NCBI RefSeq assembly: GCF_019218285.1
Contig: NZ_JAHUZG010000001.1
Span: forward strand, 744,001 to 808,000
Reading direction: 5' to 3'
Length of the DNA stretch: 64,000 nucleotides
DNA from: Antarctobacter sediminis
Lineage (GTDB): Bacteria > Pseudomonadota > Alphaproteobacteria > Rhodobacterales > Rhodobacteraceae
Shown here: positions 1 to 64,000 of the stretch, piece after piece
Layout of the letters: each line of letters begins with the position of its first letter
Position numbering within the stretch: position 1 is the first letter of the stretch
The notes under the pieces: generated by a model
What the model was told of the DNA's origin: nothing
The model's database searches: none
What the model saw: only the letters and a program-made list of their open reading frames with translations
Position numbers and translations under genes: made by a program

Positions 1-823
1 GAGGTGTCGGGCGATCCGCGGGCCACACAAGGTAGTAAGATCCAAGGCTGACCGGCGACGCCTCATGAGCGGGCAGCAGACTGCCTGCCGCACGTTCAGT
101 GGTACTGAGATAATCGGGCAAAAGCGCAACGCCCAGCCCATGCAGGGCCGCCTGAAGAATGGCGGTGAACTGATCGAATGTCGGCCCGGGCAAGGGGCCA
201 GGCGCCATGCCCTGTGTCGCAAACCACGAGGCCCAAGCCTGCGGCCGTGTCTGGATATGCAGCAAAGGCATACGCCGCAACGCATCCAGAGATTGCGGGC
301 CGTCCGGCAGCAAGGAAGGCGCGGCAAAGGGCTGCACGGTTTCCCTCATCAGCCGCAGATGATGCGTATCCGGCCAGTCCGGAGTGCCAAAATGCAAAGC
401 CGCATCAAAGGGTTCGGCACCGAAATTGAAAGGACGCAACCGCGTGGTCAGGTTTACCGTCACCTCGGGATGGCGGCGCGTGAAATCCGGCAGCCGGGGC
501 ACCAGCCAGCGCATCCCGAAACTGGGCAGGATCGCCAGATGCAGCGCACCGCCCGACGGATCAAGCCTTAGCGCCATTGCGGCCTCGGTCAGGCGATCAA
601 GCGTTTCGCGCACCGTCGCGGCAAAACCTCGCGCTTGAGGAGTGAGGCGCAAGGCCCTGTTTCCACGCAAAAAAAGCGTCACGCCCAACTGTTCTTCCAA
701 CGTCTTGAGCTGACGCGAAACCGCGCTTTGCGTCAGGTTCAGTTCTTGTGCAACGGCGGTGGCGCTGCCCAGACGGTCCAGCGCTTCGAGTGCACGCAAT
801 GCGGGCAGGGGTGGCAGATGCAT
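1..823 (-). CDS. LysR-family transcriptional regulator (C-terminus cut by window edge)
   Basis: The first 274 residues of a LysR-type regulator are visible and the frame stays open to the window edge. An N-terminal winged helix-turn-helix (about residues 5-62, with the typical TQSAVSRQLKTLEEQLG segment) is followed by a periplasmic-binding-protein-like effector domain. The helix-turn-helix and the IPSFGMRWLVPRL-like effector start resemble the GcvA/AmpR branch. The ATG at 821-823 is preceded by GAGGA on the minus strand. It is transcribed divergently from the glutaryl-CoA dehydrogenase gene, an arrangement also seen for LysR regulators of gcdH elsewhere, so local control of that gene is likely. 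The effector is unknown; glutarate or a lysine/tryptophan breakdown product is an inference. Confidence 0.85.
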   Translation of the reverse strand, partial: MHLPPLPALRALEALDRLGSATAVAQELNLTQSAVSRQLKTLEEQLGVTLFLRGNRALRLTPQARGFAATVRETLDRLTEAAMALRLDPSGGALHLAILPSFGMRWLVPRLPDFTRRHPEVTVNLTTRLRPFNFGAEPFDAALHFGTPDWPDTHHLRLMRETVQPFAAPSLLPDGPQSLDALRRMPLLHIQTRPQAWASWFATQGMAPGPLPGPTFDQFTAILQAALHGLGVALLPDYLSTTERAAGSLLPAHEASPVSLGSYYLVWPADRPTP

Positions 824-909
824 TCCGATTCCTCATGAATACCTGCGATAATGTCGTTTTTCCATGAACAGGCTGCAAGCTATACTGATCCACAACAAAG
901 GAGTGCCCG
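824..909. promoter_or_regulatory. Divergent promoter region between the LysR gene and gcdH
   Basis: This is an 86-bp gap between divergent starts. On the plus strand TATACT at 881-886 is a good -10 candidate for gcdH with no strong -35, as expected of an activator-dependent promoter. An AAAGGAG ribosome-binding site ends 7 bases before the gcdH ATG. I see no decisive LysR box. Confidence 0.4.
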
Positions 910-2142
910 ATGAACGAGATGACCCCGGCCAAGCCCAGCCTGAAACCCAAAGACGCGCCGGATCTTGGCGGTTTTGATTGGCAGGACGCGTTTCGCCTTG
1001 CCGATCAGCTGAGCGAAGAAGAAAGGATGTTGGCGGATGCAGCCCGCAACTTTGCCGACGAAAAACTGGCCCCGCGGGTGATTGACGCCTTCGAAGAGGA
1101 AACCGTGGCACCCGAGATCTTTGCCGAAATGGGCGAGATGGGTCTGCTGGGCGTGACGGTGCCCGAGGAATACGGCGGTCTGGGTGGCTCTTATGTCTCT
1201 TATGGTCTGGTCGCCCGCGAAATCGAACGGATCGACTCCGGGTATCGCTCGATGATGTCGGTGCAATCCAGCCTCGTGATGTACCCGATTTACGCCTATG
1301 GATCCGAGGAGCAGCGCAAGAAATACCTGCCTAAACTGGCAAGTGGGGAATGGATCGGTTGCTTTGGCCTGACTGAACCGGACGCCGGCAGCGACCCGGG
1401 CAGCATGAAAACCCGGGCCGAAAAGATCGACGGTGGCTATCGCCTGACCGGGTCCAAGATGTGGATTTCAAACGCGCCGATTGCCGATGTTTTTGTGGTC
1501 TGGGCCAAGTCCGACGCCCATGACGGCAAGATCCGCGGTTTCGTACTGGAGAAAGGCGCCAAGGGGCTGTCCGCTCCGAAGATCGGCAACAAGCTGTCGC
1601 TGCGCGCTTCGGTGACCGGTGAAATCGTCCTTGATGGCGTTGAATTGGGCGAAGAGGCTTTGTTGCCGCATGTTCAAGGTCTTAAAGGGCCGTTTGGATG
1701 TTTGAACCGGGCCCGTTACGGGATCGCATGGGGGGCGCTTGGCGCGGCGGAGTTCTGCTGGCATGCAGCGCGGCAATACGGACTGGATCGCAAGCAATTC
1801 GGCAAACCGATTGCCCAGACGCAGCTGTTCCAAAAAAAGCTCGCGGACATGCAGACGGAAATCTCGCTGGGGCTGCAAGGCTGTCTGCGGGTCGGTCGCC
1901 TGATGGACGAGGCAAAGGCCGCACCGGAAATGATCTCGATCCTCAAGCGCAACAATTGCGGCAAGGCGTTGGACATCGCACGCATGGCGCGCGACATGCA
2001 TGGCGGCAACGGAATTTCGGCGGAATTCCAGGTGATCCGGCACATGCTGAACCTCGAAACGGTGAACACCTACGAAGGCACGCATGACGTACACGCATTG
2101 ATCCTGGGCCGCGCGCAAACCGGCCTTCAGGCGTTTTTCTAG
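910..2142 (+). CDS. gcdH: Glutaryl-CoA dehydrogenase
   Basis: This 410-residue FAD-dependent acyl-CoA dehydrogenase has the usual family length. It oxidatively decarboxylates glutaryl-CoA to crotonyl-CoA in lysine, hydroxylysine and tryptophan degradation and passes electrons to ETF. Visible signatures are [17 protein letters not shown] (flavin-binding region), the central beta-domain, and the C-terminal [10 protein letters not shown] motif, whose Glu (about residue 389) is the catalytic base position of glutaryl- and short-chain acyl-CoA dehydrogenases. The [12 protein letters not shown] segment is also typical of GcdH. The start is supported by AAAGGAG just upstream. The divergent LysR gene is the likely regulator. 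Confidence 0.93.
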
Positions 2143-2176
2143 CGCCTGACCAGAAGGATAGCGCGCGGCGTTGGTC

Positions 2177-2584
2177 TTACTTGAACCGGTCGGGAATTTC
2201 GATCGGTTGCAAAATCAGCGCCGTGCGCCCATCCGTGTAATAGGCCTGCAACCGGCCGTGACCGATGTCTTCGAGGGTAAAGCAGTTCTCGCTGTTGTCG
2301 CGAAAGTTCTTGTAGCGCGTGCAATAGCTGTTGCCATCGATACGATAACTGCCGGGTTCATCCTTGGGATCGGCATCGGCAGGGCCTGCCATCCAAAGCG
2401 TCGACGTGCCATCCGGATGATAGACCACGCTGGCGACAACGGTTTCGGTTTCGGGATTGACGCCTTGATAGGCTTTGCCGGTGATGACTTCGGTCATGGT
2501 GGCGGCATCAATCATCTGCTGCGCTCCGGCAGGAATGGCAAAGCCAAGGGTCAGGGCAATGGTAGCGATGAAACGACTGGTCAC
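2177..2584 (-). CDS. Small secreted protein, DUF995-like
   Basis: This is a 135-residue protein of unknown function. I chose the GTG at 2582-2584 because it gives a clean signal peptide (MTSRFIATIALTLGFAIPAG, cut near AGA/QQ) and follows a GGGAG ribosome-binding site; the longer frame upstream adds unlikely residues. The mature part holds YHPDGTSTLW, WRIDGN-like SYRIDGNSYC and ENCFTL segments. That pattern of a DG-containing strand followed by two cysteines resembles the DUF995 family of periplasmic proteins. It is convergent with gcdH (34-bp gap), and its function cannot be read from the sequence. Confidence 0.65.
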   Translation of the reverse strand: MTSRFIATIALTLGFAIPAGAQQMIDAATMTEVITGKAYQGVNPETETVVASVVYHPDGTSTLWMAGPADADPKDEPGSYRIDGNSYCTRYKNFRDNSENCFTLEDIGHGRLQAYYTDGRTALILQPIEIPDRFK

Positions 2585-2793
2585 AAGGGAACTCCCGCAA
2601 TGGTTGTGTGCGTCAGTTTTGGCAGCATCGGGGAGCATAAAGCAAGACAAACCAAAGGGGCCGTGCGGGTCATGTTTGTTCTTATAATCAGTATTATGTA
2701 AATTTCTGATACGCACGGACCACGCCAAACCCTTGATCCATTGAAGGATCTGCCGCTAGCCTCGGCGCAGAGTTCATTCCTTCCCGCAGGCCC

Positions 2794-4371
2794 ATGTCCA
2801 GATTTCTTTTTCAACTTACGCTTCTGATCGTCGTGACGGTCTTTCCGGTGCGCGATACCCAAGCCGCCGAATTCACAATCCTGCCGGTGTCACCTTTCGA
2901 ATCCAACTGCTGGCTGGAAGTGATGACCGGTACAATCGTGCCCGGCAGCTTTGTCCGCGAAGCCATCCCAAGATGCGAAACCGATACGTCCGGCCATAGC
3001 CCGAACTACGGCTCCCGCGTGGATACTTCGGCCATCGGACGCAGCGAGAGCTGGCAGTTCTGGGACAGCGAAAGTGACCGTCCCGCCTTGGGCCTTGACG
3101 GTGCATGGAGCTATCAGGAAATCCATGACGTGGCCGCGGTTCAGGCGCTGGCCAACGGGCGCGTGATCAGGATGGACGGCACGATCCAGCCCGGAGACGC
3201 CGACAGGTTCGAAAGCTTTCTGCGCGAAAACAACCTGCTGAATTGTCTCGATGACGAGTATTGTCCGCATCAAAACGTTCTGGCGTTGGACAGTCCGGGC
3301 GGCAGCCTTGGCGAAGCGCTCAAGATCGCGGACATGGTGCAGCGCTATGATTTTCCGGTGCTGATCCCCGCCGATGCGGTCTGTGCTTCGTCGTGCAGCT
3401 TTGTGTATTTCGCCGGTTACACAGAATACGAAAGCTTTTTCCATAATCGCCGGTTCATCCATGAAACCGGTCGCCTGATGGTTCACAGACCTCGCATTGA
3501 TCTGGCCGAGCGGGCGTTTTCCACCGGTGAGGTCCGGCAGATCGTCGAGGTTCTGGACGAGGTCAAGGAAGAGGCCATTCGCCAGTTCCTTCAGGCCCGC
3601 ATTCCCCGGCTGGTGCTGTTGCAGATGTATGAAACCGCATCTGAAGATCTGGCGACCATTCCGTTGGCTCAGATGACCGGATTTGCCACCGTGATCGGAT
3701 CAACCGCCTTGCAGGACACCCTGCCCGACCGCCATGGCATCCTGTCGTTCTGTGCCTTCCAGTATTACAATCACTCGGGTCGCATGCATCCCGATCTGCT
3801 CAAGAACCTCGAAGTACGCGACGAAAGCTTTGCCACGTGGATCGACAAGGAGGATTTCCTCTGCTTCGGGGCACGTTTGCCCGATAATGGATGGGTCTAC
3901 GATGCCTGTCACGACAACTTCGGCTATGCCTGCGCCTTGATGCAATACGCCGAAAACGAACTGCCGGCTGGCAGTTTCACCCCGGATGGCGAATTTCCGA
4001 CCTATGGCGCGCTTCTGGCAAGTTACCCGGGCCGCGGGCGGCACGACCTGATCCGCGCCGCCTTGTCGTGGAGCGGAGCGTTTGCGGATCACCTGCCGCG
4101 CTGGGTCAATGTCGCCACGGTTCCGCGACACTACTGCGGCGCGCTGGACATCGGTGCGCCGCAAAGCACTCGCCGCCTTCAGGCCGCGCTGAATGCCCGC
4201 GGCTATGACGCCGGTCCGGTCGACGGCATGATGGGCGGACGCACGGTTGCGGCACTGGCCGCCGCGGCCTCTGCCGCAGGTCAGCCACTGGGCGACACGA
4301 TCACCCAAGATGTCCTGCGCGTCATCGGCGTCGCCGAGACCGACATTGACGCCATGCGGTTGTGCCAATGA
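2794..4371 (+). CDS. Secreted ClpP-fold-like protein with C-terminal peptidoglycan-binding domain
   Basis: This 525-residue protein has a signal peptide (residues 1-24, ending DTQA/AEF). A central region (about 120-300) resembles the ClpP/SppA/crotonase superfamily. It has LALDSPGGSLGEALKIAD (SPGGS at 167-171), a CASSCSFVYFAG segment (197-208) whose Ser199 aligns with the ClpP nucleophile, and MVHRP with His231 where ClpP has its catalytic His. Residues 455-513 form a PG_binding_1-like repeat (RRLQAALNARGYDAGPVDG). The protein is probably periplasmic and could be a wall-associated serine protease, but the substrate is unknown. Two paralogues lie at 29115 and 50877. Several cysteine pairs, including the two flanking the candidate nucleophile, suggest disulfides. 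Confidence 0.75.
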   Translation: MSRFLFQLTLLIVVTVFPVRDTQAAEFTILPVSPFESNCWLEVMTGTIVPGSFVREAIPRCETDTSGHSPNYGSRVDTSAIGRSESWQFWDSESDRPALGLDGAWSYQEIHDVAAVQALANGRVIRMDGTIQPGDADRFESFLRENNLLNCLDDEYCPHQNVLALDSPGGSLGEALKIADMVQRYDFPVLIPADAVCASSCSFVYFAGYTEYESFFHNRRFIHETGRLMVHRPRIDLAERAFSTGEVRQIVEVLDEVKEEAIRQFLQARIPRLVLLQMYETASEDLATIPLAQMTGFATVIGSTALQDTLPDRHGILSFCAFQYYNHSGRMHPDLLKNLEVRDESFATWIDKEDFLCFGARLPDNGWVYDACHDNFGYACALMQYAENELPAGSFTPDGEFPTYGALLASYPGRGRHDLIRAALSWSGAFADHLPRWVNVATVPRHYCGALDIGAPQSTRRLQAALNARGYDAGPVDGMMGGRTVAALAAAASAAGQPLGDTITQDVLRVIGVAETDIDAMRLCQ

Positions 4372-4500
4372 GTGCAGAAACAGACCGCAAGCGGCGCAAG
4401 AGCAACGATTAATACGAAATCAGGCTGCCTGCGACGCGATCCGCTGGACAGGACCGCATGGCAGCTTTTACCGGTGGTTCAAACACCTCCGGAGACACGC

Positions 4501-4944
4501 ATGACCTCGATCCTCGTTCTAAACGGTCCCAATCTCAACCTTTTGGGCACCCGTCAGCCCGAGATCTATGGCCACACGACACTGGCTGATGTCGAGGAGA
4601 TGTGTGTCGCACATGGCAAGGCGCGCGGCGTTGCCGTCACCTGTGCGCAATCCAATCACGAAGGCGCGCTGGTGACCTTCATCCATGAGGCGCGCGGCGT
4701 GCACGACGGCATCATCCTCAATGCCGGCGCATATACCCACACTTCGATTGCGCTGATGGATGCCATCAAGGGCACCGAAATGCCAACCGTCGAACTGCAT
4801 CTGTCCAATGTTCATGCCCGCGAAGAGTTTCGCCACCGGTCCTACATTGCCCCCGCCGCCATCGGCGTCATAGCGGGTTTCGGCGCAAACGGGTATAAAT
4901 TGGCTATCGACGCCCTTCTGGGCCATCTGGAGACCCGGTCATGA
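4501..4944 (+). CDS. aroQ: Type II 3-dehydroquinate dehydratase
   Basis: This 147-residue protein has the standard length for the small dodecameric enzyme that converts 3-dehydroquinate to 3-dehydroshikimate in the shikimate pathway. It begins with the family signature LVLNGPNLNLLGTRQPEIYG, with catalytic Tyr23 and Arg18. LNAGAYTHTS holds Asn74, and ELHLSNVHAREEFR holds the catalytic His100 and substrate-binding residues. The ATG at 4501 is the conserved start; the longer open frame upstream has no family similarity. Its last four bases overlap the start of the downstream LuxR-type gene, so the two are translationally coupled. Confidence 0.95.
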   Translation: MTSILVLNGPNLNLLGTRQPEIYGHTTLADVEEMCVAHGKARGVAVTCAQSNHEGALVTFIHEARGVHDGIILNAGAYTHTSIALMDAIKGTEMPTVELHLSNVHAREEFRHRSYIAPAAIGVIAGFGANGYKLAIDALLGHLETRS

Positions 4945-5705
4945 CACCCGAACTGAGAGACTACCTGATCGAAGTGACCAATGCCGAAGAGATCGAACCG
5001 CTATGGGAAACCCATTGCGCACGGATGGACTCTTATGGCTTTGACCGGCTCATATATGGGTTCACGCGGTTCCTGACCGCCAACAGTTTTGGCGACCCGA
5101 ACGATCTGATCGTGCTGACCAACCACACGCCAGCCTATCGCAAGGGCTTTGTCGAGGATGGCCTGTACCGCCACGCGCCCATGGTTCGCTGGGCGCTGGA
5201 GAACGAAGGCCATTGTAGCTGGCGCGCCTTGGCCGAACAGATCACCAAGGGCACGCTGGATGACAAGGCGGCAAAAGTCGTTGCCTTCAACCTGCAACAC
5301 AAGGTGCACGCCGGGTATACGATCAGCTTTAAGTCGGTTTCGCACAGGGCCAAGGGCGCGATTTCGCTGACCACGCGACCTGAGATGAACCAGGACGAAG
5401 CCGACGCCGTCTGGGCGGAACACGGGCAGGACATCGTTCTGATGAACAACCTCGTGCATCTCAAGATCCTCACCCTGCCCTTGCCGCTGGCTGGTCAGAA
5501 TCTGACGCCGCGCCAGCGCGAAGCCTTGGAATGGGTCGGTGACGGCAAGACGATGCAGGACATTGCCCAGATCATGGGGCTGACGCAGGCCACCATCGAA
5601 AAGCACCTGCGGCTTGCGCGCGAGACCCTGAATGTTGAAACAACGGCGCAAGCCGTGGCAAAAGCCGCGTTTCACAACCAGATGTACATCCTTGAGGCGC
5701 AATAA
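4941..5705 (+). CDS. LuxR-family regulator with autoinducer-binding-like domain (solo)
   Basis: This 254-residue protein has an N-terminal autoinducer-binding-like domain (about 15-165) and a C-terminal LuxR helix-turn-helix (about 188-250), which includes LTPRQREALEWVGDGKT and IAQIMGLTQATIEKHL. No LuxI-type synthase is in the window. Aligned by eye to TraR, the signal-pocket positions are altered: Trp57 is Tyr66, Tyr61 is Phe70 and Asp70 is Ala79, while Pro71 (Pro80) and probably Trp85 (Trp94) are kept. The ATG overlaps the aroQ stop (ATGA). It may sense an unusual ligand or none. Confidence 0.85.
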   Translation: MTPELRDYLIEVTNAEEIEPLWETHCARMDSYGFDRLIYGFTRFLTANSFGDPNDLIVLTNHTPAYRKGFVEDGLYRHAPMVRWALENEGHCSWRALAEQITKGTLDDKAAKVVAFNLQHKVHAGYTISFKSVSHRAKGAISLTTRPEMNQDEADAVWAEHGQDIVLMNNLVHLKILTLPLPLAGQNLTPRQREALEWVGDGKTMQDIAQIMGLTQATIEKHLRLARETLNVETTAQAVAKAAFHNQMYILEAQ

Positions 5706-6063
5706 AGTTACGACCCAAGTTAATCTTAAGGGAACAATGGGTTAACGGCCAATGCTTGCGTGATTTCAGCGTGAATTTCGCTGTTTTACCCTTTGGTCAG
5801 GAAATCCGTACTTCCTTTACCGAGGGTAAATTGCGATTGTTCAAGCGTTCCGTGAGTGGTGGCTTTGGCCATGGAACGAAGGGGCTGCAACCCGCGTATT
5901 TCCGGGCCCTGCGGTTCTTCGCTGGTTCGGTGGTGGCAATTACCGCTGCTGCCGGCCAGCATCCTTTCGGGGTCCCTGGATCTCATCCCCAATGTCTCAC
6001 CGGGGGCCCCGAATCCACGATCCCCCAAGTCTGACACAATCGCACGCAGCATTTGCCCGGCGG
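5706..6063. other. Intergenic region, no confident gene
   Basis: About 360 bases lie between the LuxR-type stop and the tsf terminator. The first part is AT-richer (GTTAATCTTAAGG). Two short plus-strand frames are open across it but neither has a convincing ribosome-binding site or recognisable protein. I see no RNA gene or repeat. Confidence 0.4.
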
Positions 6064-6100
6064 AAAAAGAAAAGGCGCCGAACCCATGTCCGGCGCCTTT
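6064..6100 (-). terminator. Rho-independent terminator after tsf
   Basis: A perfect 9-bp stem (AAGGCGCCG with CGGCGCCTT, 6072-6099) is followed on the minus strand by a T-rich run (TTTTCTTTTTCC). It lies about 50 bases past the tsf stop. Confidence 0.85.
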
Positions 6101-6147
6101 AATAGCGTCAGGGGCAAGGCGCGCGCCCTGCCCCACAATCCGAAAGA

Positions 6148-7023
6148 TCAGCCCTGAGCGGCCTTCGCCACTTCGGCGGCGAAATCTTCTTCTTTCTTCT
6201 CGATGCCTTCACCGACCTGCATACGGACAAAGCCCACGATCTCGGCGCCTGCGTCCTTGGCGGCCTGCTCGACGGTCTTGTCGGTGTCCAGCGCGAACTG
6301 CTGGCCCAGCAGGGTCACTTCGGCGAGGAACTTCTTCATGCGGCCAACGATCATCTTTTCGATGACGGCGTCGGGCTTGCCGGATTCCTTGGCGATGTCG
6401 ATTTGAACCTGACGTTCTTTCTCGACGATGGCCGGATCCAGCTCGGCTTCGTTCAGTGCGGCGGGGCTCATCGCGGCGATGTGCATGCCGACCTGCTTGC
6501 CGAACTCTTCGTTGCCGCCCTTGAGCGCCACCAGAACACCGATCTGGCCAAGGCCGTCGGCAGCCGCGTTGTGCACATAGGCCGCAACGACGTCACCTTC
6601 GACCGACGCCATGCGGCGCAGCGACATGTTCTCGCCAATGGTGGCGATCTTGTCGGTGATGGCTTCCGAAACGGGCTTGCCGCCCATGTCGGCATTGGCC
6701 AGCGCTTCGACGTCGGACACGGTCAGGGCGACATTGGCAATGCCGGACACCATGGCCTGGAACTCGGCGTTCTTGGCAACAAAGTCGGTTTCCGAGTTCA
6801 CCTCGACGGCAACGCCTTTGCCACCGTCGACCTTGACGGCCACCAGGCCCTCTGCCGCGGTACGGCCGGATTTCTTGGCCGCCTTGGCCAGACCCTTGGT
6901 GCGCAGCCAGTCGATTGCGCCTTCCATGTCGCCGTCGGTCTCGACCAGCGCCTTCTTGGCATCCATCATGCCTGCGCCGGTCATCTCGCGCAGTTCTTTC
7001 ACCTGTTTTGCAGTGATCGCCAT
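6148..7023 (-). CDS. tsf: Translation elongation factor Ts
   Basis: This 291-residue EF-Ts is the nucleotide exchange factor that recycles EF-Tu-GDP. The N-terminal UBA-like domain carries [19 protein letters not shown], and SETDFVAKN matches the EF-Ts signature that contacts EF-Tu. The rest is the dimerisation and core region typical of the family. The ATG follows a GAGGAG ribosome-binding site. It lies 128 bp downstream of rpsB in the conserved rpsB-tsf order, with a large hairpin in the gap. Confidence 0.96.
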
Positions 7024-7059
7024 GGTTTGGCTCTCCTCATCGATTCTTTACAGGAGGTC

Positions 7060-7102
7060 GGGTGGCCCCGCGCCGGGGACGATCCCCGGGCTTCGGCCAC
7101 CC
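7060..7102 (-). promoter_or_regulatory. Hairpin in the rpsB-tsf gap
   Basis: GGGTGGCC at 7060-7067 pairs with GGCCACCC at 7095-7102, enclosing a second GC-rich stem (CCGGGG with CCCCGG). No T-run follows on the minus strand, so it looks like an RNA structural or processing element and not a full terminator. Confidence 0.5.
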
Positions 7103-7151
7103 TATGTCACGGGCACATGTCGCTTTTGCGACAGTCGCCCAGGGGCCTGTG

Positions 7152-7928
7152 TCAGCCCTCGGCACCTTCGCCAGCTTCGGCCAGCAATTCTTCGGCCGGA
7201 GCGTCTTCGAGCGCGCCCAGGTCGACGCCTGCGGCTTCCATCTGGCCGGTCATACCGTCCAGAGCTGCGCGGCTGACGAGGTCGCAATACAGCGCGATGG
7301 CGCGTGCCGCGTCGTCGTTGCCGGGGATGATGTAGTCAACGCCATCGGGCGAGCAGTTGGTGTCGACGATCGCCACAACCGGGATGCCCAGCTTGTTGGC
7401 TTCGGCCACGGCCAGCGCTTCTTTCTTGACGTCGATGACGAACAGCATGTCCGGCACACCGCCCATTTCACGGATACCACCCAGCGAAGCTTGCAGCTTC
7501 GTCTGGTCGCGTTCCATGTTCAGGCGCTCTTTCTTGGTCAGACCTTCGGCGCCGCCTTCCATCTTTTCGTCGATTTCGCGCAGGCGGTTGATCGACTGGG
7601 ACACGGTCTGCCAGTTGGTCAGAGTGCCGCCCAGCCAACGGTGGTTCATGTAGTACTGCGCGCATTTCTCGGCAGCTTCGGCGATCGGCTGAGCCGCCTG
7701 ACGCTTGGTGCCGACGAACAGCACGCGGCCGCCCTTGGCAACGCAGTCACGGATCGCGTTCAGCGCCGCGTCCAGCATCGGGACGGTCTGCGTCAGGTCC
7801 ATGATGTGGATGCCGTTGCGCGCACCGTAGATGAACTCGCCCATGCGGGGGTTCCAGCGCTGCGTCTGGTGGCCAAAGTGAACGCCAGCTTCCAGCAGCT
7901 GACGCATGGTGAACTCGGGAAGAGCCAT
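7152..7928 (-). CDS. rpsB: 30S ribosomal protein S2
   Basis: This 258-residue protein of the small ribosomal subunit begins [20 protein letters not shown], the canonical S2 start. It contains [19 protein letters not shown] and the [13 protein letters not shown] stretch. The tail is acidic, ending AEEGEGAEG-like. I placed the start at the ATG of MALPEF (7926-7928) because it follows AAAGGATAGAAGG; the upstream in-frame ATG adds 14 non-conserved residues. The roughly 190 bp before the start are GC-rich and gene-free and form the leader of the operon. The gene is followed by tsf. Confidence 0.96.
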
Positions 7929-8120
7929 GCCTTCTATCCTTTCCGGTTTCATGCCTCGGCGGGGGATCAAGGCGCTTGCCTCAACCGGTGGACCCTTGGG
8001 GATGTCTGTCCAATAGGCCCGCCCCCGCCTGCGGGGTTCATGGCGGTGCCTTTAGCGGGGTTTTCCCAAGGGCGCAAGCCCGGATCTGGCAGGAAAGTGG
8101 CGGCACGGTCCGCCCGTGGG

Positions 8121-8666
8121 TCAGGGTTGAACCTTTTCGGGCTTTTTCTGCCCTTCATCTGCTACGCTCAACCACGTTTTCACCCCGCGCAGGAATTCTC
8201 CAAGCTCGGCCATGCGGGCCCCCATTTCGGTCAGCTGCAAACTGTCGGGTGCGCGGTCCCCCAGTTCTTTGGCCAGCTTTTCGGCCTGCGCATTGATCCG
8301 GGCGATCTCTTTCTCGATGTCTTTGGTTTCCTGCAAAAGGCGCGCTTCGCGGTCCTCGCGCTTGGTCAGTTTGCGCATGTCCGCCATCAGACGTTTCAGC
8401 CGCAGACGATCTGACAGGGCCATGTAGATCAGCCATTGCGTCATCGCCGCGCCAAACCCGGTGACCTGAAATTTCCACCGGCGGCGTTTGCCCCACATGT
8501 CCATCAGGGCGTCCCGTTCCAATGTGCCGAATTCCACTTGTGAATAGCGCAGGCGCACGCTGGACCTGTTTTCATTGCCGATGCGCGCCAACGCCGCACC
8601 GGGCGCACATGCAAACCCAAGGAGGACAAACAGGCTGTGGCGGCGGGTCGGCATAAGGCTGGTCAT
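8121..8666 (-). CDS. Hypothetical secreted or membrane-anchored coiled-coil protein
   Basis: This is a 181-residue protein that I do not recognise. Residues about 10-28 are hydrophobic and end in an AALA-type site, so it probably carries a signal peptide. A second moderately hydrophobic stretch (VTGFGAAMTQWLIYMALSD) follows. Residues 88-165 are charged and heptad-rich (RLRLKRLMADMRKL through EKEIARINAQAEKLAKEL), consistent with a coiled coil. It stands alone between rpsB and the HupE/UreJ gene on the same strand. A role at the envelope is possible but not shown. Confidence 0.55.
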   Translation of the reverse strand: MTSLMPTRRHSLFVLLGFACAPGAALARIGNENRSSVRLRYSQVEFGTLERDALMDMWGKRRRWKFQVTGFGAAMTQWLIYMALSDRLRLKRLMADMRKLTKREDREARLLQETKDIEKEIARINAQAEKLAKELGDRAPDSLQLTEMGARMAELGEFLRGVKTWLSVADEGQKKPEKVQP

Positions 8667-8752
8667 GATCGGGGCCTTTCAAAGCGGTGGGCTATCATAA
8701 CATAATCCACCGCCCCGATCTGTCGCAAAAGGCGGGAAAACCCGCCCTGCCC

Positions 8753-10054
8753 TTACAGGAACACCCGTTCCACGAACCAATAGGCTCCGACACAGGCAAT
8801 CGCCAGCGACGCCGGCACGGCAACGAAGTGGCGATAGGCGCGCACGTCATCGACAAAGCTCGCCGACAACAGGCAGAGAATGCTCAACCCGGCCAAGGGC
8901 CAGAGGAACACAGGAGCCCCCGCGCCCATGGCTTCGGTGAAACCGGGACCGTTCAACAGATACCCCGCGGCCACAAAGCCCAGTGCCAGCACCCCATAGA
9001 CGACTTGCCCGGTGCGCAGATCGGTGCGCCCGCTGTCCACGCGCTGCGCGAGATAGACCAACAGGAAGGCAATCGCGATCACCGTCAGCTGGCCAAGCTC
9101 CACCCCGACGTTGAAACCGATCAGCGCCGGGATGAACTGCCCCGCAGGAAGACCGAACTCACCCAGAACCGAGGCAAAGCCCAACCCGTGCAACAGGCCA
9201 AAGACGAAAATCACCACCGGCCGCCACTTGTGCAGACCGTCCGAAACGATGTTTTCCACCGCGACATAGACGATGGAAGCCGCGATGATCGGCTCGACGA
9301 TGCTGCCGGGAATGTTGACATACCCCAGCGCGCCCAACGCCAGTGTGACCGTATGCGCCAGCGTAAAGGCCGAGATCTGCCACAGCAGCGGCCCAAGCCG
9401 AGTCGACAGAAAGAACAGACCCAGCACAAACAGAATGTGGTCCAGCCCCATGGGCAGGATGTGTTCGAACCCGACCGGAATGTAATAGGCAAAGGCACCG
9501 AACCCCGACATGGCATTGCCACCCGCGATTGCGATCGGGTCCGAGGTGCCGCCGGTCAGATACCCGGTGAACCCGTCCTCGACATCTGTCTGGCGCAGGA
9601 TCAGAGTGCCGTATTCCGACGGCCAGCTGACCGTCAGCGCCTCTGCCCCGGCCGGCAGCGGACCGGTAAGGAACAGGCGCGACTCGCGCGGCAGGCTTTC
9701 GTCCGGGACATCATCAACCTGAACCTCGGTCACCGTCAGAGAGACCCCCTGCCCGTCCGCCGCGATGCCAAGGCTGGACAGGACCCCGGCAAGGCCGGAC
9801 TGGATCTCGGCTTGCAGCGCCTCGGGGGACAAGGCGCGCAGGCTGTCGACACGATCCGCGCCGTCGGCCTCGTTGGTATCGTCCAGCCCCTCCAGATCGA
9901 TCCCGGCCAGAACCGGCTCCATACTAAGTCGCAAGACCAGCGATACGGCACCGTCCTTGGTGGTCAGATCCCCGATGGCGGGCCTGACCTCATGGGCCTG
10001 AGCGGTTGAAACGGATACCACAAGCGCCAGAAGCGCGGCAAAAAATCGGAACAT
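8753..10054 (-). CDS. HupE/UreJ-family membrane protein
   Basis: This 433-residue protein has a signal peptide (MFRFFAALLALVVSVSTAQA), an extracytoplasmic N-terminal domain of about 180 residues, and a C-terminal half with about seven membrane helices. The membrane part carries EHILPMGLDHILFVLGLF and the LLHGLGFASVLGEFG motif of the HupE/UreJ_2 family, which includes candidate nickel or cobalt carriers. Conserved histidines in these helices could bind metal. The start at 10052-10054 is chosen for the signal peptide. No urease or hydrogenase genes are nearby, so the substrate is unknown. The gene lies downstream of phoB but behind a strong terminator, so it is likely a separate unit. Confidence 0.75.
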   Translation of the reverse strand: MFRFFAALLALVVSVSTAQAHEVRPAIGDLTTKDGAVSLVLRLSMEPVLAGIDLEGLDDTNEADGADRVDSLRALSPEALQAEIQSGLAGVLSSLGIAADGQGVSLTVTEVQVDDVPDESLPRESRLFLTGPLPAGAEALTVSWPSEYGTLILRQTDVEDGFTGYLTGGTSDPIAIAGGNAMSGFGAFAYYIPVGFEHILPMGLDHILFVLGLFFLSTRLGPLLWQISAFTLAHTVTLALGALGYVNIPGSIVEPIIAASIVYVAVENIVSDGLHKWRPVVIFVFGLLHGLGFASVLGEFGLPAGQFIPALIGFNVGVELGQLTVIAIAFLLVYLAQRVDSGRTDLRTGQVVYGVLALGFVAAGYLLNGPGFTEAMGAGAPVFLWPLAGLSILCLLSASFVDDVRAYRHFVAVPASLAIACVGAYWFVERVFL

Positions 10055-10156
10055 GGCAGACCCTGTCGGTTTTCTATCGTTACACGCCAAGATGACGCAG
10101 CCCGAAACAAGATCAAGCATCAATCCCGCCGAGCCGCCCCCGAAACCGCCCGAAAA

Positions 10157-10189
10157 CGAAAACCGGCGGCCCCTGCAAGGGACCGCCGG
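10157..10189 (-). terminator. Rho-independent terminator after phoB
   Basis: CCGGCGG at 10163 pairs with CCGCCGG ending at 10189, extended by GTCCC/GGGGC, with a TTGC loop. On the minus strand it is followed by TTTTCGTTTT. It marks the end of the pst-phoU-phoB operon. Confidence 0.8.
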
Positions 10190-10222
10190 CACTCATCCTT
10201 TGATGCTGTGATCCCGAAAGGG

Positions 10223-10912
10223 TCAGCCCAACGCATAGCCTGCGCCGCGCACGGTGCGCAGCGGATCGCCGCCGCCATGCTGGCACAGAGCCTTGCGCAG
10301 ACGGCCGATATGCACATCGACCGTACGCGTATCGACATAGATGTCACGGCCCCAGACCCGGTCGAGCAATTGCTCACGCGACCAGACCCGTCCCGGCTTT
10401 TCCATGAAGGTCGTCAGCAGGCGGAACTCGGTCGGACCCAGCTTCAGCGCCTGGCCGTCGCGGGTGACACGATGGGTTTCGCTGTCCAGCACGATGTCCT
10501 CGTACTCCAGCCGCAGCCCCGCCGCCGCGGGACGGGCACGACGCAACTGCGCCCGCACCCGTGCCATCAGTTCAATCACCGAATAGGGTTTGACCACATA
10601 GTCATCCGCTCCGGTTTCCAGCCCACGCACCCGGTCCACTTCTTCGGACCGGGCAGAAAGCATGATGATCGGCACGTTGCGCGTATCCGACCGGGTCTTG
10701 ATCTGGCGGCAGACCTCGATCCCCGAGACATTGGGCAGCATCCAGTCCAGAACGATGATGTCCGGGCTTTCCTCCTCGATGAGGACAAGCGCCTCTTCAC
10801 CGTTTTCGGCCCGCGTCACGCGGAACCCTTCGGCTTCGAGGTTGTAGGTCAGGACTTCGCGCTGTGCCGCTTCGTCCTCGACCACCAGAACCGTTGGCTG
10901 ATCTGCTGGCAT
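10223..10912 (-). CDS. phoB: Phosphate regulon response regulator PhoB
   Basis: This 229-residue OmpR-family response regulator has a receiver domain (2-118) with the acidic pocket VVEDE, phospho-acceptor Asp56 in IIVLDWMLP, and the KPYS lysine loop. A winged-helix DNA-binding domain (about 130-229) has LGPTEFRLLTTFMEKPGRVWSREQLL in short pieces and ends VRGAGYALG. Phosphorylated by PhoR, it binds Pho boxes and activates phosphate-starvation genes. It is the last gene of pstSCAB-phoU-phoB, starting 4 bases after phoU. The Pho box before pstS implies autoregulation. Confidence 0.95.
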   Translation of the reverse strand: MPADQPTVLVVEDEAAQREVLTYNLEAEGFRVTRAENGEEALVLIEEESPDIIVLDWMLPNVSGIEVCRQIKTRSDTRNVPIIMLSARSEEVDRVRGLETGADDYVVKPYSVIELMARVRAQLRRARPAAAGLRLEYEDIVLDSETHRVTRDGQALKLGPTEFRLLTTFMEKPGRVWSREQLLDRVWGRDIYVDTRTVDVHIGRLRKALCQHGGGDPLRTVRGAGYALG

Positions 10913-10916
10913 GGTC

Positions 10917-11668
10917 TCAGTCCTCGTTTTCCGCGATTTCTTTCGGCAGATCGGGCGAAAGCGCCGGGTCGATCGACGTGCGGTCTTCCTTGACGCGCAG
11001 ATCCTCCGGCTTTTCGCCCGTCGCGAGAAAGATCACCTGCTCGCAGATCGAGGTCACATGGTCGCCCATACGCTCGATGTTCTTGGCGATGAAATGCAGG
11101 TGCATGCAGGCCGTGATGTTGCGCGGATCTTCCAGCATGAAGGTCAGGAATTCGCGGAACAGCGTGTTGTACATCTGGTCGACGTCGCGATCCCGTTCGA
11201 TCACGTCCTCGGCCAAGGCCGCATCCCGCTGGATATAGGCATCCAGCGCGTCCTTCAGCATCAGCTCGACCTCACGCGCCATCCGGCGCAGCGAAGGTGC
11301 GGTGCCGCCGATGGGCTGCATCTGCACCAGAACGCTGGTCCGCTTGGCCATGTTCTTGGACAGGTCACCGATCCGTTCAAGGTTCGCCGACATGCGCATG
11401 ACCGACAGCACGATGCGCAGGTCGGTCGCCGTGGGTGCCCGCAGAGCGATCACGCGAGCGGCCTCTTCGTTCAGGTCCTCTTCGAGCGCGTCGATGGCGG
11501 CGTCGCCCTTCTGCACCTTCATGGCCAGATCGACGTCGCGGGTTTCCAGAGACTTGGCCGCCTCCATGATCGCCGCTTCGACCAGACCACCCATTTTCAT
11601 GATCTGCGCCTGAATGCCTTCCAGGTCGCGATCATAGGAGGTCACGATGTGTTTGTTCAGATCTGACA

Positions 11669-11672
<4 letters not shown>
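10917..11672 (-). CDS. phoU: Phosphate signalling protein PhoU
   Basis: This 251-residue PhoU consists of two three-helix-bundle repeats. [17 protein letters not shown] and [17 protein letters not shown] are the two metal-binding E/D-rich signatures. PhoU links the PstSCAB transporter to PhoR and suppresses Pho signalling when phosphate is plentiful. Two ATGs lie in tandem at the start (11670-11672 and 11667-11669). The first overlaps the pstB stop (ATGA), giving translational coupling; either could be used. Any longer upstream frame would run inside pstB and is not real. Confidence 0.94.
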
Positions 11673-12472
<800 letters not shown>

Positions 12473-12497
12473 AACTCCTAGATCCGCAATCCGGCTC

Positions 12498-13829
12498 TTA
12501 CCAGCGGCGCTCAAAGCGGCGGCGCAGAATGATGGCGATGATGTTCATGGTCAGCAGGAAGATCAGCAGGATGATGATGCCACCCCAGGCCTTTTCATAA
12601 AACGCCTGGTCGGCGCGTGCGGCCCAGGTGTAGATCTGCGCCGGCATGGCCGAGTTCGGATCGACGAACCCGCCGATGAACCCGTCCGGATAGCCGCGCG
12701 CCACAAAACCGACCATACCGATCAGCAACAGCGGAGCGGTTTCCCCCAGCGCCTGAGCCAGACCGATGATGGTGCCGGTCAGGATGCCCGGCATGGCCAG
12801 CGGCAGAACGTGGTGGAACACGGCCTGCATCTTGGAGGCCCCCACACCCAGCGCCGCGTCGCGGATCGACGGCGGGACCGCCTTGAGCGAGGCGCGGGTC
12901 GAGATGATGATCGTCGGCAGGGTCATCAGTGTCAGCACAAGACCACCGACAAGCGGCGCCGATTGCGGCAGGTGCATGAACTGGATGAACACGGCCAGAC
13001 CAAGGATACCGAAGACGATCGATGGCACGGCCGCAAGGTTCGAGATGTTCACCTCGATCATGTCGGTCCAGCGATTTTGCGGGGCAAATTCCTCGAGATA
13101 GATCGAGGCGGCCACACCGATGGGCAGCGACAGGAACAGCACCACCAGCATCATGAAGAACGAGCCCACGACCGAGGCACCGATCCCGGCACCGCCGGGG
13201 TTGTCCACGCCCGAGTCCGCCCCGGTGATGAACCCCCAGTCAAAGGTCGTATGGATGATGCCCGCATCGGCCAGCGCATCCACCAGATCGAGGTCCGTAA
13301 GCATCAGGAACCGGCTGTCCTGAACGGTCTCGCGTTTGACGCGGCCCTTGAAATAGCCGTCCACCCGCGACGAGGCGTTCAGTTTGAAATCCACGGGCTC
13401 GCCGATCTTGTCGGGATTGGCGGCATAGTATTCGCGGATCGTGCCGCCGGTCTTGCCCATGATCCGCTCAATGGCGGCCTCGTCAAAGGCAACCTGGATA
13501 CCTTCATCGACCAGCTTCTCCTGAAGCGCGGTGTTAAAGAAGGTCTGATAGGCCTTGGTCTTGAACAACTGGCCTTCGGCTTCGTCGACCTGTTCTTGGG
13601 TCATCGTGAATTTCACGTCGACCACGGTTGTGGTGAAGGCCGGAAGACCGGACCGCACGATTGAAAAGGCCAGAACGGCGAGAAAGAACAGCCCCGTGGC
13701 AATCGCGGCGATCCCGTAAGCCTGAAAGCGCTTTTCGGAAGCGTTGCGTTTTTTGGTCCGGGCGTCGTCGGCAACCAGCGACATCGTCTTCCGGCGCGGG
13801 TTGGGTGTATCCATGCTTGCGTCGGTCAT
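12498..13829 (-). CDS. pstA: Phosphate ABC transporter permease PstA
   Basis: This 443-residue permease is longer than the roughly 290 residues of the E. coli protein because of an N-terminal extension. That extension (about residues 20-190) matches the DUF3333 type found in alphaproteobacterial PstA, with one membrane helix then a largely extracytoplasmic segment. The C-terminal ABC permease domain contains the EAA-type loop ([20 protein letters not shown]). Its start overlaps the pstC stop in a TAATG arrangement. Confidence 0.93.
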
Positions 13830-15301
13830 TAGTCGTACTGCTCCCGGTATTTGCGCACGATGTACAGGGCGAAGACATTCAGCCCCAGCGTCATGATGAA
13901 GAGGGTCATGCCAAGCGCGAAGGCGACCAGCGCCTCGGGCGAGGCAAAGTCGCTGTCGCCGGTCAGCTGCGACACGATCTTGGCGGTCACGGTGGTCATC
14001 GCCTCGAACGGGTTGAGGCTCAGCCGGGCGGCGGCACCGGCCCCCAGGACCACGATCATGGTTTCCCCGATCGCGCGGCTGGCGGCCAGCAGGATGGCCC
14101 CCACGATGCCCGGAAGGGCGGCGGGAAGGATCACCTGCTTGATGGTTTCCGACTTGGTTGCGCCCAGCCCGTAGGAACCGTCGCGCATCGCCTGCGGAAC
14201 CGCGTTGATGATGTCATCGGACAGCGAGCTGACGAAGGGGATCAGCATGATGCCCATCGTGATGCCCGCAGTGATGACGGCACGCTGTCCGGCCATCCAG
14301 TCCGCTCCATCGGGGCCAAAGACGGTCAGCAGCATCGGACCGACCGTCAGCAGCGCAAACAGACCGTAGACGATCGTCGGGATACCGGCGAGGACTTCGA
14401 GCATCGGCTTGGCAAAGGCGCGCACCGGCTTCGAGGCGTATTCGGACAGATAGACCGCTGCGAAAAGCCCGACAGGCACGGCAACGATCAGCGCCACGAT
14501 GGAGATGTAGAACGTCCCCCAAAGCAGTGGGATCACACCGAGGCTGGACGAACCGCCACGGCCCGAAAAGCTGGGAGCCCATTCCAGGAGGGTAAAGAAT
14601 TCGCCCGCCGGGTACAGCCGGAAGAACTCGATCGTGTTGAAGATCAGCGACAGGACGATCCCGACAGTGGTCAGAACCGCAATCGAGGCCGCCGCGATCA
14701 GCAGCGCCATGACGCCTTTTTCCACCACGTTGCGGGCGCGGAAATCAGCGTTGGTTTCCTTCAGCCCCCAAAGCGCGCCAGCCGCCGCGACAAAGATGAC
14801 CAGCGCCGTCATCAAGAGGTTCGCGGTGGAACTGATGGACCGGTATTCCTGAGCGGCGCGCAGAACTGTCTGCGTGATCTGGTTGGTCACGACCTGACCG
14901 GCATCCTTGAGCCGGGTGGTCACGTCGGCAAGGTCGATCCGCGCATTGCTGGCGAATTCCTCGGTCATGACGCCTGCGGCCACCGCGTTGTCCAGACCGT
15001 CGGCGGTCCGCCGAACCTCGGCCAGAACCAGACCGCGGCTGGACCCGTCGGCGATCTCGCTGTCGGGGATCATGCCGGAAATGACATTGTTGATGTAAAA
15101 CGGCTGCGCCAGCAGCCAGACGACCATCAGCAGCATGGCCGGAACCACGGCTTTCAGGGCGACGTTCGAACCGTAATAGGTGGGCAGCGAATGCAGGTCG
15201 CGTCTGTCCCCCCCGGCGCTGTTCAATGCGCGTGCGCGGCCAAGGATGAATCCCACGGCGGCCAGCACGAGCACGGTTACGATGAGCCAGAATACAGGCA
15301 T
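13829..15301 (-). CDS. pstC: Phosphate ABC transporter permease PstC
   Basis: This 490-residue permease pairs with PstA to form the phosphate channel. An extended N-terminal part with helices at about 2-22 and 48-68 and a long extracytoplasmic loop precedes the standard ABC permease domain. That domain contains the EAA loop (NAVPQAMRDGSYGLGATKSE) and LPGIVGAILLAASRAIGETM. The extension parallels that of PstA. It follows pstS by 110 bp with a hairpin in the gap, and its stop overlaps the pstA start. Confidence 0.93.
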   Translation of the reverse strand: MPVFWLIVTVLVLAAVGFILGRARALNSAGGDRRDLHSLPTYYGSNVALKAVVPAMLLMVVWLLAQPFYINNVISGMIPDSEIADGSSRGLVLAEVRRTADGLDNAVAAGVMTEEFASNARIDLADVTTRLKDAGQVVTNQITQTVLRAAQEYRSISSTANLLMTALVIFVAAAGALWGLKETNADFRARNVVEKGVMALLIAAASIAVLTTVGIVLSLIFNTIEFFRLYPAGEFFTLLEWAPSFSGRGGSSSLGVIPLLWGTFYISIVALIVAVPVGLFAAVYLSEYASKPVRAFAKPMLEVLAGIPTIVYGLFALLTVGPMLLTVFGPDGADWMAGQRAVITAGITMGIMLIPFVSSLSDDIINAVPQAMRDGSYGLGATKSETIKQVILPAALPGIVGAILLAASRAIGETMIVVLGAGAAARLSLNPFEAMTTVTAKIVSQLTGDSDFASPEALVAFALGMTLFIMTLGLNVFALYIVRKYREQYD

Positions 15302-15350
15302 GTGCCCCCCGGTGTCAGTGTGTCTGGAAAAGATCCATAAAGACGGAAAC

Positions 15351-15375
15351 GGGGGCGGCGGAAAATGCCGCCCCC
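15351..15375 (-). promoter_or_regulatory. Hairpin between pstS and pstC
   Basis: A perfect 9-bp GC stem (GGGGGCGGC with GCCGCCCCC) with a 7-base loop lies 37 bases past the pstS stop. Only a weak T-run follows on the minus strand. It could stabilise the pstS transcript or partly attenuate read-through, which would give more binding protein than permease. Confidence 0.6.
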
Positions 15376-15411
15376 GAAAGCGTCAGGCGTAATCAACCCT
15401 ATGGGGTTGAA

Positions 15412-16452
15412 TTACATGCCTTCGCCCATGACCACTTCGTCAGCGATCATCTGCTGGGTCTTGGCCAGCTCGGGATCGGCAACCAGGCCGTAGTTGGACA
15501 GCGGGCCATTCGGGCCTGCGATCTCGTCAGCGACGAAGAAGGATGCGTATTCCTTCAGGCCGGGGATCACGCCGATGTGGGCTTTCTTCACGTAGAAGAA
15601 CAGCGGGCGCGACACCGGGTATTCGCCGGTCGAGATGGTTTCGGTCGACGGGGAAACGCCGGCCATGGTCGCAACTTTCAGCTTGTCGGTGTTGTTCTCG
15701 TAGAACGCCAGGCCGAACACGCCGATGCCGTGGGGGTTGGCGTCGATCGAAGCGAGGGTTTCGGTGTAGTCGCCGTCGATGTCGACCGAACGACCGTCGG
15801 TGCGGACTTCGAGGCAGGCGTCTTCTGCGTCGTCTTCCGACATGCCGGCGGCGATCATCGCGTCGAATGCGCCGGTCATTTCACAACCAACCGCGATCAC
15901 CTTTTCTTCAAAGACTTCACGGGTGCCGTGCTTGGTGCCCGGGATGAACGCCAGGATCTCGGCGTCGGGCAGGTCGGCGTTGAATTCGTTCCACTTGGTG
16001 TAGGGGTTGTCGACCAGTTCGCCGTCAACCATGACCTTCGGTGCCAGAGCGGTGAAGATGTCTGCCTGAGTGAAAGCAGTGTAGGCCGGACCGGTCTGCT
16101 GCGAAGCGAACACGATGCCGTCATAACCGATGCGAACTTCGATGATGTCGGTCACACCGTTTTCGGCGCAGGCCTTGATTTCCTTGTCACGGATTTTGCG
16201 CGACGCGTTGGCAACGTCGGTGTGCTCGGTGCCGACGCCCTGGCAGAAACGCTTGAGGCCAGCGGACGAACCGCCCGATTCCACAACCGGGGTCGCGAAG
16301 TCGGTGTTGTCACCGAACAGCTCTGCCACGATCGAGGCGTAGGGAAGAACGGTCGAGGAACCGGCAACCTGGATGTTGTCACGTGCTGCGGCAGTGGTGG
16401 CCGAGACAGCGGCGATCGCCAGAGCGGAGGCGGTCAGTTTTGCGAATTTCAT
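15412..16452 (-). CDS. pstS: Phosphate-binding periplasmic protein PstS
   Basis: This 346-residue solute-binding protein has a signal peptide (cut near TTAAA/RDN). The mature start IQVAGSSTVLPYASIV and the ESGGSSAGLKRFCQG segment match the phosphate-binding loops of the PstS/SphX family. It captures phosphate for PstCAB. The ATG follows a GGGAGC ribosome-binding site. A clear Pho box lies 70-109 bp upstream of the start, so expression should rise on phosphate starvation. It is first in the operon pstS-pstC-pstA-pstB-phoU-phoB. Confidence 0.94.
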   Translation of the reverse strand: MKFAKLTASALAIAAVSATTAAARDNIQVAGSSTVLPYASIVAELFGDNTDFATPVVESGGSSAGLKRFCQGVGTEHTDVANASRKIRDKEIKACAENGVTDIIEVRIGYDGIVFASQQTGPAYTAFTQADIFTALAPKVMVDGELVDNPYTKWNEFNADLPDAEILAFIPGTKHGTREVFEEKVIAVGCEMTGAFDAMIAAGMSEDDAEDACLEVRTDGRSVDIDGDYTETLASIDANPHGIGVFGLAFYENNTDKLKVATMAGVSPSTETISTGEYPVSRPLFFYVKKAHIGVIPGLKEYASFFVADEIAGPNGPLSNYGLVADPELAKTQQMIADEVVMGEGM

Positions 16453-16521
16453 GGAATGCTCCCTGAACTTAGGATTCGATCATCCCCACGATGATCTTGA
16501 GCGGAGCGCTAAAGGTCGCGC

Positions 16522-16561
16522 GCAATGCTTTTGTGACACGCGTGTAACGCTTTTATGACAC
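16522..16561 (-). promoter_or_regulatory. Pho box (PhoB-binding array) upstream of pstS
   Basis: On the minus strand there are four 7-mers at exact 11-bp spacing: GTGTCAT (16555-16561), GCGTTAC (16544-16550), GTGTCAC (16533-16539) and GCATTGC (16522-16528). Each is separated by 4 bases, and two of the three spacers are AAAA. This matches the direct-repeat Pho box (CTGTCAT-type 7-mers, AT-rich 4-bp spacer). Confidence 0.88.
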
Positions 16562-16755
16562 CGCCAATCCTGTGCGCGAAATTCAACTTATGCGTGAAAA
16601 TACACCTACAGGCATCATTCTCAGGTTCAAAACCTGCCCCGGGGTCATCCGACCAAAGTCTTGCCCGGGCTGGAAAAACCGAAAATTCATTCGAATGTAT
16701 CAGAGATTACACGCAGATGACGCAAGGGCAATCCGCGTCACTCGAATCGATTCCC
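16562..16755. other. Intergenic region upstream of the Pho box
   Basis: About 190 bases separate the Pho box from the stop of the fatty-acid-hydroxylase gene. I see no gene, repeat or strong terminator here; short open frames lack support. Confidence 0.4.
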
Positions 16756-17721
16756 CTACCGCCGGCGACTCGCCAGTCGCGCCTTCATCCGCGCCTTGGC
16801 CACCTCTGTTCCGTCGTGAAAGGTGCCAAACAGCTTGTCCCAGGGAACCTCCAGCGTGCCGTAGTTCACCTCGAAATAGCGGTGGTGCATCTGGTGGTGG
16901 AAATTGCCCAGATGCAGCCGCTTGCGCCCCGCCGCCCACAGCCCTTCAAAACCGGTATGTGTGGTGACCGCGTAAAGCGCGTAGAACATCAGGTGACAGA
17001 TCAGGTGCACCGGGTGGGTCGGCACGATGAAATGAATCGCAGCCGTCCCGAAATACAGCAGATGTTCCAGCGGATGCATCGACAGGCCGGACCACGGGCC
17101 GACATCGGTATTGCGATGGTGCAGCGCGTGAAAACGGTACAGCAAATCGGAATGCAGAAGCCGGTGAATCCAGTAGAAATAGAAGCTTTCCCAGATCGGG
17201 ATCAGGAAAAAGATCGCGACAAACCAGACAGCGCCATCCGACCAGAGCCACACCGGCGCCACGCCATTGGACATGGCCCACCAGATCAGCGCCTCCCAAG
17301 CCGTCCAGATTGGCACGCCCGAGGCCAGCGTCCAGAACATGTTGTCCCGCAACTGGTCGCCAAAGGAAAACATGCGCCCCTGCCGGGGAAAGGGGCGCGG
17401 ATCATACTTGTGGTCGCGGCCCTGCAAGCCGCCCGCATGAAAGACAAGGTGCAAGCCATGCGCCAGAGCGAAGATCAGGCAGAAATTCCGCAGCAGGATC
17501 AGGCCGATCCACGAACCCGGCGTCGCGGCCTCGGCCAAATTGGGCGAGGCCCAGCCCCAGGCCGCAAACGCCAGACCGACGATGGCCAGATTGACAGAGA
17601 TCGGGAACCACGCGCCCCAATACCATGCCAGCACCGCCCCCGGCCGTGGCGGCCAAGTGAACAACGGGTTCACCTGTAGCGGCAGATCCGCCGGGGTGTG
17701 GTTCCATTCCTTCCGCGCCAT
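16756..17721 (-). CDS. Fatty acid hydroxylase / sterol desaturase superfamily membrane enzyme
   Basis: This 321-residue integral membrane protein carries the full histidine set for a non-haem di-iron centre: HRLLH at 186-190, HALHH at 198-202 and HHQMHH at 275-280, placed between hydrophobic helices. Enzymes of this family hydroxylate or desaturate lipids; OlsE, which acts on ornithine lipids, belongs to it. The ATG at 17719-17721 follows GGAGGA; the longer frame upstream overlaps phoR. It sits 67 bp downstream of phoR on the same strand, so it is probably co-transcribed with phoR. A role in phosphate-stress lipid remodelling is inferred from position only. Confidence 0.82.
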   Translation of the reverse strand: MARKEWNHTPADLPLQVNPLFTWPPRPGAVLAWYWGAWFPISVNLAIVGLAFAAWGWASPNLAEAATPGSWIGLILLRNFCLIFALAHGLHLVFHAGGLQGRDHKYDPRPFPRQGRMFSFGDQLRDNMFWTLASGVPIWTAWEALIWWAMSNGVAPVWLWSDGAVWFVAIFFLIPIWESFYFYWIHRLLHSDLLYRFHALHHRNTDVGPWSGLSMHPLEHLLYFGTAAIHFIVPTHPVHLICHLMFYALYAVTTHTGFEGLWAAGRKRLHLGNFHHQMHHRYFEVNYGTLEVPWDKLFGTFHDGTEVAKARMKARLASRRR

Positions 17722-17788
17722 GGGGTCCTCCGCCTGACGGGGGAACGCTGCCACAGCCGCATCGAAAATCAAGCCCCCGGCGCGTCGG

Positions 17789-18829
17789 TCAGGACTCGGG
17801 CAGCAACAGGCTGAAACGCGTCCCCTGCCCCTTTTCGCTTTCAATCCGCAACCGGCCACGGTGGCGGTTCACGATATGTTTGACGATGGCAAGCCCAAGC
17901 CCGGTGCCGCCCATCTCGCGCGAGCGGTGGTTGTCGACACGATAAAACCGTTCCGTCAGGCGGGGCAGATGCACCGGGTCGATGCCGGGGCCACTGTCTT
18001 CGACCACCAGTGTCACGCCCTGTCGCCGCAAACGGGCGATATATTCGGGCAGTCCCAACCGAACGGTGACGCGGGTGCCCTTGCCGCTGTACTTGATGCC
18101 GTTTTCGATCAGGTTGGTCAGGACCTGCCGCAACTGGTCTTCGTCCCCGGTCACCAGCACCGGCTCGTCCTCGGGCAGGTCGGTGTCCAGCGTGACCCCG
18201 GCGTCCTCGGCCATGGGACACAGGCGTTGCAGGGTGGACCTGACCAAAGACACCAGTTCGACACGTTCGGTCGGGCGAACCCGCTCTTCGGCCTCAACCC
18301 GGCTAAGCGACAACAGATCACCAACAAGCCGGTTCATCCGGTGGGCCTCGGCCTCCATGATATTGAGGAACCGCTCTTGCCCGGCGGGATCATTGCGGGC
18401 CGGCCCTTTCAAGGTCTCGATGAAACCGATCAAGGCCGTGAGCGGTGTCTTGAGTTCATGGCTGACGTTGGCCACGAAGTCGCGCCGCATCTGCGTCAGC
18501 TGATGCGCGTGGGTCACGTCTTCGAAGCTGACAAGCACGCCCTGCCCCGATGGCATGTCGATCGGGCGCACCGTCACCCGAAATGTCGTGTCCTGCCGCC
18601 CGTCGTTGCCAAGGAACTCTGTCGCGCGCGGCGCGCGGTCGCGCAGGCAATTCTCGATGGCGTCCAGAACCTGCGGTTGCCGGATCGCGGTAAAGAAATG
18701 CCGTCCGCCGATCCCGGTGCCCAGCAGGGCCTGCGCCTGCGCATTGGCCGCTTCGATCCGCTCGTCGCGGCGGATCACCAGCGCGGGCATGGGCACCGCT
18801 TCGACAAACCCCGCGACGAAACCGGTCAT
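17789..18829 (-). CDS. phoR: Phosphate regulon sensor histidine kinase PhoR
   Basis: This 346-residue kinase has a PAS-like domain (about 5-105), then a HisKA domain with the phospho-acceptor His124 in NVSHELKTPL, and a HATPase domain with N, G1 (DSGPGID) and G2 (GGTGLGLAIVKHI) boxes. The sequence between the H-box and the N-box is PhoR-like, including MNRLVGDLLSLSRVE. Unlike E. coli PhoR I see no membrane-spanning segment; the start overlaps the preceding stop (ATGA), leaving no room for one. It is in the pho region but in a different operon from phoB. Confidence 0.88.
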   Translation of the reverse strand: MTGFVAGFVEAVPMPALVIRRDERIEAANAQAQALLGTGIGGRHFFTAIRQPQVLDAIENCLRDRAPRATEFLGNDGRQDTTFRVTVRPIDMPSGQGVLVSFEDVTHAHQLTQMRRDFVANVSHELKTPLTALIGFIETLKGPARNDPAGQERFLNIMEAEAHRMNRLVGDLLSLSRVEAEERVRPTERVELVSLVRSTLQRLCPMAEDAGVTLDTDLPEDEPVLVTGDEDQLRQVLTNLIENGIKYSGKGTRVTVRLGLPEYIARLRRQGVTLVVEDSGPGIDPVHLPRLTERFYRVDNHRSREMGGTGLGLAIVKHIVNRHRGRLRIESEKGQGTRFSLLLPES

Positions 18830-20004
18830 CAGAGCCCCCGTGCCGCGGCAAGACCGTCGCCAAAGCAGGCCAACAGCGCCTCAGGGTCCTCAAGCCCGAC
18901 CGAGACCCGAAAGAACCCTTCGGACACGCCCATCGCGGCGCGAGCATCGGGCGTCAGCGCGCGGTGCGACGAGGATGCGGGATGCGATAGGGTTGTGCCC
19001 ACATCCCCCAGCGTGGGTGCAAAGGCGACGCCGCGCGCGGCCTCGGCAAAGGCATTGGCCGCCGCCCGTCCGCCTTCGATTTCAAAGCTGACCATGTGAC
19101 CACCGCGCCCCTGCAACAGCGATTGCGCGCGGGACGCTTCGGGGTGGTCGGGCCGGGTAGGATACAGGACCTTGCGCACGCCTTCCTGGGTCGACAGGTA
19201 ATCTGCAAGCCGCTGCGCATTGTCCTGCGCCCGCTGATAGCGCAACTCGAAGGTGGCCAGACCCCGTTCCGCCAGCCAGCAGTCAAAGGGGCTTGGGGTC
19301 ATGCCGGTTGTCACCGCAAAGATGCGCATCCGTTCCGTCAGCGCCGGATCTTTCGCCGCAACCCAGCCCAGCGTCGCGTCCGAATGCCCGGCCAGCAATT
19401 TGGTGACGGAATGCAGCACAATGTCCGCGCCATGTTCGAACGGCCGCACCCCAAGCGGCGTGGTAAAGGTATTGTCCACCGCCAGCAGGACGCCCCGCTC
19501 GGCGCAGAGCGCGGCAATAGCGTCCAGATCGGCGATACGGATCGTCGGGTTCGACACCACCTCTATCAGCAACACCTTGGTTTCAGGGCGGATCGCTGCG
19601 GCCACCGCCGTCACATCGGTCGCGTCCACCAGAGAGGTGTCGATGCCAAGCCGCGGGAGATCCTCGGCCATCATTCGCAACGAACGACCATACAGTTGGT
19701 CCGCGCCGATCACGTGGTCGCCGGTCTGGCACAGGCCCAGAAGAACCGCGCTGACCGCCGCCATGCCCGAGCCGACAACCAACCCGCCGTTGGCCCCCTC
19801 CAGCGCGTCGATGCGCTGGGCCAGAACCTCGGCGTTCGGGTGGCCTTCGCGGGCGTAGGTAAAGCCCGTTTCGCGCCCTTCGTACTGGGAATCCAGTTCA
19901 TCCGGCGTAGCCGATGCATAGACCACCGAGGGCGACAGCGGTGTGACCACCGGCGTCGAAAGAGAGGCGGGCCAGCCCGCGGGGCGTTGCAGCGTTTTCT
20001 TCAT
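18829..20004 (-). CDS. Trans-sulfuration PLP-dependent enzyme (cystathionine/methionine lyase or synthase type)
   Basis: This 391-residue Cys/Met-metabolism PLP enzyme has the PLP-Lys202 in SVTKLLAGHSD, Asp177 in VDNTFTTPLG, the YEGRETGFTYAR start typical of the family, and SGMAAVSAVLL for phosphate binding. Family members include cystathionine gamma-synthase, beta-lyase, gamma-lyase and O-acetyl- or O-succinylhomoserine sulfhydrylase; I cannot choose between them from sequence alone. Its stop overlaps the phoR start, so the two are co-translated. Confidence 0.85.
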   Translation of the reverse strand: MKKTLQRPAGWPASLSTPVVTPLSPSVVYASATPDELDSQYEGRETGFTYAREGHPNAEVLAQRIDALEGANGGLVVGSGMAAVSAVLLGLCQTGDHVIGADQLYGRSLRMMAEDLPRLGIDTSLVDATDVTAVAAAIRPETKVLLIEVVSNPTIRIADLDAIAALCAERGVLLAVDNTFTTPLGVRPFEHGADIVLHSVTKLLAGHSDATLGWVAAKDPALTERMRIFAVTTGMTPSPFDCWLAERGLATFELRYQRAQDNAQRLADYLSTQEGVRKVLYPTRPDHPEASRAQSLLQGRGGHMVSFEIEGGRAAANAFAEAARGVAFAPTLGDVGTTLSHPASSSHRALTPDARAAMGVSEGFFRVSVGLEDPEALLACFGDGLAAARGL

Positions 20005-20181
20005 CTCGCCTGTGTCCTTTTCGCGTTTTGCCGGATGCTTAGCCCATCGCCCGGACGCCGTCGATAGGCCCCGGCGGCACAGGGTCCGCCCCGGCTGCGG
20101 ATCGGTTGACGGAACAAATTCCTATCCAAATGATCCAATTGGCTGTAGGCACTCAGGCGTTACCAAGGGGAAACCGTACCA

Positions 20182-20706
20182 GTGCGCGACGACAGCAATC
20201 CCGGCGAAGCAACAAACCGCGCGTCTGCGCCCGGTGCAAAAGAGCTTCTGGCCGCGTCGCAACCCGGGGCCGTCGATATCTATCAAGGCGCGCTGGACAT
20301 CATCGGCAACCTGTTCTGGTCCCGTGACTGGGAACCTCTGCGCGACCATATCCTTGTCCCCAACCGGATCACCGCGCTGGACACTGAACGCATTGTTCAC
20401 AGCCTCGACGAATGGATCCATCTCGCCAAGGCCGCCCGAGAGAGTTTCGTCCGGCTGGGCGCGACGGAATACCATCGCCTGTGCCGCAGTGCATGGTTCG
20501 AGGATGAGGACTGCCGCCGGATCTCGGGCGTGCATGAAACCTATATCCTTCGTGGTTCGACCCTTGTCATGCCGCCGCATCAGGGCTTTTTGATGTTATG
20601 GCAGTGCGATGACGGGCGCTGGCGTTCGGACGGTCTGCGGGCGGACAAACGCGATACCGTCCTGCCGACGATTCACGCCGACAGGATCACGCCGCCCAAA
20701 CTGTGA
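20182..20706 (+). CDS. Hypothetical protein, possibly NTF2/SnoaL-like
   Basis: This is a 174-residue cytoplasmic protein of unknown function with a GTG start behind AAGGGGAAACC. It is rich in aromatic residues and has a helix-then-sheet pattern (YQGALDIIGNLFWSRDWEPL, then LGATEYHRLCRSAWF and GFLMLWQCDDG). This is compatible with an NTF2/SnoaL-like fold, but I see no catalytic motif. It is divergent from the trans-sulfuration gene with a 177-bp gap and convergent with the carbonic-anhydrase-like gene. Confidence 0.6.
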   Translation: MRDDSNPGEATNRASAPGAKELLAASQPGAVDIYQGALDIIGNLFWSRDWEPLRDHILVPNRITALDTERIVHSLDEWIHLAKAARESFVRLGATEYHRLCRSAWFEDEDCRRISGVHETYILRGSTLVMPPHQGFLMLWQCDDGRWRSDGLRADKRDTVLPTIHADRITPPKL

Positions 20707-20715
20707 AACTGCCGC

Positions 20716-21237
20716 TCAGACCGCCTTCAGACCGGCTGCGAAACGCGCCGCGTTCGCCTGATAGCTCAGCGCGGATTTCTTCAGCCCTTCGATGGCCGCC
20801 TCGTCCAGATCACGCACCACCTTGCCGGGAACCCCCATCACAAGACTGCCGTCGGGAATTTCCTTGCCCTCGGTGATCAGGGCACCCGCCCCGATCAGGC
20901 AGTTCTTGCCGATCTTGGCCCCGTTGAGGATCGTCGCCCCCATGCCGATCAGGCTGTTATCCCCGATGGTACAACCATGCAGCATGACCTTGTGGCCGAT
21001 GGTACAGCCTTTGCCGATGGTCAGCGGATAGCCCATATCGGTATGACAAACGACGTTTTCCTGCACGTTCGACCCTTCGCCGACGCGGATTTCCTCGTTG
21101 TCGCCTCGCAGTGTACAACCGAACCAGACCGAGGATTTCGGCTCCATTACCACCTTGCCGACAAGGTTTGCATCCGGCGCGACCCAAGCGTCCGCCGCCA
21201 GTTGCGGTTCAATTCCGTCCAACGCGTAAAGGGTCAT
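20716..21237 (-). CDS. Gamma-carbonic-anhydrase-family protein (left-handed beta-helix)
   Basis: This 173-residue protein is built of hexapeptide repeats ([18 protein letters not shown], then [20 protein letters not shown]) that form the trimeric left-handed beta-helix. His65, His82 and His87 are spaced as the three zinc ligands of gamma-class carbonic anhydrases. Relatives (PaaY, CaiE, YrdA) are often annotated only as transferases, so the activity is not certain. It overlaps the end of gmk by 4 bases. Confidence 0.85.
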
Positions 21238-21884
21238 GACAGTTCCTCGAATTCCCGTTGCAGTCCACGCACGTGTTCCAAAAGCCCAGGCTGTTGCGTG
21301 CGCCGCAGTCGTGCGGCCGTGACGACGCTTTTCAACCGCGCCTCGGTTTCGTCCAGATCCTCGTTCACCAGAACGAAATCATAGGATCCCCAGTGGCTGA
21401 TCTCGTCCCAGCTTTTCTGCATCCGCTTGGCGATTACATCGGCCTCGTCCTGTGCCCGCGCCTCAAGCCGCCGCTTGAGTTCGGCGATGGACGGCGGCAA
21501 GAGAAAGATCGACAGCGTGTGCAGCGCCAGTTCCGAGTTCGTCATCTGCTGGGCGCCCTGCCAGTCGATATCGAACAGCACGTCCTTGCCGGCGATGATC
21601 GCATCCCGCACCGGCCCTTTGGGCGAGCCATAGAAATTGCCGAACACATGGGCGTGCTCCAGCATCTCGCCGTCATTCACCGCCTTCTTGAAGGCGGCTT
21701 CGCTCATGAAATGGTAGTCTTCGCCATCCACTTCGCCGGGGCGCGGCGCACGGGTGGTGGCCGAAACCGAAAAGACGATCGACGGATCCCATGCGCGCAG
21801 ACGCCGGGCAAGGGTCGACTTGCCCGCACCCGAAGGCGAAGACAGGATGATGAGCAGCCCGCGTCGGGTTGCAGTTTCGGTCAT
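21234..21884 (-). CDS. gmk: Guanylate kinase
   Basis: This 216-residue enzyme phosphorylates GMP to GDP. It has the P-loop [16 protein letters not shown] at the N-terminus, the GMP-binding stretch [19 protein letters not shown], and [11 protein letters not shown]. Length is normal. It follows the YicC gene by 7 bp, a conserved pairing, and is translationally coupled to the carbonic-anhydrase-like gene downstream. Confidence 0.95.
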
Positions 21885-21891
21885 GTGCGGG

Positions 21892-22782
21892 TCACTCCAC
21901 GTTCTGAACCTGTTCTCGCATCTGGTCGATCACCGTCTTGAGCGCCAGCCCGGCGCCGGTCAGACGGGTGTCGCCGGATTTGGAACACAGGGTATTTGCC
22001 TCACGGTTGAACTCCTGCATAAGGAAGTCGAATTTCCGGCCAACCGCGCCTTCGGCCTGCAACAGGGCGCGCGCCGCCGCGATATGGGCGCGCAACCGGT
22101 CAAGCTCTTCGGTCACGTCGGATTTCACCGCGATCAGCGCCAGTTCCTGCGCGATGCGCGCCTCGTCGACACCATCGACATTGGACATCACCCGCGCCAG
22201 TTGCTCTTGCAGGCGCGCGGCCTGCTGCGGTTGGCGCTCGGCGACGGCGGCTTCGGCTTCGTCGACGAGGCCGGTGATCTCGTCCAACTGCTGTTCAAGA
22301 ATGCGTGTCAACGCCGCACCTTCGGACAGACGCATCTGAACAAAACCGTCCAGGGCGGCATCGAAATCCTTCAGCAGGGCCGCGCAAAGCGCCGCCGGGT
22401 CGGCCTCGGGGATTTCGGTCGTCAACACTCCGCGAAGGCCCACGATCTCGGCCGCGGTCGAGGGGGCCAGCGACAGGCCCTCGGCCATGGCCTCGGCCTC
22501 GATCCGGTGCATGGCGGCCAGAACGGCGCGCATTTGCGGTTCATCCAGCCGCAGCCCGCCGTCGCTCTCATCCGTGGCCAGTTTCAACGAGATTTGCAGG
22601 TTGCCACGTTTCAGCCTGTCGCCACAGCGCGTGCGCACCCCGGCCTCCAGCCCGTCGATCCCGTCAGGCATCCGCAGCCGCAGGTCCAGCCCCTTGCCGT
22701 TGACCCCGCGCAGCTCCCACGTCCAGCTGCGGCCAAGGCCCTGGCCGCTCTGGCTTGCAAAGCCGGTCATAGATTGCCGCAT
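21892..22782 (-). CDS. YicC-family protein (YicC/YloC endoribonuclease family)
   Basis: This 296-residue protein starts [13 protein letters not shown], the conserved YicC N-terminus, and ends with [27 protein letters not shown] near the C-terminus matches the DUF1732 signature. Family members have been reported as endoribonucleases. The ATG at 22780-22782 follows GGAGG; the longer open frame upstream runs through the promoter region and is not supported. It heads the yicC-gmk operon. Confidence 0.9.
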
Positions 22783-22981
22783 CACGGTCCTCCACTGGTG
22801 CTGCAACCGGGGTATCGGCAGACGCGCCCGGGCGCAAGCGCCTGCCCGTCCGTTAACCTTCGGTTCAGAATTAGGGCGAATTTGATGAGAACCTCTGCTA
22901 GTAATACTTTCGTAACCTTGATTAAGCAGGCTTGGTGGTCGGGGGGCCCCGCCATGCTGTACCGGACGACAGGAGCATAGC

Positions 22982-23689
22982 ATGTTGGGCAAAGGTGGTA
23001 GCGACAAGGACGTCGTTTCGATGACGGATCGTGAAAAGATGCGGCGGCTGGCACCGCTGCGGCAGGTCGAGGCGTACTGGCACGGGCTTTGCGCCCGCGA
23101 TGCCGTGCCCCTGCGCAGCCAGATCGATCCGCGCGGCATGGAAGACGCGCTGGAAAACGCTTTCCTGATGGAACGGATTGCGCCGACCATGGCCAAGATC
23201 CGCGTGGCCGGCACGCATCTGAACGATCTCATGGGGATGCAGATCGCGGGAATGCCGCTGTCCTGCCTCGTGGCCCCGTCAGACCGTGAACGGTTCGGCG
23301 AGGCGGTGGCGCATCTCTTTGCCGATCCGGCGATCATACGCATTGATCTGGTGGCAGAGGGCGGGTTCGGCAAACCCGATATGGAGGCGCATATGATCCT
23401 GCTGCCACTGCGGTCGGATTTTGGCGATCAAACCCGTGCGCTGGGCGCTTTGATCAGCCATGGCCGCATCGGCCGCACCCCACGCCGCTTCACTCTGCGC
23501 AATGTTGAAGTGACCCCGGCGCTGGGCGGCGCAGCGGATTTCACTTCGGACGCACCGGCCCGTCCGGCGCCCACCCCGGCACTTCAGGAACCTGCCGCGC
23601 CCTATCAGCCGCGCCCGGCGGAAGATCTGCAAAGCACCGCCGCACCCGCCACCCATGGCCATCTGCGGCTTGTGGTCAGCAACGACTGA
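22982..23689 (+). CDS. PAS-domain protein of the alphaproteobacterial PAS_5 type
   Basis: This 235-residue protein has a PAS_5-like domain (about 20-170) with LRQVEAYWHGLCARDAVPLR, DLMGMQIAGMPLSCLV and MEAHMILLPLRSD. These features recur in a large family of small alphaproteobacterial PAS proteins, several of which influence motility, development or polar localisation. The C-terminal 60 residues are Pro/Ala-rich and look disordered. There is no output domain. A terminator follows at 23722. The ligand and partner are unknown. Confidence 0.75.
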   Translation: MLGKGGSDKDVVSMTDREKMRRLAPLRQVEAYWHGLCARDAVPLRSQIDPRGMEDALENAFLMERIAPTMAKIRVAGTHLNDLMGMQIAGMPLSCLVAPSDRERFGEAVAHLFADPAIIRIDLVAEGGFGKPDMEAHMILLPLRSDFGDQTRALGALISHGRIGRTPRRFTLRNVEVTPALGGAADFTSDAPARPAPTPALQEPAAPYQPRPAEDLQSTAAPATHGHLRLVVSND

Positions 23690-23721
23690 CCGGCCAGTCC
23701 TGACAGGGACGTTGACCAATA

Positions 23722-23749
23722 GGCCTCGACCCCACGGTCGGGGCCTTTT
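23722..23749 (+). terminator. Rho-independent terminator after the PAS gene
   Basis: GGCCTCGACC (23722-23731) pairs with GGTCGGGGCC (23736-23745) with one wobble, around a 4-base loop, and is followed by TTTT. Confidence 0.8.
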
Positions 23750-23813
23750 GGGGTCTATCGTCCGCGACCTGCGGCAGGATGAGGCAAATCTTTGAAAGGA
23801 CTGTGTCTGGGTC

Positions 23814-23853
23814 AAACCGCGAGGGCGTCATAGCTAGGCCTACCGCGGTTTTT
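23814..23853 (+). promoter_or_regulatory. Possible attenuator hairpin upstream of the monooxygenase gene
   Basis: AAACCGCG (23814-23821) pairs with CGCGGTTT, around a loop of about 22 bases, and a short T-run follows. It lies 40 bases before the next ATG. The long loop makes this tentative. Confidence 0.3.
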
Positions 23854-23893
23854 CACTGCGGACGCAATCCACGCCACCGCAGGGAGACAGGCC

Positions 23894-24205
23894 ATGCAGG
23901 AAGTGTTCATCGTCGGGGAAATGCAATGCGCCCCGGACAAGATCGCCGAAGTCGAAACCATTCTCACCCGCCTTCGCGCAGCGACCCGCGCCGAGAAGGG
24001 ATGTATTTTCTACCAGTTCTTCGAGGCAGAAAACCGCCCCGGCGTCTTTGCCACCATCGAACACTGGCAAAACGCCGAGGCCGAAGCCGCCCATTGGGGC
24101 ACCGAGCATCTCAGGGAGGCGACCAGCCGATTGGGGCCGCTGCTGATCGGCGACATGCGGTTGTCCCGCTACAACCGGACCGGCGGCGAAACCGGCTGCA
24201 TCTAG
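23894..24205 (+). CDS. Antibiotic biosynthesis monooxygenase (ABM) domain protein
   Basis: This 103-residue protein is a single ferredoxin-like ABM domain: a strand (FIVGEMQCAPD), a helix with KIAEVETILTRLRAA, GCIFYQFFEAENRPGVF, and EHWQNAEAEAAHW. Such small dimeric proteins act as cofactor-free monooxygenases or haem-interacting enzymes; the substrate here cannot be inferred. GGGAGA precedes the ATG. It is convergent with the proline-racemase-family gene (10-bp gap). Confidence 0.8.
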   Translation: MQEVFIVGEMQCAPDKIAEVETILTRLRAATRAEKGCIFYQFFEAENRPGVFATIEHWQNAEAEAAHWGTEHLREATSRLGPLLIGDMRLSRYNRTGGETGCI

Positions 24206-24215
24206 TTCATTCCCG

Positions 24216-25244
24216 CTAGCGTGCCCCCCATGTATCGGACAGGCGATAGCCGCCGGGCCAGGGATCGGACGGGTCCAACATGTGCTGATGGATACCGGTG
24301 ATCCAGCCGCGCCCGGAAATCTCTGGCAGGATCGCCGGACGATCCCCGACCTGCGTTTCGCCAAGGATCGTTCCGGAAAACCGCGACCCGATCAGCGAAC
24401 GTGCGGTCAACCGATCGCCCACCGCCATCTGGCCACGGGCGTGCAGCACCGCCATGCGCGCCGACAGGGCCGTACCGGTCGGCGACCGGTCGACCTTGCC
24501 GGGCTGGATCGCCACGGCGGCGGCGGTTTCCAATCCCTCTGCCCCCTCCCGCAGCGGCCCGGCAAACAGGCAAAAGGAGAAATGCCGCCAATCGGGGTTC
24601 TCCGGGTGAGTGAACCCAAGCTGCCGGTTGGCGGCATTGGTGATCCGCACACCCAGCCGGGCGATCTCATGCGCTTCGCCCTCGACCAGGGAAAACCCCA
24701 GCGCCGCCGCATCGACAATCACGAAACTGTCGCCGCCATAGGCGGTGTCGACGGTCAGGCTGCCCAGCCCCTCAACCTCCAGCCTCTGATCCAGTTTCGC
24801 AGCAAACGAAGGCAGGTTCTGCACGTGGATCCGCTCGGCCTTGCCCGCCCGGCAATCGGCCCGCACCCGCACCAGCCCGCCGGGTGCCTCCAGCACCAGA
24901 TGCGTCACCGGCTCGACCATCGGCACCAGCCCGCCATCCAGAAGGACCGTCGCCACGCAGATCGAGTTTGACCCGGACATGGGCGGCGTGTCCTCGGGTT
25001 CCATGATGATCCACGCGGCCTGCGCCTTGGGGTGTTTCGGCGGCACCAACAGGTTCACATGGCGAAAGACCCCGCCGCGCGGTTCGTTCAGCACGAAGTT
25101 CCGCAAGGTCTGATCCTGCGCGATCCAGCGGCTTTGCTCCCAGATCGTCTCGCCCGGCGGCGGAAGGACACCGCCGACGATCACATCGCCCACCTCGCCT
25201 TCGGCATGGGCCGAGATCACGTGCACCGTCTTGACCGAGCGCAC
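24216..25244 (-). CDS. Proline racemase superfamily protein with Ser/Thr active-site pair
   Basis: This 342-residue protein is a full-length member of the proline racemase superfamily (proline racemase, 4-hydroxyproline 2-epimerase, trans-3-hydroxy-L-proline dehydratase). The first catalytic motif, normally MCGHG, reads MSGSN with Ser90. The second, normally DRSPCGTG, reads DRSPTGTA with Thr256. Known dehydratases of the family carry Thr at the second site, so this is more likely a dehydratase-type enzyme than a two-base racemase, but loss of both cysteines is unusual. It directly follows the demethylase-like flavoenzyme gene, which suggests it acts on an N-demethylated or hydroxylated proline. 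Confidence 0.8.
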
Positions 25245-25245
25245 C

Positions 25246-27291
25246 TCAGATGTCCTTCAGCAGCCGCAGCGCGTCATAGATCGCCGCGTGGGTGTTGCGG
25301 GCGCTGACCGCGTCGCCGATCCGAAACAGCTGGAACGCCCCTTCCGCATTGCGCCGGATCGCTTGCGGGCGACCCTCGATCAGCGCGTCGTGATCCACCT
25401 CGCCCCCGTTGGACGACAGGGGTTTCAGGGCGAAATACAACTCATCCATCGGCAGCGTGCCATAGTTCACCACCACCTGATCATAGGTATTTTCCTTGGT
25501 GAAATCGCTGTAATCCGTGCCGATCACGGCTTTCAGGCGGTTGCCGTCGGGCAGCACGTCGCGCAGGCGCCGCGTAACGGTAAAGGTGACGTCCTTGTCT
25601 TGCAGGGCGCGCATGTAAGGCACAAGATTCATGGCCATGACCTCGGGCGCGAAACTGCGGTCCGGTGTCATGATCTCGACTGTGGCCCCCGCCTCGGCGG
25701 CGACTTCGGCGGCCATCAGCGCGGGGTGATCGCCGCTTTCGTCATAAACAAGAACGTCGCGCCCCGGCTTTATATCACCGGAAATCACGTCCCATGACGA
25801 CACCACATGCGGGTTTTCCGCTCCGCTTTCAAAAAGTTCGGTGTTCGGCAGCCCGCCGGTCGCCACGATCACAACATCCGGGTGCAGCGCGGTCACGTCT
25901 TCGACTTCGGCCCATGTGTTGAAGCGGAACTCGACATCGCGCGCCGCGCATTGCGCCATGCGCCAGTCGATGATCCCGATCATTTCGCGCCGGCGCGGGT
26001 TAAGCGCCGTCAGCCGCACCTGCCCGCCGGGGTCCGGCTGCGCCTCAAACACGGTGACGGCATGGCCGCGTTCGGCGGCGACACGCGCCGCCTCCAGCCC
26101 ACCGGGGCCGGCACCGACGATCACCACGCGCTTGCGGTGTTCCGTCCGGGCGATGTCATGCGGCATGGTCAGTTCGCGCCCCGTGGCCGCGTTATGGATG
26201 CAGAGCGCCTCGCCCGCCTGATAGATCCGGTCAAGGCAATAGGTGGCCCCCACGCAGGGACGAATGTCATCCTCGCGCCCCGAGAGGATCTTTTGCACCA
26301 CCTGCGGGTCCGCCATATGGGCGCGCGTCATGCCGACCATATCCAGCTGTCCCGACGATACCGCGAAACGCGCCGTCGCCACGTCCGGGATACGCGACGC
26401 ATGGAACACAGGCATCCCGGTCGCCGCCCGGACCGCGCCCGCCAGCCCAAGGTGCGGCGCGCTGGCCATGCCCTGCACCGGGATCATGTCGGTCATGGCC
26501 GGATCGGTGTGAATGCGCCCCCCGTTGATGTTGAACACATCCACCACACCCGCCGCCTGAATATGTTTGGCCAGAGCCACGCCTTCGTCCAGATCGATCC
26601 CGCCGGGCGTGTTTTCATCCGCGCCCATCCGCAGGCTCAGGATGAACTCTTCGCCCACCCTCTCGCGCACGGCTTTCAGCACGTCCAGCGTCAGTTGCGC
26701 CCGCGTCGCGGTGGAAGCGCCACCATAGGGTCCGTCCAGTTCGTTGCTGAGCGGTGACATGAACTGATCCAGCAGATGGCCATGGGCGATGATTTCCAGC
26801 CCGTCCATGCCGCCTTCCTTCATCCGTTCCGCCGCATCGGCAAAATCGGAGATGATCCGCGCGATGTCCCAATCCTCGGCCAGCTTGGGAAAGGCCCGGT
26901 GCGCCGGTTCCCGATGCTTGGTCGAGGACACGGAGGGCAGCCAATTGCCCTTGGACCACGTGGTGCGGCGGCCAAGGTGGGTCAGCTGGATCATCACCGC
27001 CGCGCCATGTTCGTGCACGCCATCCGTCAACCGCCGGATCCACGGCACGACCTCGTCCTTGTAGGCAAGGATATTGTTAAAGACCGGCGGGCTGTCCTTG
27101 GACACCGCCGCCGACCCGGCCGTCATGGCCAGCGCCACGCCGCCCTTGGCCCGTGCCGCGTGATAGGCGGCATAACGGTCCTTGGGCATCCCGTCTTCCG
27201 GATAGGCCGGTTCATGGCTCGTGGTCATGATCCGGTTGCGAAGGGTCAGGTGTTTCAGCTGGTACGGCTGGAGAAGAGGATCGTTCGACAT
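25246..27291 (-). CDS. NADH:flavin oxidoreductase, N-methylproline demethylase-like
   Basis: This 681-residue fusion of an Old-Yellow-Enzyme TIM barrel (about 1-330), an Fe-S segment and a C-terminal FAD/NAD(P) domain (GAGPGG at 393-398) has the architecture of trimethylamine dehydrogenase and 2,4-dienoyl-CoA reductase. The N-terminus ([32 protein letters not shown]) resembles StcD, the N-methylproline demethylase of stachydrine catabolism. In the Fe-S segment only Cys346, Cys352 and Cys364 are present; the usual second ligand position is Ala349. The start at 27289-27291 gives [21 protein letters not shown] TetR gene is divergent. Confidence 0.75.
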
Positions 27292-27334
27292 GGGCAGCAC
27301 TCCTGGCAATGGCGTGACGATCCGCAAAATGTTC

Positions 27335-27347
27335 ACTTATGTCAAGT
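27335..27347. promoter_or_regulatory. Candidate TetR operator overlapping a -35 element
   Basis: ACTT at 27335-27338 and AAGT at 27344-27347 form an inverted repeat around ATGTC in the 116-bp gap between divergent genes. On the minus strand the repeat contains TTGACA, a good -35 for the flavoenzyme gene. The arms are short, so this is tentative. Confidence 0.3.
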
Positions 27348-27407
27348 CTGCGTTCATAGCTGTCCATTTTTCTTGTGGGTCTGCCCGCCTTGGCCTATGG
27401 TCAGCCC

Positions 27408-28061
27408 ATGAAAACGGATGTTCAGACCGACGAAGAGACGGGCAAGGCCAGCGGTTGGCGCGGTTCGCGTGAGATATGGTTGCAGGCGGCGCAGCAGGCG
27501 CTGGTGTCCTCGGGCGTCGACGCGGTCAAGATCCAGCCGCTGGCGACGCGGCTGGGTATTGCACGCACCAGTTTCTACTGGTTCTTCAAGGACCGAAAGG
27601 CCCTGTTGGCGGCGCTGCTGGACACCTGGGAGGCCAAGAACACCGGCGCCTTTGTCGAAGCCTGCGGCGGCTATGCCGAAACCATCACAGAGGCGATCCT
27701 GAACCTGATCGTCGTCTTTCACGACAATACCCTGTTCGACCCGCAACTGGACTTCGCCATTCGCGGTTGGGCGCATCAATCGTCGGATGTCACCGCCCGC
27801 GTGCATGACGCCGACGAGGCGCGGCTTGCCGCCATCCGCCACATGTTCCTGCGTTTCGGTTTTGCCCCCGAGGATGCCGATGTGCGCGCCCGCACCGTCT
27901 ATCTGACGCAGATCGGCTATATTTCGATGCAGGTCAGGGAAACGACCGAGGTGCGGATCGCCCGTGCCCCCGGCTATGTCAAAACCTTCTGCGGCCATGC
28001 GCCCAGCGTGTCGGAACTGGCCCGTTTTCGCGCCCGCCTTGGGGCCGCGCCGGCCGCCTGA
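27408..28061 (+). CDS. TetR/AcrR-family transcriptional regulator
   Basis: This 217-residue regulator has an N-terminal helix-turn-helix (about 20-70) with LATRLGIARTSFYWFFKDRKALLAALLDTWE, the typical TetR recognition region, shown here only to place it. The all-helical C-terminal domain would bind the effector. The ATG at 27408 is preferred over an in-frame start 33 bases upstream because it excludes hydrophobic residues not seen in the family. It is divergent from the demethylase-like and racemase-like genes and is probably their repressor; an N-methylated proline-type ligand is an inference. Confidence 0.85.
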   Translation: MKTDVQTDEETGKASGWRGSREIWLQAAQQALVSSGVDAVKIQPLATRLGIARTSFYWFFKDRKALLAALLDTWEAKNTGAFVEACGGYAETITEAILNLIVVFHDNTLFDPQLDFAIRGWAHQSSDVTARVHDADEARLAAIRHMFLRFGFAPEDADVRARTVYLTQIGYISMQVRETTEVRIARAPGYVKTFCGHAPSVSELARFRARLGAAPAA

Positions 28062-28145
28062 TCCCCGCCCCCGCGCCTTTCTGCGCCGGGTATGCTATGA
28101 TGGTCCCGCGCCTTGCCCGGTCACAGCTTTGCCAGAGGCCAGATC

Positions 28146-29027
28146 ATGTCCCAGACCTATCTCAGGAATCCCGACGCGCTTGTCAGCACCGACTGGCTGG
28201 CCGACAATCTCGATGATCCGTCCTTGCGGATCTACGACTGCTCCACCGTGCTGGAGTTCCAGCCCGGCGGCGACCGGCCCTACCGGGTTGTCAGCTGCGC
28301 CAAGGAACATGCCGAAGGTCACATCCCCGGTGCCGCCTACCTCGACCTTCAGGCGGATTTCTCTGACGATGCCAGCCCCTATGGCATGACCCTCGCCGCC
28401 CCGGACATCGTCACCGCCGCCTTTGAGCGCGCGGGCATCGGCGACGACAACCGCGTCATCCTTTACAGCCGGCGCAGCCCGTCCTGGGCGACCCGCTTCT
28501 GGTGGATGCTGCGCTGGCTGGGTTTTGACAACGCGGCGGTTCTGGATGGCGGGTTCGAGGCATGGCAGGCCGAAGCCCGTCCTCTGGCCACCACATCCGC
28601 GCCTTATCCTCCCGGCAAGCTGACGCCAGACCTGCGCCCCGCGCTCTTTGTCGACAAGCAGGCCGTGCTGGCGGCGCTTGACGATCCCGACACCTGCATC
28701 GTGAACGCGCTGGGCCGGGACGTGTTTTCCGGCGAGAACCCCCGTTATGGCCGCCCCGGGCGCATTCCGCGCAGCATCAGCCTGCCGCAGGTCGAACTGG
28801 TTGACCCGGAATCCCACCGTTTTCTGCCCGTGGAACAGATCGCGCGTGCCGTTTCAGAGGCAGGGGCCGACGGGCACCGGCGGCACATCACCTATTGCGG
28901 CGGCGGGATCTTTGCCACCGTCGATGCCTTCTGGCTGCACCAACTGGGCCGTGATGACATTGCCGTCTATGAAAATTCGATGAGCGAATGGGGGCCCGAT
29001 CCCGCGCTGCCAATCGAACGGGATTGA
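28146..29027 (+). CDS. Two-domain sulfurtransferase (rhodanese family)
   Basis: This 293-residue protein has tandem rhodanese domains. The N-terminal one (about 10-145) holds HAEGHIPGAAYLDLQ and has SRRSP where an active loop would carry Cys, so it is structural. The C-terminal one (about 160-290) has the active-site loop with Cys251 in ITYCGGGIFAT. It transfers sulfane sulfur to thiol acceptors such as cyanide or 3-mercaptopyruvate-derived targets; the donor cannot be told from the CGGGI loop. The ATG at 28146 was chosen over an upstream frame start. Confidence 0.85.
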   Translation: MSQTYLRNPDALVSTDWLADNLDDPSLRIYDCSTVLEFQPGGDRPYRVVSCAKEHAEGHIPGAAYLDLQADFSDDASPYGMTLAAPDIVTAAFERAGIGDDNRVILYSRRSPSWATRFWWMLRWLGFDNAAVLDGGFEAWQAEARPLATTSAPYPPGKLTPDLRPALFVDKQAVLAALDDPDTCIVNALGRDVFSGENPRYGRPGRIPRSISLPQVELVDPESHRFLPVEQIARAVSEAGADGHRRHITYCGGGIFATVDAFWLHQLGRDDIAVYENSMSEWGPDPALPIERD

Positions 29028-29114
29028 CCGGAAAGCGCCCAAGAGGCTTGCGGCACGATGACCTTTCGGAAACAGTCACCCAAGGCCAAGTGATTGTAAC
29101 AAGGAAGGTTCTTT

Positions 29115-30116
29115 ATGCGCAGGCATGTTCTGTGGGCTGTGACAGCCTGTTTCCCGGTGTTTCCATCCATCACCCAGGCGGCCGAACTGGACATCCTCCC
29201 TCCGCCCGACATTCCGATCGAATACGAAGTGCAGGCGCCCGATCCCGCGCGCGCTTGCAGCTTTCGCCTGACCGGTCCATTGGCGACCGGTGATGGTGAC
29301 CGCATCGTCGCCCGTCTGCAACAAACGCCGCGCGGCGTTCCGACCCCGGTGCTTTGCCTCGACAGTCCCGGAGGGTCGCTGGTCGAGGCGCTGGAACTCG
29401 CCCGGTTCCTGCGCAGCGCAAAGATCGGCACCCGGCTGGAACCCGGCACCCGATGCGAAAGCGCCTGCGCGCTGGTCTTTATGGCGGGCAGTTTCATCCC
29501 GCATGAATCCGGCCCCCGAAAGTGGCGGGTGATGCACCCGACGGCCCGGTTGGGGTTCCATTCGCCATCGCTGAACGTGCCCGAGGGCAACTACCGCGCC
29601 GATACGGTCAAGGCGTCCTACGAATTGGCCATGCGCAGCCTTGCGATGACCCTGACACAACTGGTCCAGAACCGGGATTTCGACGATGGCGAGCATCTGA
29701 AACCCTCATTGATGGCTGCCATGCTGCAAACCCCGTCGGACAGCATGTACCACATCCAGACGGTGGATCAGGCCGGGCGCTGGGGGATCACCGTCGGCCC
29801 GCTGACCGGTCAGGACACAACGTTCGACGCGCCCGCATTGCGGCGTGCCTGCGCCAACAAGGTGGCCTGGGAGGCAGACAAAAGCGCGCTGGAGGCGGCC
29901 CATTACGACCGGTGGCATGTCGCCTTTGGCAAGGATCAGTACGGCCCGAAAGTGGATGTCATCTACGACGAATTCTGGGGCGACGCCTGCACTTGGGATG
30001 TCCCGGAAAGCGCCGCAGCCACCGGCAGGATCGCCCTGCCAGACCTTGGTCAAGGCCTCCTCGACCTCAGCAAGCTGGTGGATCCGTCCACCCGGCTCGT
30101 CGATCTGCCGCACTAG
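29115..30116 (+). CDS. Secreted ClpP-fold-like protein, no peptidoglycan-binding tail
   Basis: This 333-residue protein has a signal peptide (cut near TQA/AELD). LCLDSPGGSLVEALELARFL (SPGGS at 84-88) and CESACALVFMAG (114-125) place candidate nucleophile Ser116 between two cysteines, and LGFHSP places His149 where ClpP has its catalytic His. So the Ser and His of a ClpP-type triad are both available. It is shorter than its paralogues at 2794 and 50877 and lacks their C-terminal peptidoglycan-binding repeat. Its C-terminal 130 residues include a Trp-rich segment (YDRWHVAFGKDQYG) I do not recognise. It is probably periplasmic; the substrate is unknown. Confidence 0.72.
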   Translation: MRRHVLWAVTACFPVFPSITQAAELDILPPPDIPIEYEVQAPDPARACSFRLTGPLATGDGDRIVARLQQTPRGVPTPVLCLDSPGGSLVEALELARFLRSAKIGTRLEPGTRCESACALVFMAGSFIPHESGPRKWRVMHPTARLGFHSPSLNVPEGNYRADTVKASYELAMRSLAMTLTQLVQNRDFDDGEHLKPSLMAAMLQTPSDSMYHIQTVDQAGRWGITVGPLTGQDTTFDAPALRRACANKVAWEADKSALEAAHYDRWHVAFGKDQYGPKVDVIYDEFWGDACTWDVPESAAATGRIALPDLGQGLLDLSKLVDPSTRLVDLPH

Positions 30117-30165
30117 GGTTTGACACGGAGGCCGTTACGGTACGGCACCGCGGCCGCCCCGGGAT

Positions 30166-30705
30166 CTAGCCCAAGACCCCAAGGCGGCCCAGAGCATAGA
30201 CCGTGGCAACCATCAGGACGCCGCTGGCAAGGTTGATCCGGAACATGGCCCAACGCCCCTTCGACTTGCCAGGGGCAACGCCATCGCGGGTCTTGATCGC
30301 ACTCCCGATGACGCCGAATTCCACGAAGGCATTTACCGTCGCGGTAACGAGAAAGAAGAAGACAAAGAGCGCAATGGGCAAAACCGCGTTGTCGTAAGCC
30401 GGTCCCGGGCCCTGGATACCCGCGTCCAGCATGAACCCGACCGGAATGCCGAGGCAGATGCCGACAAGGGTCGAAACACTATTCGCCTGCACCACCGCGC
30501 CAAAGGCCCGCGACGTGGACAGGTCAAAGACCCTTTTGACAGCCATCCATTCCAACAGGAAAGGCAGTACCGCAATCCACCACAAGACGGCGGCGGCGGG
30601 CAGAAAGATCCATAGGCCGAACCAGGCAAAGGCCGGCGCCGGCAGAACCACGAGCCAAGCCACCAGAACCGCCTTGAAGGCATGAAAGGGTTTCCGGACG
30701 GGCAT
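30166..30705 (-). CDS. Hypothetical inner-membrane protein with four helices
   Basis: This 179-residue protein is very hydrophobic, with likely membrane helices at about 10-28, 30-52, 72-92 and 105-130 and a final one at 158-178. There are no charged catalytic motifs. The loop GVAPGKSKGRWAMFRIN before the last helix is basic. I cannot assign a family. It is convergent with the ClpP-like gene at 29115 and upstream of nothing on its strand except the DAHP synthase terminator region. Confidence 0.55.
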   Translation of the reverse strand: MPVRKPFHAFKAVLVAWLVVLPAPAFAWFGLWIFLPAAAVLWWIAVLPFLLEWMAVKRVFDLSTSRAFGAVVQANSVSTLVGICLGIPVGFMLDAGIQGPGPAYDNAVLPIALFVFFFLVTATVNAFVEFGVIGSAIKTRDGVAPGKSKGRWAMFRINLASGVLMVATVYALGRLGVLG

Positions 30706-30804
30706 GGCGCCATCTTGCCTGTCAGGCGGACCGTTGCGTTGATCCGGATCAACCCCGTCGCGGAGGACCTGCCCTTGGCTTCCGCAGAACCCCGAAACGC
30801 GAAA

Positions 30805-30830
30805 CGCCCCCGCGGTTTCCCGCAGGGGCG
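30805..30830 (-). terminator. Terminator hairpin after the DAHP synthase gene
   Basis: An 11-bp GC stem (CGCCCCTGCGG with CCGCGGGGGCG, one mismatch) encloses a short A-rich loop, followed on the minus strand by TTTCGCGTTTC. It begins 25 bases past the stop. Confidence 0.65.
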
Positions 30831-30854
30831 CAAATCCCGGTTCTGCAAAAGCGA

Positions 30855-32225
30855 TCAGGCGCTGGCCGCTTCCATCGCCTTTTCGCGGCGCGCCACCAGT
30901 TCCTCGGCCACGAGGAAAGCCAGTTCCAGCGACTGCGACGCATTCAGACGCGGATCACAGGCGGTGTGGTAGCGGTCCGACAGGTCCTCTTCGGTGACTT
31001 CACGCACGCCGCCGGTGCACTCGGTCACGTCCAGCCCCGTCATCTCGAAATGTACACCGCCGGGGATGGTGCCCTCGGCATCGTGGATCCCAAAGAAGTC
31101 GCGGACCTCGCGCAGCACGTTGTCGAACGGACGGGTCTTGTACCCGGTGGCCGATTTGATCGTGTTGCCATGCATCGGGTCACAGACCCAGGTCACGTTG
31201 GCGCCCTCTTCCTGCACGGCCTTGATGAGGCGCGGCAGATGCTCTTGCCCTTTGCCCGCACCGAAACGCGCGATCAGCGTCAGCTTGCCCTCTTCATTGT
31301 TCGGGTTCAGCGTCTGCATCAGCACCTTGAGATCCTCGGCACTGGTGGTCGGACCGCATTTCAGGCCAACCGGGTTCAGAACGCCACGGGCAAATTCCAC
31401 ATGCGCGCCGTCCGGCTGCCGGGTGCGGTCACCGATCCAGATCATGTGGCCGGACCCTGCCAGCCATTTGCCCGAGGTCGAATCCTGACGGGTCAGCGCC
31501 TCTTCGTATTCCAGCAGCAGCGACTCATGCGAGGTGTAGAACTCGACCGTTTGCAGCGTATGCGCCTGATCCCCGGTCACACCGGCCGCGTTGATGAAGT
31601 CCAGAGCATCCTGAATGCGGTTCGCCATCTCGCGGTACTTGCCCGCCTCGTCACCCTGGGTAAAGCCCAGCGTCCACTGGTGGACCTTGTGCACATCGGC
31701 GTAGCCGCCGGTCGAAAAGGCGCGCAACAGGTTCAGCGTGGCAGCGGCCTGCGTGTAGGCCTGCAACATCTTTCTGGGATCGGGGATGCGGGCCTCGGGG
31801 GTGAAGGCCAGCTCGTTGATGATGTCACCACGGTAGCTGGGCAGTTCAAGACCATCCTTGACCTCGGTCGGAGCCGAGCGCGGCTTGGCGAACTGACCGG
31901 CCATACGACCGACCTTTACCACCGGAACCTTGGCACCGTAGGTCAGCACCATGGCCATCTGCAACATCACCTTGAAGGTGTCGCGGATCGCATCGGCCGA
32001 GAACTGGTCGAAAGCCTCGGCACAATCGCCGCCCTGCAAGAGAAAGGCCTCACCCCGTCCGGCGGCACCAAGGTGCGACTTCAACCGGCGCGCCTCGCCC
32101 GCAAAGACCAGCGGCGGATACTTGGCCAGCTGCGCCTCGACGGCGGTCAGGGCCTCTGCGTCCGTATACTCGGGCATCTGAACCCGCGGTTTCGCACGCC
32201 AGTTCGATTTCTGCCACTCGGTCAT
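30855..32225 (-). CDS. 3-deoxy-7-phosphoheptulonate synthase, class II
   Basis: This 456-residue class II (plant-type) DAHP synthase condenses PEP and erythrose 4-phosphate in the first step of the shikimate pathway. [20 protein letters not shown] is the typical start, and [24 protein letters not shown] and [11 protein letters not shown] carry the Cys, Arg and His residues that bind metal and substrates. The ATG at 32223-32225 follows GGAGAGAG; the longer frame upstream is not supported. It is divergent from the GlxA-type regulator. The other shikimate gene here, aroQ, is 26 kb away. Confidence 0.93.
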
Positions 32226-32400
32226 TGTCTCTCTCCGGTTGATCATTTCGAGCGCTAACGGAGGTGCTGTATACTTAACGTCTTCGTGCAAGACCACAGT
32301 GTTTTTTGCGACATGGCTTGACGCTTTGTTCTTGTTCTGCCCATGTGCTTCGACCAGCCTGCGGATGTAACGCCGCAGCCCGTCCAGGAAGGTGCCCGAG

Positions 32401-33411
32401 ATGTTTCCCCCGCCCCAGCAGCAGGTCATCGAACTCGACACCGTGCCGGCCAAGCCGCGCCGTTTTGTCTTCGTGCTGCTCGACAACTTCACCATGCTAT
32501 CCTTTGCCGCTGCGCTGGATTGCCTCCGTCTTGCCAATCGGATGGCTCAAAAGCCGCTGTATGAATGGCGTGTCATTGGCGAAGGTGGTGAGACGGCCAC
32601 CTGTTCGACCGGCACGGTGTTCAACCTCGACGGCGATCTGGAAGAATTGCACCGCGAAGACACGATCCTTGTCTGCGGCGGTGCCGACGTTCAGAAGGCG
32701 ACCACCAAGCGCCTGCTCAGCTGGCTGCGGCGCGAGGCCCGCAAGGGGCTGACCATCGGCGGGCTTTGCACCGCCGCCTTCGCGCTTGCCAAGGCCGGGC
32801 TGCTGGACGGCAAGCGCGCCACGATCCACTGGGAAAACCAGGACAGTTTTTCCGAAGAATTCGACGAGGTCGACCTGACCAAATCGGTCTTTACCATCGA
32901 CGGCAACCGGCTGACCACTGCGGGCGGCACCTCGTCGATCGACCTTGTGTTGCAGATCATCGCCAACGACCATGGCGAGGAACTGGCCACCGCGGTGGCC
33001 GATCAGCAGATCTATTCCTCGATCCGCACCGACCAGGACACCCAGCGCCTTTCCGTGCCCACCCGCATCGGCGTGCGCCACCCCAAGCTGAGCCAGGTCA
33101 TCCAGATGATGGAATCCAACATCGAGGAACCGATCAGCCCGGCCATCCTTGCCAAAGAGGTCGGCATGTCGACACGCCAGCTGGAGCGCCTGTTCCGGCG
33201 TTACCTCAACCGTTCGCCAAAGCGGTATTACATGGAACTGCGCCTGCAAAAGGCGCGCAACCTGCTGATGCAAACGGAAATGAGCGTCATCAACGTGGCT
33301 CTGGCCTGCGGTTTTGCGTCGCCCTCGCATTTCTCGAAATGCTACCGCGCGCATTATAAAACCACGCCGTACCGCGAACGCGGGGCGCAGGCGACCCGGC
33401 TGTCGGTGTGA
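32401..33411 (+). CDS. GlxA-family transcriptional regulator (DJ-1/PfpI plus AraC)
   Basis: This 336-residue regulator has an N-terminal DJ-1/PfpI amidotransferase-like domain (about 18-190) with [17 protein letters not shown] at the nucleophile elbow, and a C-terminal AraC double helix-turn-helix (about 225-325) with [19 protein letters not shown] and [14 protein letters not shown]. Related proteins control betaine, carnitine or arginine catabolism. I chose the ATG at 32401 for its spacing from AGGAAGG. The next gene overlaps it in a GTGA arrangement. The target genes are unknown. Confidence 0.87.
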
Positions 33412-33908
33412 TCCGCACATCACGCCTGTTGCTTCGGCGGGCGCGGCCTGCCGATCTGGAACCGCTGCACGCGGTGCTGTCGTCCCCCAAGGCGATGCGC
33501 TATTGGTCGCATCCCGCGCATGAGGACATCACGCAAAGCCTGACCTACCTGCGCGGCCTGATGGATGACCGGCCAGAAGCGTTCGACCTGATCGTCGACT
33601 ATCAGGGCCGCTGCATCGGCAAGGCCGGCATGTGGCGGGCACCGGACTTCGGCTATGTGCTGCATCCGGATTTCTGGGGCATGGGACTGGCGTCCGAGGC
33701 GCTGTCCGCCTTGTTGCCCGAGCTTGAACGTCAGCGTCCGCAGCTGGATCAGCTGACAGCCGAGGTTGACCCGCGCAATGCTGCCTCGATGCGCCTGTTG
33801 CGAAAACTTGGGTTCACGCACCTGCGGACGGAGGAAAAGAACTTTCTCTACGGCGGGTGGGAATGGTGCGACACCGCCTATTTTGCCCGCCCGCTCCGCG
33901 CGCAGTGA
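33408..33908 (+). CDS. GNAT-family N-acetyltransferase
   Basis: This 166-residue acetyltransferase of the RimJ/RimL type begins with the characteristic TSRLLLRRARPADLEPL and has the acetyl-CoA-binding core FWGMGLASEALSALL plus NAASMRLLRKLGF. The GTG start at 33408 overlaps the stop of the GlxA-type gene, so the two are co-translated. The acceptor (ribosomal protein or small molecule) is not known. Confidence 0.85.
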   Translation: MIRTSRLLLRRARPADLEPLHAVLSSPKAMRYWSHPAHEDITQSLTYLRGLMDDRPEAFDLIVDYQGRCIGKAGMWRAPDFGYVLHPDFWGMGLASEALSALLPELERQRPQLDQLTAEVDPRNAASMRLLRKLGFTHLRTEEKNFLYGGWEWCDTAYFARPLRAQ

Positions 33909-33997
33909 TAGGCTGAGGGCAAAGACCCTGTTCACAGGGCCGCCGCTGGCCTAGGCTGGGACCGCACCCCGGCTGACATCGCGCAGGAGGCAAGCCC

Positions 33998-35335
33998 CTG
34001 TCTCACCGATCCAATCCAGCAACCGCCGCGCGGCTTGGCGGGCTTTGGGCCAAGTCACGCCGCGCCGCGGAAAACACGCCCGCCGCCCGCAACCGCGCGG
34101 TTGACCTGTACCGCGCCGTAGCCATCGGTTTTGTCGTGCTTGGCCACTGGATGATGGTCGCGCCGGTCTATTCCGATGGCGCTGTATCGCTGGCCAATAT
34201 CCTCGCCGAAGACCCCTGGACCCAGTACCTGACCTGGCTTTTTCAGGTCATGCCCGTGTTCTTTTTCGTCGGCGGATTTTCCAACGCGATTTCATGGACA
34301 TCCGCAAGGCAGGATCCCGAACGTCGCAGGATCTGGGCCGCAACACGGCTTGCACGTCTGCTGAAACCCACCGTCCCGCTGATCCTGCTTTGGGCACTGG
34401 CGGGGTTTGTCGCTAAACTCGCTGGCGTGCCGCGCGAACTGATCGACCCAGCCAGTCAGGCGGCGCTGGTGCCAGTGTGGTTCCTTGCGGTCTATATCGT
34501 CATCACCGTGGCGGTCCCCGTGACGGCTTGGGTCTGGGACCGGATCGGCCCGGTCTCGGTCCTGGTGTTGATGCTGGGGGCGATTGCCGTCGATGCCATC
34601 GCCTTTGGCATGGACATGGGATGGCTGCGCTGGGCGAACTACGGCTTTGTCTGGCTCGCCGTTCACCAAATGGGATTCTGGTGGCAGGATCGCGACCGAT
34701 GGCAACCGCCATGGCCGCTGGTTTCAGCCTTCGGCCTGATCTGGATGCTGATCCTCGTGGTCGGGCTGGGCTTTCCTCTGGCGCTGATCAGTGTCCCGGG
34801 CGAAGATATCTCGAACACGCGACCCCCGACCACCGCCATGCTGGCGATTGGTCTTTTGCACATCGGCTTCCTGATCGGCATCCTGCCGCTGGTGCGCCGG
34901 GCATTGGAAAACAGACGGCTCTGGGCGGCGGTGATCCTCGTCAACCAGATGATCATGACGGTCTATCTGTGGCACCTGACGGCGGTCATCGTCCTTTTGG
35001 GGCTGTCCATGGCCGCAGGTGGGCTGGGCATGGGGATCGCGCCAGGAACGCCCCTGTGGTGGCTGTTGCGCCCGGTCTGGGTCATCTGTCTGGTTCTGGC
35101 GCTGTTGCCTTTTGTTTTGATGTTCTTCCGGTTCGAAGCCGGCGGAAAATCGACGACACGCGCGCTGCCCGGGCATGTTCAGGCGATGTTGGGCGCGCTG
35201 ATGACCTGCGCCGGAATGATCCGGCTGGCGCTGAACGGGATCGGCAGCGGCTTTGCGCCGGGCTTCGATGGGTTTGCCGTCGCGCTGGTCATTGCCGGAG
35301 CGCTGGTGGCGACGCGCCGGTTCGGCGCGCCCTAA
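33998..35335 (+). CDS. Acyltransferase family 3 membrane protein, probable CTG start
   Basis: This is an integral membrane acyltransferase-3 protein of about 445 residues with roughly ten helices. The conserved N-terminal motif NRAVDLYRAVAIGFVVLGHW includes the His that is essential in this family; next comes FQVMPVFFFVGGFSN. The first ATG or GTG codon in frame (34136) lies inside this motif and would delete half of it. The only better start is CTG at 33998, 7 bases after a strong GGAGG, giving MSHRSNPATAARLGG. Such enzymes O-acylate sugars, glucans or lipids; the acceptor is unknown. Confidence 0.75.
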   Translation: MSHRSNPATAARLGGLWAKSRRAAENTPAARNRAVDLYRAVAIGFVVLGHWMMVAPVYSDGAVSLANILAEDPWTQYLTWLFQVMPVFFFVGGFSNAISWTSARQDPERRRIWAATRLARLLKPTVPLILLWALAGFVAKLAGVPRELIDPASQAALVPVWFLAVYIVITVAVPVTAWVWDRIGPVSVLVLMLGAIAVDAIAFGMDMGWLRWANYGFVWLAVHQMGFWWQDRDRWQPPWPLVSAFGLIWMLILVVGLGFPLALISVPGEDISNTRPPTTAMLAIGLLHIGFLIGILPLVRRALENRRLWAAVILVNQMIMTVYLWHLTAVIVLLGLSMAAGGLGMGIAPGTPLWWLLRPVWVICLVLALLPFVLMFFRFEAGGKSTTRALPGHVQAMLGALMTCAGMIRLALNGIGSGFAPGFDGFAVALVIAGALVATRRFGAP

Positions 35336-35371
35336 GCCCCCTTCACGCTCGCGATCCCGCGCAGGCGTCCG

Positions 35372-36484
35372 TCAGCTGTTTTCATCGGGCGCAATCCGAT
35401 AAAGCGCACCGTTCCCGACGCTGAGGAACCACAGCATGCCATCCGGGCCCTGGTCCAGATCGCGCACACGCAGGGTTTCATCGCTTTTCAGTTGCTCGAC
35501 CTCGGTCAGCGGATCTCCGGCCATGCGGGCGATATAGTCGAATTTCAACGATCCGACGAATCCGTTGCCCGCCCAGTCGGACACAGAGCCATCGTAAAAG
35601 GTCATCCCCGAGGGTGCGATTGACGGATCCCAGTAATGGACCGGCTGCGCCATGCCGTCCTTCTGCGACCCTTCGCCGATATTGGAACCGTCATAATTGA
35701 CCCCGTAGGAGATCACCGGCCAGCCATAATTCACCCCCGGGTCGATGCGGTTCACCTCGTCGCCGCCCCGCGCGCCGTGTTCGGCGACCCAAAGCTGCCC
35801 CGATCCATCCATGGCCGCACCCTGCGGGTTGCGGTGGCCATAGGACCAGATCTCGGGCAAGGCCCCGTCTGTATCCAGAAACGGGTTCCCCGGAGCCGGT
35901 GCCCCGTCGCGGGTGATCCGCAGGACAGACCCGTTGTGCATCGACAGATCCTGCGCCTTTGGCCCGTCGCCCCGGTCGCCGATGGTCACAAACAGCGTGC
36001 CGTCCGGGCCTTCGACCAGACGCGAGCCGAAGTGAAAGCCGCCGCCGGTTCCGCGCACAATCTCAAAGATGACGCGACCATCGGTCAAACGGGACAGATC
36101 TTCGGACAGTTGCGCCCGATAGACCGCCGTGCCTGACCCGCGCAGGCCCTGCCGCTTGGCATAGGTAAAGAACACCTCACGCGTTTCGGAAAAGTCTTCG
36201 GGGACAAGAACATCAAGCAGGCCACCCTGCCCCTGATCCACCACCCGAGGCGTTCCCCGCACCTCTTGCGGTTCGCCGTCGCGGACCACCAGCAGGCGGC
36301 CGCCACGTTCGGTCACCAGCACATCGCCACCGGGAAGAAAATCAAAGGCCCAGGGGGTATCCAACCCCTCGACCACGGGAATCACCTCCATCGTGCCGGC
36401 CCCGGTCTGCATCGGTCCGGCAAGCGCCGCACCCGTCCAGCCGACCAGAAAAGCCATGCCTGTCACCGCAGAAAATGCTCGCAT
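35372..36484 (-). CDS. PQQ-dependent sugar dehydrogenase (GSDH family, secreted)
   Basis: This 370-residue protein has a signal peptide (cut near ALA/GPM) and a six-bladed beta-propeller of the soluble glucose/sorbosone dehydrogenase family. Recognisable segments are VEGLDTPWAFDFLPGGDVLV, HFGSRLVEGPDGTLFVTIGD, YGHRNPQGAAMD, EHGARGGDEVNRI and NYGWPVISYG. It should oxidise sugars in the periplasm with PQQ as cofactor. No PQQ biosynthesis genes are in the window, so PQQ must come from elsewhere or the protein is a non-enzymatic homologue. Convergent with the acyltransferase gene. Confidence 0.88.
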   Translation of the reverse strand: MRAFSAVTGMAFLVGWTGAALAGPMQTGAGTMEVIPVVEGLDTPWAFDFLPGGDVLVTERGGRLLVVRDGEPQEVRGTPRVVDQGQGGLLDVLVPEDFSETREVFFTYAKRQGLRGSGTAVYRAQLSEDLSRLTDGRVIFEIVRGTGGGFHFGSRLVEGPDGTLFVTIGDRGDGPKAQDLSMHNGSVLRITRDGAPAPGNPFLDTDGALPEIWSYGHRNPQGAAMDGSGQLWVAEHGARGGDEVNRIDPGVNYGWPVISYGVNYDGSNIGEGSQKDGMAQPVHYWDPSIAPSGMTFYDGSVSDWAGNGFVGSLKFDYIARMAGDPLTEVEQLKSDETLRVRDLDQGPDGMLWFLSVGNGALYRIAPDENS

Positions 36485-36650
36485 CGCGCCGTTCCTCCCT
36501 GTCTTTCCCTCGATGTGGGGCCTCTATCCGCTGCGGCAAGAGTGACTTGGCGTTCGGCGTGCGGCAGTCCGTCGCTTCGCCCCTTTTCTTTTCCCCAAAC
36601 CCTGCTTAGGCTCCGCTCAGGACATCAAGATCCAACATGGGAGCTATCAA

Positions 36651-37835
36651 ATGAAGAAATTGTTGCTTGCCACCACGGCGGCGGCGCTGACCGCTTCGGC
36701 TGCTTTCGCCGAAAGCCACGGCAGCGAAGCCAAGATCGGCATCATCCTCGGCTTTACCGGGCCGCTGGAATCGATCACGCCGGCCATGGCCGATGGCGCC
36801 GAGCTGGCAATTGCCGAAGTGAACGCGTCGGGCAAATTCCTGGATGGCATCATGCTGGCCCCGTCGCGCGCTGACTCGACCTGCATCGACGCCGCCGCAG
36901 CCACCGCCGCCGCGGAACGCCTCGTTTCCGAAGGCATCGTGGGCATCATGGGCGCGGATTGCTCGGGCGTGACCGGTGCGATCCTCGCGAACGTGGCGCT
37001 GGCCAACGGCATCCCGATGGTGTCGCCCTCGGCAACCTCGCCGGCCCTGTCGACCGCCGAAGACAACGGCCTGTTCTTCCGTACCGCGCCTTCCGACGCC
37101 CGTCAGGGTGCCGTGATGGCCGAAATCCTTGCGGAAAAAGGCATCACCGAAGTTGCGGTGACCTACACCAACAACGACTACGGCAAAGGTTTTGCCGACG
37201 CTTTCGAAGCAGCCTTCGACGGCACCGTGACCCTGTCCGCACCGCATGACGACGGCAAGGCCGACTATTCGGCCGAAATCGGCGCTCTGGCATCCGCCGG
37301 CGGTCAGGCACTGGTTGTTCTGGGCTACACCGACCAGGGCGGCAAGGGCATCATCCAGGCATCCTATGACACCGGCGCGTTCGATTTGTACGTGATGGGT
37401 GACGGCATGTATGGCGACACGCTGTTCTCGGAACTGGCAGACGCGCTGGAAGGCTCGATCGGCACTGTTCCCTGGGCACAGGGCGAAGGCGCCGAAGCGT
37501 TCTCGGCAATCACCAAGGCAGCAGGCATCAACGCCGACAGCTCGTACACCCGCGAGTCCTATGACGCGGCTGCGCTGATCGCCATGGCCATGATGAAGGG
37601 TGGCGAAGCGACCCCGGCGGCCATCGCGGCCAACCTGCTGGACGTTGCCAACGCTCCGGGTGAGCTGATCCTGCCCGGTGAACTGGGCAAGGCGATGGAA
37701 ATCCTCGCCGCGGGCGGCGATGTCGACTATGTCGGCGCCTCGGGTGTGGAACTGATCGGCCCGGGTGAGGCCGCAGGTTCCTACCGCCACTACACCATCA
37801 CCGGTGGCGCGGCAGAAACCGTCGAGTTCAAGTAA
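36651..37835 (+). CDS. Branched-chain-amino-acid-type ABC transporter substrate-binding protein
   Basis: This 394-residue periplasmic binding protein of the LivJ/LivK family (type I fold) has a signal peptide (cut near AFA/ESH). IGIILGFTGPLESITPAMADGAELAIAEVN and MGADCSGVTGAILANVA mark the two lobes. It heads the cassette binding protein, LivG, LivF, two small proteins, LivH, LivM. A terminator-like hairpin follows it. The ligand cannot be read; this family also carries urea, amides, aromatic acids and other solutes. Confidence 0.9.
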   Translation: MKKLLLATTAAALTASAAFAESHGSEAKIGIILGFTGPLESITPAMADGAELAIAEVNASGKFLDGIMLAPSRADSTCIDAAAATAAAERLVSEGIVGIMGADCSGVTGAILANVALANGIPMVSPSATSPALSTAEDNGLFFRTAPSDARQGAVMAEILAEKGITEVAVTYTNNDYGKGFADAFEAAFDGTVTLSAPHDDGKADYSAEIGALASAGGQALVVLGYTDQGGKGIIQASYDTGAFDLYVMGDGMYGDTLFSELADALEGSIGTVPWAQGEGAEAFSAITKAAGINADSSYTRESYDAAALIAMAMMKGGEATPAAIAANLLDVANAPGELILPGELGKAMEILAAGGDVDYVGASGVELIGPGEAAGSYRHYTITGGAAETVEFK

Positions 37836-37852
37836 ACCGACACGAAGGAAAG

Positions 37853-37880
37853 GCAGCCGGGACTCTCCCGGCTGCTTTTT
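37853..37880 (+). terminator. Terminator-like hairpin between the binding protein and livG
   Basis: A perfect 10-bp stem (GCAGCCGGGA with TCCCGGCTGC), 3-base loop and TTTTT follow the binding-protein gene. Since the ABC genes continue 50 bp on, it probably acts as a partial terminator that keeps binding protein in excess. Confidence 0.75.
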
Positions 37881-37930
37881 CCGCATATGGCAGGCGCCGG
37901 TCAGAGCGCCGCCATCAGGGGGCTATCCAA

Positions 37931-38712
37931 TTGATAAAGGTGGACAACCTGCACCGTCATTTCGGTGCCTTCCGAGCCGTTGATGGAGCTTCGCTGGAGA
38001 TCGCCAAAGGGTCGATCACCGGGCTGGTGGGCCCCAACGGCGCGGGCAAGACGACGCTGTTCAACGTGATCGCGGGCGCGCTGCCTCCGACCTCGGGCAC
38101 TGTCATCATGGACGGCGAGGACATCACCGGACTGCCGCCGCATGAACTGTTTCACAAGGGACTGCTGCGGACGTTCCAGATCGCGCATGAATTCCACTCG
38201 ATGACCTGCCGCGAAAACCTGATGATGGTCCCCGGCGGCCAATCGGGCGAGTCGCTGTGGAACACGTGGTTCGGGCGCAAGCGCATCGCCGAGGAGGAAC
38301 GCGCGCTAAAGGCCAAGGCCGACGAGGTGCTGGACTTCCTGACCATCTCGCATCTGGCCGATCACCCGGCGGGCGCGATTTCAGGCGGTCAGAAAAAGCT
38401 GCTGGAACTGGGCCGCACCATGATGGTCGACGCCAAGATCGTCTTTCTCGACGAGGTCGGCGCGGGTGTGAACCGAACCCTTCTGAACACCATCGCCGAC
38501 ACGATCGTTCGCCTCAACCAAGAGCGGAACTACACCTTCTGCGTGATCGAACACGACATGGATTTCATCGGCCGCATCTGCGACCCGGTCATCGTCATGG
38601 CCGAGGGCAAGAAACTGGCCGAAGGCACGCTGGACGAGATCAAGGCCAATGAGCAGGTCATCGAGGCCTATCTGGGCACGGGTCTGAAAAACAAGGACCA
38701 GGTGGCACAGGC

Positions 38713-38716
<4 letters not shown>
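37931..38716 (+). CDS. LivG-type ABC transporter ATP-binding protein
   Basis: This 261-residue ATPase of the LivG type has Walker A GPNGAGKTT, the LivG-specific insert around LLRTFQIAHEFHSMTCRENL, signature ISGGQKKLLELGR and Walker B IVFLDEVGAGVNR. The start is TTG at 37931, behind AGGGGG with suitable spacing, giving MIKVDNLHRHFGAF; GTG at 37940 is a possible alternative. It overlaps the next ATPase gene (ATGA). Confidence 0.9.
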
Positions 38717-39540
<824 letters not shown>

Positions 39541-39543
39541 CCC

Positions 39544-39909
39544 GTGCGACCCATGGATCACGCGATGCTGGGGATGTTGGTGCTGGGCACCCCGGCAACA
39601 GCCGCCGTGCAGGCATATGCCTGCACGCTGTCGCGGGACGAGGCGCGGATCGACCTGCGCTTTGACCTCGACCCGGCCAGCTTTTCGCCCGCACTGGACA
39701 GTCGTGAGCCGCCCCGGCGTCGCGTCAGTCGTGTCACACTTTCGGACGGGCGCGGCTTTGAGGCCGAGGCCATACTGGGTCAGGACGGCAGCCGCGGCTT
39801 CTGGGCGGACAGCGAGAACATGCTGCTGACGGTGGCCGCCGATGGCACCGCCCGTCTGAGTGACGCCGCCAAGACACCCTGGCAGGGCCAATGCAAGGAG
39901 ATCGACTGA
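39544..39909 (+). CDS. Small probable secreted protein within the ABC cassette (first)
   Basis: This 121-residue protein has a hydrophobic N-terminus (HAMLGMLVLGTPATAAVQA) that looks like a signal peptide, followed by a strand-rich domain (ARIDLRFDLDPASFSPAL, VSRVTLSDGRGFEAEAIL, NMLLTVAADG). Two cysteines, near residue 27 and near the C-terminus, could form a disulfide. The GTG start at 39544 lies 3 bases after the LivF stop. I do not recognise a family. Its stop overlaps the next start (TGATG), so it is clearly co-expressed with the transporter. Confidence 0.65.
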   Translation: MRPMDHAMLGMLVLGTPATAAVQAYACTLSRDEARIDLRFDLDPASFSPALDSREPPRRRVSRVTLSDGRGFEAEAILGQDGSRGFWADSENMLLTVAADGTARLSDAAKTPWQGQCKEID

Positions 39910-40298
39910 TGTGGAAGACCACTCTGGCAATCGGCATGACCCTTGCAGCGACCGTGCCGGCGCTTATGGCGCAGACCATCGAACAGCCGGGCGCGGCGTT
40001 GATGGCTTGCGAATACTCGGTGGAATGCCTTGACGAAGAGGCCTGCACCTTTGCGCAATTCGGTCATGACGTCACCCTGCCCGAACAGATGCCCGGCGAG
40101 GCGGTTCTGGACCTTGGGACCGGCCCGGCAAAAGGCACGGCGCAGGTTTTGAACGGCGTTCTTGTCATCATGGCACATGACCAATACGGCAGCTATCTGC
40201 TCAGCCAGACCCCGGGCGGGCTGGCCAAGCTCAGCGTGCAATTCGCCGAACCGCTGACGGTTGTAACCTACCACGGCGAATGCGTGGTGACCGGATGA
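39909..40298 (+). CDS. Small probable secreted protein within the ABC cassette (second)
   Basis: This 129-residue protein has a signal peptide (MWKTTLAIGMTLAATVPALM, cut near LMA/QTI) and a short strand-rich mature domain with four cysteines: three close together (MACEYSVECLDEEACTF) and one in YHGECVVTG. The spacing suggests two disulfides. The family is not recognised, but the fold pattern resembles that of the preceding gene, and both could modify or sense the transported solute. It is coupled to its neighbour through TGATG. LivH starts 73 bp further on. Confidence 0.65.
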   Translation: MWKTTLAIGMTLAATVPALMAQTIEQPGAALMACEYSVECLDEEACTFAQFGHDVTLPEQMPGEAVLDLGTGPAKGTAQVLNGVLVIMAHDQYGSYLLSQTPGGLAKLSVQFAEPLTVVTYHGECVVTG

Positions 40299-40371
40299 GC
40301 CGGCGAACGACCAACAAGACAACAAGAGCCGCCGGGGCAACCGCGCGGCCGACCAACGAGGGCAACGACTG

Positions 40372-41382
40372 ATGGATTTTCTCAACGCCATCGTGGCGCT
40401 ATCCAACTTCGTGATCATCCCGGCCATGGCCTATGGCAGCCAGCTGGCGCTTGGCGCGCTGGGGGTCACGCTGATTTATGGCATCTTGCGGTTCTCGAAC
40501 TTTGCCCATGGCGACACCATGGCTTTCGGGACGATGATCGTGATCCTGTTCACTTGGCTGTTCCAGTCCTGGGGCATCAGCCTGGGCCCGCTGCCCACGG
40601 CGCTGTTGGCGATCCCCTTCGGCATCGCTGGTACTGCGGCGCTGGTGTTGCTGACGGACCGGGGGGTCTATCGCTTCTATCGTGGGCAAAAGGCCAAACC
40701 GGTGGTCTATGTGATCGTGTCGATCGGGGTGATGTTCATCTATAACGGGCTGACGCGCTTTATCCTTGGCGCCGATGACCAACGGTTCGCCGATGGCGAA
40801 CGCTTCATCATTTCGGCCCGCGAATTTAAGAACCTCACCGGTCTGGACGAGGGTCTGGGCCTTAAGACAACGCAGGGTCTGACCGTGGTCACAGCGGTGA
40901 TCGTCGTGGCGCTGTTGTTCTGGTTCCTGAACCGCACGCGCACCGGCAAATCCATGCGCGCCTATTCCGACAATGAGGATCTGGCCCTGCTGTCGGGGAT
41001 CAACCCGGAACGGGTTGTCATGGTGACATGGCTGATTGTGGCCGCGCTGATCACCATTGCAGGCACGCTTTACGGTTTGGACAAGAGCTATAAGCCGTTC
41101 ACTTACTTCCAGCTTCTGCTGCCGATCTTTGCCGCCGCCATCGTCGGCGGTCTGGGCAGCCCGCTGGGCGCCATCGCGGGCGGCTTTGTCATCGCCTTTT
41201 CCGAGGTGGCGATCACATATGCGTGGAAAAAGGTCCTGACCTACATGATGCCAGAGTCGCTGGAACCGTCCGGTCTCGTGCAACTTATGGCCACGGAATA
41301 CAAGTTCGCGGTCAGCTTCATGATCCTCGTGGTGGTGCTGTTGTTCAAACCCACGGGCCTGTTCAAGGGGAAATCGGTATGA
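40372..41382 (+). CDS. LivH-type ABC transporter permease
   Basis: This 336-residue permease of the LivH type has about eight or nine helices. It begins NAIVALSNFVIIPAMAYGSQLALGALG and has the EAA-like loop around MRAYSDNEDLALLSGINPERV and GGLGSPLGAIAGGFVIAFSE. It pairs with LivM as the membrane channel. Its stop overlaps the LivM start (ATGA). Confidence 0.9.
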   Translation: MDFLNAIVALSNFVIIPAMAYGSQLALGALGVTLIYGILRFSNFAHGDTMAFGTMIVILFTWLFQSWGISLGPLPTALLAIPFGIAGTAALVLLTDRGVYRFYRGQKAKPVVYVIVSIGVMFIYNGLTRFILGADDQRFADGERFIISAREFKNLTGLDEGLGLKTTQGLTVVTAVIVVALLFWFLNRTRTGKSMRAYSDNEDLALLSGINPERVVMVTWLIVAALITIAGTLYGLDKSYKPFTYFQLLLPIFAAAIVGGLGSPLGAIAGGFVIAFSEVAITYAWKKVLTYMMPESLEPSGLVQLMATEYKFAVSFMILVVVLLFKPTGLFKGKSV

Positions 41383-42671
41383 GCCATCAGATCCGTACTC
41401 TGGCGCTTTTCGCGCTTGTCGCCGCGCTTATCCTTGGCACCGGCCTGATGCAGGGCTGGGACCTTGCGCTGGTCATCCTGAACATGGGCCTGATCAGCGC
41501 GATCATGTCGCTGGGCGTAAACCTGCAATGGGGCATCGCCGGGCTGTTCAACGTCGGCGTCATGGGGTTTGTCGCGCTTGGCGGCATGGCCGTGGTGCTG
41601 ACATCGGTTCCGCCCGTCCAAGAGGCCTGGGCCGCCGGTGGCGCGCGTGCCCTGCTGGCGCTGGTGCTTGGCGCGGGCACCGTGGTGGCCACCGTTCTGG
41701 CATGGAAGAAGACCCGCAACCGTTACCTTGCTGCCGCGATCCTGATCGTGGGTTTTGTCCTTTACCGGCTGGTGCGCGATCCGGCGGTGGATGCCATCGA
41801 GGCGGTCAACCCGGCGGGCACTGGCTTCCTTGGTGGGCTTGGCCTGCCGGTGGTGCTAGCCTGGGCCGTGGGTGGCCTTCTGGCGGCCGGTGGCGCATGG
41901 ATCATCGGCAAGACGGCGCTTGGCCTGCGGTCCGATTATCTTGCCATCGCGACACTGGGTATTTCCGAGATCATCATTGCCATCATGAAGAACGAGGAAT
42001 GGCTGACCCGGGGCGTCAAGAACGTGTCCGGCCTGCCGCGCCCGGTGCCCGATGCCATTGACCTGCAAAACGACCCATCCTTCGTGGAACGGGCGGCGGG
42101 TTTCGGGCTGGACGCCACTTCGGCCTCGACCCTTTACATCAAGATCAGCTACGGCCTTATGTTCGCCGTTGTGCTGGTGGTGCTGCTGGTGCTGGCCCAG
42201 ATGGCGCTGAACTCGCCTTGGGGCCGCATGATGCGCGCGATCCGCGACAATGAAACCTCGTCGCGGGCGATGGGCAAGGACGTGACTTTCCGCCATCTGC
42301 AAGTATTCATCCTTGGCTCGGCGATCTGCGGCATTGCCGGTGCCATGATGACCACGCTGGACGGCCAGTTGATCCCGACCTCGTACCAGCCTCTGCGCTA
42401 CACCTTCCTTATCTGGGTTATGGTGATCGTCGGCGGATCGGGCAACAACCTTGGCGCGGTTCTGGGCGGCTTCCTGATCTGGTTCCTTTGGGTGCAGGTC
42501 GAAGTGCTGGGCCCCGGCGTCATGACATGGATCACCAGCTGGTTGCCGGATGAATCCGGTCTGAAGGCGCACCTCCTGAACAGCGTGCAGCACATGCGCC
42601 TGCTGACCATGGGTGTGATCCTGTTGCTGGTGCTGCGCTTCTCGCCGCGCGGGCTGTTGCCGGAACGGTAA
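41379..42671 (+). CDS. LivM-type ABC transporter permease
   Basis: This 430-residue permease of the LivM type starts MSHQIRTLALFALVAALILG, with NLQWGIAGLFNVGVMGFVALG and the conserved cytoplasmic loop MMRAIRDNETSSRAMGKDV. It has a longer middle section than typical LivM (an extra pair of helices at about 85-170). The start at 41379 overlaps the LivH stop; the longer upstream frame is inside LivH. A terminator follows at 42696. Confidence 0.9.
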   Translation: MSHQIRTLALFALVAALILGTGLMQGWDLALVILNMGLISAIMSLGVNLQWGIAGLFNVGVMGFVALGGMAVVLTSVPPVQEAWAAGGARALLALVLGAGTVVATVLAWKKTRNRYLAAAILIVGFVLYRLVRDPAVDAIEAVNPAGTGFLGGLGLPVVLAWAVGGLLAAGGAWIIGKTALGLRSDYLAIATLGISEIIIAIMKNEEWLTRGVKNVSGLPRPVPDAIDLQNDPSFVERAAGFGLDATSASTLYIKISYGLMFAVVLVVLLVLAQMALNSPWGRMMRAIRDNETSSRAMGKDVTFRHLQVFILGSAICGIAGAMMTTLDGQLIPTSYQPLRYTFLIWVMVIVGGSGNNLGAVLGGFLIWFLWVQVEVLGPGVMTWITSWLPDESGLKAHLLNSVQHMRLLTMGVILLLVLRFSPRGLLPER

Positions 42672-42695
42672 TTTACAACCCGCCAGCGAAACGAC

Positions 42696-42729
42696 AAAGG
42701 CCCGCACCATCGTGGCGCGGGCCTTTGCT
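42696..42729 (+). terminator. Rho-independent terminator after livM
   Basis: AAAGGCCCGC (42696-42705) pairs with GCGGGCCTTT (42717-42726) around a loop of about 11 bases, with the T residues inside the 3' arm. It ends the ABC cassette. Confidence 0.75.
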
Positions 42730-42844
42730 GTTATGGTTCCGCAACACAGGACCAAAGTCGTATGGGCTGCGGCAGCCTGCCCTCTTCCGAAATGTAACGG
42801 AAAAGATACATTGCATACTTGGCAAAAACGAAGGGGTGACCAAG

Positions 42845-43078
42845 ATGGACTGGCACGAGCTTTCAGCCAACTGGGACAACATGTTCGGCAAACTCAAGCG
42901 CCGTTTCCCGGCGATTGACCGCAGCAGCCTGTCCGAGGCGCCGCGCGACTGCCGGGTCCTGACCCAGCATATCGCCGACATGCATGAACTGACGCCGAAC
43001 GAGGCCCGCGATGCCTTGCAGGATTTTCTGCACCTCGAAGATCTGGCCCGGCGGGCGTCGGAACTGTCCAGCCAATAG
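42845..43078 (+). CDS. Small CsbD-like protein
   Basis: This 77-residue hydrophilic protein begins MDWHELSANWDNMFGKLKRR, which resembles the start of CsbD-family stress proteins; the remainder (ITQHIADMHELTPNEARDALQ-like) is helical. The ATG at 42845 follows GAAGGGG. The same frame is open further upstream but through the livM terminator, so the shorter form is chosen. The function is unknown, with a general stress role suggested only by weak resemblance. Convergent with the XRE/cupin regulator (15-bp gap). Confidence 0.6.
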   Translation: MDWHELSANWDNMFGKLKRRFPAIDRSSLSEAPRDCRVLTQHIADMHELTPNEARDALQDFLHLEDLARRASELSSQ

Positions 43079-43093
43079 GCCAGTGGCCCGGGA

Positions 43094-43714
43094 TCAGGCC
43101 AACGACGTCACCCAGAGGATCGTCGCATCCTCGGGGGACACGGAAATCACGTTGTGCCCCATGGTGGCGTCGTAATAGGCGCTGTCGCCGCGCTTCATTT
43201 CGATAGGTTCGTAAAACTCGGTGTACAGCGTGACGACACCCGTCAGGACAAAGAGGAATTCCTCGCCGTCGTGGCGCACCCAGCCGTCGAACTCTTCCAT
43301 GCTGCGCGCACGGACACGCGCGCGATACGGCAGCATTTTCTTGCGTGTCAGGCTTTCGGCCAGCAACTCGTGCTCATAGGTCGCCGTTGCGTGGCTTTGT
43401 CCGTCCCCGGCGCGGGTCACCGCCATGCGTCCGTTGACCTTTTCCTGCTGCGGCGGCGTGAACAGCTGCGGCACAGAGATCTCCAACCCGACGGCCAGTT
43501 TCTTGAGCGCGTCATAGGTGGGCGACATCTGCCCGTTTTCGATCTTGGACAGCGTTGACCGGGCCAGACCCGCCTGCCGCGCGGCCTGTTCCAGCGTCCA
43601 GTTGCGTTCCTTGCGCAGCTCACGCACCCGCTGACCAAGGTCAAGCGGTTCGGCATGCGGGGTTTCGCCACCTTCGCGGGCGATGCGGATCAGGGATTTC
43701 GGGTCTTTGGACAT
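43094..43714 (-). CDS. XRE-family regulator with C-terminal cupin domain
   Basis: This 206-residue regulator has an XRE helix-turn-helix (about 28-82) with LEQAARQAGLARSTLSKIENG, and a cupin-2 domain (about 125-205) with EFLFVLTGVVTLYTEFYEPIEMKRGDSAYYD and MGHNVIS. Such regulators bind a small ligand in the cupin barrel. It is divergent from the acyl-CoA synthetase-like gene, 81 bp away, and most likely controls it. Confidence 0.88.
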   Translation of the reverse strand: MSKDPKSLIRIAREGGETPHAEPLDLGQRVRELRKERNWTLEQAARQAGLARSTLSKIENGQMSPTYDALKKLAVGLEISVPQLFTPPQQEKVNGRMAVTRAGDGQSHATATYEHELLAESLTRKKMLPYRARVRARSMEEFDGWVRHDGEEFLFVLTGVVTLYTEFYEPIEMKRGDSAYYDATMGHNVISVSPEDATILWVTSLA

Positions 43715-43795
43715 GGGGATTGGCTATAGGCCGCAGGGGGCGACCTTGCAAGCGTCCCCCTTGCAGCTTTGGGCCGCGCGGTCTAGCTGACTTGC

Positions 43796-45316
43796 ATGAA
43801 TTCGACCGTCTCGCTTTTCGACGAAGGGCCCTTTGCGCCCTGCCCCGCGCCTTTCAACCTCGCGGCCCATGTTCTGCGCGCCGGAGAGGCGGCCCCGGAC
43901 AAGATCGCCCTGTCGGTGGTGCGCCCATCCGGCGCACAGCGCTGGTCCTATGGGCGGCTGATCGCGGCGGTGCGCGGCACGGCAACCGGCCTGCGCGAGG
44001 CGGGCATGGTTCCCGGTGACATCCTGCTGATGCGGCTGGGAAATACCGTCGACTTTCCGATCGCCTATCTTGGGGCGATTGCTGCCGGGGTGATCCCGGT
44101 GCCGACCTCGTCACAGTTGACCGCGCCGGAAGTGGCCGGGATCATCGCGCATCTTGCGCCAAAGGCCATCCTTCGTGCGGAAAAGGTCGCTTGCCCGGAC
44201 ACCGATCTGCCGGTGTACGGCCCCGAAACCTATGAGGCGTGGCACGATCTGCCGCCTGCGGACTATGAAATGGGGGACCCGGACAGGCTTGCCTATATCA
44301 TCTATACCTCCGGCACCTCTGGCACGCCGCGCGCCGTGGGACACGCGCATCGCGCTATCTGGGCGCGGCAGATGATGATGGACGGCTGGTATGGCCTGAC
44401 CGCCGATGATCGCCTGTTGCACGCGGGTGCCTTTAACTGGACCTATACGCTGGGCACAGGCCTGATGGACCCATGGACACGCGGCGCTACGGCCCTGATC
44501 CCGGCCGCCGGGACCGATCCGGCACAGTTTGCCTTGTTGATGAAACGGTTCGAGGCGACGATCTTTGCCGCCGCGCCCGGGGTTTTCCGCCAAGTGCTGA
44601 AATACCCGGTCCCCCAGATGCCCGCCCTGCGTCACGCCCTTGCGGCGGGCGAAAAGCTGTCCGAGGCACTGCGCGCCCGCTGGCGCGACAGCGTCGGCAC
44701 CGAGATCTACGAAGCCTTCGGCATGTCCGAATGTTCCACCTTCATTTCCTCGGCGCCCGAACGACCGGCGAAACCGGGCACGCTCGGCCGGCCTCAGGCC
44801 GGGCGCCGCGTGGCCATCCTTGGGCCGGATGGCATCCCGGTGCCCACCGGACAGGAAGGTGTCATCGCGCTGAACCGGCACGACCCGGGCCTGATGCTGC
44901 GATACGTCGGCGCGCCCGAAGCAACCGCCGGGAAATTCAACGGCGACTGGTATCTGACCGGCGATCAGGGCGCGATGGATGCCGAAGGTCATGTCACCTA
45001 CCTTGGCCGCGGCGACGACATGATGAATGCCGGTGGCTACCGGGTTTCCCCGCTCGAGGTCGAGGCCGCGCTGGCCGGTCTGCCCGGCGTCACCGAACTG
45101 GCCGTGACCGATATTGCCGTGAAAGAAGACGTGCGCATCATCGCCGCCTTTTATACCGCCGAAGACGAACAGGACGAAAACGCGCTGAAAGCCGCCGCCG
45201 CGGACCGCCTCGCGCGTTATAAATGTCCCAGAACCTTCATTCGCGTGGACAGCCTGCCACGCAATCCGAACGGCAAACTGCAACGCAACCGCCTGAAGGA
45301 TCACGTGATCGACTGA
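43796..45316 (+). CDS. AMP-forming acyl-CoA synthetase (benzoate-CoA-ligase-like)
   Basis: This 506-residue adenylate-forming enzyme has the phosphate-binding loop YTSGTSGTPRAV, the YEAFGMSECSTFIS region, WYLTGDQGAMDAEGHVTYLGR, the hinge Asp in GRGDDMMNAGGYRVSP, and the catalytic Lys near the C-terminus in RNPNGKLQRNRL. In the P-loop the usual Lys-Gly is Arg-Ala, so the loop reads TPRAV. It activates a carboxylic acid with ATP and CoA; the short length and the Met/Gly-rich pocket do not define the acid. It is likely controlled by the divergent XRE/cupin regulator. Confidence 0.85.
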   Translation: MNSTVSLFDEGPFAPCPAPFNLAAHVLRAGEAAPDKIALSVVRPSGAQRWSYGRLIAAVRGTATGLREAGMVPGDILLMRLGNTVDFPIAYLGAIAAGVIPVPTSSQLTAPEVAGIIAHLAPKAILRAEKVACPDTDLPVYGPETYEAWHDLPPADYEMGDPDRLAYIIYTSGTSGTPRAVGHAHRAIWARQMMMDGWYGLTADDRLLHAGAFNWTYTLGTGLMDPWTRGATALIPAAGTDPAQFALLMKRFEATIFAAAPGVFRQVLKYPVPQMPALRHALAAGEKLSEALRARWRDSVGTEIYEAFGMSECSTFISSAPERPAKPGTLGRPQAGRRVAILGPDGIPVPTGQEGVIALNRHDPGLMLRYVGAPEATAGKFNGDWYLTGDQGAMDAEGHVTYLGRGDDMMNAGGYRVSPLEVEAALAGLPGVTELAVTDIAVKEDVRIIAAFYTAEDEQDENALKAAAADRLARYKCPRTFIRVDSLPRNPNGKLQRNRLKDHVID

Positions 45317-45388
45317 CCGGGGCAGATTTGCCAAGACATTTCACCTCTGCCCGCCAACCGGTGTATTCAGGGCGCAAGGGAGAACTCC

Positions 45389-46033
45389 ATGATCCAACTC
45401 GACATCTTTTCCGATCCGATCTGCCCTTGGTGCTATATCGGCAAGGCCTATCTTGACCGCGCGCTGGAGGCGAACCCGGACCATCCGTTCCAGATCCGCT
45501 GGCTGCCGTTCATGCTGAACCCGGACATGCCCGCCGCTGGCATGGATCGGCGCGAATACCTTGAAACCAAGTTCGGCGGCAAGGACGGCGCGGTCCGCGC
45601 CTATCTGCCGGTCGAGGAACACGCCAAAAAGGCGGGTTTGTCGATGAATCTCGACAAGATCACCAAGACCCCCAACACCATCGACGCCCATCGTTTGATC
45701 CACTGGGCCGGGATCGAAGGGCGGCAGACGCCCATCGTATCCAGCCTGTTCCGGGCCTATTTCATCGAAGGCCGTGACATTGGCGATGCCGAGGTTCTGG
45801 CCGACGTCGCCGACGGTTGCGGTCTGGATGCCAGCCTTGTCCTGCGTCTGCTGGCCTCGCAAGAGGACCGGCGCGAGATCGTCGAACGCGACGCCGCGGC
45901 GCGTGGCATGGGCGTGAACTCTGTCCCCACATTCATCGTGGCGGGCAAACATGCGGTTCCCGGGGCGCAGCCGCCCGAATTGTGGAGCCGGGTGATCGAG
46001 GAACTGCGCACCGGGGCCGACCCCGAGGCATGA
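45389..46033 (+). CDS. DsbA-family oxidoreductase (FrnE-like)
   Basis: This 214-residue thioredoxin-fold protein starts with IFSDPICPWCYIGKAYLDRAL, holding a CPWC redox motif at about residues 12-15. It has the helical insertion of the DsbA/FrnE family and a cis-Pro loop in GVNSVPTFIVAGK. There is no signal peptide, so it is cytoplasmic. Family members are disulfide oxidoreductases or isomerases. It overlaps the downstream potassium channel gene by four bases. Confidence 0.88.
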   Translation: MIQLDIFSDPICPWCYIGKAYLDRALEANPDHPFQIRWLPFMLNPDMPAAGMDRREYLETKFGGKDGAVRAYLPVEEHAKKAGLSMNLDKITKTPNTIDAHRLIHWAGIEGRQTPIVSSLFRAYFIEGRDIGDAEVLADVADGCGLDASLVLRLLASQEDRREIVERDAAARGMGVNSVPTFIVAGKHAVPGAQPPELWSRVIEELRTGADPEA

Positions 46034-46389
46034 CCCGGCTGCGCCTTCTCACGCTGCTATTGACGCTGGTCCTGATCATCTTTGGCGGGACCGTCTTCTT
46101 TCGCCACGTTGAAGGCTGGTCCTGGCTCGATTCCTATTTCTTCACAGTCGTGACCCTGTCGACCGTGGGCTATGGCGAACTGGTGCCGCAGACGGCGATT
46201 GGCCGCATTGGCACCACGGTTTTCATCCTGCTGGGACTGGGCATTTTTGCGGTGGCCGTCCAACAATTCGGCGTCTTTGCCATGCGCAAGCGTGAAGAGC
46301 ATACCGAATGGTTGATCGCGCGGCTGGGCCACGAGGACAAGACCGTACCCCCGGCCAATGAAGATGACCCGCCGGAAGGCAAAAGCTGA
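46030..46389 (+). CDS. Small two-helix potassium-channel-type protein
   Basis: This 119-residue protein has two hydrophobic helices (about 5-24 and 58-80) flanking a pore loop with the selectivity filter TVGYG (about residues 45-49) in FFTVVTLSTVGYGEL. This is the Ion_trans_2/KcsA architecture. The C-terminal 35 residues are charged, with no RCK or cyclic-nucleotide domain. It is translationally coupled to the DsbA-like gene (ATGA), whose redox role may be unrelated. The gating signal is unknown. Confidence 0.85.
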   Translation: MTRLRLLTLLLTLVLIIFGGTVFFRHVEGWSWLDSYFFTVVTLSTVGYGELVPQTAIGRIGTTVFILLGLGIFAVAVQQFGVFAMRKREEHTEWLIARLGHEDKTVPPANEDDPPEGKS

Positions 46390-46449
46390 TCTGTTCCTCG
46401 CCTAAAACGCGTGTTAAGGCCGGGCTTTGACATTACGCGAGGTCCCCCG

Positions 46450-47697
46450 ATGCAGGCGCCCCAGGAAACCCCGGTTCACAGCGCGCCCACGGCGGAAATG
46501 CCCGGTCGGGTGGAATTGATCGCCCTCATGGCGATGCTGGCGGCGATCATCGCCTTTTCCATCGACGCCATGTTACCCGCCCTGCCCGCCATGGCGGCCG
46601 AGATGAGCCCCGACGCGCCGAACCGCGTGCAACTGGTGGTGACGATCTTTGTTTTGGGCATGGGCATCGGCACGCTGTTCACCGGCCCCCTGTCCGATTT
46701 CTTTGGCCGGAAACCGGTGGTTCTGGCCGGGACTGCACTGTATATCGCCGCCGCCGCACTGGCCGCGCAGGCCGAAAGCCTTGGCATGTTGTTGTTTGCG
46801 CGCCTGTTGCAGGGCCTTGGCGCCGCCGGTCCTCGCGTTGTGTCCATGGCGATTATCCGGGACTTGTTCGCCGGGCGGCAAATGGCGCAGATCATGTCTT
46901 TTGTCATGATGGTCTTTACGCTGGCCCCTGCCATCGCGCCGACCATCGGCGCGGCGATGGTTTCCTTCGCGGGATGGCATTCGATCTTTTGGGCCTTTGT
47001 CTTCTTTGCCGGCGTGCTCAGCCTTTGGTTGAGCGTTCGCCTGCCGGAAACCCTGCCACGCGGGGCGCGTCTTCCGTTCCGGACAGCCGACCTCTGGCAG
47101 GCGACGAAGGAAACCATGTCATACCCCGTGGTTCGCCTGTCGATCGCGGTTCAGAGCTGTGTCTTCGGCATGTTGTTCGCAACGATTTCCAGCGTGCAGC
47201 AGATCTATGAAATCAGCTTCGACAAGGGCGACTCCTTTCCCCTGTGGTTTGGTGTCGTCGCGATCCTGTCCGCCTCGGGCAGCGTTCTGAATGCCATGCT
47301 GGTGGTGCGCATTGGCATGCGCAGGCTGGTGTCGATCATGCTGGCGGTTCAGATCGTCCTCAGCGGCGGGCTCTTGTTGGTGCAACTGGCCGGTGTCAGC
47401 GGCGACGCGTTGTTCGTGATCTTTTTCATTTGGCAGTTCGGCGCCTTCTTTCAGGCGGGCATGACCATTGGCAATCTCAACGCCATGGCGATGGAACCGG
47501 TAGGCCATATCGCGGGCATGGCGGCCTCTGTCATTGGCTTCATCTCGACCGTGGCCGCCGTGGTGCTGGCCGTGCCCGTTGGGCTGATGTTCGATGGCAC
47601 CGCACTGCCCTTGGCCATCGGCGTATTGGTCTTTGCCATCGCCGGTTTGCTGTTGATGCAGGCCATGCGCCGGGCCGAGTCCCGCATGGCACCGTAG
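46450..47697 (+). CDS. MFS multidrug efflux transporter, Bcr/CflA type
   Basis: This 415-residue transporter with twelve helices belongs to the drug:H+ antiporter family. It has DAMLPALPAMAAEM in the first helix region and GPLSDFFGRKPVVLAG as the loop 2-3 signature. LLQGLGAAGPRVVSMAIIRDLF is typical of Bcr/CflA proteins. The ATG at 46450 follows a purine-rich stretch (GCGAGGTC) and avoids an improbable N-terminal tail. Substrate unknown. Confidence 0.85.
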   Translation: MQAPQETPVHSAPTAEMPGRVELIALMAMLAAIIAFSIDAMLPALPAMAAEMSPDAPNRVQLVVTIFVLGMGIGTLFTGPLSDFFGRKPVVLAGTALYIAAAALAAQAESLGMLLFARLLQGLGAAGPRVVSMAIIRDLFAGRQMAQIMSFVMMVFTLAPAIAPTIGAAMVSFAGWHSIFWAFVFFAGVLSLWLSVRLPETLPRGARLPFRTADLWQATKETMSYPVVRLSIAVQSCVFGMLFATISSVQQIYEISFDKGDSFPLWFGVVAILSASGSVLNAMLVVRIGMRRLVSIMLAVQIVLSGGLLLVQLAGVSGDALFVIFFIWQFGAFFQAGMTIGNLNAMAMEPVGHIAGMAASVIGFISTVAAVVLAVPVGLMFDGTALPLAIGVLVFAIAGLLLMQAMRRAESRMAP

Positions 47698-47706
47698 CCG
47701 GATCGG

Positions 47707-49251
47707 TCAAACCTCTGCCATGCCGCGCATCAGGTCCTCTTCGGTGAATGTAAAGGCCTCGATATCGCAGGATAGTTTCTTGGAGGCGATGGTCATCCGG
47801 CGAGAGGTCGAAGCCAGTTGTCGCGACCGTTCAGACACGCGGCGGGTTTCGCCATCTGCCTGTTGAATCTGGTTGTGCAACCCGGTCATCGCCCCGGCCT
47901 GATCTGCGTTGCGGGTCGCAATGGCGTCGGTCATCTCGCTGGTTCGGGCGATGCGCTCCATGATCTCGTCAAGGCTGTTGCCCACTGCGTCCACCAGTTC
48001 AGCGCCGGTGGTGACCTGTTCAGAGCTTCGGGTGATAAGCGACCGGATGCCCGCCGCGGCTTCGGACGTGCTTTGGGCAAGGTGGCGCACCTCTGCCGCC
48101 ACTACGGCGAACCCCTTGCCCGAGGGACCGGCCCGCGCGGCCTCGACCCCCGCATTCAGGGCCAGCAGGTTGGTCTGAAAGGCCACATCATCAATCAGAT
48201 CCACGATCTGCGAAATCTCGCGTGAGCTGTCCTCGATCCCGCGCATCGCGGTGATGGCCTGTGTCGTGACGGTCCCGATGCGTTCGGCGCTTGCGCGTGC
48301 TTGTCCCGCCGCAGAGGCCGCCTGTTTCGCCTCTTGTACGGTCGCCTCAAAGGCCTGAAGCAACTGGGTTGCGGCCGTTGTCATCTCGGCCAGACGGTCG
48401 ACCTGATTGCCCGATTGTCCCGAAAGCGCGATCATGTCCTGCGCCAACCCCTGCGCATCGGTGGTGAAACTGCCAGCCAATGCATTCGCACTGAGAAAGG
48501 AATCCCGCAGGGTTTCGACGGTGGTGTTGAAATCCTCGCGCATGATCTCATAGGCCTCGGGGAATGGCTGATCGATCCGGCAGGTCATGTCGCGCCCGCT
48601 AAGCCGGGTCAGCGCGACCCGCACCTGCGCGATCACTTCTTGCGCGACAATGTTGGACGCCTCGGCCTCGGCCTGCGCATCGGCGGCCATGCGACGTTCG
48701 GTTTCCAACCGGGCGTTGGTCTGGGCAAGGCGTTCGCGTGCCTTTTTCCGTTGGATCATCGACGTGGCCAGCACCCCGCCTTCCAACAGCACGACCGCAA
48801 GATGCAAAAGCCCGCGCAGCAGGATCGACCCGCCTTCTCCCACGGGCCAGACCAGCGCGGGCCAAACCGTCCCGACCCCGAACAGATGGACCGCCGTCAG
48901 CCCGCAGGCCCACGCAAGGACAGGAACGCTCCCCAGTGTCGAGACAACCGCCAACACGGCGAAAAAGATCAGATGCGTATCGGTTTGCCATGGATGCCCG
49001 GAAAATTCCGCAGTGACCACAACCGCTTGCAGGATCAGCATGGTTGCAATGCCGTAACCGCCCAGCACATGCCCGCCCCGTGTGGACAAGGCCGCGAGTA
49101 TTGCCGCCACCGGCAACACATGAATCAACATCCCCGGCACCTGCCCCGATGACAGGATCACCAACCAGGCCAGCGGCACGACCAAAACGCTGACCACGAC
49201 CGCGATCACCCGGCCATCCATGCGCCAAAGCTGGGAAAACAGGGTGTTCAT
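47707..49251 (-). CDS. Methyl-accepting chemotaxis protein with polytopic membrane N-terminus
   Basis: This 514-residue chemoreceptor has five or six membrane helices in residues 15-165 with very short loops, so there is no periplasmic ligand domain, followed by a coiled coil ([19 protein letters not shown]) and the signalling tip [18 protein letters not shown] with [14 protein letters not shown]. It would signal to CheA/CheW. No other che genes are in the window. The input is probably a membrane or cytoplasmic property such as redox state. Confidence 0.87.
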
Positions 49252-49486
49252 TGTCGTCTACTCCACAGGGGGATGGGGGTCTTGGGCCGCATGTTTCCTG
49301 TAGCCAGCCCTACGCCGCGCCCCTTACCTGCGGATTAACGGCCCATTTTTAATGCCTAAAATCCATTCTCTCCGCGTCGCTTGGTCCCAGCGCCCCTATT
49401 ATCGTATACATTTGCATACCGCATTTCCGCACTGCCGAAAAACCGCTATGAAGGAGCCGAGTCAGACAAGGCCGAAGGGGCGCATC

Positions 49487-50701
49487 ATGACGAAGATCAA
49501 GGTCGACAACCCGATCGTCGAGATGGACGGGGACGAAATGACCCGCATCATGTGGGACTTCATCAAGCAAAAGCTGATCCTGCCGTATCTCGACATCGAT
49601 CTGCTGTATTATGATCTGGGCATCGAGGAACGGGACCGGACCGAGGACCAGATCACGATCGACGCCGCCGAAAAGACCAAGGAGGTCGGCGTCGCCGTCA
49701 AATGCGCCACGATCACCCCGGACGAGGCGCGGGTCGAGGAATTTGGCCTGAAAAAGATGTGGCGCAGCCCCAATGGCACCATCCGCAACATCCTTGGCGG
49801 AGTCGTCTTTCGCCAGCCGATCATCTGCCGCAACGTGCCGCGCCTGGTCCCCGGTTGGACATCACCCATCGTTGTCGGACGCCATGCCTTTGGCGATCAG
49901 TATAAGGCCACGGATTTCACCTTTCCCGGCCCCGGCAAGCTGACGATGAAATTCGAAGGCGAAGATGGCACCGTGATTGAACGCGAGGTCTATGACGCGC
50001 CGTCAGCGGGTGTCTATCAGGCGATGTACAACCTCGATGCCTCGATCATCGATTTTGCCCGTGCCTCTTTGAACTACGGACTGAACCTTGGCTGGCCGGT
50101 CTACCTGTCGACCAAGAACACGATCCTCAAGGCCTATGACGGCCGTTTCAAGGATCTGTTCCAACAGGTCTTCGAGGAAGAGTTCGAGGAAAAATTCAAG
50201 GAAAAGGGCATCTGGTACGAACACCGGCTGATCGACGACATGGTGGCCTGCGCCATGAAGTGGAACGGCAAATTCGTCTGGGCTTGCAAGAACTACGACG
50301 GCGACGTTCAGTCCGACACGGTGGCACAGGGCTTTGGCTCGCTTGGTCTGATGACGTCGCAACTGATGACGCCAGACGGCAAGATCGTCGAGGCCGAAGC
50401 CGCCCATGGCACCGTGACCCGCCATTACCGCCAGCACCAGAAGGGCGAGTCGACCTCGACCAACTCGATCGCGTCGATCTATGCTTGGACCGGCGGGCTG
50501 AAGCACCGCGCCAAGCTGGATGACAATGCGCGTCTGCGTGAATTTGCGGAAACCCTGGAGCGGGTGATCGTGGAAACGGTGGAATCGGGCCATATGACCA
50601 AGGATCTTGCCTTGCTGGTCGGCCCGGATCAGGGATGGCTGACGACCATGGGCTTTCTAGAAAAGATCGACGAGAATCTGAACAAGGCCCTCGCAGGCTA
50701 A
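49487..50701 (+). CDS. icd: NADP-dependent isocitrate dehydrogenase (eukaryote-like type)
   Basis: This 404-residue enzyme oxidatively decarboxylates isocitrate to 2-oxoglutarate in the TCA cycle. It is the dimeric eukaryotic-type (subfamily II) enzyme common in alphaproteobacteria: [19 protein letters not shown] at the start, [28 protein letters not shown]-type substrate loop, [20 protein letters not shown], and [12 protein letters not shown] near the coenzyme site. The ATG at 49487 follows GAAGGGG. The longer open frame upstream has no family similarity. Confidence 0.95.
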
Positions 50702-50876
50702 ATGCCCTCACGGCGGGGCGCGCGGGCAGATCCCGCGCCCCTGCCCCTCTGACCGGCGACAAAAGGGTTGCATCGCTACCGCACCCCGGCCCCGGACGCC
50801 CCGGCGCGGCTTGGAAAACCTTTGCGACAGGCGCTATGTCTTGGGGTGCTGCCACGCGACAGGCCCGGAGATCCCT

Positions 50877-52394
50877 ATGAAAGCTGCTCGTCTTCCCCGT
50901 TCCCTCCTGCCCGCGCTTCTTGCCTGCGCCTCACTTGCGCCGCTGGCGTCCGAGGCAGGTGAGATCGTTTCGACCCCGGGCACGCATTTCGATTGCGCCG
51001 CCACGCTGACCGGACCGATCGAACCCGGCGATCTGGCCAAGATTGCCGCGCTGGACACGCGCAGCTTTGCCGGGGGCGACCGGCCCTTGTGCCTGAACAG
51101 CCCCGGCGGAAGCTTTGTCGAGGCTCTGAAGATCGCCGATTACCTGAATGAACGCGGTGTGCCCACGGCGGTGGACGATGGCGCTGAATGTTACCAATCC
51201 TGCGCGCTTGTCCTTTTGGGTGGCAGCAGCCTGACCCACAGCCAAGGCACGGTGCCCAACAAGCGGATGCACCTGAACGCCAAACTGGCCTTTGGCAGCC
51301 CCAGTCTCGCCTTGGACGATCAGAGCTATACACCCGAACAGGTGGCCGCGGTCTATGGGTCGGCCTTGCAGGCAGCCAGCGAACTGACCGCACGGCTGGA
51401 TGATTTCGACATGACAGCCGATTTCGCCGCGCAGGTTCTTGCGCTGACAGACAGCGACCTTCTGTTTGTCGACCGCGTGGATCAGGCCCGCGCGCTTGGC
51501 CTGAAGCTGGAAGGATTCGAAGCGCCAAGCAGCCTTGGTGACGAGATGGTCACCCGCGCCTGTATCGCGGAAAAAACCGCCTTCGATCCCGATGTCTCGG
51601 AACCCGGGCAATCGGTCTATGACCACCGGGTGCTGCGCGAACAGGGCGCAACCGCCCATCGCAAAGCCACCTACGTGGTCGAGGCCATCATCGACGGCGT
51701 GCCCTCATGGATCGGCTGTCAGGTCGAGTTGAACACCGGCGCGGGCGATACCTCGGCTGCGCTTCGGATGCGGATCAGCCCGGATTGGACTGCGGGCGGG
51801 AACCCGTCGCTTTTTGCGGTTCACAAAGCCCTGTTGCCGTCCGACTGGATCGACGTGCCTTTCCGCGATTTCTGGAAATTCATCCCCGAAAACCAGACAC
51901 TGGCCGAAGCCCGCAAGATGACCGCCCCGGATGCCAGTTCGTCGATTATCGTGGCCCCCGTGCGGGACCTGCCCGCAACCACACGCGGCACCGAGGACGT
52001 GCTGGCGCTTCTGTTCGACGACCGCAAGGAGATCCAGAACCGTCTGACGCTGCTGGGCTTTGACACCAATGGAGCGGACGGCATTTTTGGCCCCGGGACA
52101 CGCAACGCGCTGCGCGACTGGCAACGCAGCAACGGGTTTCAGCCCACCGGCTTCCTTGATGCCGCGCAGCGTGACGCGCTCTTCCTGCAAAGCGAATCGC
52201 AATACCTTGTTTTTGCAGAAGAAGAACGCCAGAGGGATTTGGAGGACCAGCAGCTGCGCAACGCGCCTGCGCCTGTCTTCAATCCGCCGCCCGCCGCGAA
52301 CACACCCGCGCCCGAACCGCAGGGCCAGCGCGTGCGGGTCTGCCAGCGCACCATCTTTGGCGAATTGGTCAACTGCCGGATTGAATTCCGCTGA
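50877..52394 (+). CDS. Secreted ClpP-fold-like protein with degenerate active site and peptidoglycan-binding domain
   Basis: This 505-residue protein is the third paralogue of the family at 2794 and 29115. It has a signal peptide (residues 1-27, ending SEA/GEI) and LCLNSPGGSFVEALKIADYL (SPGGS 75-79). Where the paralogues have Cys-x-Ser-x-Cys it reads CYQSC (105-109), so Gln107 replaces the candidate nucleophile, and LAFGSP places Gly140 where they have His. A PG_binding_1 repeat lies at 374-436 (IQNRLTLLGFDTNGADGIFG), then a Pro-rich linker and a tail with two cysteines. It is probably a non-catalytic wall-binding protein. The ATG follows CGGAG. Confidence 0.72.
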   Translation: MKAARLPRSLLPALLACASLAPLASEAGEIVSTPGTHFDCAATLTGPIEPGDLAKIAALDTRSFAGGDRPLCLNSPGGSFVEALKIADYLNERGVPTAVDDGAECYQSCALVLLGGSSLTHSQGTVPNKRMHLNAKLAFGSPSLALDDQSYTPEQVAAVYGSALQAASELTARLDDFDMTADFAAQVLALTDSDLLFVDRVDQARALGLKLEGFEAPSSLGDEMVTRACIAEKTAFDPDVSEPGQSVYDHRVLREQGATAHRKATYVVEAIIDGVPSWIGCQVELNTGAGDTSAALRMRISPDWTAGGNPSLFAVHKALLPSDWIDVPFRDFWKFIPENQTLAEARKMTAPDASSSIIVAPVRDLPATTRGTEDVLALLFDDRKEIQNRLTLLGFDTNGADGIFGPGTRNALRDWQRSNGFQPTGFLDAAQRDALFLQSESQYLVFAEEERQRDLEDQQLRNAPAPVFNPPPAANTPAPEPQGQRVRVCQRTIFGELVNCRIEFR

Positions 52395-52404
52395 ACGAAA
52401 GAAA

Positions 52405-52436
52405 GGCGGCGGACCCTTGGGCCCGCCGCCGTTTTT
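52405..52436 (+). terminator. Rho-independent terminator after the third ClpP-like gene
   Basis: GGCGGCGG (52405-52412) pairs with CCGCCGCC (52423-52430), extended by CCC/GGG, and GTTTTT follows. It is also the nearest element past the convergent EF-hand gene. Confidence 0.85.
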
Positions 52437-52502
52437 GATGTCAGGGCCTGCGCGCGCCGCATCCATCCCCAACAGATGCGGCGCACAGCTGCCCCTCCCG
52501 GA

Positions 52503-52754
52503 TCAGCTTTCGTCAGCCGGGATGACACCGGCGGTCCGCGCCGCCTCCAGTTCCTCTGCGCTCAGCAGGCCGTCACCATCGGCATCTGCGCCGGTGAAGT
52601 CGTCCTGCGAAACGTCCGGGTACATGGCCTGGACCTCTTCCAGCGACACCAGCCCGTCTCCGTCCATGTCGAGCTTTGCGCCCTCCATGTCCTGAGCAAA
52701 GGCAGGCAGGCTGAAAGCGGTCAGCGCGGCGATGGTGGTCAGGGTCGTTTTCAT
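52503..52754 (-). CDS. Secreted EF-hand calcium-binding protein
   Basis: This 83-residue protein has a signal peptide (MKTTLTTIAALTAFSLPAFA/QDM) and two EF-hands with canonical loops: DMDGDGLVSLEE (29-40) and DADGDGLLSAEE (about 57-68). Both loops have Asp or Glu at the 1, 3, 5 and 12 positions, so calcium binding is likely. It is a small periplasmic or secreted protein of unknown role. The ATG at 52752-52754 follows GGAGGAAAG. A longer frame upstream is not supported. Confidence 0.82.
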   Translation of the reverse strand: MKTTLTTIAALTAFSLPAFAQDMEGAKLDMDGDGLVSLEEVQAMYPDVSQDDFTGADADGDGLLSAEELEAARTAGVIPADES

Positions 52755-53016
52755 AGTCTTTCCTCCGTGAGTGGTGGTTGGAAGTGAGGGATACATGACG
52801 TTCCCCCGACCGGGTTGCGAGAGCCATCGACGCCAGCGGCGAAAACGGGCGGCGGGTCGCCAGAAATGCCCTGTCGCATAGGCGGACCAAAGCCGCCCCA
52901 AGACCACGCGCGACAAGCCGCGGATCAACACAACCACAACTGGCAACGCCCCGCCTAAGCGGATCGAAAATTTACATGAGCGGGAACCCACACATCCCTG
53001 ATTTAGAATAGAAAAA
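52755..53016. other. Intergenic region upstream of the EF-hand gene
   Basis: About 260 gene-free bases lie between the EF-hand start and the terminator at 53017. They contain the minus-strand EF-hand promoter; I see no repeat or RNA gene. Confidence 0.35.
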
Positions 53017-53042
53017 AGGCGTTCCTTGGGGAAGGAACGCCT
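53017..53042 (-). terminator. Strong Rho-independent terminator
   Basis: A perfect 10-bp stem (AGGCGTTCCT with AGGAACGCCT), 6-base loop, followed on the minus strand by TTTTTTCTATTC. It ends the nrdJ transcription unit on the left. Confidence 0.9.
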
Positions 53043-53070
53043 CTAGTTTCGCGAACAAGGCTCGTCTATT

Positions 53071-53172
53071 TCACCGCCCGAGTTTTTTGCCTGCGGCCTT
53101 GTCAGCGTCTGGGGCCAGCGCACCGGCCCCGGAACGGATGGCGGGACGGGACTCCCTAACCACCCAAACCAT
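53071..53172 (-). CDS. Possible 33-residue small ORF or structured RNA downstream of nrdJ
   Basis: An ATG at 53170-53172 opens a 33-codon frame (MVWVVRESRPAIRSG, then a lysine-rich tail ending KLGR) that ends just before the strong terminator. The 22 bases before the ATG fold into a hairpin (GGGGCCAGTTG with complementary TTTGGCCCC), and there is no clear ribosome-binding site. It could be a small protein under RNA control or simply a non-coding transcript end. Confidence 0.3.
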   Translation of the reverse strand: MVWVVRESRPAIRSGAGALAPDADKAAGKKLGR

Positions 53173-53219
53173 GCGGGGCCAAAGGCAACTGGCCCCACAT
53201 CACCCCCCTAGGGTGTCTC

Positions 53220-53510
53220 TTATGCCCGTTTCCGATCCACGAGGGGCAACTCCCCGACGGTTCGGAAATGGGCCATTCCGGTCATCATGTCGAAGCGGTC
53301 CACCACCAGATCAAACCCGCTTCCGTCATGGGCAACGGCGCGCAGGGGCGCCTTGCCGCGCATGGCTGTTCCGATGAACCGCGCCGGCATCGCGAAGGAC
53401 CCGGTTCCGCGGTGACCCCGGACACCCGGGATCACACTGACGGTGAGGGTCATGGGATCACTCAGCAAGCCATCCCATTCGAGCACGCAGTCCACCTCCA
53501 ACGTGGCCAT
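53220..53510 (-). CDS. Conserved-looking small protein downstream of nrdJ
   Basis: This 96-residue protein of unknown function lies 13 bp downstream of nrdJ on the same strand and is surely co-transcribed. It is strand-rich (MATLEVDCVLEWDGLLSD, MTLTVSVIPGVRGHRG, MPARFIGTAMRGKAPL) with no signal peptide or catalytic motif. I do not recognise a family. Its position suggests a link with ribonucleotide reduction or simply convenient co-expression. Confidence 0.6.
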   Translation of the reverse strand: MATLEVDCVLEWDGLLSDPMTLTVSVIPGVRGHRGTGSFAMPARFIGTAMRGKAPLRAVAHDGSGFDLVVDRFDMMTGMAHFRTVGELPLVDRKRA

Positions 53511-53523
53511 GGCCCGTCAGTCC

Positions 53524-56500
53524 TCAGCTACAACCCGAGGTCGCGCCGCAGGTGTTGCACTTCATGCAGGTGCCGTTGCGCACCAGCGTGTAGTTGCCGC
53601 ATTCGCCGCAGGCTTCGCCTTCGTAGCCCTGCATCTTGGCCTTGGTCACCGCGGTCATCGCCATGGCCGACGCCGAGCCCCCGCCCGATTTCGGACCGGC
53701 GGCCGTTGCGGGCACCAGCGTGCGCAGCACCTGATCCGGATCGGTCCCGGCTTCCAGCGCGACAGTGGCCTGACCGCCCTGCAAGACCACCAGTTCCTGC
53801 GGCAGACGCTTGCGCAGGTAGCCGGTCGAACTGATCTGTTTCAGCACTTCGAGGCTGCGCGATGCGGCGGTTTCCGACAGTTCCTTGACGTTGCTCACGC
53901 CTTCTTCCTCGCCGCGGCCCAGATCGTCAAAGGTGGCCCCTTCGGGTTTCACATGGGCAAGGTCGGTGCGGTCCAGATAGGACACGGCCAGTTCGCGGAA
54001 GATATAGTCGAGGATCGAGGTCGCATTCTTGATGCTGTCATTGCCCTGCACCATGCCCGCCGGTTCGAACTTGGTGAAGGTGAAGGCATCGACGAACTCT
54101 TCCAGCGGCACGCCATATTGCAGACCGACCGAGACAGCGATGGCAAAGTTGTTCATCATCGCACGGAAGCCAGCGCCTTCCTTGTGCATGTCGATGAAGA
54201 TCTCGCCAAGCGCGCCATCCTCGTATTCACCGGTCCGCAGGTACACCTTGTGGCCACCGACGATCGCCTTCTGGGTATAGCCCTTGCGGCGTTCCGGCAT
54301 CTTGGTGCGTCCGGCGCGGATAACTTCCTTGATGACCACCTTTTCGACGATCTTCTCGGCCAGCACCTCGGCTTTTTCCTGCGGTGTACCGGTTTCCAGG
54401 ATCTCGGCGGCCTCGTCGTCATCTTCGACCAGTGCGGCGGCCAGCGGTTGCGACAGTTTGGAACCGTCACGATACAGCGCGTTGGCCTTTACCCCCAGCG
54501 ACCAGGACAGCTCATAGGCCTTCTGGCAATCTTCGATGGTGGCATCGTTGGGCATGTTGATCGTCTTCGAGATCGCGCCCGAGATGAACGATTGCGCCGC
54601 AGCCATCATGGTGATGTGGCTTTGGACCGACAAGAAGCGCTTGCCCTTCTTGCCGCAGGGGTTGGCGCAGTCAAAGACCTTGAGGTGTTCTTCCTTCAGG
54701 TGCGGCGCACCTTCGAGGGTCATGGTCCCGCAGACATGGTCATTTGCAGCCTCGACCTCTGCCTTGGTAAAGCCAAGGTGGCGCAGCAGGTCAAAGCTGG
54801 GATCGGTCAGTTTCTCGGCGGGAATGCCCAGAACGTCGCGGCAGAATTCTTCGCCCAGCGTCCACTGGTTAAAGACAAAGCGGATGTCAAAGGCCGAGGC
54901 CAGCGCGCTTTCCACCTTTTCGATCTGTGCCGGACCAAAACCATGGCCGATCAGCGCGGTATGGTTGATGCCCGGCGCATTGCCCAGCGTCTGATGACCC
55001 ACCGCATAAGAGATGATCTCTTCGATCTGGCTCGAGGTATAGCCGAGGTTTTCCAGCGCCGCAGGCACCGACCGGTTGATGATCTTGAAATAGCCACCGC
55101 CTGCGAGCTTCTTGAACTTCACCAAGGCAAAGTCCGGTTCGATCCCGGTGGTGTCGCAATCCATGACCAGACCGATGGTGCCGGTCGGCGCGATGACCGA
55201 AACCTGCGCATTGCGGTAGCCGTGTTTTTCCCCAAGGCTGTAGGCTTCGTCCCATGCCGACATGGAAAGATGCACCAGCGCCTCGTCCGGGCAGTTCGCG
55301 AGGTCCAGCGGAACCGGCTTGACGGCCAGTTTGTGATAGCCTTCCGACGCGCCATACGCGGCGTTGCGGTGGTTCTGGATCACCCGCAGCATGTGCTCGC
55401 GGTTACGTTCATAGCCCGCAAAGGCACCCAGTTCGCCAGCGATCTCCGCCGAGGTTGCGTAGGCCGTACCGGTCATGATCGCGGTCAGCGCACCGCAAAG
55501 CGCGCGGCCTTCGTCCGAGTCATAGCCATAGCCCATGTTCATCAGCAGCCCGCCGATATTGGCGTAGCCAAGACCCAGCGTGCGGAAATCATAGCTGAGC
55601 TGCGCGATTTCCTTGGACGGGAACTGCGCCATGGTCACCGAGATCTCAAGCGTCAGCGTCCACAGACGTGTGGCGTGGATATAGCTCTCGGCGTCGAAAC
55701 GACCGTCCTTGAGGAAGGTCAGCAGGTTCATCGAGGCCAGGTTGCAGGCCGTATCGTCGAGGAACATGTACTCGGAACAGGGGTTCGAGCCGCGGATCGC
55801 GCCGTCTTCGGGGCAAGTGTGCCACGCGTTGACGGTATCGTGGAACTGGATACCCGGATCGGCACAGGCCCATGCCGCGTGGCCCACCTGTTCCCAAAGG
55901 TCGCGCGCCTTGATCACCTTGGCCACTTCGCCGTCGGTGCGGCGGATCAATTCCCAATCCTTGTCTTCCTTGACGGCCTTCAGGAAGGCGTCGGTGACGC
56001 GGATCGAGTTGTTGGAATTCTGGCCCGAGACCGACGCGTAGGCTTCGCTGTCCCAATCCGTGTCATAGGTCGGGAATTCAATCGAGGCATAGCCCTGACG
56101 AGCATAATCCAGAACGCGTTTGATATAGGTCTCGGGGATCATGGCGCCCTTGGCTGCTCGGATGGCCGCCTTCAGGGTCTCGTTCTTCTTGGGCTCATAT
56201 GCGTCCGCTTCATCGCCGTCCCAGACACGGATTGCCTCGAAGATACCGTTCAGCATCTTCTCGTGCATCTTCGAGCCGGCGACGATGGACGCCACCTTTT
56301 GCTCTTCCTTCACCTTCCAGTTGATGAATTCTTCGATGTCCGGGTGATCGGCGTCGCAAATCACCATCTTCGCTGCTCGACGGGTCGTCCCGCCCGACTT
56401 GATCGCACCGGCGGCGCGATCACCAATCTTCAGGAACCCCATCAGGCCCGAGGACTTGCCTCCACCTGACAGGGCCTCTCCTTCGGCACGCAGGGAGGAG

Positions 56501-57183
56501 AAATTCGTGCCGGTGCCGGAGCCGTATTTGAACAGGCGCGCCTCGCGCACCCACAGATCCATGATACCGCCTTCGTTCACAAGGTCATCGCTGACCGACT
56601 GGATAAAGCAGGCATGAGGCTGCGGATGCTCATAGGCTGATTTCGATTTGACCAGTTTGCCGGTCTTGTAATCGACATAGAAATGGCCCTGACCGGGGCC
56701 GTCGATGCCATAGGCCCAGTGCAGGCCCGTGTTGAACCACTGGGGGCTGTTCGGGGCGGCCATCTGGGTGGCCAGCATCACGCGCATTTCGTCGAAATAG
56801 GCGCGGGCATCTTCTTCGGTGGTGAAATAGCCACCTTTCCAACCCCAATAGGTCCAGGCGCCGGCCAGACGGTCAAAGACTTGGCGCGCGCTGGTTTCAC
56901 CCGTCTTGGGAGTGTCCTTGGAGGCCGGGACCGACCGCCACAGGAACTCGGGCACACCTTCTTCGCGGACGCGCTTCAGTTCGGTCGGGACGCCGGCCTT
57001 GCGGAAGTATTTCTGCGCGATGACATCGCTGGCCACCTGGCTCCAGCCTGCCGGCACTTCGAGAGCGTCGAGTGCAAAGACCGTGGTGCCATCCGGGTTG
57101 CGGATCTCGGATTTGGTCGTGACGAAGTCGATATCCGCGTAGGCGTCCTGACCTGCCTTGGTGAATTTTCTTTCGATTTTCAT
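53524..57183 (-). CDS. nrdJ: Class II (adenosylcobalamin-dependent) ribonucleoside-diphosphate reductase
   Basis: This 1219-residue enzyme is full length for NrdJ. It reduces ribonucleotides to deoxyribonucleotides with B12 as radical source, independent of oxygen. The substrate region has [16 protein letters not shown] and [12 protein letters not shown], and [16 protein letters not shown]. The active-site Asn-Cys-Glu triad is in [19 protein letters not shown], and [19 protein letters not shown] follows. The C-terminus is a zinc-ribbon-like [15 protein letters not shown] tail with CNTC and a final CS. A candidate NrdR box lies upstream at 57328. I see no class I or III reductase genes in the window. 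Confidence 0.95.
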
Positions 57184-57327
57184 CGCTGCTGCCCCTGAGC
57201 GTGTCCCGTGTCTCGTGCCGGCGGGATGACAAGGGTGAAACGTGCCCTGACCCCGCGGTTGCCACGCGGGCCGAGGCGCGACGCCTCGATTGTGTCTTTG
57301 ATGAGCTTGTCTGTCCCTTGCCGCCGT

Positions 57328-57343
57328 CCACTATATGTTGTGG
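57328..57343. promoter_or_regulatory. Candidate NrdR box upstream of nrdJ
   Basis: CCACTATATGTTGTGG matches the NrdR consensus CACWATATATWGTG with one mismatch, and its arms CCAC and GTGG are palindromic. It lies 145 bp upstream of the nrdJ ATG. I found only one good site; NrdR boxes usually come in pairs about 31 bp apart. Confidence 0.55.
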
Positions 57344-57430
57344 GCTTCCCGACCGGCCTCCACAAAATGGCCTTGGGGCGGCGCAGTCGTCAACGGCTTT
57401 TTTTACGAAATATACATATATTTGGTGTTG

Positions 57431-57773
57431 ACCGGGAGGGGTGGCACAAGGGGCGGTAGGCATCCCCCGATTCAACAACAGGCTGTTAATAAATCAGGTT
57501 GAACAAAAGCCCAATAAAACTTGGCGCGGCATGTACTTGCACACAGAACCCTGTGGACAAGCGCTCGATTTGCCCTGTGGGCGATTAATTTCCCTTAATC
57601 TTCGTGAACACGGCCGATGTTGCGTTTGGATCACGCGCAACCCTGTCCCTCGCAGCGGTTTTGCGCCTCCACACCAGATCTAGTGGCCCTGCCGATTCTC
57701 CCGGTATCGCCCGCTGACCCCATATCTTGTCCCTGCCCGCCCCTTCGCAGACCCGGGCTCCGACCGGACACGA
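57431..57773. other. Gene-free region between nrdJ promoter and tRNA-Pro terminator
   Basis: About 340 bases. Two short plus-strand frames cross it without ribosome-binding sites or family resemblance. CTGTGGACAAGC and CCTGTGGGCG occur at about 57550 and 57577, which resemble single DnaA-box half-matches but are not arrayed. An A/T-rich stretch at 57400-57424 may be part of the nrdJ upstream region. Confidence 0.4.
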
Positions 57774-57802
57774 CGAAAAAGGCCGCCCCAAATGGTGCGG
57801 CC
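57774..57802 (-). terminator. Rho-independent terminator after tRNA-Pro
   Basis: GGCCGC and GCGGCC (57781-57786 and 57797-57802) form a stem around a 10-base loop; on the minus strand TTTTT follows. It begins 29 bases past the 3' end of the tRNA. Confidence 0.8.
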
Positions 57803-57830
57803 CTGCGGATCTATCAACCCTGTGGTGAAA

Positions 57831-57907
57831 TGGTCGGGGCGGCGAGATTCGAACTCACGACCTTCTGTACCCAAAACAGACGCGCTACCAGGCTGCGCCA
57901 CGCCCCG
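57831..57907 (-). tRNA. tRNA-Pro, anticodon UGG
   Basis: The minus strand gives a full cloverleaf: 7-bp acceptor stem CGGGGCG with CGCCCCG (57901-57907 and 57835-57841), a D arm with AGCCTGGTAGC, an anticodon stem TCTGT/ACAGA around loop TTTGGGT (anticodon TGG), and the T arm GTTCGAATC. The terminal CCA is encoded (57831-57833). It reads proline CCA and, by wobble, other CCN codons. Confidence 0.95.
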
Positions 57908-57968
57908 ACTCTCAGGCTTTGTGCGGTCTATCCGCAGGAAGCGAGGTTGAAAAGCCCCTTTTCGCGGA

Positions 57969-58712
57969 TCAGCACGGCCAAGCTGCGCGGCGGATCATCG
58001 GATGGCGCATTTCCGCCCCCTCGCCGATCCCCAGCATCTTGGCGTAGCCACCGTTGATTTCCAGAACGAATTGCACCTGGTCCCCGCCGGGGATCGAGGT
58101 TTCGTCATGCGGCTTGGCGTTGCTGTGCACATGCACCACCACACCGCGGCTGTCTGCAAAAATGATGTCCAGCGGAATAAATGTATTCTTCATCCAGAAA
58201 GCCACCGGTTGCGGCGCCGGGTAGACAAAGAGCATTCCCTTGCTGGGCGGCATGGATTTGACGTTCATCAGCCCCTGCGCCCGGTCATCGGGTGTCGAGG
58301 CCACATCCACCGTGAACCGCATCGGCGCATGGCCGCCACGGATATACAGGGTATCCGCGCGACAGGCGCCGATCTTGTTGTCGGGATCATCGGAAACCTG
58401 CGGTCCGGCATCGGCCAGCGGTTCATCGCCAATCGGAAGGATCGGATCAATCGCCGGGGGTTTTTCCGCCGGAGGCTCGTCATCGGCCTTGGCCACCGGT
58501 TCCTCTTCGATCGGAGCATCTGGATCCCGGTCTTGTGCCACCGGGGTTGCCGGATCCGGGGATTCGGCCTCGGGTGGCTGTGTGGCCGGGACCTGCGCCG
58601 ACGGGGGCGGCGCGGCTTCCTGTTCCAGAATGACAGAGCCACCGTCCTGGCTCCAGACCGGCCACGCAACCAGCGTGGCAAAGACACTCAACGCGACAAG
58701 GCGTTTTCCCAT
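57969..58712 (-). CDS. Secreted DUF192 protein with Pro/Glu-rich linker
   Basis: This 247-residue protein has a signal peptide (MGKRLVALSVFATLVAWPVWS). Residues about 22-110 are rich in Pro, Glu and Asp and look disordered. The C-terminal domain (about 118-245) is DUF192: FTVDVASTPDDRAQGLMNVK, MLFVYPAPQPVAFWMKNT, and IPLDIIFADSRGVVVHVH. DUF192 domains are small periplasmic proteins of unknown role. The ATG at 58710-58712 overlaps the end of the cold-shock gene by 25 bases. Confidence 0.8.
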   Translation of the reverse strand: MGKRLVALSVFATLVAWPVWSQDGGSVILEQEAAPPPSAQVPATQPPEAESPDPATPVAQDRDPDAPIEEEPVAKADDEPPAEKPPAIDPILPIGDEPLADAGPQVSDDPDNKIGACRADTLYIRGGHAPMRFTVDVASTPDDRAQGLMNVKSMPPSKGMLFVYPAPQPVAFWMKNTFIPLDIIFADSRGVVVHVHSNAKPHDETSIPGGDQVQFVLEINGGYAKMLGIGEGAEMRHPMIRRAAWPC

Positions 58713-59200
58713 GCGTTCACTTCCATCGCCATGCGTCCTCGCTTGCCCTCGACCACGCGAATTGCCAAGGCTTCGCCCGGCTGCAAATCCGCGAGACCCG
58801 AGCGGCGCAGGACCTCGATATGAATGAACACATCTTCGGGTTTTCCGAACACATTTGCAAACCCGAAACCCTTGGCCTTGTCGAACCATTTGACCCGCGC
58901 AGGTTCCAGCGGGGCCTGCGCCATGACTTCGGGATCGAGTTGTTCGAAATCGGCCAGCGGCGCGCACTCCGGAGTCTCGGGCGGTTCGATCGTCAGAACC
59001 TGAGTCGCCTGTACGCCGCGATCCGTCCGCTGCACCGCGATTTCGATCCGCGCGCCATCGGCGACCGAGCTTTGTCCGAAATTCCGCAAGACATTTGCAT
59101 GCAGAAGGATGTCCGGTCCGCCATCGTCCGAGATCACAAAGCCGAAGCCCTTGACCGGATCAAACCATTTCACCCGGCCAGAGACAGCCGTCTGTTCCAT
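58688..59200 (-). CDS. Cold shock protein with two CSD domains
   Basis: The 170-residue protein has two cold-shock domains: residues about 4-70, with GRVKWFDPVKGFGFVISDDG, and about 100-165, with ARVKWFDKAKGFGFANVFG. Each holds RNP1 (KGFGFV and KGFGFA) and RNP2-like (VFIHIEVL) motifs for single-stranded nucleic acid binding, separated by an acidic, Pro-rich linker. This tandem form is common in alphaproteobacteria. I used the ATG at 59198-59200 with GAGAGGAA just before it; a GTG 16 codons upstream (59248) is an alternative start. Confidence 0.88.
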   Translation of the reverse strand: MEQTAVSGRVKWFDPVKGFGFVISDDGGPDILLHANVLRNFGQSSVADGARIEIAVQRTDRGVQATQVLTIEPPETPECAPLADFEQLDPEVMAQAPLEPARVKWFDKAKGFGFANVFGKPEDVFIHIEVLRRSGLADLQPGEALAIRVVEGKRGRMAMEVNAWENALSR

Positions 59201-59378
59201 TTCCTCTCGAGTCAACTGCGCTTCCAACTGTACCAACTTTATCCCCACTCAGAGTCTTGGAACAAAGCTTGCCCACAGCGCAAGACTGCGCGAATGCCCT
59301 ATTTTGTGTCAGCATGGTTAAGACATTCGAATGAATACCGTTCATGTAACGTGAAATTACAAAGTAAATTCAGTCACT

Positions 59379-59984
59379 TCACGGGTTCAATCGCGTCACA
59401 TCCCAAGGCGCCGATATATCCTTTCGGACCCAGCGAAACCGGTCGTGCAGGCGGAATGCACCGTCTGCCCAGAACTCGATTTCGACCGGGCGGATGCGGT
59501 ATCCGCCCCAGAACGGCGGGCGCGGCGGGTTGGTTCCATGCCGCGCCGTGACCTTCGCCACCTCGGCCATGAGGGCCGCGCGACTGTCCAACGGACGGCT
59601 CTGCGCGCTGGCCCATGCGCCCAACCGGCTCTTGATCGAACGCGAGGCGTAGTAGTCATCTGCCTGCTGCCCCTCTTCGCGTTCGATCAGCCCGCGCACG
59701 CGGATCTGACGTCGCAGAGACTTCCAGTGCATGACAAAGGCCGCCTTGCCCGCCTGATCCAGTTCCCCGGCCTTGGCGCTTTCGTAATTCGTGTAAAAGA
59801 CAAATGCGTCGTCCTCGATGTCCTTGAGCAGGACCATCCGTGCATTGGGCAAGCCGTCGGCGTCCACCGTCGACAGGGCAATGGCATTGGGATCGTTCAG
59901 TTCCTTGTCTTCAGCCTCGGCCAGCCAAGTGCGGGCAAGGACAAAGGGGTCCTCCCCGGCGAAGATTCCGCTACGGTCGCTCAT
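59379..59984 (-). CDS. pdxH: Pyridoxamine 5'-phosphate oxidase
   Basis: This 201-residue FMN enzyme oxidises pyridoxamine or pyridoxine 5'-phosphate to pyridoxal 5'-phosphate, the last step of vitamin B6 supply. [24 protein letters not shown] and [13 protein letters not shown] are the FMN-binding regions. [21 protein letters not shown] and [14 protein letters not shown] match the family C-terminal signature. Length is normal. It is divergent from fabI. Confidence 0.94.
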
Positions 59985-60142
59985 CTGAATGCTCTCCTGC
60001 TCTGTGATCCGGCCCGGACGGGCGGGACATTGGCCTGTGTCACCCGGGATGCAAGCCCCGTTTTGCGCACAAGGCAGGCTTGATGGTCCCGGGCCGATCC
60101 CCTAAAGGTCGCTGCAACATGGATCTGGCGGAAAGGGCTCAC

Positions 60143-60949
<807 letters not shown>

Positions 60950-60974
60950 CATCGCCCCGAAATCGAACAAGACA

Positions 60975-61004
60975 CGCCCCGGACCATCTGTCCGGGGCGT
61001 TTTC
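60975..61004 (+). terminator. Rho-independent terminator after fabI
   Basis: A perfect 9-bp stem (CGCCCCGGA with TCCGGGGCG), 7-base loop, then TTTTCG. Confidence 0.88.
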
Positions 61005-61056
61005 GTTTGACACGGCCCCCGCCATAGCGCTGCTGTCAGGAGCGAAAGGAACCAAG

Positions 61057-61659
61057 ATGACCTGGACTCACCTACTGGCCTTCAACCTCACGCTGTTGGC
61101 CGCCATGGCCGCACCCGGCCCGGCGCTGCTTTATGCGTTGCGACAGTCGATTGCCGGCGGTTTCCGGGTTGGTGTGGCCACGGGCGCGGGACTTGGGCTG
61201 ATGGCGGCAACATGGACCGGCGCGGCGCTCTTGGGGCTTGAGGTGTTGTTCACGCTTTTTCCTTTTGCCTACGGCGCGATGAAACTGGCCGGGGCGTTTT
61301 ACCTGTTGTGGATCGCGTATGGATTGTGGCGGGACGCGCGCAAACCTGTCACGGACAGCGCCCACCCCGGCGCGCGGGCCTTTCTGGGCGGCCTCTTGGT
61401 CAATCTTCTGAATCCGAAGTCCGTGCTTTTTGCCGCCTCGGTGCTTGTGGTGATTTTTCCCGCGGGCATGACTGTGACCCAAAAAGCCTTGGTCGTCGGC
61501 AATCACCTTGTCGTCGAACTGGCGGTCTACAGCCTCTTTGCACTGCTTTTGTCGACGCCTCCGGCGCGCGCCGGATACCTGCGGGCAAAACCGGTGATTG
61601 ACCGGGTCGCCTCGGCCATTCTGGCGGCGCTTGGCCTGCGCTTGCTGCTTTCGCGGTAA
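61057..61659 (+). CDS. LysE-family amino-acid exporter
   Basis: This 200-residue membrane protein with six helices belongs to the LysE/RhtB family. It starts MTWTHLLAFNLTLLAAMAAPGPALLYALRQ, where PGP is the family signature, then has GLGLMAATWTGAALLGL and LLVNLLNPKSVLF with the conserved NPK motif. The ATG at 61057 follows AGGAACC. Family members export lysine, homoserine, threonine or other amino acids; the substrate is unknown. Confidence 0.9.
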   Translation: MTWTHLLAFNLTLLAAMAAPGPALLYALRQSIAGGFRVGVATGAGLGLMAATWTGAALLGLEVLFTLFPFAYGAMKLAGAFYLLWIAYGLWRDARKPVTDSAHPGARAFLGGLLVNLLNPKSVLFAASVLVVIFPAGMTVTQKALVVGNHLVVELAVYSLFALLLSTPPARAGYLRAKPVIDRVASAILAALGLRLLLSR

Positions 61660-61727
61660 GGAGACTTGCCCGCAGGCCAAACGCTGGCGTATAGGCTCAG
61701 CCCACATTGCCTGCCGAGGAGACTGCC

Positions 61728-62246
61728 ATGGACAACCGCCTGCCGCATGAAAAAGGCTTTCACGTCAGCTGGGATCAGCTGCATCGCGACGCACGGGCGC
61801 TGGCCTGGCGGTTGCAGGGTCAAGGCCCGGACAACGGATACTGGAAGGCGGTTGTCGCCATCACGCGCGGCGGCATGGCACCGGCGATGATCGTGGCCCG
61901 CGAATTGGACATTCGCACCGTCGATACGATCAGTGTGAAAAGCTACCACTCGGGCGGCGGCAAGGCCGACCAGCGGCGCGAGGCACAGGTCCTGAAATCG
62001 CCCGATGCCGCATTGGTGGGCGATGGCGAAGGCATCCTGATCATTGATGACCTCGTGGACAGCGGCAAGACGCTGGAACTGGTCCGCAGCCTTTATCCCA
62101 AGGCGCATGTGGCCACCGTCTATGCCAAACCGCAGGGCCGTCCGCAGGTCGATACCTTCATCACCGAAGTCAGCCAGGACACCTGGATTTTCTTCCCGTG
62201 GGACATGGCGCTGCAATACGTCAAACCCTATCGCGGCGACGATTGA
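61728..62246 (+). CDS. gpt: Xanthine-guanine phosphoribosyltransferase
   Basis: This 172-residue enzyme salvages xanthine and guanine (and some hypoxanthine) as nucleotides with [24 protein letters not shown] precedes [19 protein letters not shown], the PRPP-binding motif. The C-terminal [17 protein letters not shown] matches the XGPRT base-binding region. The ATG at 61728 follows GAGGAG. It lies downstream of the LysE gene. Confidence 0.92.
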
Positions 62247-62308
62247 TCGCCTGATTGATCGCCTGTCAGGACGAGGCGCGTGGCGCGCCTCGCCCCGTGC
62301 GTAATGGC

Positions 62309-63175
62309 TCAGGCAAGCGCCTCGTTCAGCGTGTCCTGCCACGCTGTGATCGGACGTCCGATCAGACGGCCAAGCGTGCCGTCGTCGCTGTCCAGTCCAC
62401 CTACCGACGCACCGCGATCGCTTTCCGACAACAGTTTCGCCAGCCCTTCGGGCAGGCCCGCGCCCAAAAGGGTCTCTTTGAACTTGGCTTCGGTCATGTT
62501 CACATAAGGAATGTCCTTGCCCGTGAGGCGAGACAGTTCTGCTGCGAACTCGGTCAGCGTATAGCCTGTGTCCCCGGCCAGCTCGTAGATCGTCCCGCTT
62601 GCTGGCAGATCCCCCATCAGTACGGCGGCGGCAGCTTCGGCATAGTCCTTGCGGGCGGCGCTTGCGATCCGTCCGTCCCCGGCGGCCCCGATAAAGGCAC
62701 CGTTTTCAATCGCGGGCGCGGCGCTCATCGCGTAGTTTTCCGTGTACCAGCCATTGCGCAGCACCGCGTAATGCAGGCCCGAGGCAGCAAGATCATCCTC
62801 CGTTTCGATATGTTCCGCAGGCAGATCCCCCAGCGGTGACTCCTTGGCGCGGAGCAGCGAGGTATAAGCGATGAAATCCACGCCCGCAGCCTTGGCAGCC
62901 TCGATCACGTTGCGGTGCTGCGGCGCACGTTGTCCGACCTCGGAAGAGGACACCAACAACAGTCTTTCAACACCGGTAAAGGCGGCGCGCAGTGCCTCGG
63001 TCGCGTCATAGCTGGCCACGCGCACGGCAACGCCGCGCGCTTCCAGCGCCGACGCGGCCTCCGGTCGGCGCACCAATGCGCCGATGGTTTCCGGCGCTTC
63101 GGTTTTCAGCAGCCTGTCGATGACCTGTGCGCCAAGTTGGCCAGAGGCGCCGGTGACGAGATACTTGAGGGACAT
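62309..63175 (-). CDS. NmrA-like SDR, QorB-type quinone/NADPH-binding protein
   Basis: This 288-residue protein has a Rossmann start LVTGASGQLGAQVIDRLL, no SDR Tyr-x-x-x-Lys, and LLLVSSSEVGQRAPQHRNVI plus LRNGWYTENYA, features of the NmrA/QorB (E. coli YtfG) group of NADPH:quinone oxidoreductases. The divergent HxlR-family regulator forms the same pair as E. coli ytfG-ytfH. It probably reduces quinones under electrophile stress. Confidence 0.85.
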   Translation of the reverse strand: MSLKYLVTGASGQLGAQVIDRLLKTEAPETIGALVRRPEAASALEARGVAVRVASYDATEALRAAFTGVERLLLVSSSEVGQRAPQHRNVIEAAKAAGVDFIAYTSLLRAKESPLGDLPAEHIETEDDLAASGLHYAVLRNGWYTENYAMSAAPAIENGAFIGAAGDGRIASAARKDYAEAAAAVLMGDLPASGTIYELAGDTGYTLTEFAAELSRLTGKDIPYVNMTEAKFKETLLGAGLPEGLAKLLSESDRGASVGGLDSDDGTLGRLIGRPITAWQDTLNEALA

Positions 63176-63272
63176 GGTATTTCCTTTTCACTGGATCTAA
63201 GTTTGGTCCCGATTCGGGATATGGTCTCGGATGTAGACCGCATATCGAAACTCGCCAAGGAGGCACAAATTC

Positions 63273-63674
63273 ATGACAAGGGCACAGCCGGGTAACCGCC
63301 TTTTCCCCGAAGTCTTTGACGAACCGCCCATGCGCGCCGAAAATTGCCCGGTACGCGATGTGCTGGACCGCGTGGGCCAGAAATGGACCCTGTTGATCCT
63401 CATCGCACTGGAGAACGGGCCGCAGAGGTTTTCCGCCCTGCAACGCAAGGTTGGCGATATTTCCAAGCGCATGCTGACCCAGACGCTGCGCGATCTGGAA
63501 CGGGACGGCATGATCAGCCGCACGGTCTATCCGACCAAACCGCCCGCGGTGGAATATGCGCTGACCGATCTGGGCCGCTCGGCCCTGTTGCCCATCGCTC
63601 AGCTGTCAGACTGGGCAAGCGCCAACCACGACGCCATTCGCGCCGCCCGTGCGGCCTTTGACGCCGACGCATGA
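63273..63674 (+). CDS. HxlR-family transcriptional regulator
   Basis: This 133-residue winged-helix regulator has the HxlR signature: [20 protein letters not shown], then [20 protein letters not shown] and [16 protein letters not shown]. The conserved Cys near residue 25 is the redox- or quinone-sensing residue in YodB and QorR relatives. It is divergent from the QorB-like gene and likely represses it until oxidants or quinones appear. A gap of about 97 bp holds the shared promoters. Confidence 0.9.
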
Positions 63675-63728
63675 CTTGCGCCCGCCGGCGGCGCTGATAG
63701 CTTCGCGTCAAATTTGCCGGAGAGCCCG

Positions 63729-64000
63729 ATGACCAGCCGCACAGACGCGACCTTTTTCCCACCCATCCCCGAGGCGCAGCGCTGGTTGAAAGGGGTCGTG
63801 TTTCCGGCCGACCGCCCGTTGATCAACCTCAGTCAGGCCGCGCCCGCCGATCCGCCGCCGCCTGCCATGCGCAAAGCCATGGCCGAAATGATGGAAGACC
63901 CCGCCAGCCATCTCTATGGACCGGTTCTGGGTTTGCCAGAACTGCGCAGGGCGCTGGCGGCAGAATGGCAAGGGCATTATGGAGGCCCGGTCGACGCTGC
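63729..64000 (+). CDS. PLP-dependent aminotransferase, class I/II (N-terminus only)
   Basis: The first 90 residues of a fold-type I aminotransferase run off the window end. It starts MTSRTDATFFPPIPEAQRWL. INLSQAAPADPPPPAMRKAM and HLYGPVLGLPELRRALAAEW match the substrate and N-terminal segments of class I aminotransferases, where Y-GPVLG-P lies before the PLP domain. The ATG at 63729 follows GGAGAG. The amino acid substrate cannot be predicted without the rest. Confidence 0.8.
   Translation, partial: MTSRTDATFFPPIPEAQRWLKGVVFPADRPLINLSQAAPADPPPPAMRKAMAEMMEDPASHLYGPVLGLPELRRALAAEWQGHYGGPVDA

What the first reader, a model, noticed from the sequence alone, without database searches (positions are those of the whole stretch)
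2794..52394. Three dispersed ClpP-fold-like secreted paralogues, two fused to a peptidoglycan-binding domain
Genes at 2794, 29115 and 50877 encode secreted proteins that share a signal peptide, an SPGGS loop, a Cys-x2-x-Cys segment followed by a hydrophobic strand and GG or AG, and a downstream conserved block. The first and third also end in a PG_binding_1 repeat. This combination of a ClpP/SppA-like core with a wall-binding module, in three copies within 50 kb and outside any obvious operon, is not a pattern I recognise as described. It suggests a paralogous family acting in the periplasm or on the cell wall, with copy-specific roles.
Basis: partly seen in the sequence, partly recalled or inferred. 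Interest (0 to 1): 0.7.

Follow-up and report, generated by a model that had tools for sequence, protein, structure and literature searches.

The report
Exported ClpP-like protein family, many copies
Three genes in this marine bacterium belong to a large, little-studied family of exported proteins built like the ClpP protease; most keep its active site, but one that carries a cell-wall-binding part has lost it and is still kept in all six genomes of its genus that were examined.

Summary
The three genes share one exported ClpP-fold family with 19 profile matches in this genome; three within 48 kb is near what random scatter gives (P 0.12-0.20). The 50 PDB hits listed for models of copies 2 and 3 are all ClpP; profile alignment puts a family Ser and His on ClpP's. 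The Ser sits in a Cys-x-Ser-x-Cys box. Pfam hardly sees the core (0 of 54 members; 1 of 87 as CLP_protease). The copies differ. Copy 1 is divergent, its wall-binding domain marginal. Copy 2 has an intact dyad. Copy 3 (50877-52394), with a clear PG_binding_1 domain, lacks both catalytic residues, yet its orthologue lies beside icd in 5 of 5 other genus genomes, His replaced by Gly in 6 of 6, under purifying selection. Best reading: exported, disulfide-stabilised ClpP-like serine hydrolases, some wall-targeted, including a conserved wall-bound pseudoenzyme. Peptidase activity is inferred. Exported ClpP-superfamily proteases with wall-binding domains have a precedent (S41), but kinship to it is weak.

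The parts
2794..4371 (+). Copy 1 (P1), 525 aa exported ClpP-fold protein, Ser-His dyad intact, divergent lineage
3238..3573 (+). P1 stretch matching Pfam CLP_protease (30.7 bits, cut-off 20.2)
3382..3396 (+). P1 Cys-x-Ser-x-Cys box (CASSC, Ser199); partner His231 at 3484-3486
4168..4263 (+). P1 marginal PG_binding_1 (22.8 bits, cut-off 23)
29115..30116 (+). Copy 2 (P2), 333 aa, short form: signal-peptide-like start, ClpP-fold core, small C-terminal domain
29454..29468 (+). P2 Cys-x-Ser-x-Cys box (C114, S116, C118); partner H149 at 29559-29561
50877..52394 (+). Copy 3 (P3), 505 aa, ClpP-fold pseudoenzyme with wall-binding domain
51189..51203 (+). P3 degenerate box CYQSC (Gln107 at the nucleophile position); Gly140 at the His position, 51294-51296
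52017..52181 (+). P3 PG_binding_1 domain (E 1.4e-14)

Best explanation
The three genes belong to a family of exported (periplasmic or envelope) proteins whose core is a ClpP-type fold. Most members keep a Ser-His pair at the positions of ClpP's nucleophile and base, and probably act as ATP-independent serine peptidases or other acyl-hydrolases in the envelope. The nucleophile lies between two nearly invariant cysteines (Cys-x-Ser-x-Cys), and the long subfamily keeps four more cysteines; these most likely form disulfides that hold the nucleophile elbow and neighbouring strands outside the reducing cytoplasm. Variable C-terminal modules (SH3_3, PG_binding_1) tether part of the family to peptidoglycan. 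Copy 3 is a dead member kept for binding: most likely a wall-anchored scaffold, decoy or inactive partner of active paralogues. Shown by computation: kinship, fold of copies 2 and 3, residue pattern, domain content, conservation of copy 3. Inferred: export, proteolysis, disulfides, role of copy 3.
For: Fold: P2 model pLDDT 87.8, pTM 0.88; the 50 PDB hits listed (of 1528 at E up to 10) are all ClpP, best E 3.7e-8, TM by target length 0.59-0.69. P3 core likewise, best E 2e-7. Profile: hhalign of 16 paralogues to own ClpP prob 83.7, with S116 and H149 opposite ClpP Ser and His; hmmsearch of PDB sequences, best E 9e-4, 59 of the 60 shown ClpP. Residues in 87 rows from six genus genomes: C114 85, S116 78, C118 86, H149 80; Ser and His together 76. 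C48 and C81 occur together in 61 rows, one without the other in 1 row cut short. Six Cys invariant in 54 of 54 rows of A4 (most of those rows were retrieved with patterns that can include the Cys box). SH3_3 in 19 and PG_binding_1 in 12 of 87. P3: His to Gly in 6 of 6 orthologues, nucleophile position Q,N,N,N,N,S; 67-78% identity in 5 of 5 other genomes; icd beside it in 5 of 5, nrdJ in 4 of 5; dN/dS about 0.09 in two close pairs.
Against: No activity is shown for any member. The third triad residue is not conserved: at P2 209 D is 19 of 87; at P2 210 D or E is 60 of 87. Three genus members have Gly for the nucleophile with His kept. No signal-peptide or disulfide predictor was run; a strict regular expression found a signal-like start in 45 of 87 rows, a looser hydropathy test in 84 of 87, both on ORFs taken from the earliest start codon. 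Model coordinates could not be read, so dyad geometry and Cys distances are untested. P3's model is weak outside the core. The core-against-rest contrast for P3 holds against two of three dyad-bearing groups compared, not the third. nrdJ was not seen beside P3's orthologue in L131.
Confidence: 0.62

Rival explanations
1. The proteins are non-proteolytic ClpP/crotonase-fold hydrolases: the Ser-His pair cleaves esters, thioesters or modified wall or polysaccharide groups rather than peptides.
For: The acid residue of the triad is not conserved; the superfamily is chemically diverse (recalled); SH3_3 and PG_binding_1 point to the wall.
Against: Listed structure hits are ClpP; the only crotonase-type match was phmmer of P2 at E 1.4-1.5, outside the core; Ser and His align with ClpP's.
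Confidence: 0.22
2. The family is mainly a binding scaffold: the dyad is a relic and members act as exported interaction proteins, P3 being one of several inactive ones.
For: Of 85 genus rows with both columns filled, 9 lack Ser or His; presence is patchy and genera are interleaved on the tree.
Against: Ser and His are both kept in 76 of those 85, and in 125 of 127 rows with both columns filled in a wider set, which is biased because retrieval patterns could include the Ser.
Confidence: 0.1
3. P3 is a pseudogene or recent accident and has no function.
For: Both catalytic residues are lost.
Against: Six of six genus genomes keep an open orthologue; icd lies beside it in the five others; dN/dS about 0.09 in close pairs.
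Confidence: 0.03

Closest known systems
ClpP (peptidase family S14)
   Same: Fold; SPGG loop; Ser and His positions; listed structure hits
   Different: Export-like N-terminus, Cys-x-Ser-x-Cys box where own ClpP has AASMG, extra C-terminal domains, acid residue not fixed; no partner ATPase is expected outside the cytoplasm (inference)
S41 C-terminal processing proteases (CtpA/CtpB, Prc)
   Same: Exported ClpP-superfamily serine proteases (recalled), some with a PG-binding domain: NCBIfam lmo1851_S41 matches P3 in its PG_binding part (E 0.012)
   Different: Core kinship is minimal: hhalign prob 3.5 with own S41 protein, 26 columns around the Gly-Gly loop. That protein carries PDZ domains; no PDZ match among 87 family members. 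S41 uses Ser-Lys (recalled)
SppA / signal peptide peptidase (S49)
   Same: Envelope location (recalled), ClpP-like superfamily, SPGG loop aligns
   Different: hhalign prob 21.7; SppA uses a Ser-Lys dyad (recalled), here Ser-His
ClpR, non-catalytic subunits of chloroplast Clp (PMC6508832; title and start of abstract seen)
   Same: A ClpP-fold paralogue without catalytic residues beside active ones, as P3
   Different: ClpR sits in an ATPase-fed core complex; for P3 no assembly is known, and it has a wall-binding domain
COG3904 'predicted periplasmic protein' (label and relation recalled, not tested)
   Same: Recalled as periplasmic and ClpP-related
   Different: No COG library was on hand; one paper in the library holds the term, as a table entry for a hypothetical protein

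Membership tests
ClpP fold (ClpP/crotonase superfamily) | ClpP-type fold | tested here: met
   P2 and P3 models against PDB; P1 not modelled, but over the Pfam CLP_protease cut-off
ClpP peptidase S14 | Catalytic Ser and His | tested here: met
   hhalign; 76 of 87 genus rows keep both. Met by P1 and P2, not by P3
ClpP peptidase S14 | Catalytic Asp | tested here: inconclusive
   No invariant acid in the expected region; geometry not readable
ClpP peptidase S14 | Pfam CLP_protease above cut-off | tested here: not met
   P1 passes, P2 and P3 do not. At E 1e-3: 0 of 54 rows, most of them cut to about 320 aa, 1 of 87 whole members. A genome scan put two own copies over the cut-off
ClpP peptidase S14 | Cytoplasmic barrel with ClpX/ClpA | not testable with these tools
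   N-termini look exported; assembly not tested
SppA (S49) | Sequence kinship and Ser-Lys dyad | tested here: not met
   hhalign prob 21.7, 58 columns around SPGG; conserved partner is His
S41 C-terminal processing protease | S41 core and PDZ domain | tested here: not met
   hhalign prob 3.5; no S41 or PDZ match among 87 members at E 1e-3
PG_binding_1 wall-binding proteins | PG_binding_1 domain above cut-off | tested here: met
   P3 54.5 bits; P1 22.8, just under the cut-off of 23; P2 none. Binding itself not tested
Pseudoenzyme (P3) | Catalytic residues absent, gene conserved | tested here: met

The most novel reading that the evidence does not exclude
The copies form mixed ClpP-like assemblies in the periplasm without an ATPase, and copy 3 is a ClpR-like inactive subunit that anchors or gates active paralogues on the peptidoglycan: an extracytoplasmic, wall-tethered counterpart of the ClpP/ClpR core, with a disulfide-framed nucleophile.
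Probability: 0.12. Interest if true: 0.85.

Novelty: new variant of a known kind. Interest (0 to 1): 0.5.

Why it matters
ClpP is known as a cytoplasmic, ATPase-fed protease. Here an export-signalled branch of the fold reaches 19 profile matches in one genome, in part carries wall-binding modules, has a distinctive nucleophile box and is almost invisible to Pfam. Copy 3 gives a natural contrast: a dead member with a wall-binding domain, conserved across a genus beside live paralogues. That makes it testable whether ClpP-fold pseudoenzymes act or regulate proteolysis at the cell wall.

Tried and rejected
Local cluster: rejected, chance of three starts within 48.1 kb is 0.12-0.20. Recent expansion within one lineage: rejected as the sole cause; on a 55-row tree the 15 own rows need 14 label changes, 9 forced by well-supported branches. 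SppA and S41 kinship: rejected. Defence system: no PADLOC match for the three. Phage origin: P1 has weak PHROGs matches to unknown, head-maturation, protease and endolysin families (best E 1.3e-6), P2 to an unknown and a protease family (best 2.9e-4), P3 mainly to endolysins; 4 relatives in viral contigs, not followed up. Phmmer of P2 against the PDB gave nothing below E 1. Literature: searches (15 of 30 listed; 6 of 21 listed) gave no description of the family in the listings seen; open-licence papers only. [quoted passage not shown] The viral structure library was not searched.

Full report
OBSERVATION. The third is best started at the ATG at 50877, which fits its orthologues. By phmmer the three match one another at E 1.9e-28 to 9.9e-9 in a set of 466 ORFs. 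All have SPGGS, a C-x3-C box and a hydrophobic N-terminus. PG_binding_1 is clear in copy 3 and just under the Pfam cut-off in copy 1.

HOW MANY COPIES. The window's genome (5.12 Mb, 21 contigs) holds 16 copies by single-protein searches and 19 by a profile of those 16. Simulation with 16 or 19 random places gives three starts within 48.1 kb in 12% or 20% of trials, so the grouping in the window needs no explanation. The five other genomes of the genus have 12-16 places that match copy 2 alone, a lower bound. The window's own species was not identified.

DISTRIBUTION. In 295 genomes of the same family, one per genus, 157 have at least one match at E 1e-5: five have 10 or 11, one has 6, the other 151 have 1-3. 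At most 11 candidates per genome were scored there, so high counts are lower bounds. Of 101 genomes drawn at order level 62 match, and one besides our own has 10 (the 82 listed are all of the same family). Of 190 drawn at class level 24 match, 21 of them from other families, with at most 4 copies. On a tree of 55 cores from nine groups that I chose, our 15 rows are interleaved with other genera: 14 label changes, 9 forced by well-supported branches, 12-15 over bootstraps. Some groups do cluster there (Natronohydrobacter, Roseibium), the nine labels together need 31 changes against 36.4 in shuffles, and several branches are long, so single placements are unsure. The family looks like a shared pool shaped by old duplication, loss and possibly transfer. 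One member sits on an Antarctobacter plasmid beside an IS6 transposase.

COPY 1. Its best blastp matches among all rows fetched are 42% (L067, Rhodobacteraceae bacterium Alg231_04) and 39% (L073, an uncultured Rhodobacteraceae); the best rows of its own genus are at 26-37% with lower scores (the output was cut at 2500 characters). In the genus-only tree it groups with two rows of G002 and G003, on a long branch. Transfer or loss in the other species could both explain this.

FOLD AND ACTIVE SITE. Copy 2 was modelled with 54 rows: pLDDT 87.8, pTM 0.88. The 50 PDB matches listed, of 1528 at E up to 10, are all ClpP, best E 3.7e-8. Copy 3, with 34 rows, has a confident core and a poor middle (mean pLDDT 71.7); its 50 listed matches, of 1284, are ClpP too, best E 2e-7. 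Copy 1 was not modelled; it passes Pfam CLP_protease. hhalign of the family profile places family Ser116 and His149 on the Ser and His of our own ClpP (prob 83.7). With our own SppA only 58 columns around SPGG align (prob 21.7), with our own S41 protease 26 columns (prob 3.5). In 87 rows from six genus genomes Cys114 is kept in 85, Ser116 in 78, Cys118 in 86, His149 in 80, Ser and His together in 76. Two of the 87 rows are pieces of what looks like one interrupted gene (L219). In a wider set of 141 aligned rows, 125 of the 127 with both columns filled keep Ser and His, but many were retrieved with patterns that can include the Ser, so I rest on the genus set. The third triad residue is not fixed. 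The Cys pair stays in the members that lost Ser, and C48 and C81 come and go together (61 both, 1 alone, 25 neither or gapped): this fits structural disulfides, which I infer but did not observe.

C-TERMINAL MODULES. Of 87 genus members 19 have SH3_3 and 12 PG_binding_1 at E 1e-3. Pfam recognises the core in 1 of these 87, and in 0 of 54 more diverse rows, most of them cut to about 320 aa. Of 13 plasmid records with a match, 10 call the gene hypothetical protein, the rest show no annotation there.

COPY 3, A CONSERVED PSEUDOENZYME. The nucleophile position is Gln and the His position Gly. An orthologue exists in 5 of 5 other genus genomes at 67-78% identity. All six have Gly for His; the nucleophile position reads Q, N, N, N, N, S, which suggests that His was lost first and Ser drifted afterwards (inference). 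The six form one supported clade. icd lies beside the gene in 5 of 5 fetched loci and nrdJ in 4 of 5; flanks were 1.5 kb. In two close pairs dN/dS is about 0.09 (0.038/0.437 and 0.035/0.405), much as in a dyad-bearing pair (0.039/0.507). In P3 the core is less conserved than the part after it (0.64-0.76 against 0.70-0.80). In dyad-bearing groups I compared the core with the whole protein: 0.86-0.87 against 0.74-0.75, and 0.71-0.86 against 0.60-0.76, but 0.78-0.80 against 0.82 in a third group, which shows no such contrast. Selection on copy 3 thus fits binding rather than catalysis, with that reservation. One member outside the genus (L019) has also lost both residues, and three genus members have Gly for Ser with His kept.

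MECHANISM. Most likely: exported by Sec, oxidised in the periplasm, dyad-bearing members cleaving peptides or other acyl groups near the wall, some tethered by SH3_3 or PG_binding_1, copy 3 a wall-bound inactive relative that binds substrates or partners. Inactive ClpP-fold subunits have a precedent in chloroplast ClpR (PMC6508832, title and start of abstract seen), but assembly is untested here. Exported ClpP-superfamily proteases with wall-binding domains have a precedent in S41 (partly recalled).

NOVELTY. The fold is known. An exported, Cys-boxed, partly wall-targeted branch with a genus-wide pseudoenzyme was not found described in the searches made, whose listings I saw only in part. A COG label for part of the family may exist (COG3904, recalled). 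I rate it a new variant of a known kind.

Noticed in passing
window 4941-5705 (+): LuxR-type regulator (Autoind_bind plus GerE) just downstream of the dehydroquinase gene (ORF 4372-4944) that follows copy 1; whether a cognate synthase is near was not examined.
   Followed up: no
window 52503-52991 (-): Small EF-hand protein convergent with copy 3, between it and the B12-dependent ribonucleotide reductase gene.
   Followed up: no
L151 5893-6939 (plasmid pSMS3-3 of Antarctobacter heliothermus): A relative of copy 2 (42.5% identity) lies on a plasmid next to an IS6 transposase, with Hsp70-family and AAA ATPase genes beyond.
   Followed up: partly
L184 2532-3956, L196, L217: Three family members in genus genomes have Gly for the nucleophile Ser but keep His: further candidate pseudoenzymes, two of them sister rows.
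   Followed up: partly
L219 2424-2891 and 2666-3223 (G005): Two overlapping pieces in different frames that look like one interrupted family gene.
   Followed up: no
   Followed up: no
L038 6304-7761 and 7695-9260; also L081, L092, L113: Tandem or clustered family members recur; in the own genome the two ORFs as listed overlap.
   Followed up: no
L042 1264-2223 (-): Another ClpP-related protein (CLP_protease 92.6 bits) beside what looks like a phage portal gene (by eye): probably a prophage head-maturation protease, distinct from this family.
   Followed up: no
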